From Solirubrobacterales bacterium (GTDB taxonomy: Bacteria; Actinomycetota; Thermoleophilia; Solirubrobacterales; 70-9): 46,047 nt of DNA. The notes under the pieces were generated by a model. The model made no database searches and was not told where the DNA came from. It was given only the letters and a program-made list of their open reading frames with translations. Positions 1 to 46,047 of this stretch are shown here, piece after piece (position 1 is the stretch's first letter; every line of letters starts with the position of its first letter). A program made the position numbers and the translations under genes. The stretch is from NCBI GenBank assembly GCA_020438425.1, contig JAGQUQ010000012.1, positions 1 to 46,047 of the forward strand, given 5' to 3'.

Positions 1-1061
<1,061 letters not shown>

Positions 1062-1083
1062 TCACGCTACCATTCATTCGCCC

Positions 1084-1722
1084 ATGGGATCGTCGGAACG
1101 CACCGAAAGACTCGCCGCCTCACCTGACCTTTTCGAGAACCGATTCCTCAATTTCTTCTCGAGAGTTCACCCGGTAGTGCCCCTGCTCATCTACGGACCG
1201 GTCATCGCGGTTCTGGTCTGGCTGGGGGTCGACCGGGGGCTTTCCGCCCTCTCGACGATCGGCCTCTTCGTTGCCGGGCTGGCGATCTGGACCCTTTCCG
1301 AGTACTGGCTTCACCGGCTGCTTTTCCACTGGACGCCCAGGTTCAAGGGTGGCGACAAGATCAACTTCATCATCCACGGGGTCCATCACGACCACCCGAA
1401 CGACAAGATGAGGCTGGTCATGCCGCCGGCCGCGAGCATTCCGCTCGCCCTGATCTTCTATGCCGCTTTCATGCTGATTTTCGGCTCTCCCGAAGGATGG
1501 GTGCTGTTCGGCGGGTTCCTGACCGGGTACCTGGCCTACGACTACACGCACTACTACCTCCACCACTTCGTGCCGAAGTCGAAGATCGGGAAGCGGGTGC
1601 GTGAGCACCACATGCGGCATCACTTCCAGGACCATCACTACGGGTACGGCGTTTCGACCCCGTTCTGGGATTACATCTTCCGCACCGTGCCTCGGTCGCG
1701 GAAACCTGATCGAAACGCCTGA
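1084..1722 (+). CDS. Fatty acid hydroxylase / sterol desaturase superfamily membrane protein
   Basis: A 212-residue di-iron membrane oxygenase of the FA2H/SCS7 and sterol desaturase superfamily, probably adding a hydroxyl group to a lipid acyl chain. The metal-binding histidine clusters are all visible: EYWLHRLLFH, HGVHHDHP, THYYLHH and HHMRHHFQDHH. Hydrophobic segments lie near residues 30-50, 55-75 and 120-155. The family usually has about 200 residues in this short form without a cytochrome b5 domain, so the protein looks complete. The reading frame stays open upstream of 1084, but that upstream part overlaps ahcY, so ATG 1084 is chosen. A possible -10 box, TACCAT, lies at 1068-1073. No redox partner is adjacent. 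Confidence 0.9.
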   Translation: MGSSERTERLAASPDLFENRFLNFFSRVHPVVPLLIYGPVIAVLVWLGVDRGLSALSTIGLFVAGLAIWTLSEYWLHRLLFHWTPRFKGGDKINFIIHGVHHDHPNDKMRLVMPPAASIPLALIFYAAFMLIFGSPEGWVLFGGFLTGYLAYDYTHYYLHHFVPKSKIGKRVREHHMRHHFQDHHYGYGVSTPFWDYIFRTVPRSRKPDRNA

Positions 1723-1847
1723 GTCCCGGTTCCCGGGGCCTCCGGACTGAACAACCGGCCGGAAATTTCTTAACCCGATTCGAGTGAAACTTTCCCGCGG
1801 GAAAGGGGTTCTTTCCATACAGTTACGCCAGTTCTGACCGGCATCTT

Positions 1848-1971
1848 CGACTCTTCGGAGTCGGCCTTGTCAGGCGGAAAAGGATCAGGGGGATCCGGAC
1901 CCGTCTCATGTCAGCGCCTCAAGGTTGCTGCGTTGCCGCTTCAGATCAGAGTTGTAGGGAGCGACTCTGAT
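1848..1971 (+). promoter_or_regulatory. Structured leader: UUCG hairpin and inverted repeat upstream of the surface-protein gene
   Basis: The 280 bases before the surface-protein start hold two clear structures. At 1848-1863 a 6-bp stem, cgactc/gagtcg, is closed by a TTCG tetraloop, which forms a very stable hairpin in RNA. At 1945-1952 and 1964-1971 the arms ATCAGAGT and ACTCTGAT form a perfect 8-bp inverted repeat with an 11-base loop. These could belong to a long 5' untranslated region, a terminator of the preceding gene, or an operator. I could not match them to a known riboswitch class. Confidence 0.4.
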
Positions 1972-2002
1972 TTCAGGCTTCACCCCGAACGCAAGGAACC
2001 AA

Positions 2003-4630
2003 ATGACTCACAGCATCGCGTCTGCCAGAAAGGCCGCCGCTCTCGGAATCCTCCTTTCCGTGATCGCCATCGCGACGGTCGTCTTCTCTTCAGTCTTCGC
2101 CCCCGCTGCGGGAGCCACGACGCCATCGGTCACCTGCATGGCCAATCCGCTCGGAGCAGCCACTGGCTACACGGAGTTCATCCAGACAAACGGCTCACGT
2201 GGAGCCGAGTCGGAAGGCGCGATCGCTTACGGCGGCAACCTTGCCGCTTCGGGCATGACGGTCGGAACCCACCTGGCCAACCCGCCCTACACCACTTCCT
2301 GGCCGACCCTGGTTGTGAACGGGACCTCGAACTCGTTCAACCTCCAGCGGGGCAGCGCCTGGACCCCGGGTCTTACCGGCTCGATCAACTACAACGGCGG
2401 CGGTTCGCAGTTGCTTTCGGCCCCGGTCAACTTCAGCACCGCCTTCAGCGACCTGACCAGCAGCTCTTCGGGCTGGGCGAGCAAGACCGCGACCGGTTCC
2501 GCCACCGTGATCAACACCAGCGGCGCCAACCCGGCCGGGATTTCGCTGGGCGGCAACGCTCTTTACCTCAAGGGAACCAACTCGACGCTCAACGTGTTTT
2601 CGGTCACGCCGGCGATGCTGGCCGGCAATGTGGCCGTGCTGATCGAGGTTCCGGTTGGCGCTACCGCGCTGATCAATGTTTCCGGCACCAATGTCCAGAT
2701 CGACGGCAACATGTACTTCCGCCAGGGCATCGGAGGCAGCTGGACCCAGGCCCAGGATTCGGCCACCGCGACACAGAACAAGAAAACCTTCTGGAACTTC
2801 GCTGACGCAACCGACCTGAAGCTGAACACCGGTTCGGCCTTCGGCGGCACGATCCTCGCTCCCAAGGCGCATGTGAACGCCTTCAACGTCGGCCACAACA
2901 TCGGCCAGGTGATCGCCCGGAGTTTCCAGTCCGACCGCGAGACCCATCACGCCCCGTTCGTCGGCTGCCTGCCCACCCCGGAAGGCCCGACCGGTCCCAC
3001 CGGCCCGACCGGCCCCACCGGTCCGACTTCTCCGACCGGTCCCACTGGTCCGACCAGCCCCACCGGTCCGACCGGTCCGACCTCCCCGACTGGCCCGACC
3101 GGCCCCACTTCGCCCACCGGTCCCACTGGTCCGACCACCCCGGACAAGCCGAAGCTGAAGATCGAAAAGATCGCCGACAACCCGGAGGTCGTCGAGGGAA
3201 GCTTCGTGATCTTCACCATCTCGGTCAAGAACGAAGGCAGCGGCAGCTCGGCCAACGTGGTCGTCTCCGACGACGTGCCGGCCGGCCTCGACATCGTCCA
3301 GGTCGACTCGCCCTGCACCTACACCGGCCAGCAGGTGACCTGCGTGGCCGGAACCCTCGCGGCCGGTCAGTCGGTTACCTACAAGGTCAAGGTCAAGACG
3401 ACCCTGCCGACCACCACGGTAAGCACCCAGAACGAGCAGCTCACGATCTACAAGGTCGAAAAGCAGATCTCGATGCAGCCCGGCACGACTGTCAACGACA
3501 GCATCGCCTGCAACGCGGGTGACCTGATCTCCGACGCGGCGGTCCGCATCGATCACATCGATCAGGGCACCGGCGACGCCAACGACATCGAAGTCCACAA
3601 GCTCGAGTCGGATTCGACCGGCAGCTACAGCGCCAGGGTCACAAATCACGCGACCGGCCAGGCGCAGCTCAAGCTGTTCGCCGTCTGCCTGCCGGGCAAG
3701 ACTTCCGAGGGCCGCAGCCTGACGGTTGGTTCGCCGGTCACTCAGACCGTGGCACTCAACCCCGGCACTCATGACCTGACTCTGAACTGCCCGGCGGGGT
3801 CCACCCCGATCGCCCCCGGCATCGAGGTTTCCGGTGGTCGGGCGCTGATCCTGGCCAACGCCCCGGTCGGTGACACCGGCCGAAAGCTGACCCTGAAGAT
3901 CAGCGGCGGCGCGACCACCGTCGAGGCGAGCGTCCGCTGCCTCCAGAACAAGACCACCGAAGTGAACGGATCGACCTCGGACCTCGTCTTCACCAAGGTG
4001 ACCAGGCCGATTTCGGTCGGTGCCGGCAGCAAGGCGACCGAATCGCTGATCTGCGGCGAGAATGCCAAGGGCATCGTTGGCGGCTGGGAGTACGACGACG
4101 GCCTGGTTCCGCTCGGCAACGACCCGCAACCGAAGAGCCGCGTCTTCTACGTCTGGAACCCGACCGCGCATCCGCTGACCGGCACGCTTTACCTGCTGTG
4201 CCTGGAAGCCCGCACGGGTTCCTCGACCCCGGTCGGCGAGAAGACCTACGTGAACACGGCCACGGTCACTTCCTCGACCACCCAGGGTTCGGGTGCCGTC
4301 CTTTCCGATGATGCCTCGGTCAAGGTGACCCGCGACAACCATTACGCCGCGCCGTCGATCTACAGGGCGAACCTGAAGAACGGCCGGCTGGTCGTCGGCT
4401 TCAAGTCGGCGACCCGCTCGGGCAAGGTCACCGTGACCCTGCCAGGCAGTGGCCGGTTCGTCGGCAAGGGATCGTTCCGGCTGAACAGGGCCGGGCTGGG
4501 CAAGGCGAAGGTCAGGCTCGCCCGGAAGGCCGCGAAATCGATCCGCAAGGGCCAGCTCAGGAAGGTCAAGGTCAAGGTGACCTCGGCCAACGGCAAGTCC
4601 AGGGTGAAAACCTTGCGCGTCGGCCGCTAG
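2003..4630 (+). CDS. Secreted surface protein: choice-of-anchor A domain, collagen-like GPT stalk, DUF11 domain
   Basis: An 875-residue exported protein of unknown function. Residues 1-38 are a signal peptide (basic [10 protein letters not shown], hydrophobic core, AGA cleavage region). Residues about 45-320 match the choice-of-anchor A family, with [27 protein letters not shown] and [12 protein letters not shown]. Then come 17 consecutive Gly/Ser-Pro-Thr triplets. Next is a DUF11-type beta-sandwich starting [16 protein letters not shown] and ending near [14 protein letters not shown]. About 300 further residues containing scattered Cys are unrecognised. The last 100 residues are very basic and beta-rich. 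No LPxTG sorting signal or C-terminal membrane anchor is visible, so attachment may be through the basic tail. The ATG at 2003 follows AAGGAACC. It is monocistronic, with a two-hairpin terminator downstream. Confidence 0.85.
2984..3136 (+). repeat. Collagen-like Gly-Pro-Thr tandem repeat
   Basis: Seventeen uninterrupted codon triplets encode Gly-Pro-Thr or Ser-Pro-Thr. After five GPT units the pattern becomes a strict 9-residue period, GPT-GPT then SPT, repeated four times and closed by two more GPT units. The DNA therefore has a 9-base period nested in a 27-base period. Synonymous positions vary (ggc/ggt, ccg/ccc, acc/act), which argues that selection acts on the peptide rather than that the array expanded recently. 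It forms an extended linker between the choice-of-anchor A and DUF11 domains. Confidence 0.93.
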
Positions 4631-4645
4631 TTTCCACGTCCAGAA

Positions 4646-4697
4646 GAGCCGCCCCGGCGGCTCCAGGGGCCTCGATCTTGGAGAGAGATCGGGGCCC
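4646..4697. terminator. Double-hairpin bidirectional terminator between convergent genes
   Basis: Hairpin one pairs GAGCCGCC with GGCGGCTC (4646-4663, 2-base loop). Hairpin two pairs GGGCCTCGATCT (4667-4678) with AGATCGGGGCCC (4686-4697), with a single G-U pair. The structures fill the 74 bases between the surface-protein stop and the stop of the convergent dehydrogenase, so they probably end transcription from both sides. Only a short T-containing tail follows on the plus strand. Confidence 0.7.
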
Positions 4698-4704
4698 TTC
4701 GTGT

Positions 4705-5667
4705 TTATCCGACCGGATTCGGTGGCTCTTCGCCACGCAGGACGGCGATGACGTTGGCCGCCACGATCCGGCTCATCTCGTCCCTCGAGCGGTAGGTGGC
4801 CGAGCCGATGTGCGGGGCAAGAGCGACCCTCGGGGCGGTCAGAAGGCCGGGGTGAATCGCTGGCTCGCCTTCGAACACGTCGAGCCCGGCGGCGCCGATC
4901 CGGTCTTCTTCCAGCGCCCGGACAAGCGCTGCCGAATCGACCAGGGTGCCGCGGCCGGTATTGACCAGCACCGCGGTCGGTTTCATCAGGCCGATCGCCC
5001 GCTCGTCGATGAGGTGCGTGGTCTCCGGGCTACCCGGCAGGTGAAGGCTGACCAGGTCCGATCGAGTGAGCAGCTCGTCAATCTCGACCCGTTCCGCACC
5101 CAGGCGGGATTCGAGGTCCGGTTTGGGTTGGCGGGAGGTGTAGAGCCGCTCCCCGCCGAAGCCGGCGACCAGTTCCATGAACCGGCCACCAATCCGGCCC
5201 GCCCCGACCACGCCGATCGTTGCGCCGCTCAGTTCGAATCCGCGCCAGCGTTTCGGATCCCATCCCTGCCAGCGTCCCTCCCGCAGATCCTTCTCGGCCG
5301 CAGGCAGATCCCGGGCGGCAGCCATCGCCAGGGCCACGGCGAGTTCGGCGGTGGCGTTGGTCAGGGCATCCGGTGTGTTGGTGACGATCACGCCCCGCTC
5401 CGCGCAGGCTCCGAGGTCGACGTTGTCGTAACCGACTCCGAAGTTGGCGACCACCCTGAGCTGCGGACCGGCCGCATCCAGCAACTCGCCGTCGACTGCG
5501 AAGGTCAGGTCGGTGACCATGGCATCGGAGCCGCTGGCAGCGGCGAGCATCTGTTCGCGGCTCGCGTCAAGGCCGAGCGTCTCGACCTCGAACTGCTCCT
5601 CCAGGAGTTCCATTCCGACCGGCAGCAGTTCCCGCAGGACCACGACTCTCTCTTGTTGACTCACCAC
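4705..5667 (-). CDS. D-2-hydroxyacid dehydrogenase (glyoxylate/hydroxypyruvate reductase-like)
   Basis: An NAD(P)-dependent dehydrogenase of about 320 residues that interconverts 2-oxo acids and D-2-hydroxy acids. The Rossmann motif is VVGAGRIGG. The family catalytic residues are all present: Arg in NTGRGTLVD, Glu in DVFEGEP and His in APHIGSAT. The ANFGVGYDNVDL segment is typical of glyoxylate reductase and phosphoglycerate dehydrogenase relatives. There is no C-terminal ACT domain, so it is not a full SerA. Several in-frame GTG codons are possible starts. The one at 5667 is placed best, 10 bases after AGGAG; a GTG at 5676 would be too close to it. The exact substrate cannot be told from sequence. 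Confidence 0.88.
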   Translation of the reverse strand: MVSQQERVVVLRELLPVGMELLEEQFEVETLGLDASREQMLAAASGSDAMVTDLTFAVDGELLDAAGPQLRVVANFGVGYDNVDLGACAERGVIVTNTPDALTNATAELAVALAMAAARDLPAAEKDLREGRWQGWDPKRWRGFELSGATIGVVGAGRIGGRFMELVAGFGGERLYTSRQPKPDLESRLGAERVEIDELLTRSDLVSLHLPGSPETTHLIDERAIGLMKPTAVLVNTGRGTLVDSAALVRALEEDRIGAAGLDVFEGEPAIHPGLLTAPRVALAPHIGSATYRSRDEMSRIVAANVIAVLRGEEPPNPVG

Positions 5668-5690
5668 GGCACCCACCTCTCCTGGGAATG

Positions 5691-5716
5691 AAAAAGCCCG
5701 GGCGGGTGCCCGGGCT
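5691..5716 (-). terminator. Rho-independent terminator of the icd-mdh operon
   Basis: A perfect 9-bp stem, AGCCCGGGC (5695-5703) with GCCCGGGCT (5708-5716), with a GGGT loop. Read on the minus strand it is followed by a run of T residues (plus-strand aaaaa from 5691). It lies 27 bases past the mdh stop, just upstream of the next minus-strand gene. Confidence 0.85.
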
Positions 5717-5742
5717 CTTCCAAAGCGAAATCCGACTCTTGC

Positions 5743-7975
<2,233 letters not shown>

Positions 7976-8024
7976 GACTGGTACTTCCCTTCGATATTCG
8001 GCTAAGGCACTTGCAGGAACCGAT

Positions 8025-8030
8025 GCTATA
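8025..8030 (-). promoter_or_regulatory. Candidate -10 box of the icd-mdh operon
   Basis: The minus strand carries TATAGC (8030 to 8025), which would place the transcription start near 8018 and leave a leader of about 43 bases before the icd GTG. No good -35 hexamer is seen; TTCACG lies 19 bases upstream. A small GC hairpin (gggccg/cggccc, 8081-8095) sits between this site and the divergent acyl-CoA dehydrogenase gene. Confidence 0.35.
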
Positions 8031-8105
8031 GAGCGAAACCGGTAGAGGTCGTGAATGGGTAGTTGACCGCGGGCCGAACCGGCCCCCCTGTGCGACCATA
8101 CGAAC

Positions 8106-9779
8106 ATGCCGGATACCGCCGAAGCCACGCAGCACGAGACCCACAGCGTCTTCAATCAGTCGACCCCGCTGGAGAACGTGAACCTCTACGAGATCGACCT
8201 GCCGCTTCAGGAAGCCGTGAAACGGGAGGGCGCCGGATGGGCCGAAGACCGGATCCTCGCGCTGGGCGAGATCTGTGGCCGGCCCGAGATCCAGCTTGCG
8301 GGAAGCGACGCCAACGAGTTTCCGCCCCGGCTCAAGGCTTTCGACCGGTTCGGCCACCGGATCGACGAGGTCGAGTTCCACCCCGCCTGGCATCAGCTGA
8401 TGGCGCTCGGGATCGAGCACGATCTTCATGCACTGCCCTGGCGGGAGCCGCAGATCGGCGCCAATGTCGCCCGAGCCGCCCTGTTCTCCCAGCTGACTCA
8501 GGTCGAGGCGGGCGTCGGCTGCCCGATCTCGATGACTTTCTCGGTCATCCCCTCGCTCAGGAATCAGCCCGAGGTCGCGACCGAATGGGAGCCCCGCTTT
8601 ACCTCACTCGAGTACGACGGAAGGCTGAGGCCGCCGGACCAGAAGCCGGGTTGCCTGGCGGGAATGGCGATGACCGAGAAGCAGGGCGGCTCGGACGTGC
8701 GGGCGAACACCACCCGTGCCGTCGCCCTGAACGGCGGCGGCCCCGGTGCCGAGTACGAGATAACCGGCCACAAGTGGTTCTGCTCGGCCCCGATGTGCGA
8801 CGCCTTCCTTGTCCTCGCCCAGACCGATGCCGGAGTCTCCTGCTTTCTGCTGCCACGCTTCACGCCGGACGGCGAGCGCAACCGCTTCCACATCCAGCGG
8901 CTCAAGGACAAGCTCGGCAACAAGTCGAATGCCTCCTCCGAGATCGAGTTCCGCGGTGCCTGGGCCCGGATGATCGGCGAGGATGGCCGCGGGATCCGGA
9001 CGATCATCGAGATGGTCAGTCACACCAGGCTTGATTGCGCGATCGGCTCCAGTGCCGGGATGCGCAACGTGGTCGCGCGGGCGATCCACCACACCCAGGG
9101 CCGCTCCGCCTTCGGCAAGACCCTGATCGACCAGCCCTTGATGGAGAACGTGCTGGCCGATCTCGCGCTCGAGTCCGAGGCCGCCACCGCATCGGTGATG
9201 CGCCTGGCCCGGGCCTACGACGATGCGGCCGCCGGCGACGAGGGCGCGGCTCTGCTTCAGAGGCTCGCCACCCCGGTGCTCAAGTACTGGATCTGCAAGC
9301 GGGCCCCCTGGCATGCGGTGGAAGCACTCGAGTGCTTCGGCGGAAACGGCTACGCCGAGGAGTCCGGCATGCCACGGATCTTCCGCGAGAGCCCCTTGAT
9401 GTCGATCTGGGAGGGCTCCGGCAACGTCCAGTGCCTCGATGCGCTGCGGGCGATAGTCAAGAGCCCCGCCTCCTATGAGGCGTTCTTCAGCGAGATCGGC
9501 GAGGCGGCCGGGGCCGATGCCCGGCTCGACGCATTTGTGGAAGACCTCCAGCGGCAGATCACCGGTGAGCCGGAGACACTCGAGGTCCGGGCCCGCCGGG
9601 TGGTCGAGGGCATGGGTCTCGCCTTCCAGGCCTCGATGCTGGTCCGCCACGGCGACCCAGCGGTCGCCGATGCCTTCTGTGCCTCGCGACTCGCCGGCGA
9701 CTGGGGCGAAGCCTTCGGCACCCTACCCGCCGGCACCGACTTCAAGACGATCATCGAGCGCTCCGCTCCCCCGGTCTGA
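8106..9779 (+). CDS. AidB-like acyl-CoA dehydrogenase family protein
   Basis: A 557-residue flavoprotein of the acyl-CoA dehydrogenase superfamily, closest in layout to AidB of the E. coli alkylation response (about 540 residues). The first 30 residues include the AidB-type opening [15 protein letters not shown]. The FAD and substrate loop reads [13 protein letters not shown], the middle domain [17 protein letters not shown], and the C-terminal helical domain ends with [15 protein letters not shown] and [10 protein letters not shown], as in AidB and isovaleryl-CoA dehydrogenase relatives. The usual acyl-CoA dehydrogenase length is about 380, so the extra N- and C-terminal parts support AidB. 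No ada or alk gene is adjacent. No Shine-Dalgarno precedes the ATG. Its role in DNA protection is assumed from the family. Confidence 0.88.
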
Positions 9780-9784
9780 AACCT

Positions 9785-9829
9785 GAGTGTCAATTAACCC
9801 CGCTATACAGGGTTAATTGACACGCAGCT
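9785..9829. repeat. Copy 1 of a dispersed 45-base palindromic repeat; likely bidirectional terminator
   Basis: The core is a perfect 14-bp inverted repeat: GTGTCAATTAACCC (9787-9800), 9-base loop, GGGTTAATTGACAC (9810-9823). The whole 45-base segment aligns without gaps to 28316-28360, with 36 identical positions by my count. Both copies sit between the stop codons of convergent genes. The AT-rich arms are unlike the surrounding GC-rich DNA. It may act as a terminator, or be a small REP-like mobile or structural repeat. Confidence 0.8.
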
Positions 9830-9838
9830 GTCGGGCTC

Positions 9839-10288
9839 CTATTCCGACGGAGGGTCGCCGGCGAACTTGGGGCCGGGCCGTTCCATGATCCGGAAGCTGG
9901 GCTTGCGGAAGCCGAGTTCGCCGTACATCTCGTGGGCGTCGGCGGTACCGAGCAGCCAGCGCAGGTCCTTGAGCGGGCTGCCGTCGACCATCTCGCGGAC
10001 CAGCTCCTTGCCGAGCCCGCGGCCCCGGTGGACCTCCAGTACGAAGACGTCACAGAGGTAGGCGAAGACGACCTCGTCCGAGGCGGCACGGCAGTAGCCG
10101 ACCGTTGAGCCATCGGGCGCGTACAGGCCAACCACCCGGGAGGCCTCGTGGAAAGTCTTTTCGATCAGCTCGCGCGGCCGGTCCTTCGACCAGTAGGCCT
10201 CGTTGGCAAGGAAGTCGCAGACCACATCGAGGTCGACCCGCCCGGGATCGTCATCGAGTTCATAGCCATCTGCGAGTTTCCGCTTCAC
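9839..10288 (-). CDS. GNAT family N-acetyltransferase
   Basis: A 149-residue acetyl-CoA-dependent acetyltransferase. The central acetyl-CoA binding motif A is DVFVLEVHRGRGLGKELV with the RxRGLG pyrophosphate loop, preceded by the beta-strand YCRAASDEVVFAYL. The C-terminal ADAHEMYGELGFRKP segment is the usual motif B end (MYxxLGF). The length is typical of single-domain GNATs. The start is GTG 10288, and no strong Shine-Dalgarno is seen. It is convergent with the AidB-like gene and divergent from the toxin-antitoxin pair. The substrate is unknown. Confidence 0.88.
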   Translation of the reverse strand: MKRKLADGYELDDDPGRVDLDVVCDFLANEAYWSKDRPRELIEKTFHEASRVVGLYAPDGSTVGYCRAASDEVVFAYLCDVFVLEVHRGRGLGKELVREMVDGSPLKDLRWLLGTADAHEMYGELGFRKPSFRIMERPGPKFAGDPPSE

Positions 10289-10340
10289 CCGGAAGAGGTT
10301 TGCACGGAGGCCGTATCAGCTGCGAAATCGATGCACAATT

Positions 10341-10370
10341 GTTACATCACCTACTAGAATGCGATGTAAC
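10341..10370 (+). promoter_or_regulatory. Palindromic operator and promoter of the VapBC-type operon
   Basis: A perfect 8-bp inverted repeat, GTTACATC (10341-10348) and GATGTAAC (10363-10370), flanks a candidate -10 box TAGAAT (10355-10360). A weak -35, TGCACA, lies at 10332-10337 with 17-base spacing. The right arm ends exactly at the ATG at 10371. Antitoxins of the ribbon-helix-helix class normally repress their own promoter through such palindromes, so this is the expected autoregulatory site. Confidence 0.65.
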
Positions 10371-10622
10371 ATGGCAAGGATGAAGCGGCTCCAGATTTCA
10401 CTCGAACCCGAACTCGACCGGCAGCTCGAGCAGCAGGCCCGCCTGGAGAATGTGTCCAAGGCGGAAGTAGTTCGACGAAGCCTGAAAGAGCAGTTGAAGC
10501 CAGCCGTGCGGTTTGAGGATGATCCCCTCTTCCAGATGTTCGGCACCGGCACCGGCGAGGGCCTTGAGCCGGGCGAAAGCATAGACGAGATTGTCTACGG
10601 GCGAAAAGCGGACCGGCGTTGA
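10371..10622 (+). CDS. vapB: Ribbon-helix-helix antitoxin (VapB/CopG type)
   Basis: An 83-residue DNA-binding antitoxin. The N-terminus MKRLQISLEPELDRQLEQ is a ribbon-helix-helix beta-strand and first helix, followed by NVSKAEVVRRSLKEQL, the second helix. The acidic C-terminal part (FEDDPLFQMFGTGTGEG, then ESIDEIVYG) is the usual toxin-neutralising tail. ATG 10371 follows the operator directly and would give an almost leaderless mRNA; ATG 10380 is an alternative start. Its stop overlaps the toxin start by 4 bases. Base composition here is visibly poorer in GC than in neighbouring genes, which fits horizontal acquisition. Confidence 0.85.
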   Translation: MARMKRLQISLEPELDRQLEQQARLENVSKAEVVRRSLKEQLKPAVRFEDDPLFQMFGTGTGEGLEPGESIDEIVYGRKADRR

Positions 10623-11017
10623 TCTTTGTCGACACCTCCTTCTTTTTCGCGGCGGTAGAACCCGGCGACCGTTCACATGCAGAGGCCATGGCCCTAAGCA
10701 GGAAGATCTCCGGAGAGCGACTGATCACGACGAACCTGGTCATGGGAGAGACCTGGACCCTGATGCGCTACAGAAGCGGGTTTCAGACAGCGGTGCGCTT
10801 CCTCGATTCCCTTGAGATGAGTGATTCGATCGAAATCGAACAGATTCACTCAAAGCTGGAAACGGAATCCTTCGGATGGCTGCGGGTCCACGACGAACGC
10901 GAGTACTCCTTCGTCGATGCGACCAGCTTCGCTTTCATGCGAGAACACAGGATCACCGAGGCCCTGGCTTTCGACGGTGACTTCACCGCAGCAGGGTTCG
11001 TGGAGCTGAGAGCCTAG
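10619..11017 (+). CDS. vapC: PIN-domain toxin (VapC type ribonuclease)
   Basis: A 132-residue PIN-domain endoribonuclease, expected to cleave RNA and to be held inactive by the preceding antitoxin. The acidic metal-binding residues of the PIN fold are visible: Asp5 in IFVDTSFFFA, Glu in NLVMGETWTL, Asp in YSFVDATSFAFM and Asp in ALAFDGDFTAAGF. The start is TTG 10619, which overlaps the antitoxin TGA stop (TTGA) and indicates translational coupling. The length is that of typical VapC proteins (130-140). All key residues are intact, so it looks functional. Confidence 0.88.
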   Translation: MIFVDTSFFFAAVEPGDRSHAEAMALSRKISGERLITTNLVMGETWTLMRYRSGFQTAVRFLDSLEMSDSIEIEQIHSKLETESFGWLRVHDEREYSFVDATSFAFMREHRITEALAFDGDFTAAGFVELRA

Positions 11018-11050
11018 GATCCCCCGGGCAACCTAACCCAGGAGAACCAA

Positions 11051-11386
11051 ATGGCCGATCACGGACTGAGCAACCATCACAGCAGCACCCTCGCCGAGAT
11101 CTTCGATCATCAGAAGCACGCCGTCGACTGGCGCAAGGTCGAGTCGCTGCTCAAGGCGATCGGCACCGTGACCGAGGAGCACAACGGCCATCTCAAGGTG
11201 ACGGTCGGCCCCGAAACCGAGACCTTCCATGTGCCGCACGGCAAGGAAATCGACCGCCAGCGCCTGGTCGACCTGCGCCGCATGCTGACCGAAGCCGGCT
11301 ACGGCCCCGACGGCAAGGCCGTTGAAGACCAGCGTGATCGCGACTACGGCGACAACCGCTGGGGTGACCCGGAAGACCAGGCCTGA
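11051..11386 (+). CDS. Small conserved protein, possibly HicA-like double-stranded RNA-binding fold
   Basis: A 111-residue soluble protein with a strong Shine-Dalgarno (CAGGAGA, 8 bases before ATG). Residues 25-85 follow the HicA pattern: a helix DWRKVESLLKAIG, then EEHNGHLKVTV with Gly-His where HicA has its catalytic GSH, then FHVPHGKEID matching the VPxHGKE strand, then a final helix DLRRMLTEAGYG like the HicA LRxILKxAG end. The C-terminal tail is highly charged and rich in Asp. Homologues of this shape are common as lone genes in actinobacteria, to my knowledge. There is no HicB partner nearby, so a toxin role is unproven and a housekeeping RNA-related role is equally possible. Confidence 0.72.
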   Translation: MADHGLSNHHSSTLAEIFDHQKHAVDWRKVESLLKAIGTVTEEHNGHLKVTVGPETETFHVPHGKEIDRQRLVDLRRMLTEAGYGPDGKAVEDQRDRDYGDNRWGDPEDQA

Positions 11387-11441
11387 TCGAAGGCCCGGGC
11401 CCGGCCCGCCTGCGGCCCCTCCCGGCAAGAAAGGCCGCGAC

Positions 11442-12668
11442 TCAGTCCGGGAGACTGACCCACTCCCGCGCGAGCCGGCGGGTCATCGCCTCGGCCAGCC
11501 GGATTCCGGATTCGACCGTGTCGAAGTTGACGTTCTCGGCCAGATCATTCGGCCAGTGGTAGTTGGCCGGCTGCTTGTGCTCCGTGCATGAGCAGATCGA
11601 GACCACCGGGTAGCCGGCGGCCAGGGCTTCGAGGCCGTCGGTGCCGTTGTGGATTCGCAGGTTGGGCATCAAGTCGATGCCTTCTTCCCGGGCCGCACGG
11701 TCGGCCAGGATCAGCGCCTCCGGCGGGTACTCGAACATCTTCAGGAAGCCTTCTCCCCGCAACACGTTGAGGTGGGGCGAGCCGATCGTGTCCATGTTGA
11801 TGAAGAACGTGGAATCGACCGGCAAGGACGGAAAGTGCCGTTCTCCGAATGCCTTGATCCCCTCGCTGAAAGACTCCTCGGCGCCGAAGGAGACCAGGAT
11901 CAGGCGAAGACCTTCGGGCGGGTCGGCGAGGAAGCGGCGAGCCAGTTCGAGCAGGGCGATCACCGCGGTGCCGTTGTCGTTGGCGCCAGGGACCACTTTG
12001 CGCAGGCCGATGTCCGCCATCGCCGCCGTTGATCCGGCCGAGAAGGCGATGCCTGCGTTGGTCAGGTGCCGGTTTCCGCTCAGGGCCCCGAGGGCGCTCA
12101 GGACCGGGCCTCCGATCACCGGGGCCATCAGCATCGGCGAGGTGTCGAGGTGCTGGAACGCTCCGGTCCTGGACACAAGTTTCGGGATCCCCGGGTGAAA
12201 GACGAGACCCTGGTTGGCGGCATCGTGATGGGCGCCCAAAACCACCGTTCGTGTCGCGTCGGGATCACCGAGTTCGCAGATCACGTTGAAGGTTTTCCGT
12301 TTGGGGAGAACCTTGCGGAGATACCTGGGCCGGGGTGGAAAGTCGGTGGCGATCGCGGCCGCTCCGGCGGCACCCAGCACGGCCCCGGTCAGTCGCTTCC
12401 CGCGGCGGGCCGCGAGACCACCGGCGGCCCCGAGCGCAGTGCCGATGCCGATCGGCCACCAGTAGGTGCCATGGGCCGATTCGGTCTCGATCCTCGCCGC
12501 AGCGCCCAGCGACGCGAACTCACCGACCAGCCACTCGGCCGCCTGTCGTTCACCCTCGGATGCCGACGGGCGGTCGATCCGCTCGAGCTCTTCCAGCCGC
12601 TGCCGCAGCCAGTCCTGGTCGGCTTCGCCATGGGGCGCGGCAAGTCGAAGGGGGGCGGCAGCGGACAT
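11442..12668 (-). CDS. M28 family zinc aminopeptidase with inserted hydrophobic segments
   Basis: A 408-residue di-zinc peptidase. Metal and catalytic residues of the M28 fold are seen: His-Asp in VLGAHHDAAN, the bridging Asp in PGANDNGTAV, Glu-Glu in SFGAEESFSEG, Asp in INMDTIGSPH and the final His in ANYHWPNDLAENVN. Two hydrophobic Gly/Ala-rich stretches interrupt the fold: WWPIGIGTALGAAGG followed by GAVLGAAGAAAIA before the first metal motif, and VIGGPVLSALGALSG plus the AGIAFSAGSTAAM segment between the first two motifs. This suggests membrane association. ATG 12668 is preferred because conservation seems to start there; an ATG at 12719 is in frame. There is no signal peptide. It is divergent from the M50 gene. 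Confidence 0.85.
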   Translation of the reverse strand: MSAAAPLRLAAPHGEADQDWLRQRLEELERIDRPSASEGERQAAEWLVGEFASLGAAARIETESAHGTYWWPIGIGTALGAAGGLAARRGKRLTGAVLGAAGAAAIATDFPPRPRYLRKVLPKRKTFNVICELGDPDATRTVVLGAHHDAANQGLVFHPGIPKLVSRTGAFQHLDTSPMLMAPVIGGPVLSALGALSGNRHLTNAGIAFSAGSTAAMADIGLRKVVPGANDNGTAVIALLELARRFLADPPEGLRLILVSFGAEESFSEGIKAFGERHFPSLPVDSTFFINMDTIGSPHLNVLRGEGFLKMFEYPPEALILADRAAREEGIDLMPNLRIHNGTDGLEALAAGYPVVSICSCTEHKQPANYHWPNDLAENVNFDTVESGIRLAEAMTRRLAREWVSLPD

Positions 12669-12730
12669 GAGGGGGCAAGATATCCGCTCGCGAAACCCGG
12701 CCTCGTGATGCATCTCCATACGATGTGGGT

Positions 12731-13879
12731 GTGTTCGGAGCCGGCAGTTCCATAACGCTCTTCCGGGTCGCCGGGATCAGGATCGCCGTCGACTGGTCCT
12801 GGTTCCTGTTTCTCTTCATCATCATCGTCTGGCTGTCCCGCTTCTACGGCGACATCCTCAACGAGCCAGGAAGCTCCAACGCCTACCTGCTGGCGGTTGC
12901 CAGTGCGATCGGGTTCTTCGGCTCGATCCTGCTGCATGAGCTCGGACATGCCTTCGCCGCGCGTCGCAGCGGGATCGGGATCCGGACCATCCGGCTGTGG
13001 CTTTTCGGAGGGGTCGCCGAGATGGACCAGGAATCCGACACCCCCGGCACCGAGTTCAAGGTGGCGGTAGCCGGCCCGGTGGTGACACTGCTGATCGCCG
13101 TGGCGCTCTGCGTGATCGGGGTCCAGGTCGCTGGCACCGAAGACTTCCGGGACGCCCTCGAGATGCGTGAGACGGCCGATACCAGCGGACCGATCACCAT
13201 GGTCGCCTGGCTGGCCGCCGTGAACATCCTGGTGCTCGGCTTCAACCTGCTGCCGGCCTTCCCGATGGACGGTGGCCGGATCGTGCGGGCGATCGCCTGG
13301 AAGATCACCGGCAAGCGCAGCGCCGCAACCCGCTTCGCCGCCGGACTCGGACGGATCTTCGGCTTCATCTTCATCGGTCTCGGCCTGGTCTGGGCGCTTA
13401 GCGGGAACATCATCAGCGGGGTCTGGCTGGTGATGATCGGGATCATCGTGAACGGCGCCGCGCGAGCGGCAAGCCAGTCCACGGTAAGCGAAAGACTCGA
13501 AGGCGTGACCGTGGCGGAAGTCATGGACCCCGAGCCGGTGGCGATCCCCGAAAGCCTCGACAGCGCCCGGGCGATGGAGGAGTACTTCCTCAGGTTCGGC
13601 TGGTCCTGGTTCCCGGTCGTCGACGAGGGAGGGGCCTTCATCGGAATGGCGGTCCGGGACCGGGTGGAGGCAGTCCCCGAGGTCGAGCGGGCATCGACGC
13701 CGATCGGCACCCTGACCGAGCGTGATCCCGGTTTCGCGGTCAGCCAGCTGGCCGGGCTTAACACCCTGCTCGGCAACCCCCAGCTCCGGCGCTTCGGCGC
13801 CCTGATGGTCACCGACGACCGCGGTCAGCTCGCCGGCGTGATCACGATCGAACAGCTCGGCCGGGCTCTCCAGGCCTGA
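12731..13879 (+). CDS. Site-2 protease family metalloprotease (M50) with C-terminal CBS pair
   Basis: An intramembrane zinc protease of about 382 residues. The HExxH motif is ILLHELGHAFAARR near residue 70, in a membrane segment, and the third metal ligand is in NLLPAFPMDGGRIVRAI. About six hydrophobic segments lie in the first 240 residues. The C-terminal 130 residues are a CBS-domain pair (VAEVMDPEPVAIPESL, then FPVVDEGGAFIGMAVRD, and a second half ending VITIEQLGRALQA). This architecture is known from actinobacterial and archaeal S2P homologues, where CBS domains sense nucleotides. A -10-like TACGAT (12719-12724) lies 6 bases before GTG 12731, suggesting a leaderless transcript. GTG 12725 is an alternative start. 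Confidence 0.92.
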   Translation: MFGAGSSITLFRVAGIRIAVDWSWFLFLFIIIVWLSRFYGDILNEPGSSNAYLLAVASAIGFFGSILLHELGHAFAARRSGIGIRTIRLWLFGGVAEMDQESDTPGTEFKVAVAGPVVTLLIAVALCVIGVQVAGTEDFRDALEMRETADTSGPITMVAWLAAVNILVLGFNLLPAFPMDGGRIVRAIAWKITGKRSAATRFAAGLGRIFGFIFIGLGLVWALSGNIISGVWLVMIGIIVNGAARAASQSTVSERLEGVTVAEVMDPEPVAIPESLDSARAMEEYFLRFGWSWFPVVDEGGAFIGMAVRDRVEAVPEVERASTPIGTLTERDPGFAVSQLAGLNTLLGNPQLRRFGALMVTDDRGQLAGVITIEQLGRALQA

Positions 13880-13925
13880 AATCGACCGCAACGCGCTCCG
13901 GTTGGCCAGTCCATAGACTCGGCAT

Positions 13926-15182
13926 CTGGCACTGGCAGTAGCGACATTTCTCATCGCCCTCGCCCTGATCGCGAGTGAGCGGATACATCGCACGAAAATC
14001 GCCCTGCTCGGAGCCGCTGTCGTGGTTCTCTTCGTCGGGGACTACAACGAGGACCTCGCGATCCATTCGGTTGAGTTCGCGACCCTGGGTCTGCTGGCCG
14101 GGATGATGATGCTGGTCTATGTGACCCAGCAAAGCGGGGTGTACGACTTAATCGCGGTGAAGGCGGGCCAGTTCTCCCGGGGGAATCCCTTCGTCCTGGT
14201 CGTGATGATGGCGGCGACCGTGACCGTCCTGTCGGGGTTCCTCGACAACCTGACCACGATCCTGCTGATCGTGCCGATCACCTTCCTGCTGGCTGACACC
14301 CTCGACATCAACCCGATGCCGTTGATCCTGATCGAGATCATGTCGGCGAACATCGGGGGTGCCGCGACCCTGATTGGTGACCCGCCAAACATCATGATCG
14401 GAAACGCCGCCGGCCTCAGTTTCAACGACTTCATCGTCAACAACCTGCCCGGAGTGCTGGCGATCCTTTCGGTTGTCACGGTCGCTCTCTACTTCGTCTT
14501 CCGCAAGCAGCTCCAGGTCGATGACGAGAACAAGAAGTACGTGATGGAGCTGGACGCAGTCGCCTCGATCCGCGACTGGGGCGAGCTGAAACGGACGCTT
14601 CCGGTCCTGATCGGCACCATCCTCGTCTTCTTCCTGCACCAGTACATCCACATCGAACCGGCGACCGTCGCGCTCTCCGGTGCGGCAGTCGGCCTGATGG
14701 TGACCAGGATCCCGGTCGAGGAGGTTCTGGAGAAGATCGAGTGGACGACGATCTTCTTCTTCATCGGGCTGTTCGTGATGGTCGGCGCCCTGGAGGCGAC
14801 CGGGGCGATCGACAAGGTGGCCGAGGGGATCACCAGCGTGACCCAGGGAGACCGCAACGCCGAACTGGTCGGAATCATCTGGACCGGATCGATCATCGGC
14901 GGGATCATCGACAACATCCCCCTGACCGCCGCCATGATCCCCGTGGTCGAACAGATCCAGCAGGACCCGGCCGACAACGCCTACTGGTGGGCCCTCTCAC
15001 TGGGCGCCTGCTTTGGTGGCAACCTGACCCTGGTCTCGGCGGCAGCGAACGTCGCCGCCGCCGGACTCGCCGAGCGCTCCGGCCGGCCGATCGGATTCTG
15101 GACTTTCATCAAGCTCGGTTTCCCGGTGACACTGGCGACCACGATCATGGCAACCGCCTACATCCTGTTGAGGTACGGGTAG
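13926..15182 (+). CDS. NhaD/ArsB-type (ion transporter superfamily) membrane permease, probable CTG start
   Basis: A membrane transporter of about 418 residues with 10-11 hydrophobic segments. Signature motifs of the ArsB/NhaD group are present: FLDNLTTILLIVPIT, ANIGGAATLIGDPPNIMIG and GGIIDNIPLTAAMIPV. The ion could be Na+/H+, arsenite or a carboxylate. The first ATG/GTG/TTG in frame is GTG 14022, which would remove the first membrane helix. The frame is open and protein-like back to a TAG at 13914, with LALAVATFLIALALIASER directly after it. Only CTG codons (13926, 13932) are available there, and TAGACT (13914-13919) is placed as a -10 box 6 bases before CTG 13926. The following CBS gene may regulate it. 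Confidence 0.85.
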   Translation: MALAVATFLIALALIASERIHRTKIALLGAAVVVLFVGDYNEDLAIHSVEFATLGLLAGMMMLVYVTQQSGVYDLIAVKAGQFSRGNPFVLVVMMAATVTVLSGFLDNLTTILLIVPITFLLADTLDINPMPLILIEIMSANIGGAATLIGDPPNIMIGNAAGLSFNDFIVNNLPGVLAILSVVTVALYFVFRKQLQVDDENKKYVMELDAVASIRDWGELKRTLPVLIGTILVFFLHQYIHIEPATVALSGAAVGLMVTRIPVEEVLEKIEWTTIFFFIGLFVMVGALEATGAIDKVAEGITSVTQGDRNAELVGIIWTGSIIGGIIDNIPLTAAMIPVVEQIQQDPADNAYWWALSLGACFGGNLTLVSAAANVAAAGLAERSGRPIGFWTFIKLGFPVTLATTIMATAYILLRYG

Positions 15183-15220
15183 ATGTCCCACGAAAGGGTT
15201 AGTTTCTTCGAGGTGGTGAC

Positions 15221-15697
15221 TTGGCAGACCACATAGTCAGATCGGTCATCCGGGAGGTGAAGCCCCTGGTGACCACCGACCCGGTGGGGTACGCGGCAAG
15301 GCTGGTGATCGAGTCCGGCCTGCCGGCGCTGCCCGTCGTGGACGAGCACGGCATCTACGCCGGGCTGTTCGGCGAACGCGAGTTCATGACCGCGGTGTTC
15401 CCCGGATACGTGGGCACCTTGATGAGCGCCCGGATGATCCGCCGGTCACTCGACGAAACAATCGAGCGCCGGATCGGAAGCCAGGAGGAACCGGTCAAGG
15501 GCTACCTGACCACCGACCCGGTGCTGGTCGAGGACGATTACGCCGACACCCAGCTGGCCGAGACCTTTCTCCACCACCGGGTGATGGTCGTTCCGATCGC
15601 CACCGAAGGCAGGGTCCACGCCGTGGTCCCCCGCAGCGACTTCTTCCAGGCCCTCTACGAACGCATCGCCGACATCGCCGAGGACTTCGGGGACTAG
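15221..15697 (+). CDS. CBS-domain protein
   Basis: A 158-residue soluble protein made of two CBS motifs and little else. The first half holds VKPLVTTDPVGYAARLVIES and LPALPVVDEHGIYAGLFG; the second holds VKGYLTTDPVLVEDDYADTQ, HRVMVVPIATEGRVHAVV and a final helix. CBS pairs bind adenine nucleotides and regulate partner enzymes or transporters. The start is TTG 15221, 4-5 bases after GAGGTGG. It lies 38 bases after the permease stop on the same strand, so it is probably co-transcribed and may be the cytoplasmic regulatory subunit of that permease. Confidence 0.85.
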   Translation: MADHIVRSVIREVKPLVTTDPVGYAARLVIESGLPALPVVDEHGIYAGLFGEREFMTAVFPGYVGTLMSARMIRRSLDETIERRIGSQEEPVKGYLTTDPVLVEDDYADTQLAETFLHHRVMVVPIATEGRVHAVVPRSDFFQALYERIADIAEDFGD

Positions 15698-15764
15698 AGC
15701 GGTTGACGGGAGCTCAGGGGGCGGTTAGGTTCAATCCTGACCGTCAATCGTCGCAGGGGATGCG

Positions 15765-17453
15765 ATGTCGGAATCGTCCCGGCCTTTTTCATATCGGGTT
15801 TCACTCGCCGTTCTGGCGCTTGCACTGACGCTGAGCCTCGGGGCCGGGTCGGCGTCGGGCGCCTCGCATGAGATCCGGCTGGCCGCCGACATCGTCGAGG
15901 GCCCGTCGGGGTCGGATCCCCAGTACCTGGCGATCCTCGGCGACTACGTCTACTTCAACGCCGGCACGCCCGAGACCGGTTTCGAACTCTGGCGGAGCAA
16001 CGGTCGCGGAGCGGAGCTGGTGTCCGACCTCGAGCCGGGCAAGGAAGACAGCTTCCCCTCGGCGGTCACCTCGGCCGGCGGGTGGATCTACTTTTCGGCC
16101 CACACCTCCGCCTTCGGCCGGGAGCTGTGGCGCACCAACGGAACCACCACCGTGATGGTCAAGGACATCAAGCCCGGCAACGACGGTTCATTCCCGAACG
16201 GCTTCGTCGCCGTCGGACCCGACGTCTACTTCCAGGCCAACGACGGGACCACCGGAATCGAGCCCTGGAAGACCGACGGGACCACGACCAGCCTGCTCAT
16301 GGACATTTCTCCCGGCGCTGGATCTTCAGGTCCGATCTGGCGCACTCCGCTCGGCTCGAAGCTCGTCTTCGTCGCCACGAGCCCCGCCGCAGGCGAAGAG
16401 CTCTGGGTGACCGACGGGACCACGACGACGATGATCCAGGACATCAACCCCGGAGCTGCCTCCTCGGGACCCTCCGAACTCACCGTGATGGGCGACCGGG
16501 TCTATTTCGGCGCACACACTGCCGCCGACGGTGAGGAGCCCTGGAGCACCGACGGCGTCACGGCGACCCAGTTACTCGACATATCGCCGGGTGCCCCCAG
16601 TTCCGAACCCGGCTCCTTCGAATTGCATGACGGAAAGCTCCTGTTCGCGGCGGAGAACCCGACCTTCGGTCAGGAGGTCTGGCAAACAGACGGGACCAGC
16701 ACCAGTCTTGTCCAGGACTTCGTGCCAGGCCCGGAAGGCTCCGACCCGCGGTCCCTGCTTTCGCTCTCCTCCGGCTTGTACCTGTCGATGGAGACGGCGG
16801 CGGCCGGTGACGAGCCGTACCGGTTCGACGGAACCGCCTTCCAGCCCCTCGGCGACCTCCTCCCCGGCGAGGATTCTTCGGGTCCAACCGACTTCTTCGG
16901 GATTGGAAGCACCCCTTTCTTCCGGGCTTTCTCCCGCGACACCGGAACCGAGTTCAGAACTGTGGAAGGTAGCCAGGCCGAACTGGTCACCGACCTCCTC
17001 CCCGGCGAGGATTCCTCCGGCTTCATCGACTATGCCGCCGAAGGCGACCTGGCCTTCATCTCCGCCGATGACGGCACTCACGGGATGGAGCTCTTCCAGA
17101 TCCGGCCGAGCGACCGGACAGTGACCGTGCGCCTGCTCACGAGCCGGGTCAAGCTGAACCGGAAGGGCTCCGGCCCGGTGCGACTCTCCTGTCCGGCAAC
17201 CGAGGAGACGGGACCTTGCAGCGGGACCGGCGCGATTTCGACCAGGGTCAAGCGGAAGAAGATCGCGCTCGGCCGCTTTCGCTTCAAGCTGGACGCGGGC
17301 GAGACCTCCGTCTTCCGGATCCGGGTGAGCAAGGCCAAACGGCGCGCGCTCAAGCGTTCGGCAAAGGCCCGCAAGGCCTCGATCGTCCTCCAGATCGGTG
17401 ACGCGAACGGAAACCACGCGACGATCCGCCGCAAACTGAAGGTGAGCCCGTGA
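15765..17453 (+). CDS. Secreted ELWxxDGT beta-propeller-like repeat protein 1
   Basis: A 562-residue exported protein. The signal peptide covers residues 1-33 (hydrophobic SLAVLALALTLSL, then ASG-AS). Residues 40-440 contain eight to nine ELWxxDGT-type repeats, including ELWRTNGT, EPWKTDGT, ELWVTDGT and EVWQTDGT, each followed about 10 residues later by an I/F-x-PG segment. The last about 110 residues are a separate basic domain with a CPATEETGPC cysteine pair. The function is unknown; such repeats are thought to form propellers on the surface. ATG 15765 follows CAGGGGATGCG. The next gene overlaps it by GTGA and is a paralogue, so this is a tandem duplication translated together. Confidence 0.87.
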   Translation: MSESSRPFSYRVSLAVLALALTLSLGAGSASGASHEIRLAADIVEGPSGSDPQYLAILGDYVYFNAGTPETGFELWRSNGRGAELVSDLEPGKEDSFPSAVTSAGGWIYFSAHTSAFGRELWRTNGTTTVMVKDIKPGNDGSFPNGFVAVGPDVYFQANDGTTGIEPWKTDGTTTSLLMDISPGAGSSGPIWRTPLGSKLVFVATSPAAGEELWVTDGTTTTMIQDINPGAASSGPSELTVMGDRVYFGAHTAADGEEPWSTDGVTATQLLDISPGAPSSEPGSFELHDGKLLFAAENPTFGQEVWQTDGTSTSLVQDFVPGPEGSDPRSLLSLSSGLYLSMETAAAGDEPYRFDGTAFQPLGDLLPGEDSSGPTDFFGIGSTPFFRAFSRDTGTEFRTVEGSQAELVTDLLPGEDSSGFIDYAAEGDLAFISADDGTHGMELFQIRPSDRTVTVRLLTSRVKLNRKGSGPVRLSCPATEETGPCSGTGAISTRVKRKKIALGRFRFKLDAGETSVFRIRVSKAKRRALKRSAKARKASIVLQIGDANGNHATIRRKLKVSP

Positions 17454-19141
17454 CCGGCCCGGTTCGCTTCTGCCTTTCGGCGGCGCTGGCGCTGATTATG
17501 CTCGCCTGCGGAGTTACTGCGGCGAGCGGAGCGGCCCTGGAAGCGAGGCTCGCCGTCGACGGGGTGCCCGGGCCCTCCGGGTTTGCCCCGAGCGGACTGG
17601 GAGAGTTTCAGGGCCAGCTTTACTTCGAAGCCGAGATCGCCTCGACCGGCCGCGAGATTTACCGGCTGGAGGGCCGTCGCATGGTCCTGCTCAGCGACAT
17701 CTGGCCCGGGCCGGAGACCTCCAATCCGGGGCCACGGGAGGTGCTCGGCAATCTGCTGTTCTTCCGGGCCGATGACGGCGTAAACGGCTCGGAGCTCTGG
17801 AAGTCCGACGGCACGACGACCAGCATGGTCTCCGACCTCAACCCCGGACCCGACTCGTCGAACCCGACCGCATTCGCGGCGATGGGAAGTCACCTCTACC
17901 TGAGTGCCTACACCCCGGCCACCGGTACCGAGCTCTTCCGCACCGACGGAAACTCGATCGAACTCGTCAAGGACATCAACCCGGGGACGGACGGCTCAAA
18001 CCCCGGCGACATCACGACCCTCGGCAACCGGATCATCTTCCGCGCCTCCACCGCCGCACTCGGTACCGAGCCCTGGACCAGCGACGGGACCACGACCGCC
18101 AACATCGCCAACCTGAACGCTGGCGGCAACTCCTCTTTCCCGTCCGATTTCACCGAGATGGGCGGCTGGCTCTACTTCGGCGCCACCGCGACCGGTATCG
18201 GCTCGGAGCCACATCGCACCGACGGGGTCACGGCTCCCCTGGTCAGCAACATCAGTCCCGGCGCCAACAGCTCGTCCCCTTCGACCTTCGAGCCACTCGG
18301 CGACCGCATCTACTTCCGGGCCAACGACGGTTCGAGCGGGATCGAACCATGGCAAACCGACGGAACGAACACGGCGATCGCCTCGGACGTCGCACCCGGG
18401 CCCGATTCCTCGGAGCCAACCGACCTGACTGCGGTCGGGGCCAACCTGTACCTGACCGCTTCGGATCCGGTCAACGGCCGCGAACCCCGCCGGTTCGACG
18501 GCACCACGATGAGCCTGGTCAGCGACCTCTGGCCGGGAGATGTCGGCTCCTTCCCGGCTGACTACGTAGAAGCATCCGGGGACGTCTACTTCAGGGCCCG
18601 CTCGGAAGCGACCGGCTACGAACTCTGGGCGATCACCCCGAACGGGGTCGAACTTGTGCGAGACATCCTGGCCGGCTGGAACGACGGTCAGGTTGACGGC
18701 TTCTACCGGCTCGGGGATCTGGTCTACTTCACCGCCGACGACGGTCTCCACGGCGACGAGATCTGGAAGCTGGCGCCACCGGACCAGACGGTGACGGTGC
18801 GCATCGCCGGCAAGCGGGTGAAGCTGAAGAGGAATGGAACCGGCCGGTTGAAGCTGACCTGCCCGACCGCCGAGGAAACCGGTCCCTGCGCCGGCAAGCT
18901 GACCCTCAAGACCAGGGGGAAGGTCAAGGTGGGAAAAAAGCGCAAGGTGGTCACGCTCGCTACGGCGCAGTTCTCGATCGAAGCCGGCCAGTCGAGGTCT
19001 CTTGCCCTCAGATTTTCGGCAGCCTACCGCCGCCTGCTGGCCCGGAATCGCGCCGCCCGCCGGGTCCGCGCGATCGCGGCGGTCAGGGATACGAACGGCA
19101 ACCGGGCCCGGATCAGCGCCAGCCTGAAGCTGATCCCCTAG
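17450..19141 (+). CDS. Secreted ELWxxDGT beta-propeller-like repeat protein 2
   Basis: A 563-residue paralogue of the preceding protein with the same layout: signal peptide (residues 1-28, core CLSAALALIMLACG), about nine repeats (ELWKSDGT, ELFRTDGN, EPWTSDGT, EPWQTDGT and others), and a C-terminal basic domain with CPTAEETGPC at the equivalent place and a tail ending SLKLIP. The start is GTG 17450, overlapping the upstream stop by four bases (GTGA), so translational coupling is likely. The repeats differ enough between the two copies to show that the duplication is old. No anchor motif is seen. Confidence 0.87.
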   Translation: MTGPVRFCLSAALALIMLACGVTAASGAALEARLAVDGVPGPSGFAPSGLGEFQGQLYFEAEIASTGREIYRLEGRRMVLLSDIWPGPETSNPGPREVLGNLLFFRADDGVNGSELWKSDGTTTSMVSDLNPGPDSSNPTAFAAMGSHLYLSAYTPATGTELFRTDGNSIELVKDINPGTDGSNPGDITTLGNRIIFRASTAALGTEPWTSDGTTTANIANLNAGGNSSFPSDFTEMGGWLYFGATATGIGSEPHRTDGVTAPLVSNISPGANSSSPSTFEPLGDRIYFRANDGSSGIEPWQTDGTNTAIASDVAPGPDSSEPTDLTAVGANLYLTASDPVNGREPRRFDGTTMSLVSDLWPGDVGSFPADYVEASGDVYFRARSEATGYELWAITPNGVELVRDILAGWNDGQVDGFYRLGDLVYFTADDGLHGDEIWKLAPPDQTVTVRIAGKRVKLKRNGTGRLKLTCPTAEETGPCAGKLTLKTRGKVKVGKKRKVVTLATAQFSIEAGQSRSLALRFSAAYRRLLARNRAARRVRAIAAVRDTNGNRARISASLKLIP

Positions 19142-19154
19142 TTGGCCACAGCCT

Positions 19155-20183
19155 CTAGAGCCAGCCGTTTTTGACCAGGAGCTCCGCGACCTGGACGGCG
19201 TTGGTCGCGGCGCCCTTGCGCAGGTTGTCGCCGGCCAGCCAGAGGTTCAGGGTCTTTTCCTGACCGGGGTCGCGGCGGATCCGGCCGACCAGGGTCTGAT
19301 CGATGCCGGCCGCGTCCAGCGCAGTCGGGTACTCGCCAGCAGCGGGATTGTCCACCACGATCACGTTCTCGGCCGCGGCCAGGATCTCCCGGGCCCGGTC
19401 GGGACTGAGGTCTTCGCGAGTCTCGATGTTGAGTGATTCGGAGTGTCCGGTGAAAACCGGCACCCGGGCGCAGGTGGCGGAGATCTTCACCTCGTCACCG
19501 AGCTCGAGGATCTTGCGGGTCTCGGCCATCACCTTGCGTTCCTCGGTGGTGTAGTCGTCGCCGTCCTTGAAGGTCTCGACCTGCGGGATCACGTTGAAGG
19601 CGATCTGGTGGGGGTAAACCTGCGGGTCGTCGATTTCCTCGCCGCCGAGCACCTGGCTGGCCTGCGCGGTCAGCTCGGCGATTGCCTTCTGGCCGGTGCC
19701 GGAAACAGCCTGGTAGCTGGAAAGGATCAGCCGCTCGAGGCCCGCTTCCCGGTGAATCGGAGCGAGCACGAGCATCATCACCATGGTGGTGCAGTTCGGG
19801 TTGGCGATGATTCCCTTGTGGTTCTGCGCAGCTTCGGGGTTGACTTCGGCGACCACCAGCGGCACGTCTTCATGCATGCGCCAGTAACTGGTGTTGTCGA
19901 CCACGACCGCTCCCGCTTCGGCGAACTTCGGGGCCCACTCGGCGCTGACCGAACCACCGGCCGAGGAGATCAGGATGTCGATGCCCTGGACGGTCTCGTC
20001 GTCGGGGACCACGCAGGTGAGCTCGCCCTCCCCGAACGGGACCTTCTTGCCCGCCGATCGACCGGAGGCAAAGGCGACCACTTCGGAGGCGGGGAAGTTC
20101 CGCTCGTGGAGGATCTCAAGGATGGTCGAACCGACCGCTCCGGTGGCGCCGAGGACGCCGACTCTGTAGCTGGATTCGGCCAT
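19155..20183 (-). CDS. asd: Aspartate-semialdehyde dehydrogenase
   Basis: Reduces aspartyl phosphate to aspartate semialdehyde with NADPH, the second step towards lysine, methionine, threonine and diaminopimelate. The protein has 342 residues, normal for the family. The nucleotide motif is VGVLGATGAVGSTIL and the catalytic cysteine is Cys131 in IIANPNCTTMVMML. The active-site histidine region reads RVPVFTGHSESLNIE. Start codon ATG 20183 lies only 2 bases after the lysC stop, so both are one operon. It ends 13 bases from the stop of the convergent ELWxxDGT gene, leaving no room for a separate terminator. Confidence 0.97.
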   Translation of the reverse strand: MAESSYRVGVLGATGAVGSTILEILHERNFPASEVVAFASGRSAGKKVPFGEGELTCVVPDDETVQGIDILISSAGGSVSAEWAPKFAEAGAVVVDNTSYWRMHEDVPLVVAEVNPEAAQNHKGIIANPNCTTMVMMLVLAPIHREAGLERLILSSYQAVSGTGQKAIAELTAQASQVLGGEEIDDPQVYPHQIAFNVIPQVETFKDGDDYTTEERKVMAETRKILELGDEVKISATCARVPVFTGHSESLNIETREDLSPDRAREILAAAENVIVVDNPAAGEYPTALDAAGIDQTLVGRIRRDPGQEKTLNLWLAGDNLRKGAATNAVQVAELLVKNGWL

Positions 20184-20185
20184 GG

Positions 20186-21469
20186 TCAGGAAGGGGTGAC
20201 CTGGCGATGTTCGCCAGTCGGGTCTTCGGCCAGGATCTGGTCTTCACCGAGATCGAAGGCATCGTGCAGCGAGCGCACGGCTTCGGGAACCTGTTCGGCC
20301 TGGATCACGCAGGAGATCCGGATCGAGGAGGTGGAGATCATCTCGATGTTGATCTCCTTCTCGCCGAGCACCTCGAACACCTTGGCTGCGACGCCGGGAT
20401 GGGTCCGCATGCCGGCCCCGACGATCGAGACCTTGCCGATCTGCTCGTCGGTCCGCAGCTCGCGGCAGATTTCGCCGAGACCGGCGATTGCGTCGGTGGC
20501 GGTCTGGAGGTCACCGGTCTCGACAGTGAACGAGAGGTCGGCGAGGGCTCCTTCGTGGACGGGCTCGTTCTGGATGATCACGTCAACGTTGACGTTCGCG
20601 TCGGCCAGCGCACTGAAGATGCGTCCGGCGATGCCCGGCTCGTCCTTGACCCCGATGACCGTGACGCGGGCCTCGTCGGTCGAGTGGGTGACGGCTGTGA
20701 TGATCGGTCGTTCCATGGTTTCGCTTTCGGGAAGTACGAGGGTACCGGGCAGGTCTTCGAAGCTGCTTCGGCAGTGGATCGGGATGCTGTAGTTGCGGGC
20801 GTACTCGACCGAGCGGAGCTGAAGCACTCCGGCCCCGGAAGCGGCCATGTCGAGCATCTCCTCGAAGGAGACGACCGGCAGCTTGCGGGCGTTGGGGACG
20901 ATCCGCGGATCGGCCGAGAAGACGCCGGTCACGTCGGTGTAGATCTCGCAGACCGAGGCGCCCAGCGCCGCAGCAAGCGCGACCGCCGTGGTGTCGGAAC
21001 CGCCACGCCCGAGCGTGGTCACATCCCGGCTGTCGGTTGAAACACCCTGGAATCCGGCGACCAGCACGATCTTGTCTTCCTCGAGACCTTCGCGGATCCG
21101 GTCGGCCTTGACGTCGATGATCTTCGCCTTGGTGTGCGAGGAGTCGGTAACGATGCCGGCCTGCGAACCGGTCAGGGAAACCGCCCGATGGCCCATGTCA
21201 TTGATCGCCATCGCGGCCAGCGCGCAGGAGATGCGCTCGCCGGTCGAAAGCAGCATGTCCATCTCGCGGGGATCGGGGCGATCGGATATCTCGTAGGCGG
21301 AGGCGACCAGCTCATCGGTCGTCTTGCCACGGGCCGAAAGCACGGCCACCACGCTGTTCCCGGCCTCCCGGGCGCGGACCATCCGACGGGCGGCCCGCTT
21401 GATCTCTTCCGGACCGGCCACCGAAGTGCCGCCGAACTTCATTACGACGATGTCATCTCTCTCTGGCAT
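20186..21469 (-). CDS. lysC: Aspartate kinase
   Basis: Phosphorylates aspartate, the first step of the aspartate amino-acid family. The protein has 427 residues. The kinase domain shows [45 protein letters not shown] and [16 protein letters not shown]. The C-terminal 170 residues are two ACT domains (for example [18 protein letters not shown] and [20 protein letters not shown]), where lysine and threonine feedback acts in relatives. The frame is open further upstream, but [14 protein letters not shown] is the conserved start. TATGCT lies 8 bases before the ATG as a -10 box, pointing to a leaderless mRNA. An internal Met (ATG 20716, MERPIITAV) matches where Corynebacterium starts its beta subunit, but no clear Shine-Dalgarno precedes it. 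Confidence 0.96.
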
Positions 21470-21560
21470 CACATCTGAGCATACGGATTGTGCCGTGGCG
21501 GGCGATCGATCACCCTCACCGCAGCATCGCCCCGGGTTGGTCAGAATCCGAACCCGACCG

Positions 21561-22376
21561 ATGAGCACCGGATTCGAACAGGACACAGCCGCCGAACCGC
21601 TGGGCGAAGGCCGGTACGCGATCGAACTTAGCGACCGCTGGTGGGTCGGGCGGGGTCCGAACGGTGGCTATGTGGCGGCCCTGGTGTTGCGGGCGATGAC
21701 CGTCGAAGCCGGCACCCTGGATACCGCCGCCCCGCTTCCCGCCCGCTCGCTGAACGTGCATTTCCTGCGCCCGCCCGAGGCGGGACCGGCCGAAGTCGAG
21801 GTCACGGTCGAGCATCACGGCCATGTGACCGCCTTCCTTTCTGCCCGGCTGATCCAGGAAGGCGAGGTCAAGGCCAAGGCGATGTCGGTCTTTTCCGGCG
21901 AAAGAGAAGGCCCTTCGTTTGATGTTTCCGAGATGCCCGAGGCACCGTCCCCGGAAGAGCTCGACGAGTGGGACACTGAGAAAGCCCCGGTGGCCGTCTT
22001 CGGGCGTTACCGGGCCAAGTTCATCCGGGGAGTTCCCGGGGAGGCCGGGGAGCGGGCCGAGACGATGGGCTGGATCCGGCTGCGCGACGAGCAGCCGGTC
22101 GATCCGGTCCTCGCCGCCGCGGTACTGGACGTCTGGTACCCGGCGCCGTTCGTGGTCTTCAGCGAGCTTCCCTTCGCCCCGACCCTGGAGTACACGGTTC
22201 ACTTCCCGCGCACGATTCCCGAACCGGGCCCGCCCGACTGGAACCTGATCCGCCTGACCGCCGAGGAAGGTGTCGAAGGGCACTTCTCCGAAGACGCCGA
22301 GCTCTGGAGCCGGGACGGCAAGCTGCTCGCAAAGGCCCGCCAGATGGCCCTGCTTCGCCACCGCAAGCCCCGGTAG
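21561..22376 (+). CDS. Thioesterase family protein (double hotdog, TesB-like)
   Basis: A 271-residue acyl-CoA thioesterase-like protein. The N-terminal hotdog begins [19 protein letters not shown], a typical signature of the 4HBT_3/TesB-like group, followed by [20 protein letters not shown] and [20 protein letters not shown]. The second hotdog contains [13 protein letters not shown] and [14 protein letters not shown], with [20 protein letters not shown] as the last strands. The size fits two fused hotdog domains. ATG 21561 was chosen because upstream in-frame sequence overlaps the divergent lysC. CAGAAT at 21542-21547 may be its -10 box. The substrate is unknown. Confidence 0.87.
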
Positions 22377-22405
22377 CGCAGCGGCTCGGGCCACCGAAAT
22401 CAGGA

Positions 22406-22448
22406 GTGTGTCGACTTTCGTCACCGATAGTGATGAAAGTCGACACAC
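22406..22448. terminator. 18-bp inverted repeat, likely terminator or palindromic repeat
   Basis: Left arm GTGTGTCGACTTTCGTCA (22406-22423), loop CCGATAG, right arm TGATGAAAGTCGACACAC (22431-22448). Seventeen of 18 positions are complementary and the last is a G-T pair. It lies 30 bases past the thioesterase stop. It has no T tail, so if it is a terminator it is not of the classical type. Its GTGTC...GACAC ends resemble those of the 9787-9823 repeat. Confidence 0.7.
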
Positions 22449-22501
22449 CCGCGGGCAAATCCCGCTTCCTTCCGGGAGTTTTCACCTTTACCAAACATTT
22501 A

Positions 22502-22530
22502 TGACTAAGTTGGTCAAGATTCCCTACAAT
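22502..22530 (+). promoter_or_regulatory. Promoter with imperfect TGAC-N7-GTCA palindrome
   Basis: TGACTAAGTTGGTCA (22502-22516) is palindromic at 12 of 15 positions, and the mismatches are only pyrimidine/purine swaps. It lies just upstream of a good -10 box TACAAT (22525-22530), which in turn is 7 bases before the ATG at 22538. A repressor or activator bound here would control the DszB-like gene. The region is unusually AT-rich for this genome. The regulator is not in the window as far as I can see. Confidence 0.5.
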
Positions 22531-22537
22531 CTCGCGG

Positions 22538-23587
22538 ATGAGCGAGCACATCTGGTACACCCACGCCCCTTCCCCCACCGCCTTTGGCGTCGCCCTGCGG
22601 AAGGGCTGGATCCACGAGGAGATGGCCAGGTGCGGGGTCGAGGTCAGGGCCCTGGCTGCCTCCTCCGACCCGGACGTTCAGCGGTTCCGGCGCGAGCGGA
22701 CCTCTCCCAGGGCTTTTCGCCAGGGCGGAAACGTCGCTCCCCTGATCGCCCGCTCGAGAGGTAACGACGTCCGGCTGATCGGCCTCTCCCGCACCTCCAG
22801 CATCCATCCGGTTCTGGCCCTGCCGGACTCCGGCTACCGCACCGCCGCCGACCTGCTCGGCCGCAGGATCGCGATCCCGGTCCGCCAGAACGCGGTGGTT
22901 GACATCCCCCGGGCTACCGCACTCAGAACGACCAGCAACCTGCTTGCCACAGCCGGACTGACCCTGAACGATGTCGAACTGGTGGCGATCCCGGTGGCCG
23001 GCTCGTACTTCGACTCCCGACCGCGCCCCGGCGACCCGATCTCCGACGGACCGAGCGAGGGAGTTGCCTTCCAGGTCTCCTCCGCCCAGACCGACGAGGT
23101 GACCGCGCTGGTTCGTGGCGAGGTGGACGCGATCGCCTCGGAGGGATCGACCGCGGAGATCCTCGCCGCCACCCTGGGCCTGACCACGGTGGAACCCGGC
23201 CGGGCGGTGCCGCGCGACCTCAACAACCGGTCCCTGCTCGCGGTCACGGTCAGCGGCGGCCTGCTCGACCGGGACCCGGGGCTGGTGATCAGTGTGCTGG
23301 TCCAGATCCTCTCCGCGGCAGAGTGGGCGATCGACGAGGAAGCCGAGGCCCGGCGCCTGATCGCGCTCGACGCCGGCATCCACGAAGACATGCTGGACGC
23401 CGCTTACAGTCCCCGGGTGAGCCGCCAGCTCGGCGTCGACCTGCGCATGGACAAGGTCGCCGACCTGCGACAGCAACACGATTTCCTGGTCGAGCAGGGA
23501 ATCATCGAGAGCCCGGTCGATCTTGACGAGTTCATCGACCCCGAACCTCTGAAAACAGCGCTGGCCCGCCGGGGCGTCCTCGTATAG
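22538..23587 (+). CDS. DszB/NMT1-THI5-like (ABC substrate-binding-like) protein without signal peptide
   Basis: A 349-residue protein with the two-lobed periplasmic-binding-protein fold, most like DszB (sulfinate desulfinase) and sulfonate-binding proteins. Shared features are the opening WYTHAPSPTAFGVALRKGW, the FRQGGNVAPLIAR segment, YRTAADLLGRRIAIPV and the C-terminal RQQHDFLVEQGIIESPVDLDEF, which matches the DszB tail closely. The DszB catalytic Cys is replaced by Ala10 and its His by Arg; the Arg before Gly-Gly is kept. There is no signal peptide, so it acts in the cytoplasm, and no ABC transporter is adjacent. The -10 box TACAAT 7 bases before ATG predicts a leaderless transcript. It may be a different desulfurising or ligand-binding enzyme. 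Confidence 0.7.
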   Translation: MSEHIWYTHAPSPTAFGVALRKGWIHEEMARCGVEVRALAASSDPDVQRFRRERTSPRAFRQGGNVAPLIARSRGNDVRLIGLSRTSSIHPVLALPDSGYRTAADLLGRRIAIPVRQNAVVDIPRATALRTTSNLLATAGLTLNDVELVAIPVAGSYFDSRPRPGDPISDGPSEGVAFQVSSAQTDEVTALVRGEVDAIASEGSTAEILAATLGLTTVEPGRAVPRDLNNRSLLAVTVSGGLLDRDPGLVISVLVQILSAAEWAIDEEAEARRLIALDAGIHEDMLDAAYSPRVSRQLGVDLRMDKVADLRQQHDFLVEQGIIESPVDLDEFIDPEPLKTALARRGVLV

Positions 23588-23588
23588 A

Positions 23589-23657
23589 GCCGGCCCATCC
23601 ATCCTTTGTCTCTGTGGGCCGGCGGGTTGATCTGGGAGGGCGGGTCGGACCCCGCCC
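23589..23657. terminator. Two hairpins between convergent genes
   Basis: The first hairpin pairs GCCGGCCCA (23589-23597) with TGGGCCGGC (23615-23623), 9 perfect pairs with a 17-base loop. The second pairs GGGCGGG (23638-23644) with CCCGCCC (23651-23657). They lie between the stop of the DszB-like gene and the stop of recR and probably terminate transcription from both directions. Confidence 0.65.
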
Positions 23658-23666
23658 GACTTGCAG

Positions 23667-24263
23667 TTAGAGCGCGGCTCGACCTGACATCGCCCTGCCC
23701 AATGTCACCTCGTCTGCGTGTTCGAGGTCGGCGCCGACCGGCAGGCCGGCCGCGAGGCGAGTAACTCTCGTCTGCTCCCGGATCAGGTCGGCGATGTGGG
23801 AAGCCGTCGCCTCGCCGGTCGTGGTCGGATTGGTCGCGAGGATCACCTCGGTGATGCCGCCGGCCTCGACCCGGCGCCTCAGTTCGGCGATTCGAAGATC
23901 CTCGGCGTCGATCCCGTCGATCGGCGAGAGCGCGCCGCCGAGCACGTGGTAGCGGCCCCGGAACTCGTGGGTCCGTTCAATCGGGATCACGTCGGCCGGC
24001 TCCTCGACCACGCAGATCAGCGACTCGTCACGGGAACTGTCTTCGCAGATCCGGCAGCGGGGCCCTTCGGCCAGGTTGAAGCAGATCTCGCAGAGGCCCA
24101 CCTTCTCCTTCACCTCGACGATCGCCTGGGCGAGGCTGCGGGCATCCGACTCGTCCGAACGAAGGATGTGAAAGGCGAGACGCTGGGCGGTGCGCCGGCC
24201 GATCCCCGGCAGCTGTGAAAGCTCGGCGGTCAGGCGGGCGAGCGGTGCGGGCCCCTCGCTCAT
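23667..24263 (-). CDS. recR: Recombination mediator RecR
   Basis: Works with RecF/RecO to load RecA on gapped DNA. The protein has 198 residues, the standard length. The N-terminal helix-hairpin-helix is LSQLPGIGRRTAQRLAFHIL, the zinc finger is CEICFNLAEGPRCRIC with four cysteines, and the Toprim domain starts ICVVEEPADVIPIERT and continues YHVLGGALSPIDGI. ATG 24263 overlaps the stop of ybaB by four bases (ATGA). It is the last gene of the conserved dnaX-ybaB-recR operon. Confidence 0.97.
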   Translation of the reverse strand: MSEGPAPLARLTAELSQLPGIGRRTAQRLAFHILRSDESDARSLAQAIVEVKEKVGLCEICFNLAEGPRCRICEDSSRDESLICVVEEPADVIPIERTHEFRGRYHVLGGALSPIDGIDAEDLRIAELRRRVEAGGITEVILATNPTTTGEATASHIADLIREQTRVTRLAAGLPVGADLEHADEVTLGRAMSGRAAL

Positions 24264-24607
24264 CCACCGAGCCCGGGCATGCCGGGCATGTTCGGCATCT
24301 GGGGCATCTTTGACTCGGCCAGTTGCTGGGCGGAGCGAATCGCCTCGTTGATCGCCGCCTGGACCATCTCGGCCAGCATCTCCGAATCTTCCGGATCGAC
24401 CGCGTCGGGATCGATCGTTACGTCCTGAACCACGAGGTCGCCGCTGATCTTCACCTTGACCATGCCGCCACCGGCGCTGGCTTCGACGATCTCGTCCTTG
24501 AGCGCCTCCTGTGCCTGCTCCATGTCGGCCTGCATCTGCTGGGCCTGCCTGAGCAGCTTGTTCATGTCCATTCCACCGGGCATGCCGCCCATTCCCTTGC
24601 GAGCCAT
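24260..24607 (-). CDS. ybaB: YbaB/EbfC family nucleoid-associated protein
   Basis: A 115-residue small DNA-binding protein. The central helix MNKLLRQAQQMQADMEQAQEAL and the strands EIVEASAGGGMVKVKISGD match the family, which forms tweezer-like dimers on DNA. The N-terminus is Met/Gly rich and the C-terminus has a Met-Pro repeat (MPQMPNMPGMPGLGG). ATG 24607 lies 7 bases after GAGGAGG, and its A is shared with the stop of dnaX. Its position between dnaX and recR is conserved across bacteria. Confidence 0.95.
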   Translation of the reverse strand: MARKGMGGMPGGMDMNKLLRQAQQMQADMEQAQEALKDEIVEASAGGGMVKVKISGDLVVQDVTIDPDAVDPEDSEMLAEMVQAAINEAIRSAQQLAESKMPQMPNMPGMPGLGG

Positions 24608-26385
24608 CAGATGACCTCCTCTGCGTTGAATTCGGATTTGACCCGGGCCACGAAATCCTCTTCCTTCATGACCTCGGACTCGGGGTCGGTTGCCGGCTGC
24701 TGGCCGGACTCGAGACTGCCGTACTCGACCTGGAACCGTTCCCCGGTCACCGTCCCGATCGCCTCGGCCAGCTGCTGCCGGCACTCTGGCCGCTCGGCGT
24801 TGCGACGGTTGAATGCGGCATCGGCCGGGAAGCCGACAGTGATTTTCGAATCACCCATCGCTGCCGGGAGCGTGCCCTCGAAGTACGAGGCGACCATTCC
24901 GGAGGCCGCCGCCGCAAGCGAGTCGAGCACCGCCGGCCAGACCTGCTCCAGACGAGGCAAATCGAAAGGCTCAGGCGCCGGAGCTTCGGCGGGTGCGGCC
25001 GACGATGGGGGTCCCGCTGGCCGGACTTCGCCGGGAGTTCCATCGGGACCCCCATCGCCGACCGCTGCAGACGCCTGGTGTTGTTCGCTCTCAGCTGTTG
25101 CAGCGGGGGCCGTTGGGGGTGCCGGCGGAACTCCCGCAAGAGCGGAGCGAATGCGGCCGCCGGCATCCCCCACGGACCCCGCCCCACCACTGGACGGAGG
25201 AGGAGTCGCCCCCAAGTCCGGGGATGCCGCGGGCTGGACTCCGCTCTCGAGGCGTTCGAGGCGGCGGGCGAGCCCTTCGCTCGAAGGATCGAAGTCGGGG
25301 CGGGCTGCCTTGAGCAGGGCCACTTCCACTGCCAGCCGGGCTTCATCACCGTCACGGATCAGGCCCAGCGCGGCCGAAAGCTCGTCGATGGTCCGGATCA
25401 GGTTGGCCGGACCGATTTCCTTTGCCTGCCGGACCAGACGCTCCGGGTCGGCCGCGGTCACCGCGAATGCCTCGGGGATCTGGCCGGTCGTGCGGGTCAC
25501 CAGGAGCACCCGCAGGTGACCGAGCAGGTCCCGGGCGAAGCGGGCCGGGTCACGACCGGAACGGGCCACCTGCTCGACCGCGGTCAGGACTCCGGCGGGA
25601 TCGGCGGCAATCACCTTGTCCACGACCCCGAAGAGCAGGTCGGCGTCAGCGGCCCCGAGAACTTCGAGCACGTCGTCGAGCGAGACCTCATTGCCGCTGT
25701 AGGACACCAGCTGGTCGAGCGTTCCAAGCGCGTCCCGGAAGCTGCCCGACGCGGAACGGCTGATCATCGAGATCGCCGGAGCATCGATCGAGATCTGCTC
25801 GGTGGCGGAAACCCGGGTCAGGACCTCGGAGAGCTGCTCGATCGACGGCCTCTGGAAGTCGAAGCGCTGGCAACGGTCGGCGATCGTCGGCATCACCTTG
25901 TGAGCCTCGGTGGTGGCGAGGATGAAGACGGTGTTGGGCGGCGGCTCTTCCAGCGTCTTGAGGAAGGCGTTCCAGGCTTCCTTGGTCAGCATGTGGGCCT
26001 CGTCGAGGATGTAGACCTTCCAGCGGCCGGCGGTCGGGGCGAAGGCAACCCGGTCGCGGAGTTCGCGGATGTCGTCGACCGAGCGGTTCGAGGCGGCGTC
26101 CATCTCGATTACGTCGACCGAGTTGCCGGCGGCGACCGAGCGGCAGGACTCGCAGACCCCGCATGGGGTCAGGGTCGGACCGCCGTTCTCGCAATTGAGC
26201 GAAGCGGCGAGGATCTTCGCCATCGAGGTCTTGCCGGTGCCGCGCGAACCGACGAAAAGGTAGGCGTGGTGGACCTTGTCCTGGGTGATCGCGTTGGACA
26301 GGGTTCGAACCACATGCTGCTGGCCGACCACCTGGTCGAAGGAGTGGGGCCGGTGGCGCCGATATAGAGAGGTCGATTCACTCAT
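24607..26385 (-). CDS. dnaX: DNA polymerase III subunit gamma/tau
   Basis: The clamp-loader ATPase. The protein has 592 residues. The opening is SLYRRHRPHSFDQVVGQQHV, Walker A is FVGSRGTGKTSMAKILA, the zinc motif is CENGGPTLTPCGVCESC, Walker B is KVYILDEAHML, sensor 1 is FILATTEAHKV and the SRC-type motif is DRCQRFDFQRPS. The middle 100 residues (about 375-480) are a Pro/Ala/Gly-rich linker, followed by a tau-like C-terminal domain with ITVGFPADAAFNRRNAERPE. I see no A-rich slippery sequence, so a separate gamma form by frameshifting is not indicated. The -10 box TACACT (26405 to 26400, minus strand) gives a short leader. It is first gene of dnaX-ybaB-recR. Confidence 0.97.
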   Translation of the reverse strand: MSESTSLYRRHRPHSFDQVVGQQHVVRTLSNAITQDKVHHAYLFVGSRGTGKTSMAKILAASLNCENGGPTLTPCGVCESCRSVAAGNSVDVIEMDAASNRSVDDIRELRDRVAFAPTAGRWKVYILDEAHMLTKEAWNAFLKTLEEPPPNTVFILATTEAHKVMPTIADRCQRFDFQRPSIEQLSEVLTRVSATEQISIDAPAISMISRSASGSFRDALGTLDQLVSYSGNEVSLDDVLEVLGAADADLLFGVVDKVIAADPAGVLTAVEQVARSGRDPARFARDLLGHLRVLLVTRTTGQIPEAFAVTAADPERLVRQAKEIGPANLIRTIDELSAALGLIRDGDEARLAVEVALLKAARPDFDPSSEGLARRLERLESGVQPAASPDLGATPPPSSGGAGSVGDAGGRIRSALAGVPPAPPTAPAATAESEQHQASAAVGDGGPDGTPGEVRPAGPPSSAAPAEAPAPEPFDLPRLEQVWPAVLDSLAAAASGMVASYFEGTLPAAMGDSKITVGFPADAAFNRRNAERPECRQQLAEAIGTVTGERFQVEYGSLESGQQPATDPESEVMKEEDFVARVKSEFNAEEVI

Positions 26386-26460
26386 CGGGGAAGAAAGCCA
26401 GTGTAGCCGTCCCGTGCGACAGCCCTACGGGCGAACCGCGAGTCTGGTTCATGGGTCAGA

Positions 26461-27978
26461 ATGGCCCGGATGACGTCGTCGAAACTGCTCCGGTCCTGGG
26501 GACCGCCGCTCGCCTTCATCGCCGTCGTCTCGACGGTCCTTCTGGCGATCTTTCCGAAGGGCTTCCCCAATTACGACACGATCTACTACCTGCTCTGGGG
26601 CAGGGAGATCGCCGACGGCCTGAGTCCCGATTACGGCGCCCCGCTCGCCCCCACCCCGCATCCGCTCTACGACCTGCTCGGGGCGATCCTCTCGCCGCTC
26701 GGGGACGGCTCGATCACCGTGGCGGTGGTGCTCGCCTACGTCAGCCTCGGCCTGCTCGCCTGGCTTGTCTACCGGCTCGGCGCCGACTGGTTCGACCGGC
26801 CGATCGGCTTCCTCGCAGCCTTCCTGGTGATGACCAGCGCCCCCGTGCTTTCGAACGGCCTGCGCGCCTACATCGACATCCCTTACATGGTGCTCTGCCT
26901 GGCCGCCCTGCTGATCGAGACCAGGAGGCCCAAAGCGGGCTGGCCGGTGCTGGTGCTGCTGGCCCTGGCCGGGCTGCTGAGACCGGAGGCATGGCTGTTT
27001 GCGGGCTTCTACTTTCTCTGGCTCGCACTGGATATCCAGATTCGGCCGAAGCTCAGGATCCGACTTCGCGAATCGGGGATCGACCGGAACCTGATCCTGA
27101 TGGCTTGCCTGACCGCGGCCGGCCCGGTGATCTGGGTGCTCTTCGACCTGATCACCACCTCGAACCCGCTCTACTCGTTCACCGGCACCCGGGAGACGGT
27201 CGAAACCCTGGAACGGGACACCGGCCCCCTCGACGTGATCATCTACGGCCCCCGCCGGCTCGGCGAGGTGATGCAGTGGCCCGGGATGGTCGGCGCCTTC
27301 TTCGGGGTAGTCCTGACCTTGTGGGCGATGCCGAAGCGAGCCGCGATCGGAGTCGTCTCGGCGGTTCTGGCCCTGATCGCCTTCGCGATCATGGGAGCCT
27401 CCGGCCTCGCGATCATCCCCCGCTACACGATGCTCGCGGCGGCGATCCTCTTCATCTTCACCGGCGCCGCGGTGCTCGGCTGGCGACTGCTCGAGCCCGG
27501 CCACCGGCTGCGCCGGATCTGGCAGGTGGCCGCCGCGATCACCGTCGCCCTCTGGCTGGTCTGGCTGCCCAACCAGTACGACCTGCTCAAGACCGTGGAC
27601 CAGGATCTGAGCGACCAGTCCCTGGTCGAGAGGGACCTCGAGGCCCTGGTCGACGACGGGGCATTCAATCCGCCCAATGACCTGCCCGGGGAGACCTCGG
27701 TCGAAGACTGCCTGCCGATCTCTGTCCCCAACCACCGAGCCGTGCCGAGGCTCGCGTTCTGGCTGGACATCCGGCCTTCCGACGTTGTCTCGATCGCCGC
27801 GGCCGACGAGCAGCCGGACCACGGGTTCTTCCTCGCCCCGGCCAGCGACTTCACGGTCGAGAACTTCATTCTCGACCCCGGAGAACCGGGCCGCGCCGCC
27901 ACGAAGCCACCCCCCGGTTTCGTCGAGGTGGCCCGCAACGACTCCTGGGTCCTTTACACCAGCTGCACTGCGGGCTGA
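26461..27978 (+). CDS. Polytopic membrane protein, GT-C glycosyltransferase-like
   Basis: A 505-residue membrane protein with about ten hydrophobic helices in the first 370 residues and a roughly 130-residue extracytoplasmic C-terminal part. The first loop, FPNYDTIYYLLWGREIADG, has the Asp/Tyr pattern of GT-C enzymes (GT39/ArnT-like), which use polyprenyl-phosphate sugars. Later segments GLLRPEAWLFAGFYFLWLAL and IIPRYTMLAAAILFIF also fit that class. The C-terminal part contains two cysteines (VEDCLPIS and YTSCTAG). The substrate cannot be assigned. The next small gene begins 18 bases downstream, so they form a likely operon. No strong Shine-Dalgarno precedes ATG 26461; ATG 26470 is an alternative. 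Confidence 0.75.
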   Translation: MARMTSSKLLRSWGPPLAFIAVVSTVLLAIFPKGFPNYDTIYYLLWGREIADGLSPDYGAPLAPTPHPLYDLLGAILSPLGDGSITVAVVLAYVSLGLLAWLVYRLGADWFDRPIGFLAAFLVMTSAPVLSNGLRAYIDIPYMVLCLAALLIETRRPKAGWPVLVLLALAGLLRPEAWLFAGFYFLWLALDIQIRPKLRIRLRESGIDRNLILMACLTAAGPVIWVLFDLITTSNPLYSFTGTRETVETLERDTGPLDVIIYGPRRLGEVMQWPGMVGAFFGVVLTLWAMPKRAAIGVVSAVLALIAFAIMGASGLAIIPRYTMLAAAILFIFTGAAVLGWRLLEPGHRLRRIWQVAAAITVALWLVWLPNQYDLLKTVDQDLSDQSLVERDLEALVDDGAFNPPNDLPGETSVEDCLPISVPNHRAVPRLAFWLDIRPSDVVSIAAADEQPDHGFFLAPASDFTVENFILDPGEPGRAATKPPPGFVEVARNDSWVLYTSCTAG

Positions 27979-27996
27979 CTTGAAAGCGGCGGAAGC

Positions 27997-28317
27997 ATGA
28001 AGACCGCACTCAAAGTCATCGCGATCGTCAGTGCCACGCTGCTCACCCTCGTCTTCATCGTGATCCTGATCCTCGCCACCCGTCCGGCGCTGCTGATGGG
28101 AGTCGGCCCGTCCCGGCTCGCCCACTCGATCGAAAAGGATCAGGGCACCGTGTTCTGCCAGGACCTCCCGGAAGGCTGGCGCTGCAAGAACGTCGACAAG
28201 GGGATCGAGTACGACGTCAACGTGGACTGGATGGGCTGCTGGAAGGCGGAGCCTCGGAACGGTTCGGGCCGGCTCGAAGGCTGCATCGAACTCGGCGACA
28301 TCGTCACCTTCGACTGA
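27997..28317 (+). CDS. Small single-pass membrane protein with four-cysteine domain (family member A)
   Basis: A 106-residue protein I do not recognise. Residues 7-29 form one membrane helix (VIAIVSATLLTLVFIVILIL), and the rest should lie outside the cytoplasm. The outer domain has four cysteines: C54 and C63 in CQDLPEGWRC, C81 in DWMGCWKAE and C96 in LEGCIEL. The same C-x6-W-x-C, WxGCW and GC[IV] pattern occurs in the genes at 30668 and 44224. Two disulfide bonds are likely. The start ATG follows GGCGGAAG. It is placed after the GT-C-like gene, which also has extracytoplasmic cysteines, and may be co-transcribed. Confidence 0.8.
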   Translation: MKTALKVIAIVSATLLTLVFIVILILATRPALLMGVGPSRLAHSIEKDQGTVFCQDLPEGWRCKNVDKGIEYDVNVDWMGCWKAEPRNGSGRLEGCIELGDIVTFD

Positions 28318-28360
28318 GGGTCGATTAACCTCGTAGTACAGGGTTAATTCGCACTCAGCT
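28316..28360. repeat. Copy 2 of the dispersed 45-base palindromic repeat
   Basis: It aligns without gaps to 9785-9829 with 36 of 45 identical positions. Core arms ATTAACC and GGTTAAT are retained around a TCGTAGTACAG loop, and the flanks GTC and CAGCT are also shared. The palindrome is less perfect than in copy 1. It begins at the stop codon of the small membrane protein and ends just before the stop of the convergent GST-N-like gene. The position suggests a terminator role. Confidence 0.75.
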
Positions 28361-28371
28361 CGCGTCAGATC

Positions 28372-28653
28372 TCAGACGCTGGCGTGCTGCTCGGCCCAGG
28401 CGACGATCTCCCGTGAGCCGCTGATCCATTCGCCCTCGTCGGTCTCGAGGGCCGGGACCCACTTGCTGCCTGTTGCGTCCTCCACCCGTTTGCGGCCACC
28501 GGTCTGGAGCGCCCGGGGCAGCGCGCCGAAGCTGCGTACCTTGATCACTTCGGGCTGAAAGTCGGCCTGAAGAAGGGCGTCATGGGCGACCTTGCACGGA
28601 TGCTCGCGGACACCCGGAATCTGGGAGGTACCCCAGCAGACGTATAGCTTCAT
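28372..28653 (-). CDS. Glutathione S-transferase N-terminal (thioredoxin-fold) domain protein
   Basis: A 93-residue stand-alone thioredoxin-fold protein. It opens MKLYVCWGTSQIPG, continues EHPCKVAHDALLQADF (the usual HPC-xxA helix of this small family), then ALPRALQTGGRKRVEDATG, WVPALETDEGEWISGSREI and a final helix AWAEQHASV. No GST C-terminal helical domain is present. Cys6 and Cys20 are the candidate redox residues, but there is no CxxC. The start ATG 28653 has no strong Shine-Dalgarno. It lies 9 bases after the ytoQ-like gene on the same strand, so the two are probably co-transcribed. Confidence 0.82.
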   Translation of the reverse strand: MKLYVCWGTSQIPGVREHPCKVAHDALLQADFQPEVIKVRSFGALPRALQTGGRKRVEDATGSKWVPALETDEGEWISGSREIVAWAEQHASV

Positions 28654-28662
28654 GCGGTCAAT

Positions 28663-29118
28663 CTAACCGGGCAGCTCGCCGGTGACGACGTACCTGAGCA
28701 CCGCCGCAACCTGTTCCGGTGTCCGGGCAGTTGCGCGGGCCGCGGCATCGACTTCCTTCAGGGCGTGGTCGAACTCCTCGTCATGCTGCGTGATTACGGG
28801 CTTGCCGAGGGCCGAGGCGAAGCCGGCATCGAAGGCCGCGTTCCACTGCCGGTACTTGTCGCCGAACCGGACCACCACCACATCGGCTTCCTGGATCAGG
28901 GTCTGGGTGCGGATCGAGTTGACCCCGGCCCCCTTGTGGTCGGCCCAGAACTTTTTCTCTTCCCCACCGAGCGTGCTGGTGCCGGCCGCATCCGAGGCCG
29001 GGTGGTCGGTGACCGGGGCGGTAAAGGTGACCGGCAGACCTTCGCAGGACTGCTCGACCCGGTCCCTCCAGTCGGAGTGGATTTCACCTGCCAGGTAGAC
29101 CTTCCATTCGCGCGCCAT
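28663..29118 (-). CDS. ytoQ: YtoQ family protein
   Basis: A 151-residue protein matching the YtoQ family, which is related in fold to nucleoside 2-deoxyribosyltransferases. The opening KVYLAGEIHSDWRDRVEQ, the segment FTAPVTDHPASDAAG, the nucleotide-like FWADHKGAGVNSIRTQTLI and ADVVVVRFGDKYRQWNAAFDAG are characteristic. The length equals that of the family, about 148-150. The biochemical function is not established. It is the first gene of a two-gene unit with the GST-N-like protein and starts about 80 bases from the end of the SRP RNA. Confidence 0.9.
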   Translation of the reverse strand: MAREWKVYLAGEIHSDWRDRVEQSCEGLPVTFTAPVTDHPASDAAGTSTLGGEEKKFWADHKGAGVNSIRTQTLIQEADVVVVRFGDKYRQWNAAFDAGFASALGKPVITQHDEEFDHALKEVDAAARATARTPEQVAAVLRYVVTGELPG

Positions 29119-29199
29119 GGAAAGAAAATAATGGACCGTGCAACCGCCTTCGAAAGAAAGTCATCGGGCGTGTCCGTCGAGTTCGGCTCGGGTTAGGCT

Positions 29200-29403
29200 G
29201 ACCCGCGGCACCCGTAGTTTCCGCTTAAGGCTGCTTCCTTCCGGACCTGACCTGATTCACGGGCTTGCGTCGCGCGGGACCTGACCGTCAACACCTCCCT
29301 CGGTGTACTGACCCCGATGGCCAGATCCTCAGTACGGCATTCGGCCTTGCTAAAGCGGATTGCAAGTGACAGGGCACCGCTGACTCCCCGCCTAGCACGG
29401 TCC
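29200..29403 (-). ncRNA. ffs: Signal recognition particle RNA, large type with Alu domain
   Basis: The minus strand carries the universally conserved SRP helix 8 sequence GGUCCGGAAGGAAGCAGCC (29247 to 29229). About 110 bases 5' of it lies an Alu-type domain: GUGCUAGGCGGGGAG at the 5' end, then GUGCCCUGUCACUUGCAAU with a UGUNR motif (UGUCA, 29371 to 29367), and UCCGCUUUAGCAAGG. This matches the layout of the large bacterial SRP RNA. The length is about 200 bases. The 5' end is set from a -10 box TAGGAT (29416 to 29411). The 3' end, near the CGGGUCAGCCUAACCCG segment, is approximate to within about 10 bases. It guides co-translational membrane targeting with Ffh. Confidence 0.9.
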
Positions 29404-29410
29404 GGTCGGA

Positions 29411-29416
29411 ATCCTA
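29411..29416 (-). promoter_or_regulatory. -10 box of the SRP RNA gene
   Basis: TAGGAT on the minus strand (29416 to 29411) lies 7 bases before the predicted SRP RNA 5' end. No convincing -35 hexamer is seen 16-18 bases upstream. The remaining bases up to 29626 show nothing else I can support. Confidence 0.45.
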
Positions 29417-29626
29417 GCGATCGGAGGAAGAACTGTGGGCCGAGGACCCCGGATCAGGGGCCAAGCGTGAACCCGAAGTGAACGTCGCTGGGCGCGGGTA
29501 CACCCCCGGCAATCTGGGAGAACATGGTGATCAGGGGCCGGCCGACAGGGCTACGGGAGGGCCGGTGTCGGAACAGGTGGTGGGCGGGTCCGCAATTGAG
29601 CATCCGAGATCGGTAGAGGACCAGGC

Positions 29627-30493
29627 TCAACAATCAGCGAGCGAGTTGGCGTAGAACGCCAGGTACTCGTCCCAGTGGGCGTTCCAGTAATCCTCGTCGT
29701 GGCCGCCCGGCCAGTCCAGCTCTGCGATCGCATCAGCTCCGGCCGCTTCGAGCGAGCCGGCCAGCTCGGTGACCCCGGGAACGAACGGGTCCCTCCTGCC
29801 GGCATCGAGGAACACCTGCTGGGAAGAAAAAGCATCGGGATCGGCCGCTGCGGTCGCCAGCACATCGTTCTCCGCGAAATCCTCTGCGTCGTCAAAGGCC
29901 CCCGGAGCCGACTCGCCGCCGCTCAGAAAAAGTGCCGGCGAGTGACCGCCGACCGCGCAGAACATGCCCGGGTTCTTCATCGCCAGGTCGAGCGCCCCGA
30001 AGCCGCCCATCGAGATCCCTCCGACCGCCACCCGGTCCGGGTCGGCGCCAAACTCTTCCGCCATCTGCGGAATCACCTCGTCGGTCACGAAGCTGCCCCA
30101 ATCGCCACTGGCCCGGTCATGCCAGTAGCTGGAATCGCCACCGTCGGGGAAGACCACGATCGGCGCTTCGTCACCCTGATCGGCCAGGGCCTGGAAGAAC
30201 TCTTCGTCGTTCGTGTAGCTGCCGTCATCACCGCTGCGACCGTGGAGGAAGACCAGCATTCCCCGCTCGCCTTCACCGGCACCGTCCGGCACGACCACCG
30301 AGACCGGATGCTCACCGGGCACCGCCTTCGACTCGATCGAGGTCTCGGTCACCTCGGCGCCGTGGGTGTTGGTTCCGAGCAGGTTGATCAGGCCTGTTGC
30401 CGCCCAAAGCAGAAGCCCGACTGCGCCAACCGCCAACACGCTGGCGATCAACCTCCTCCGGGCGACGCTGTGCCTGCGGTCTCTCGCTCTCAT
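29627..30493 (-). CDS. Membrane-anchored or secreted alpha/beta-hydrolase esterase
   Basis: A protein of about 288 residues. An N-terminal arginine-rich stretch is followed by a hydrophobic segment (LIASVLAVGAVGLLLWAATG), acting as signal anchor or signal peptide. The catalytic domain is an esterase D/antigen-85-like alpha/beta hydrolase with the oxyanion segment MLVFLHGRSGDDGSY, the nucleophile elbow VGGISMGGFGALDLA (Ser in GISMG), Asp in DAGRRDPFVPG and the final His in WPGGHDEDYWNAHW. Start ATG 30493 gives the typical positively charged N-terminus; a TTG at 30520 is in frame. The closing helix YLAFYANSLADC ends in Cys. The substrate could be an acyl ester or glycolipid. Confidence 0.85.
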   Translation of the reverse strand: MRARDRRHSVARRRLIASVLAVGAVGLLLWAATGLINLLGTNTHGAEVTETSIESKAVPGEHPVSVVVPDGAGEGERGMLVFLHGRSGDDGSYTNDEEFFQALADQGDEAPIVVFPDGGDSSYWHDRASGDWGSFVTDEVIPQMAEEFGADPDRVAVGGISMGGFGALDLAMKNPGMFCAVGGHSPALFLSGGESAPGAFDDAEDFAENDVLATAAADPDAFSSQQVFLDAGRRDPFVPGVTELAGSLEAAGADAIAELDWPGGHDEDYWNAHWDEYLAFYANSLADC

Positions 30494-30560
30494 CGCCCTG
30501 AAAACTAGACCCTGCCCCAAACGACAGGAGATTCCTGCCCCATTTACAATGCCCGCTCCC

Positions 30561-30632
30561 GGGCGCGTAGCTCAGCGGGAGAGCGCTCGCTTCACACGCG
30601 AGAGGTCGCTGGTTCGAAACCAGCCGTGCCCA
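30561..30632 (+). tRNA. tRNA-Val (anticodon CAC)
   Basis: A complete 72-base cloverleaf. Acceptor GGGCGCG pairs with CGTGCCC (one G-U), D-arm GCTC/GAGC, anticodon arm CTCGC-TTCACAC-GCGAG with anticodon CAC at 30593-30595, and T-arm GCTGG-TTCGAAA-CCAGC. The discriminator base is A, and CCA is not encoded. It reads GUG valine codons, which are abundant in this high-GC genome. Confidence 0.97.
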
Positions 30633-30667
30633 TCGGTTCGAGCAAGGCAACTACGAATGGAGTCTCC

Positions 30668-31183
30668 TTGATCGTGGACTTTCTCTGGCTCATCCTCTAC
30701 ATCCTTTTCTACGGCCTCCTGATTGCCTATCTCGTGGCTCTGATCCCCGCTGCCGTGCTGATGGCGCGTCGCAAGGCCTGGGCCTATTTCGCAGCAGGTT
30801 TCGTAACGTTTGGCCTGGCCTGGTTCGTTGGCGCCATTCAGGTCGTCGACTTTTCCAAGCGCTCGATTCTGATCGGTTGCGGCGCGGTGCTGCTGGTCGG
30901 TTTCTTCGCGACTTTCCCTGTCCTGTTGACCGGCGTTCAGCCCGGGCCCTTGCAGTCTTCGGTCGGCGGATTCATGGACGAAAGGGACGAATGCAAGCCG
31001 AAGGGGGATGACTGGGTCTGCTGGTCATACGACAACTCGATCAGCGGCAGCCGGCCGTACCTGGTCGACGTCGGCTGGGATGGTTGCTGGGAAGCGACGG
31101 CTATCCGTCGCAAGTGGGAAAGTCCGGGCTCGATCGGTGAACCCGAAGTTTCGGGCTGTGTAACCCTGATCCACTACTTCTGA
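30668..31183 (+). CDS. Three-helix membrane protein with four-cysteine domain (family member B)
   Basis: A 171-residue protein with three hydrophobic helices (LWLILYILFYGLLIAYLVAL, WAYFAAGFVTFGLAWFVGAI and ILIGCGAVLLVGFFATF), followed by an outer domain of about 75 residues. That domain has C109 and C118 in CKPKGDDWVC, C140 in GWDGCWEA and C164 in SGCVTL, the same spacing as the genes at 27997 and 44224. The start is TTG 30668, 5 bases after GGAG; the frame upstream runs into the tRNA and is not used. GC content is lower than around it. The 3' end overlaps the end of the convergent protease gene by 10 bases. I do not recognise the family. Confidence 0.78.
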   Translation: MIVDFLWLILYILFYGLLIAYLVALIPAAVLMARRKAWAYFAAGFVTFGLAWFVGAIQVVDFSKRSILIGCGAVLLVGFFATFPVLLTGVQPGPLQSSVGGFMDERDECKPKGDDWVCWSYDNSISGSRPYLVDVGWDGCWEATAIRRKWESPGSIGEPEVSGCVTLIHYF

Positions 31184-32934
31184 AGCTTGGTCTTTCTTCC
31201 GTAGCGGAGGGCGGCGTCGTTGAAGCGGTCGAGGCGGAGTGAGCCCCAGCCCGAGGCCATGTCGTAACCCGGCCTGGCCTTGAAGAAACCGACTGGCTGG
31301 TTGTTGGAAAGGGGCGGGTTGATCGCGGTGCCGACGTCATTGTCTCCGACGGTGACATCCCTGATGATGCGATTTCGCGCCTTCGAATTAGCGATCCGGT
31401 AGATCAGCGGATTGGCGAGGCCGATGTTCGGCTGGCCCCGGCGAGCCGCAGCCTGGTTGGCGAGCGCGAAGCCCGCCGCCATCAGCGGGGTCGAGGCCGA
31501 GGTGCCGCCCACGGTCATCCAGCCGGCCGGCGACTTGATCAACTCGCATTCCGGACTGGTGCAGTAGATGACGTAGCCGGGACCGGGGTCGGCCAGGGCA
31601 CTGATGTCGGGAACCCGGCGCTGGCTGCTGCCGTGGCCAGTCCGCTGCCACCACGGCGCGCCGTAGAGCATCGAGATCCCTCCCGAACCACCGCCGACGA
31701 CCTCCGGCGAACCGTTCCAGACCCACTGGCCGGTGAGCTGGTTCTGTGGGCTAAGCGACATGTTGGTGCCGCCGACGGCAGTCACCCAGGGTGAGGTAGC
31801 CGGGAACTGCGCCGAGAGGATCGGGTACACGCCCGGGGCCTGCGGGCTCGAGCTGCGGCAACCGCTCGAACCGGTGTCACCGGTCGCCACGAAGGTCGAG
31901 GTGCCCGTGCCGCTGGCGAGGATGAACAGGGTGTTCAGCATCTGGACCAGCGACGGGGTCTCGATTGCCGTGTTCTCGCAGCCGGCGATCGAGATCGAGA
32001 TGATGTCCGGGACCAGCTTCGGCTTCGCCAGCGCGGCCGCCATAGTGAGGACCGGGTTCAGGTTCTCGTAGACATCGATCGACTTCAGTCCGGGTGCGGC
32101 GGCCGAGAGGACCTGGATGTCGAGTGTGGTCTCCGACCCGGAGGGGAAAGGCTGCGGCATCTGGACTGGAATAGTCCTGATCGGCGGCAGCTTATAGCCG
32201 AAGCAATCGACGAAAGTCGTGATGTCATTCGGGCGGAACCCGTCGATCTCGATGAAGGCGACCCGCTGCCCTTTGCCGGTCAGGCCCCGTTTGTGGAGGG
32301 CCTTGAGCCCGTAGGCGTTGATGTACTGGTTCGGGGTGAACCCCGGGTTGTTGGGGGTCCGCTCGGCGTTCACTCCGTCCGGGCAGCCTTTGGGGGTGCC
32401 GGTCCGGGTCGTAGCCGACTGGTTGACCGACGGATCGGTGGCAGAAAGCAGTTCGGGATCGGCCTGCGCCGTGTAATCGGGTCCGTCGGTGGAGTAGACC
32501 GCGGCCTTCACGATCCCCTCGAGCTCGGGCGGTACCGCGAGCCCGCTGCTCGAGGCCGACGAGTTGCTGCGACTGGTCGTTGGCGCGAAGGCCCGGCTGA
32601 TCGCGGCCGAATCTCCGCTCACCGTTGCGAAGACCCCTGATGGGTCCACGGTTGCCTCGAGTCCATTCGATTTCGCCCAGCGGACGGTCGCCGCGCGGGC
32701 CTTCTTCGAGGGACCGAAGCGGGAAACCATGCGCCGCACGGATGCGAACTGCCGGTAGTTCCTCGATGCCGGATTCGAAACCGAGCTCACGAACTGCTTG
32801 AGACCCTTCGAGTAGCTCATCTGGAGCAGCACCTTGTTCGACGGACTCTGGGCCGTCGCCGGACCCGCACCGACAGCACCGGCGACAAGCATGGTCAGGA
32901 CAACAGCAACGATTCCCCGCAAATCGATCGACAT
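31174..32934 (-). CDS. Secreted sedolisin (S53) family serine-carboxyl peptidase
   Basis: A 586-residue exported protease. The signal peptide (GIVAVVLTMLVAGAVGAG, then ATAQ) ends near residue 29. The prodomain, about residues 30-175, includes SNPASRNYRQFASVRRMVSR, like other S53 proproteins. The catalytic domain has Glu268 and Asp272 in SETTLDIQV (E-x3-D), the oxyanion Asp353 in ATGDTGSSG and the nucleophile Ser479 in GGTSASTPLM. The calcium site is at IIRDVTVGDND and GYDMASGWGS near the C-terminus. Such enzymes work at acid pH outside the cell after self-removal of the prodomain. A -10-like TAGTCT lies 7 bases before ATG 32934, suggesting a leaderless mRNA. Confidence 0.94.
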   Translation of the reverse strand: MSIDLRGIVAVVLTMLVAGAVGAGPATAQSPSNKVLLQMSYSKGLKQFVSSVSNPASRNYRQFASVRRMVSRFGPSKKARAATVRWAKSNGLEATVDPSGVFATVSGDSAAISRAFAPTTSRSNSSASSSGLAVPPELEGIVKAAVYSTDGPDYTAQADPELLSATDPSVNQSATTRTGTPKGCPDGVNAERTPNNPGFTPNQYINAYGLKALHKRGLTGKGQRVAFIEIDGFRPNDITTFVDCFGYKLPPIRTIPVQMPQPFPSGSETTLDIQVLSAAAPGLKSIDVYENLNPVLTMAAALAKPKLVPDIISISIAGCENTAIETPSLVQMLNTLFILASGTGTSTFVATGDTGSSGCRSSSPQAPGVYPILSAQFPATSPWVTAVGGTNMSLSPQNQLTGQWVWNGSPEVVGGGSGGISMLYGAPWWQRTGHGSSQRRVPDISALADPGPGYVIYCTSPECELIKSPAGWMTVGGTSASTPLMAAGFALANQAAARRGQPNIGLANPLIYRIANSKARNRIIRDVTVGDNDVGTAINPPLSNNQPVGFFKARPGYDMASGWGSLRLDRFNDAALRYGRKTKLQK

Positions 32935-33019
32935 GAGCCTGAGACTACTGACCCACATGACGGCGATTCGCGGAGATAATGTCCGGGATCGAGAGTCGAA
33001 CCCGCGGGAGGAGGCGCAG

Positions 33020-34465
33020 ATGGAGGAAGCGGATGTGGTCGTGGTCGGATCCCGGCTTGCCGGTTGTGCCGTCGCGGCTCCCATCGCCCGCTCAGGCCGC
33101 AAGGTGATCGCGATCGACCGGATGACCTTCCCCTCCGATCAGCTTTCGACCCACCTTCTGACCACAACCGGGGTTTCCGAGATCGCGAAGATGGGAGCCC
33201 TGCCGCGGGTGCTGGAAACCAATCCGACCATAGTCAGCAAGGCGACCTTCGTCTGCGAGGGCATCCCCTGCACCGAGCGCCTGCGACCAGCCGACGACGG
33301 AACCGACTTCGGCCTCTGCGTGCCGCGCGACCTTCAGGACATCTGTCTGGTCGAGGCCGCCCGCGAACAGGGGGCCGAAATCCGGGAGAACTGCGTCTTC
33401 GAGGACCTGATCTGGGCCGGCGGCCGGGTCGCCGGCATCCGGTACCGGGACGAAAACGGCGAAGCGCGCGAAGTCCGGGCGACGCTGACCGTCGGCGCCG
33501 ACGGGCGACGTTCCAACGTGGCCGCGAGAGCGGGAGCCTGGACCCCGTACCGGATGTCGAAGAACGGGCGCGGGCTCGTCTTCCGCTACATGGATGACCC
33601 GAAGATGGGCACGAAGGACGCCGAGACCTTCATCGTCTGGCGCGAGAACAAGAGCATGGCCTTCGCCTTCCCCTCGGCCCCGGTCGGCAAGCTGCTGGTC
33701 CTGTTCATGGGGCACAGGGACGAGGTCTCGACTGCCCGCAAGGACCCCGAGGGTTACTGGCAGGCGAAGCTCGACCAGCACCCGAGCATGAAGCAGCGGG
33801 TGTCGAGAGTCGATGCCGACAGCCTGACCAAGGTTCGCTCGACCGGTGATACCCCCGCGTTCTTCCGGGCTTCCTCCGGTCCGGGCTGGGCGCTGGCCGG
33901 TGACGCCGGCCACTTCAAGGATCCGGTCACCGGCCAGGGGATGCGCGACGCGATGTGGATGGGCCGCACCCTGGCCGAAAGCGTGATCCCCCATCTCGAC
34001 GATCCGGCCGGAGTCGACCAAGCGACCCGGCAGTGGGAAGCCGACCGGGACCGGCATTGCCTGCCGGCCTACCACACGGCAAATATCGACACGCGGATCG
34101 AGACCCAGTCGGCGGTGATGCGCGAGATCTTCCGTGATGCCGGTCGAAACGAGGAATCGGACCTGAGCGACATCTTCACCCGGCACCGCACCCAGCAGGA
34201 AATCGTGGGGCCGCGACGGATGACCAGAGCGCTGGCCCTGGCCCTGATCCGCGGAGACCAGCCGCGGGGCGAGACGATCTCCCGATCGATCAGGGACCTC
34301 CGGACCGAGGTTGCGGTCCGGCGCGAAATCCGGGCCGATGAGTTCCGGGGGACCGGGACCATCAAGGGCTCCGACCATCCGGGCGTCGAGTGGCCGGCTC
34401 CGCCATCTGGCGGCAGCGGGGGCAAAGTCCGGACCGGATCCGAATCGGCGGAGATCCCATCCTGA
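33020..34465 (+). CDS. FAD-dependent oxidoreductase / monooxygenase-like (geranylgeranyl reductase-like superfamily)
   Basis: A 481-residue flavoprotein. The FAD-binding N-terminus is ADVVVVGSRLAGCAVAAPIA, where Ser replaces the middle Gly of GxGxxG, as is common in this subgroup. The second FAD motif is WALAGDAGHFKDPVTGQGM with the conserved Gly-Asp, and the middle DG motif is LTVGADGRRSNVA. The size and order match p-hydroxybenzoate hydroxylase/geranylgeranyl reductase relatives. ATG 33020 follows a strong GGGAGGAGG; a GATAAT -10 box (32973-32978) precedes it. The nitrilase-like gene overlaps its last four bases, so the two act in one operon, perhaps in catabolism of a nitrogen-containing compound. 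The substrate is unknown. Confidence 0.88.
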   Translation: MEEADVVVVGSRLAGCAVAAPIARSGRKVIAIDRMTFPSDQLSTHLLTTTGVSEIAKMGALPRVLETNPTIVSKATFVCEGIPCTERLRPADDGTDFGLCVPRDLQDICLVEAAREQGAEIRENCVFEDLIWAGGRVAGIRYRDENGEAREVRATLTVGADGRRSNVAARAGAWTPYRMSKNGRGLVFRYMDDPKMGTKDAETFIVWRENKSMAFAFPSAPVGKLLVLFMGHRDEVSTARKDPEGYWQAKLDQHPSMKQRVSRVDADSLTKVRSTGDTPAFFRASSGPGWALAGDAGHFKDPVTGQGMRDAMWMGRTLAESVIPHLDDPAGVDQATRQWEADRDRHCLPAYHTANIDTRIETQSAVMREIFRDAGRNEESDLSDIFTRHRTQQEIVGPRRMTRALALALIRGDQPRGETISRSIRDLRTEVAVRREIRADEFRGTGTIKGSDHPGVEWPAPPSGGSGGKVRTGSESAEIPS

Positions 34466-35490
34466 CCCGGATCGCCGTCATCCAGCCGGCTCTCGCCCTG
34501 GGCGAGGTCGAGGCCAACCTCGTCCGCATCGAGGAACTGATCCGCGACGCCCACCGTGAACACGACCCCGATGTGATCCTCGTTCCCGAAGGCTGCTCCT
34601 CGCCCAACGTGTTCGCGAGGGTTCTCCTGGGTTCCGCGCGGCCGATCGACGGCCAGCCCCTCCGGCTGCTGGCCGGGCTCGCCCGGGAACTCGGCTGCCT
34701 GATCGGTGGCGGCTTCGTCGCGGTCCGGGGCAAGGACACTTTCGGGACCTATGTCCTGGCCGAACCGGACGGATCGACCCACCTCCATGACAAGGACATC
34801 CCCACCGCCTGGGAGAACAACTACTACCGGCGTGGCGACGACGAAGGCGTGATCCACTCGAACTCGCTCGGTTGCGAGGTCGGCCTGATGTCCGGTTGGG
34901 AATGGGCCCGGAGCGGAACCTCCCGCCGGGTACGCCAGGCCGGGGCGAGAGTCGTGCTCGGCGGGATGTGCTGGCCGTCGATGCCGACCAACTGGCCGGG
35001 TCCGCTCAAGCTCCTGACCTCGCGGGAACACCGGATCTGGAAACAGCAGGCCCGGGCCCTCCCCGGTCAGGTCGCCCGGATGACCGGGGCACCCGTTGCG
35101 ATCGCTTCCCACGTCGGCCCGATCACGGGTGAGACGCCGCTGGTTCCGGGGCTCTCCTGGCCGACGACGATGATCGGCGAATCCCAGATCTGCGACCGGG
35201 ACGGCACCGTCCTCGCCCGGCTCTCGGAAGAGGACGGTGAGGGGCACATCTGCGCCGAGGTCGAGCTCGCGGAGCCAGCGCCGAGCGAGAGCATTCCGGA
35301 CCGGTTCTGGATTCCGAAGATGACCGCGGTGACCCATGTCGCCTGGCATGCGATGAACACTCACGGCTTCCTCAGCTACAGGATCCGCCGGGCCCGCAAG
35401 GGATTCCCCTGGCAGGACTGGCCCTCCGGCGACCTGCCGGACGAGATTCCGGCATCCGACCCCGCCGATTACCCGGTCGCGACTTCCTGA
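34462..35490 (+). CDS. Nitrilase/carbon-nitrogen hydrolase superfamily protein lacking the usual catalytic Cys; probable CTG start
   Basis: A protein of about 342 residues with the nitrilase fold. It starts TRIAVIQPALALGEVEANL, the Glu of the triad is in DVILVPEGCSSPN, and the Lys is in LHDKDIPTAWENNYY. Where the family has ICWE or ICYE, this protein reads GLMSGWEWARSG, so Gly occupies the Cys site. A Cys lies about 20 residues later in VVLGGMCWPSMP. It may be a pseudoenzyme or a subgroup with a moved nucleophile. No ATG, GTG or TTG fits the start. CTG 34462 overlaps the upstream stop as CTGA, and GGAG lies 8 bases before it, so translation is probably coupled to the FAD oxidoreductase. Confidence 0.83.
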   Translation: MTRIAVIQPALALGEVEANLVRIEELIRDAHREHDPDVILVPEGCSSPNVFARVLLGSARPIDGQPLRLLAGLARELGCLIGGGFVAVRGKDTFGTYVLAEPDGSTHLHDKDIPTAWENNYYRRGDDEGVIHSNSLGCEVGLMSGWEWARSGTSRRVRQAGARVVLGGMCWPSMPTNWPGPLKLLTSREHRIWKQQARALPGQVARMTGAPVAIASHVGPITGETPLVPGLSWPTTMIGESQICDRDGTVLARLSEEDGEGHICAEVELAEPAPSESIPDRFWIPKMTAVTHVAWHAMNTHGFLSYRIRRARKGFPWQDWPSGDLPDEIPASDPADYPVATS

Positions 35491-35508
35491 CCAGTCGAGG
35501 GCCCCGGC

Positions 35509-36747
35509 TCAGTTTCCGCTGCGAAAACGGGCGACAGCGACGGTCTTCCGGGACCGGTTGCCAGCGGCCACCAGCCTTCCCTTTCGATCGACGAAGGCGT
35601 CGGTGAGATGGGCGGTTCCTTCTACGAACTCCATTTCCTGCGCATGGCCGTTCCGGCTGAAGCGAACCACCTGCCCACCCACGTATTCACCGGAACCGAC
35701 CGCGAAGATCCGGCCGTAGCGGTCAAGCACCAGGGCAGCGGGCGAGAACCAGGCTGTATCGGCCACGCCCCTTTCGCCGAAGCTTCGGTCAATGGCACCG
35801 CCTGGCCTGAGCCGGACGATGATCCCGTCCCGCGAACCGGATTCACCAGTGACCAGAATGCGCCCTTTGCCGTCGATCGCGAGATCACTGATCTCTTCGT
35901 AGGATCGCTTTACCGCATCGACCTCCTGCCGGCCGTCGGTTCCGAAGCTGCGATCGAATCTGCCGTTCGGCAGGAGGCGAGCGACGTTGAACTCGTGCCG
36001 GTACGGCGCACCTCCGGGGCTGCCGACCACGACGCGACCCTTCCGGTCAATCGCGACCGTGCGGGTGAGCTGGTTCTTGACCGCCGGCATCTTCACCACT
36101 CCGTCTCCCGAGAATGAATCGTCGAGCCTGCCCCCGGGCAGGAAGCGGGCCACGACAGTGTTTGATGCGGGCATTCCCCCGAAATACCCGACCAAGACGA
36201 TTCTCCCCTCGCGATCGATCACCATCTCCGCAGGAGTTGTACGTTCCAGCGCCTCGGGAAGGGAGATTCCTTTTCCTGCGAAATTTCGGTTCGGCCGTCC
36301 GTTCGGCGACAGGCTTGCCAGGGCAGTTCCGTATTGATCCGAATCGTCGGCCCGGCCCTCACCGGTAATGAAGATCTTCCCCCCGGGCCCGGCCACCACA
36401 TCTCTGGGATCGATGGTTCCCTGATCGAATCGGAGCCCGGCGATTCCCCGATCACCGAATGCAGGATCGCGGTGACCCCCGTTGGTGTATTGGATCACCA
36501 CACCAGCCTCCGACTCCGCGGTGAGCACGCCCTGGACGATTTTCCCTTCCGGGGTCCGGGCAACACCCATGCCGAGCAGGTAGTTGCCTCCTGCCGGGGA
36601 GACCGAGGCAACCCCGCCCTTGCCGAAACCGGAGTCGAGACGTAGCTCGACCGAGCTGGCGAAGACGCCTCCAGCCAAAGCCAACCCCGCCACGGCCCAG
36701 ACGACGAGAACCAGTCTGAACCTCGATGTCGGGCTAGCGAACTTCAA
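35509..36747 (-). CDS. Secreted delta-60 repeat beta-propeller protein, short form
   Basis: A protein of about 412 residues. An N-terminal signal peptide (LVLVVWAVAGLALAGGVFA) is followed by at least six delta-60 type repeats, for example LDSGFGKGGVAS, RDPAFGDRGIAG, LDDSFSGDGVVK, FDRSFGTDGRQE and IDRSFGERGVAD, each about 55 residues apart with I-D-x-x-G-R-I-x-V strands between. It is read in the opposite direction to the three longer paralogues downstream and lacks their conserved cysteine pairs. TTG 36747, 5 bases after GGAGG, is preferred over the TTG at 36759. The function of delta-60 repeats is not known; they are predicted propellers on the cell surface. Confidence 0.85.
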   Translation of the reverse strand: MKFASPTSRFRLVLVVWAVAGLALAGGVFASSVELRLDSGFGKGGVASVSPAGGNYLLGMGVARTPEGKIVQGVLTAESEAGVVIQYTNGGHRDPAFGDRGIAGLRFDQGTIDPRDVVAGPGGKIFITGEGRADDSDQYGTALASLSPNGRPNRNFAGKGISLPEALERTTPAEMVIDREGRIVLVGYFGGMPASNTVVARFLPGGRLDDSFSGDGVVKMPAVKNQLTRTVAIDRKGRVVVGSPGGAPYRHEFNVARLLPNGRFDRSFGTDGRQEVDAVKRSYEEISDLAIDGKGRILVTGESGSRDGIIVRLRPGGAIDRSFGERGVADTAWFSPAALVLDRYGRIFAVGSGEYVGGQVVRFSRNGHAQEMEFVEGTAHLTDAFVDRKGRLVAAGNRSRKTVAVARFRSGN

Positions 36748-36862
36748 AGCGGCCTCCAATGCGCGTGGACATCATGACCAGAGAACCCTTTCCAGTGCGA
36801 GAGTAGCGCTCGATTCGGGTAATCAGGTGTGAAAACCAGTAGAAAACCACATCGGGTTTGAC

Positions 36863-36892
36863 GGTACTTTCGGGATAGGAAAGGGTTTGAAG
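36863..36892 (+). promoter_or_regulatory. Bipartite motif GGTACTT-N17-TTGAAG upstream of the second delta-60 gene
   Basis: GGTACTT (36863-36869) and TTGAAG (36887-36892) are separated by exactly 17 bases. The same two elements with the same spacing occur at 39320-39349 before the next gene, while the spacers differ. This looks like a promoter for an alternative sigma factor or an activator site. Here the second half lies 7 bases before the ATG, so the transcript would be nearly leaderless. No good Shine-Dalgarno is at the right place. Confidence 0.5.
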
Positions 36893-36899
36893 CAAGCGT

Positions 36900-39293
36900 A
36901 TGAAGCGCAATCACAGACAGCACCACACCGGCGCGATAGCCGGATTGCTGTCGCTGGGGATCGTCCTGCTGCTTTCGTTCGCCCCGGGGGCCGCGGCCCA
37001 GGGGATCGGAAGTTTCGGATTTGGAGATTTCGCCCAGGAGCAGAACTGGATCGAGTCGGCCCCGTTGCCGGATGGCTCGACCTATCTGCTGACCGGAACA
37101 CCGTTCAGACTGGTCAGGATCGGCGCCGACGGCAACCCGGACGCTTCCTTCGGCAAGAACGGCGAGAAGCGGCTGGCGACCACGATCGGCGGACGGGAAG
37201 TCGAGTGGCGAGATGTCTTCGCAGCTCCGGATCGCGGGGCGATCCTGATCGGCTCGACCGGTATGGGGACGGAGTTCGCCGTGATCAACCGACTGTTGCC
37301 CGACGGCAGGCAGAACAAATCGTTCGGTGCCCCGGGACCCGTCTTCCAGACCGACTTGAGATGGGAAAACGGCACCGTGGACGCTTCCGGCAGGATCCTG
37401 CTCGCTTCGTCGTTCGAGACGACAGTGGCCAGACTGAAGCCTTCCGGAGCGCTCGACACCAGTTTCGGAACCGGAGGATTCGCGCGGTCCGACCTCAAGT
37501 TCTCTTACTCCTCCAGCTACCCCTACGGGATGTCTGCCGGAAACCAGGGCATCTATGTCGTCTCGTACGAACGCACCTACAGGCTCACTTCCGACGGACA
37601 TCTCGACCTGTCGTTCGGCGGCGGCGACGGCTGGGTCGGCCGAGGCGGAATCCGGGTCGACGAGATGCAGGACGGAGTGATCATCCAGAGCTGGAACGGG
37701 CATGTCGAGAGGCTGCTCGGAGACGGAACTCCGGATACCTCTTACGGGAGCAACGGCACCGCCTTCGGCGGCGCCGCCAACCAGGGAATCGGAACACTTC
37801 TGGAAGACGGTTCGCTGATCTTCATCTCTCCCAGAGGAGACGAGAGCGATCGCCTATACGACGTGACCCGGCTCGGCCCGGACGGAGAACCGGACCCGAA
37901 CTTCGCCGGTGACGGCAGGCTGGAAGCCGACTGGCTGGACGGGACCCGCACCACCCAACTCTGGACGATCCCCGGCAAGGGTGCCGCACTCTGGGGAAGC
38001 CAGGAAGGACAGGGGCTGGTCCGGGTGGTTGACGGCGATGGCAACCTCGACCCGGGTTTTGGCAGCGGAGGAATCGCTTCGATCCGCACCCCGCTTCTGC
38101 CCGATGCCGACCTGACCGACTCGGGGCAGCGGAAGGACAAGACCGTCCTGACGGTTGGATCCGTGGCCGAGGTCGCGAGACACAACTTCGGGGTCGTCGT
38201 CGCTTCCTTCGGACGAAACGGCAAGCCGGAGCCACGGTTCGGGGACCGGGGAAGGCTGGTGCTGGTCAAACCTTCTTTCAGGACAGATTCCCGCCCGAGG
38301 CTGACCCTGCTTCCCTCCGGTGGAGCGATGATCTGCGCCAAGGCAGGATCTGCGTCGCTGGTCTGGAAGATCGATCGCAACGGGAATCCGGACAAGGGAT
38401 TCGCCGAGGATGGCCGGCTCGTGCTGCCCTTCTCGAGCCGTTGCGACGACATTTCATTCGACGGTACGGGCGCGGTACTGGCCGCGATGGAGGTGAGTGA
38501 TCGGCGCGGAGTGGACTTGATCCGGATCAGGACCAATGGCACCCTCGACAAGGGTTACGGAGTCGATGGCATTGCCGAGCGCACACCAATGGCCGACGGT
38601 GATTTCTACTGGGCCTATGGTTCGAGGCTCCTGACCGACCGGAAGGGACGGACGCTGCTGATTGCTTCCCGGGGGGACGCGCGCTATATCTCGCGCTACA
38701 CACGGAAGGGGTTCCCCGACGAGAGCTTCGGCTTCGAGGGAAAGATCCACTTCGGACTTGATTCCGTTTCTCAGGAAAAGGACGGGCAGAAGCCGATCTA
38801 TCTGCGGGGCCTAGGCTCGATCAGGGGCTTCGCCTTCGGACCCGGGGGATCGATCTACCTGACCGGCACTTACGCAAAGCGGGCCTTTGTCGCGAAACTG
38901 AACTCACGCGGATTCCCGGTCAAGCGCTACGGAAAAGGCGGGGTGGTAATCCTCCCCGAATCGGGTGAAAGCCAGAAGCCCTTCCAGCGCCGCGAAGTTC
39001 ACGCCAGGGCCTACGGAATCGCGGTCCGGCCGAACGGCAGCGTGATCGTCACCGGAGTTTCCCGCCCGACCTGTAGCGAGCCCTGGGGTTGCTCCTACCC
39101 GTTGATGCTGAAGCGGGTGAAACCGAACGGAAAGGTGGACAGCCGTTTCGGCGCATGGGCCTACCGGTTCGTCAAGGAGAAGCCGGACGCGACCGGGAAG
39201 TACGTCCACTTCGCCGGCAAGCGGATCGTGGTCACCGGCTCGATCAGTTTCGCCATCGAACGCAGAAACTTCATGCTTGCGCGTTTCCGTTGA
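36900..39293 (+). CDS. Secreted delta-60 repeat beta-propeller protein, long form 1
   Basis: A 797-residue protein. The signal peptide is residues 1-34 (AIAGLLSLGIVLLLSFAPGAAA, ending AQG). About 13 delta-60 repeats follow, such as PDASFGKNGEKRL, LDTSFGTGGFARS, LDPGFGSGGIASI, PEPRFGDRGRLVL and LDKGYGVDGIAE. Two cysteine pairs are shared with the two following paralogues: one spanning CAKAGSASLVWK to SRCDDISFDG, and TCSEPWGC near the C-terminus before PLMLKRVKPNGKVD. The protein ends FMLARFR without an anchor motif. ATG 36900 is the only well-placed start. It is probably a tandem duplicate of the next gene. Confidence 0.87.
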   Translation: MKRNHRQHHTGAIAGLLSLGIVLLLSFAPGAAAQGIGSFGFGDFAQEQNWIESAPLPDGSTYLLTGTPFRLVRIGADGNPDASFGKNGEKRLATTIGGREVEWRDVFAAPDRGAILIGSTGMGTEFAVINRLLPDGRQNKSFGAPGPVFQTDLRWENGTVDASGRILLASSFETTVARLKPSGALDTSFGTGGFARSDLKFSYSSSYPYGMSAGNQGIYVVSYERTYRLTSDGHLDLSFGGGDGWVGRGGIRVDEMQDGVIIQSWNGHVERLLGDGTPDTSYGSNGTAFGGAANQGIGTLLEDGSLIFISPRGDESDRLYDVTRLGPDGEPDPNFAGDGRLEADWLDGTRTTQLWTIPGKGAALWGSQEGQGLVRVVDGDGNLDPGFGSGGIASIRTPLLPDADLTDSGQRKDKTVLTVGSVAEVARHNFGVVVASFGRNGKPEPRFGDRGRLVLVKPSFRTDSRPRLTLLPSGGAMICAKAGSASLVWKIDRNGNPDKGFAEDGRLVLPFSSRCDDISFDGTGAVLAAMEVSDRRGVDLIRIRTNGTLDKGYGVDGIAERTPMADGDFYWAYGSRLLTDRKGRTLLIASRGDARYISRYTRKGFPDESFGFEGKIHFGLDSVSQEKDGQKPIYLRGLGSIRGFAFGPGGSIYLTGTYAKRAFVAKLNSRGFPVKRYGKGGVVILPESGESQKPFQRREVHARAYGIAVRPNGSVIVTGVSRPTCSEPWGCSYPLMLKRVKPNGKVDSRFGAWAYRFVKEKPDATGKYVHFAGKRIVVTGSISFAIERRNFMLARFR

Positions 39294-39319
39294 GCCGGTT
39301 CAGTTTCTTTCGCGTCAGC

Positions 39320-39364
39320 GGTACTTTTCTTTCCCGACCGGTTTTGAAGAACGCTGCAGCGTTC
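39320..39364 (+). promoter_or_regulatory. Second copy of GGTACTT-N17-TTGAAG, followed by a 16-base palindrome
   Basis: GGTACTT (39320-39326) and TTGAAG (39344-39349) repeat the motif seen at 36863-36892 with identical spacing. The perfect palindrome GAACGCTGCAGCGTTC (39349-39364) follows at once and could be an operator at the transcription start or a short stem. The ATG is about 50 bases from the second half-site, with its own GAAGG Shine-Dalgarno. Confidence 0.5.
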
Positions 39365-39399
39365 TGCCACAGTCCAGTCCCACCAAAGAAGGAAGGCGT

Positions 39400-41739
39400 A
39401 TGAGGCGCAGTCTCGCGGTTCTTTTCGTAGCTACCGGCCTTCTGCTGAGCGGATTCTGCGCGGTCGCCCAGGCCGTTCCCGGCGGGCTGGACCGCAGCTT
39501 TGGCGAACTGCCCGGCCGCACAACCCTCGACGGCCCCAGGTCAGAGAAGAACCGGACTCCGGCGAGCTCGATAACGCTCGGGGACGGTTCAACCGTCTGG
39601 ATCGGTTCCAGGTACTACGAGCGCTCGATTCTCACCAAGCACCGTCCGGACGGCAGCCAGGCGACCGAATTCGGTGACCGCGGAACGGTTCTGTTGCCAC
39701 TGGTCGGCAAAAAGGCCTACTTCGGCTGGGGATTGGCCCGGCAGGACGACTCGATCATCACACTCAGCTACGGCAGCGACGACGCACAGCGGTCTGTATC
39801 GCTCGAGCGTCGCGACGGAATCACCGGGGAACGCGACCCCTCTTTCGGCACCGGAGGTGTGGTCGGGTTTGACTTCAGCGACAAGCTGGCCACCTATCGC
39901 GACCCCTACCCAATGATGCTTGACGTCGACCCGGCCGGGCGTATCTACGTGGCGGCCAGCGACGGAAGCTTCAACAGCGACCGGGCTGTGGTCCGATTCA
40001 CCCCGGACGGGAAGCTCGACAAGTCGTGGGCGAAATCGGGTGTTCTGACCATCCACCAGAGCGGATGCCAGCGGTCGCCAACCGGCATCAGCCTGACCCC
40101 GCTCGGCCTTTACGCCTACTACGACGACTGCTACCGCCGGTACGACGAAACCGGCACCCTCGACCAGACCTTCGGACTCAACGAGAACTTTTTCTTCGGT
40201 CATTCCGGGCTGGTTCTGCCCGGCCCCGCCAGCACGATCTATATCGCCCTGACCCGGGACAACGGCTCGGTCCAGAGCGTGGTCCGGGTGAACGAGAACG
40301 GAACGGTCGACACATCCTTCGGCGACAACGGCCGAGTCACTCCGGAGATCGGAGACGAAGAAGTCGGCAACCTGGCGGTCGACCAGGCCCACCGGGTGAT
40401 CCTGACCGGGGGTGCCGACCCGGAAGAGCTGGATCCGAACATCGAGGTCCTTCGTTTCACCACCAATGGGGATCCAGACCCCTCGTTCGGCACGGCCGGC
40501 GTGGCAAGTTTTGACTCCGGAGGCGAGGAGTCCGCGCGACCGGTGGCTTCGCCTGTTCCGGGCGGACTGGTGCTTCGAGCCGGCGGGGTAGCCACGAGGC
40601 TTGACGAAGGGGGCGTTCCCGACCCTTCTTTCGGATCTGGCGGAACCCTCGAGTTCACCGCTTTCATGCCTCCCGAAGACCGGGTCCTCGACACGATCAC
40701 CCTGCCCGGAGGCGGCACCCTTGCGGCCGGCCTTTCTGACGGACAGGCGGCCTTCGCCAGATTCAAGCCCAACGGCAAGATCGACTCGGGCTTTGGCGAA
40801 GGAGGCCTTCTGACAGTTCCATCGACCACAATCGATCGTCAGGACAAGGCGACCTATGTCAGCCCCTCCACCGACGGAAGTTTCGTGGCCTGTCTGGACA
40901 CCCCGGTCGGCGTGGTAGTTGCGAAGCTGAGACCAGGAGGCAGCCTCGATCCTGATTTCGGCAATGACGGAACTGTGCGAGTCACCGGAATGACCAGGTG
41001 CGGGGGAATTGGAGCGGTGGCCGACGGGACCCTGGTCGGCGGAGTCTGGAACCAGAACTATGTCGTGCTCCGTCTAACCCCTGACGGGAAGTGGGACAAG
41101 ACCTACGGCAAGGACGGCTGGGCCTGGGGCCCCGAGGCCAACTGGTACCAGCCGAAACTGGCATTCACCACTTACCCCGATGGCAGCTCGCTTGTTTCCA
41201 GTTCCCGCGAGATCGCGAAGTTCAAGGCCGACGGCACACCCGACAGGAAGTTCTCCCGCGACGGCTCGACCAAATTGCCAGAAGCCGACATGCGCTTCCC
41301 GATGTCGATCCTGGTCAACAAGAAGGGTCAGATATATGTCGGTGGCCGCGGCTCTTCGAACCCGGTTATCTACAGACTCACGGCCAGTGGCAGATGGGAC
41401 CGAAATTTCGGCTTCCGCAGCGTGAGGGTCCTGCGCAACCCCAAAAGCTCGGTCCGGCCCACGGACTTCAAGCTCCAACGAGACGGCAAGCTCGTTTTCG
41501 TGGCGACCGCCCGGTCGAGGGAATGCCGCGTGGACTGCGGGAAGATATGGCTGTACAGACTGAAGGCAGACGGGAGCTTCGACCGGAAATTCGGCAAACG
41601 CGGAGTCGCCGAAGCCAGATTCGGAGCGAACACCACCGGTGATTCGGTGAGCCTTTCCCGCAAGGGGATCGTGGTCGGAGGACTGGCCGAAACGGGTGAA
41701 GGTTTCGACGACATGCTCCTGGCGAGGTTCAAGCGATGA
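39400..41739 (+). CDS. Secreted delta-60 repeat beta-propeller protein, long form 2
   Basis: A 779-residue protein. The signal peptide SLAVLFVATGLLLSGFCAVAQA is followed by about 14 delta-60 repeats (LDRSFGELPGR, RDPSFGTGGVVGF, VDTSFGDNGRVT, PDPSFGTAGVAS, IDSGFGEGGLLT, LDPDFGNDGTVR, FDRKFGKRGVAE). Conserved cysteine pairs are at SGCQRSPTG with YDDCYRRYD, at ACLDTPVG with MTRCGGIGA, and at ECRVDCGKIWLYRL near the end. The first of these is shared only with the next gene. ATG 39400 with GAAGG upstream is chosen; in-frame sequence further up overlaps the previous gene and is not signal-like. It ends DDMLLARFKR. The next gene starts inside its stop codon. Confidence 0.88.
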   Translation: MRRSLAVLFVATGLLLSGFCAVAQAVPGGLDRSFGELPGRTTLDGPRSEKNRTPASSITLGDGSTVWIGSRYYERSILTKHRPDGSQATEFGDRGTVLLPLVGKKAYFGWGLARQDDSIITLSYGSDDAQRSVSLERRDGITGERDPSFGTGGVVGFDFSDKLATYRDPYPMMLDVDPAGRIYVAASDGSFNSDRAVVRFTPDGKLDKSWAKSGVLTIHQSGCQRSPTGISLTPLGLYAYYDDCYRRYDETGTLDQTFGLNENFFFGHSGLVLPGPASTIYIALTRDNGSVQSVVRVNENGTVDTSFGDNGRVTPEIGDEEVGNLAVDQAHRVILTGGADPEELDPNIEVLRFTTNGDPDPSFGTAGVASFDSGGEESARPVASPVPGGLVLRAGGVATRLDEGGVPDPSFGSGGTLEFTAFMPPEDRVLDTITLPGGGTLAAGLSDGQAAFARFKPNGKIDSGFGEGGLLTVPSTTIDRQDKATYVSPSTDGSFVACLDTPVGVVVAKLRPGGSLDPDFGNDGTVRVTGMTRCGGIGAVADGTLVGGVWNQNYVVLRLTPDGKWDKTYGKDGWAWGPEANWYQPKLAFTTYPDGSSLVSSSREIAKFKADGTPDRKFSRDGSTKLPEADMRFPMSILVNKKGQIYVGGRGSSNPVIYRLTASGRWDRNFGFRSVRVLRNPKSSVRPTDFKLQRDGKLVFVATARSRECRVDCGKIWLYRLKADGSFDRKFGKRGVAEARFGANTTGDSVSLSRKGIVVGGLAETGEGFDDMLLARFKR

Positions 41740-44144
41740 AGGTTCGGGCAGGAAAGTTCGTGGTCGCGTTCATCGCGGCGATCGGGGTCCTGACCGGCGG
41801 GGCGGCTTTGCCTGCGGCATCCGCGGCCCCCGGGGATCTCGACATCTCCTTCGGAACTTCCGGCGGCTACACGGCCACCGACGGCGGCATCTCGACCCTG
41901 AAGTCGGGCGGATTCTGGCCGATGCTTACCTTCGGGGACGGCTCGTACATCAGCGCCTACGGGAGTGTCCTCAGCCGCCGGAACGCCGACGGAACGCCCG
42001 ACACCGGCTACGGCCAGGGCGGCTTCCTGTACCTGCCGCCCCACGACCGGCGGACCACCTATGTCTCCGGCATGAGCCTGCAGGGTGACTCGACCATCGT
42101 GCTCTCGAACGGCACGGAGGGCAATCAGGGCACCATCTACCTGGAGCGCCGTGACAGCGGGACCGGAGCGATCGACCCGGCTTTCGGCACCGGTGGTCTG
42201 GTCCGGTTGACCACGGGGCAGCTGCTTTCCGAATTCGACGGTCCGATGTGGACCGAGGGACTCGATATCGACGCCAGCGGGAGGATCTACCTCCTCCTGC
42301 ACCAGAGCGAAGCTCTGGCTGACGGCTTCGTGGTTCGGCTCACCGCAGACGGCGCGGTCGACAAGACCTTCGGAGACGAAGGAACGCTCGATTTCTACTC
42401 GGGAACCTGCGGCTACCCGACTGGCCTGACGGCGAGGCCGGAAGGCGTCTACGTGGTCAGCCAGCAGTGCGTCAAGCGCTTCAGCCTCGACGGAAGTCCG
42501 GATCCTTCCTTCCAGCAGACGCCCCTGAACGAGCGCCAGAACCTGAGGGGCATCATGGACGAGCCGGGACCGGGCCTCCTGGTCGAAGGCTACGACGCAC
42601 CCAACCCGGGCCTCTCGGTCTGGAAGCTGAACCCGGACGGCAGCCTCGATGGAAGCTTCGGCACCAACGGCAAACTCACGACCTTCGATCCGAATGTCCA
42701 GTACTGGGGTCTCGACCGTGATTCGGAAGGCCGGTTCTACGCGACCGGCGACACGAACTTCAGCCCGGGCCACTACGTCGTTGCCAGGTTCACCGCCACC
42801 GGCGAGCGGGACCTGGGCTTCGGCACCAACGGCAAGGTCCAGACCCCGCAGGATCCGGCCAACCCCAACGGCACCCTTTACCGGGTTGTGGACGGACCGG
42901 CCGGACTGCTCGTTTACGGCGACGCCGAATTCGTGGTCGGAAGCCGGGTGTTCAGCATGCGGCTGCTCGACGACGACACCTACGACCCCGATTGGGGCGA
43001 AGGCGGCAAGTACTGGTTCAGCACACTCGCCCCGAGGTCGGACCGGATCAACGACATCGCCAGGACCGCCGACGGCAAGACCCTCGCTACCGGTGCCTCC
43101 GGTGACCAGCCGATCGTGGTCCGGTACCTCGCCAACGGCAAGCTCGACCAATCCTTCGGCGATCAGGGCCAGGTCCGGATCGAAAGCCTCTCGCAGTTCG
43201 GCGACTCCGGCGAGAAGATCGCGGTGACCGGCACCGGTGATGCCGTGGTCTGCGTGACCGGCCAGGGCATGGGATCCGTGCTGCGGATCGATGACGACGG
43301 GCAGACGGTTTCGGGATTCGGCGACGGCGGTCGCTTCCGGGAATCCGACATCTTCGGAAAGCGGTCCTACTTCAACCGTTGCGGCGGGATTTCCGCCGCT
43401 CCCAAGGGGCGGATCCTGGTCGGTGTGTCGCTCTACAACGGATCGCCCGCCGTCTTCAGGCTGAAGGCGAACGGAAGCGTCGACCCGGCCTTCGGCAAGG
43501 ACGGAATCACCAAACTGAAGACTGACAATCCGGACTATCTGAGTCCGGTCACCTTCAGCGGGATGAAGGACGGGCGTTCACTGATCGCCTCGCCAAGCAG
43601 CCTGGTCCGGCTCAGGACTGACGGCAAGCGGGATCCGAAGTTCGCCAGCCGGGGCGTGTTCGACCTGACCCCCGGCAGCAGGAAGATCCTGCCCAAGCCG
43701 CGGGCGATCGCGGTCTCGTCAAAGGGTGCCGTCTTCGTCGGCGGGTCCGATGACGAGAACATGATCCTGGTCAAGCTCGACAAGTCCGGGCACCCGAGTC
43801 GCCGGTTCGGCAAGCAAGGGGTCCTGGGGATCGAACACCCGAAGTTCACGACCCAGATCAACGACATCGCGTTCCGGCCCGACGGCCGGGTGCTGCTCGC
43901 GGTGACCGGCGCCCAGGATTGCTGGAACTTCTCCGACTGCAAGGACAACCTGCTCGTGTACCAGCTCGCCGACCGCGGCCGGCCGGATCGCACCTTCGGC
44001 AGAAACGGGCTCGTGAACCGGCTGATCGGCGTGAACACAAGGGCGAACTCGCTCGAGTTGACCGGGCGCGGGATCGTGGTCGGCGGCTTCACGGAATCGG
44101 AAACGACCAGTGAAGACCTGCTGCTGCTGAGACTCAAGCGCTGA
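41736..44144 (+). CDS. Secreted delta-60 repeat beta-propeller protein, long form 3
   Basis: An 802-residue protein. The signal peptide covers residues 1-32 (FVVAFIAAIGVLTGGAALPAA). About 14 delta-60 repeats follow (LDISFGTSGGYT, IDPAFGTGGLVR, VDKTFGDEGTLD, LDGSFGTNGKLT, LDQSFGDQGQVR, VDPAFGKDGITK, PDRTFGRNGLVN). Cysteine pairs match those of the preceding protein: GTCGYPTG with SQQCVKRFS, VCVTGQGMG with NRCGGISAA, and DCWNFSDCKDNLLVYQL. ATG 41736 overlaps the upstream TGA (ATGA), so the two are translated together. The C-terminus EDLLLLRLKR is like that of the upstream paralogue. No anchor motif is present. Confidence 0.88.
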   Translation: MKVRAGKFVVAFIAAIGVLTGGAALPAASAAPGDLDISFGTSGGYTATDGGISTLKSGGFWPMLTFGDGSYISAYGSVLSRRNADGTPDTGYGQGGFLYLPPHDRRTTYVSGMSLQGDSTIVLSNGTEGNQGTIYLERRDSGTGAIDPAFGTGGLVRLTTGQLLSEFDGPMWTEGLDIDASGRIYLLLHQSEALADGFVVRLTADGAVDKTFGDEGTLDFYSGTCGYPTGLTARPEGVYVVSQQCVKRFSLDGSPDPSFQQTPLNERQNLRGIMDEPGPGLLVEGYDAPNPGLSVWKLNPDGSLDGSFGTNGKLTTFDPNVQYWGLDRDSEGRFYATGDTNFSPGHYVVARFTATGERDLGFGTNGKVQTPQDPANPNGTLYRVVDGPAGLLVYGDAEFVVGSRVFSMRLLDDDTYDPDWGEGGKYWFSTLAPRSDRINDIARTADGKTLATGASGDQPIVVRYLANGKLDQSFGDQGQVRIESLSQFGDSGEKIAVTGTGDAVVCVTGQGMGSVLRIDDDGQTVSGFGDGGRFRESDIFGKRSYFNRCGGISAAPKGRILVGVSLYNGSPAVFRLKANGSVDPAFGKDGITKLKTDNPDYLSPVTFSGMKDGRSLIASPSSLVRLRTDGKRDPKFASRGVFDLTPGSRKILPKPRAIAVSSKGAVFVGGSDDENMILVKLDKSGHPSRRFGKQGVLGIEHPKFTTQINDIAFRPDGRVLLAVTGAQDCWNFSDCKDNLLVYQLADRGRPDRTFGRNGLVNRLIGVNTRANSLELTGRGIVVGGFTESETTSEDLLLLRLKR

Positions 44145-44223
44145 GCAAGCGGCCCGGCAGATTTCCTTTCATTAGCAGGGATTTCCGGCCTTTCCCGGAC
44201 GGGCGTTCTACTCTGCTCGCGCG

Positions 44224-44673
44224 ATGGACGGCGTAAGCGAAGATTTCAGCGGCCTGCCCGAGTACAAGTCCCGGGGCGAACGGCGTGAGGAACGGCTCGA
44301 CCGGAAGTTCACCGAGCACCGTTCCAACCCCTACCGCGGCCGCCGGACCCGGATCCTGCTGGTCGGCGGGTTCCTGCTCGCGCTCTTTCTTCTGGCCCTC
44401 TCGCTGATCGTCATGTTCGCCCCGACCCCCTACCTGGGAACGAGCCACAGCGCTCTCGCGAACTCGATCGGTGGTTCGGACGCAAACGACTGCCGGCCCG
44501 CCGGCAGCAACTGGATATGCACCGAGGGTTCCGGGGCCTCGATGACCCGCTATGCGGTGAAGATCGACTGGGCCGGCTGCTGGAGCGGTCAGCTGATCGG
44601 ATCAGCCGGCAGCGGCGCCGACCGGAAGATCTCCGGTTGTGTGGCGATCATCGATCACCTCAAAGCTGACTGA
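44224..44673 (+). CDS. Single-pass membrane protein with four-cysteine domain (family member C)
   Basis: A 149-residue protein. The first 42 residues are charged and cytoplasmic (YKSRGERREERLDRKFTEHR), one membrane helix follows (ILLVGGFLLALFLLALSLIV), and then an outer domain of about 80 residues. The outer domain has C90 and C99 in CRPAGSNWIC, C119 in DWAGCWSG and C139 in ISGCVAI, the same pattern as at 27997 and 30668. SALANSI before the first Cys also matches SRLAHSI of the protein at 27997. A TACTCT -10 box (44209-44214) is 9 bases before the ATG. It follows the delta-60 cluster by 79 bases and could belong with it. I do not recognise the family. Confidence 0.82.
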   Translation: MDGVSEDFSGLPEYKSRGERREERLDRKFTEHRSNPYRGRRTRILLVGGFLLALFLLALSLIVMFAPTPYLGTSHSALANSIGGSDANDCRPAGSNWICTEGSGASMTRYAVKIDWAGCWSGQLIGSAGSGADRKISGCVAIIDHLKAD

Positions 44674-44693
44674 AGCGGCGGTCGCCGCCCGGG

Positions 44694-45371
44694 TCACTCG
44701 CCGTTGAGGTCGTCGAGGACGGCCGGCGGAACCGGCATGTCGGCGTAGTTCGCGCTCTTCTTGAGCTGCGGCGCGGTCAGCCGGACCGGGCTGATGTAAC
44801 CGGTGACCCGGTCCATCGGCACGACGACGCGGTTCACCCGGTTGCCGATATTGCCCTCGATCGAACCGACTGCCTTTCCGGTGACCCGGTCGATCTTCTC
44901 GACGATGCCGATGTGGCTGGTGCCGTAGGCGACCAGGTAACCGGGCTTGGCCCGGTAGGAGAAGTAACCGTTCTTTGTCGCCCAGTTGGTCAGGTCCCGG
45001 ACCTGGACCCCGACCATGGTGCCGTCGAAGGATGGCCAGAGAATCCCGGTCCCGAGGTAGGCCCGGAAGCCGGTCTTGTTCCAGACCCAGGTGGCAAACG
45101 CCGCGCACCACTGATCACCGATGCTGTACGGCGCGACCTTGCCCTTGCCCTTGCGGTACCTCGGAACGTTGTCGCCCCGGCGTTCGTAGGGGTTCCTCGA
45201 GAGTTCCCTCTGGGCCAACGGCAGGATCTGCGCGATCTGCTTCGAGGTACTCGGACCGGGCAGGGTGATGCCCCCGCTCCGGACCGTCGTGGCGGAAGCC
45301 AACGAAGGAACCAGGAGAGCGATCACGGCCGCAAGAACGGCCAGCCCTGAGATGCGAGAGAACACAGACAT
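44694..45371 (-). CDS. Secreted CHAP-domain peptidoglycan hydrolase
   Basis: A 225-residue protein with a signal peptide (ISGLAVLAAVIALLVPSLASA, residues 7-27). The CHAP fold has its catalytic Cys89 in SIGDQWCAAFATWVW, His153 in VAYGTSHIGIVEKI and an Asn/Glu in GSIEGNIGNRV. An N-terminal segment ILPLAQRELSRNPYERRGDN precedes it, as in actinobacterial CHAP amidases, with the basic stretch RYRKGKGKVAPY. It likely cleaves a peptidoglycan amide bond during wall turnover. A C-terminal helix ends LDDLNGE. ATG 45371 follows AAGG. It is convergent with the Cys-rich membrane protein gene and 20 bases from its stop. Confidence 0.9.
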   Translation of the reverse strand: MSVFSRISGLAVLAAVIALLVPSLASATTVRSGGITLPGPSTSKQIAQILPLAQRELSRNPYERRGDNVPRYRKGKGKVAPYSIGDQWCAAFATWVWNKTGFRAYLGTGILWPSFDGTMVGVQVRDLTNWATKNGYFSYRAKPGYLVAYGTSHIGIVEKIDRVTGKAVGSIEGNIGNRVNRVVVPMDRVTGYISPVRLTAPQLKKSANYADMPVPPAVLDDLNGE

Positions 45372-45455
45372 CAGCCCTTGAGAATTTCAGGGTAGCCGGG
45401 TTCGGGTCCGGTTGTCCAGCCCGCTGCGATAAGCCGTGCAGGGCGCGACAGGTGG

Positions 45456-46047
45456 TCAGGGGGCCAGGCGGACGATCTTCCAGGAGCCGGTTTCGGGCTC
45501 CCGGTCGTAGCGGAACCGGTCGTGAAGGCGGGCACCCCGCCCCTGCCAGAACTCGATCGATTCGGGCTCCAGGATGAAGCCGCCCCAGTGTTCCGGGCGG
45601 GGAACATCACCCTCGGCAAACCGCTCGCCTGCCTCCTCGGCCAGACGCTCGAGAGATTCCCGGTCGTCCGGCAAGGGCTGGCTCTGCGGTGAAGCCCAGG
45701 CCCCGATCTGGCTGGCCCGGTCGCGGGATGCGAAATACCGGTCGGATTCTTCGGCGCCTAGTCGTTTGACCGATCCCCTGATCCGAACCTGCCGGTCATG
45801 CGGTGCCCAGAAGAAGACCAGGGCGGCATCACCAGTGGCTTCGATCTGGCTCGCCTTCACTCCCTGGTAGTTCGTGAAAAACCGGAATCCGTCCTGGCCG
45901 AAGCCTTTGAGCAGCACCATGCGGGCATCCGGCCGCCCTTCGGCGTCAACCGTCGCCAGGGTCATCGCCTCGGGCAGAGGAACTGCTTCGCCGGCAGCCT
46001 CGAACCATCGACCGAACTGGGAGACCGGATCGTCGTCGAGCTCGGCG
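45456..46047 (-). CDS. pdxH: Pyridoxamine 5'-phosphate oxidase, N-terminus beyond right edge
   Basis: Oxidises pyridoxine or pyridoxamine 5'-phosphate to pyridoxal 5'-phosphate using FMN. About 196 residues are visible. The N-terminal DPVSQFGRWFEAAGEAVPLP precedes AMTLATVDAEGRPDARMVLLK, then the FMN segment GFRFFTNYQG, DAALVFFWAPHDRQVRIRG, the ASPQSQPLPD segment and the C-terminal IEFWQGRGARLHDRFRY with the closing RLAP. These are all hallmarks of PdxH. The frame is open at the window edge, and only about 20 residues should be missing from the usual 210-220. Confidence 0.96.
   Translation of the reverse strand, partial: AELDDDPVSQFGRWFEAAGEAVPLPEAMTLATVDAEGRPDARMVLLKGFGQDGFRFFTNYQGVKASQIEATGDAALVFFWAPHDRQVRIRGSVKRLGAEESDRYFASRDRASQIGAWASPQSQPLPDDRESLERLAEEAGERFAEGDVPRPEHWGGFILEPESIEFWQGRGARLHDRFRYDREPETGSWKIVRLAP

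What the first reader, a model, noticed from the sequence alone, without database searches (positions are those of the whole stretch)
27997..44673. Three scattered membrane proteins share an unrecognised four-cysteine outer domain
Genes at 27997-28317, 30668-31183 and 44224-44673 have unrelated membrane parts (one, three and one helix) but the same C-terminal pattern: C-x6-W-x-C, then Y-x-V-x-[VI]-x-W-x-G-C-W, then G-C-[IV]. The first Cys pair has identical spacing in all three. Two disulfides on the outer face are likely. Three copies in 46 kb suggest a family expanded in this lineage, possibly working with the surface repeat proteins.
Basis: partly seen in the sequence, partly recalled or inferred. 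Interest (0 to 1): 0.62.

Follow-up and report, generated by a model that had tools for sequence, protein, structure and literature searches.

The report
Paralogous four-cysteine membrane-anchored exported domains
Three small membrane proteins in this uncultured actinobacterium are real duplicates of one uncatalogued family, each carrying the same small outward-facing domain held by two predicted disulfide bonds; the family is genuine, but its job is unknown and it looks dispensable.

Summary
Genes at 27997-28317 (ONE), 30668-31183 (TWO) and 44224-44673 (THREE) share one C-terminal domain. A profile built only from genomes outside the genus finds all three at E 3e-15 to 4e-13; the next hit in the window is 0.14. 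Pfam and NCBIfam have no model for them. All 39 aligned relatives keep four Cys plus the Trp after the third. AlphaFold models of THREE (domain) and TWO (full length) show the same strand order, with Cys 1/2 and 3/4 at facing positions of neighbouring strands. No solved structure matches well.

The family occurs in 12 of 54 Solirubrobacterales genera searched, in single-TM, multi-TM, zinc-ribbon, lipoprotein and ABC-permease-fused forms. ONE, TWO and THREE arose by local duplication within the genus at one syntenic locus, so 'expanded in this lineage' is right. Partnership with the propeller repeat proteins is not supported: they adjoin THREE in only 3 of 7 genomes. ONE sits behind a GT-C-like transferase in 9 genomes, but 8 others keep that gene without it. 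The nearest named family, DUF4333, is only weakly linked. Best guess: a non-enzymatic, disulfide-stapled exterior binding or accessory module.

The parts
27997..28317 (+). gene ONE, 106 aa: one N-terminal transmembrane helix (about residues 7-28) and the C4 domain; 18 bases after the upstream GT-C-like gene
28108..28314 (+). C4 domain of ONE as found by the profile
   Evidence: E 5.6e-26, but the training set included it; leave-out profiles, E 1.8e-13 (outside genus) and 7.9e-10 (THREE relatives)
30668..31183 (+). gene TWO, 171 aa: three predicted transmembrane helices (residues 2-32, 38-59, 64-82) and the C4 domain; follows tRNA-Val
30941..31180 (+). C4 domain of TWO (Cys 109, 118, 140, 164; Trp 116, 137, 141)
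44224..44673 (+). gene THREE, 149 aa: 43-residue basic N-terminus (MDGVSEDFSGLPEYK...), one transmembrane helix, C4 domain
44449..44670 (+). C4 domain of THREE; AlphaFold model, pLDDT 77.8, pTM 0.67
26461..27978 (+). conserved neighbour of ONE: multi-TM protein with weak matches to EpsG and PMT_2 (GT-C-like glycosyltransferase)
30561..30632 (+). tRNA-Val (CAC) immediately upstream of TWO
36900..44144 (+). three DUF5122 beta-propeller repeat genes upstream of THREE; not conserved next to THREE
44694..45371 (-). CHAP-domain protein, convergent with THREE; conserved neighbour

Best explanation
ONE, TWO and THREE are three paralogues of one uncatalogued family: membrane-anchored proteins whose C-terminal domain of about 75 residues (helix, five-strand antiparallel sheet, short helix) lies outside the cytoplasmic membrane and is stapled by two structural disulfides, Cys1-Cys2 across the first beta-hairpin and Cys3-Cys4 joining strands four and five. 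The domain is most likely not an enzyme but a small extracytoplasmic binding or accessory module, attached in different lineages to different anchors (single helix, helix bundle, zinc-ribbon protein, lipoprotein, ABC-2 permease). In the window's genus a copy behind a GT-C-like transferase gene was probably duplicated locally to give TWO and THREE. Shown: homology, distribution, Cys/Trp invariance, synteny, duplication. Inferred: topology, disulfide pairing, direction of duplication. Guess: the binding/accessory role.
For: Homology: leave-out profile E 2.6e-15, 1.8e-13, 3.9e-13. Four invariant Cys and the Trp after Cys3 in 39 rows, 24 of them mutually under 50% identical. Same secondary-structure order in two separate AlphaFold models; in both, residue numbers place Cys1 opposite Cys2 (28/37 with hairpin 31/34; 109/118 with hairpin 112/115) and Cys3/Cys4 at the first residue of strand 4 and the end of strand 5. 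ABC-permease homologues of other actinobacteria (L156, L157) keep Cys1-Cys2 but lack Cys3 and Cys4 together, as expected for two separate disulfides. The genome encodes two VKOR proteins and a DsbA-like protein side by side, the oxidising pair known from actinobacteria. Outside location: basic cytoplasmic side in THREE and in the TWO orthologues of G004 and G012; lipoprotein relatives. Duplication: THREE clade 95/97, TWO clade 99/96, G003 single copy in the ONE position.
Against: No functional evidence of any kind. ONE-type sequences do not form a resolved clade, so the order of duplication is inferred from synteny. In window TWO the positive charges of loop 1 (ARRK) are stronger than those of loop 2, which read alone would put the domain inside. 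The alignment was partly gathered with a four-Cys pattern, which inflates Cys invariance, although the strong profile hits inspected also had four. Model coordinates could not be measured, so Cys-Cys contacts are read from strand positions only.
Confidence: 0.6

Rival explanations
1. The proteins are accessory subunits of the GT-C-like envelope glycosyltransferase, ONE being its dedicated partner and TWO and THREE later copies.
For: ONE or its single-copy form lies directly behind this gene on the same strand in all nine genomes of the genus that have it.
Against: Eight genomes of the genus keep the transferase with no C4 gene behind it; YtoQ follows instead in four of them. In other genera the family sits beside unrelated genes: lepA and PAP2, POT transporter, recG, DUF892.
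Confidence: 0.15
2. The domain is a member of DUF4333, with a second disulfide added.
For: One four-Cys lipoprotein relative (L023/L052) matches PF14230 at E 0.0009; profile comparison of the lipoprotein group with a DUF4333 alignment gives E 4e-4; same layout of helix, Cys pair and strand after a lipobox or TM.
Against: That hit scores 19.9 bits against a cut-off of 27. The main and combined families against DUF4333 give E 0.066 and 0.006 with probability under 7%. None of ten further relatives hits it.
Confidence: 0.3
3. The four Cys are a redox centre or metal site rather than structural disulfides.
For: Four invariant Cys and an invariant Trp could suit either.
Against: No CxxC pair; eight residues lie between Cys1 and Cys2 in the window proteins, and Cys3-Cys4 are well apart; Cys3 and Cys4 are missing together in the ABC-permease outgroup while Cys1 and Cys2 stay.
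Confidence: 0.1
4. The shared pattern is chance convergence of small Cys-rich tails.
For: The matching pieces are short and the rest of the proteins differ.
Against: Leave-out profile E-values and syntenic orthologues.
Confidence: 0.01

Closest known systems
DUF4333 (Pfam PF14230), exported domain of actinobacterial lipoproteins and single-TM proteins
   Same: Exported, anchored by a lipid or one helix; helix, then a Cys pair, then strands; a DUF4333 protein is listed among surface proteins of M. abscessus (PMC11925935) and ML1334 of M. leprae is listed as Sec-exported with one TM helix and DUF4333 (PMC8040911). Function also unknown.
   Different: DUF4333 has only the first Cys pair and no GCW...GC part; sequence link weak.
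C-terminal exterior domain of ABC-2 permeases (PF12730) in other actinobacteria, loci L156 and L157
   Same: 32% identity to the four-Cys domain of permease L133; first Cys pair with W-x-C.
   Different: Second Cys pair absent (GRF, DGLV); fused to a permease.
YpmB/PepSY-like exported domains (PDB 2gu3)
   Same: Small anchored exterior alpha/beta domain; VIA-align Z 3.1, rmsd 2.5 over 53 residues.
   Different: A Z this low is uninformative; no sequence link.

Membership tests
DUF4333 (PF14230) | profile match above the gathering score | tested here: not met
   0 hits for the three window proteins at E up to 10; best relative 19.9 bits against a cut-off of 27
DUF4333 (PF14230) | conserved Cys pair after the helix | tested here: met
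   Cys1-Cys2 present in all members and in the DUF4333 alignment
DUF4333 (PF14230) | same fold | not tested
C4 family defined here | four Cys, Trp after Cys3, Gly before Cys4, behind an export anchor | tested here: met
DUF5122 propeller partner | conserved neighbourhood with THREE | tested here: not met
   present in 3 of 7 genomes
GT-C accessory subunit | co-occurrence with the transferase | tested here: not met
   transferase without a C4 gene behind it in 8 of 17 genomes
GT-C accessory subunit | same-strand adjacency | tested here: met
   9 of 9 genomes that have ONE

The most novel reading that the evidence does not exclude
A previously undescribed extracytoplasmic domain family of Thermoleophilia, stapled by two disulfides and mobile between anchors (helix, lipid, zinc ribbon, permease), acting as a common sensory or regulatory ectodomain for membrane proteins, with a fold not seen among solved structures.
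Probability: 0.25. Interest if true: 0.5.

Novelty: new variant of a known kind. Interest (0 to 1): 0.32.

Why it matters
It adds a clear, buildable domain family (profile, conserved residues, orthologous groups, architectures) where Pfam and NCBIfam have none, and gives predicted disulfide pairs that can be tested at once. It also gives a small case of local duplication at a fixed locus (dnaX to pdxH) in uncultured Solirubrobacterales. It does not change any pathway known today.

Tried and rejected
Pfam and NCBIfam on the three proteins: nothing relevant. PDB by sequence with the family profile and with DUF4333: nothing significant. Foldseek on both models: no match with E below 0.36; VIA-align best for the domain Z 4.6 (1jju_A 169-250), and Z 4.3 to the same region from the second model, too low to name a fold; the helical part of TWO gave Z 6.5 to a signal peptidase subunit, of the size common for helices. 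Locus L142 looked like a fusion with a POT transporter, but the join cuts both proteins and is probably an assembly or deletion artefact. No relatives in plasmid or phage records with THREE and TWO as queries. Partnership with the propeller genes was rejected on synteny. Papers: nothing functional on DUF4333 or on this family; one paper (PMC12828279) lists DUF4333 under electron transport, citing a Shewanella structure, which I do not rely on.

Full report
1. Observation. The three ORFs lie where stated and carry the stated pattern. In a six-frame reading of the window (618 ORFs of at least 40 aa) the combined pattern occurs three times only. To avoid circularity I built profiles that exclude the window: nine homologues from other genera give E 2.6e-15 (THREE), 1.8e-13 (ONE) and 3.9e-13 (TWO), and the next ORF 0.14. 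Relatives of THREE alone find TWO at 9.9e-16 and ONE at 7.9e-10. The three domains are homologous.

2. What genome. The window is a whole contig (C33) of a 2.57 Mb, 83% complete assembly. Named close relatives are Solirubrobacterales MAGs HKST-UBA64/66/67, '67-14' SCNpilot, SSF62 and SCN18. The genus label '67-14' is my inference from these names.

3. Family. Profiles find the domain in 23 of 61 near relatives, including weak hits, in 28 of 232 genomes and 12 of 54 genera of the order, in 19 of 299 genomes drawn from the class, and in a phylum-wide draw only in the same order (3 of 296). The tool scores a limited number of candidates per genome, so these are lower bounds. Forms seen: single TM (ONE, THREE, and large genomes such as G192), three TM (TWO), lipoprotein (L021, L023, L049-L051, L053), zinc ribbon plus TM (L132) and ABC-2 permease C-terminus (L133). 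In 39 aligned rows, 24 of them mutually under 50% identical, all four Cys and the Trp after Cys3 are invariant. Part of that set was collected with a four-Cys pattern, but the strong profile hits read without the pattern also had four (L048 has an extra pair).

4. Structure. AlphaFold of the THREE domain (33 sequences) gives pLDDT 77.8 and pTM 0.67: helix 13-20, strands 28-31, 34-41, 44-52, 57-63, 73-77, helix 80-86. Full-length TWO (39 sequences) gives pLDDT 83.8: helices 2-32, 38-59, 64-82, then helix 92-100, strands 110-112, 115-122, 127-135, 140-145, 160-164 and a short helix. The order is the same. Both models pick the same weak PDB region (1jju_A about 170-250, Z 4.6 and 4.3). No solved structure is a convincing match.

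5. Disulfides and topology. ABC-permease homologues in other actinobacteria (L156, L157; 32% identity to the L133 domain) keep C...W-x-C but have GRF in place of GCW and DGLV (or DGDV) in place of the GC site: Cys3 and Cys4 are absent together. The genome has two VKOR genes and a DsbA-like gene within 1.6 kb on contig C155, so extracytoplasmic disulfide formation is available. THREE has a basic 43-residue N-terminus before its helix. TWO orthologues in G004 and G012 have strongly basic loops before the last helix, net +4 and +6. Both put the domain outside. Window TWO alone is ambiguous.

6. Locus and history. The order asd-lysC-recR-ybaB-dnaX / GT-C / ONE / YtoQ / SRP RNA / tRNA-Val / TWO / THREE / CHAP / pdxH is conserved in pieces across the genus. 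In G010 all three genes lie in 3 kb; G003 has a single copy in the ONE position. The tree supports THREE (95/97) and TWO (99/96) as clades; ONE is unresolved and G003 falls with it. So the genes were duplicated locally inside the genus, probably from the ONE position. Eight of 17 genomes with the GT-C gene have no C4 gene behind it, and YtoQ follows instead in four of them: ONE is dispensable and the GT-C does not need it. The DUF5122 propellers adjoin THREE only in the window, G001 and G015.

7. Function. Nothing has been measured. Neighbours differ between genera: lepA and a PAP2 protein, a POT transporter directly behind the lipoprotein form in two families, recG and an amino-acid permease near the copy in G192 and its relatives, and ZIP-like and DUF892 genes. 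A domain that changes anchors and neighbours, with no conserved polar catalytic set, fits a small exterior binding or accessory module better than an enzyme. This is a guess.

8. Known families. DUF4333 is the nearest named candidate. One lipoprotein relative reaches E 0.0009 but is below the curated cut-off. Profile comparison is E 4e-4 for the lipoprotein group and 0.066 / 0.006 for the main and combined sets, with low probabilities. The lipoprotein group itself is tied to the main family (E 9.5e-8). I treat DUF4333 as a possible distant relative, not as the family.

Noticed in passing
window 29136-29400 (-): Bacterial large SRP RNA (RF01854, 168.6 bits) between YtoQ and an esterase gene; about 84% conserved at the DNA level beside YtoQ across the genus.
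   Followed up: yes
window 36900-44144 (+): Three consecutive DUF5122 beta-propeller repeat proteins of about 800 aa with overlapping ends, a probable operon; orthologues present at this locus in only some relatives.
   Followed up: partly
window 31174-33102 (-): Pro-kumamolisin-type protease gene that overlaps the 3' end of gene TWO tail to tail by about 10 bases.
   Followed up: no
L133:124-1719: ABC-2 permease whose C-terminal exterior domain is a four-Cys relative; other actinobacterial permeases (L156, L157) have a two-Cys version.
   Followed up: partly
L154:4825-6782, L155:5253-7090, L153:7132-8963: The lipoprotein form of the domain overlaps or abuts a POT-family transporter gene in two different families (transporter 77% identical), suggesting a conserved operon.
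   Followed up: partly
L132:1105-2382: Zinc ribbon, TM and C4-type domain followed by other segments in one 426-residue protein.
   Followed up: no
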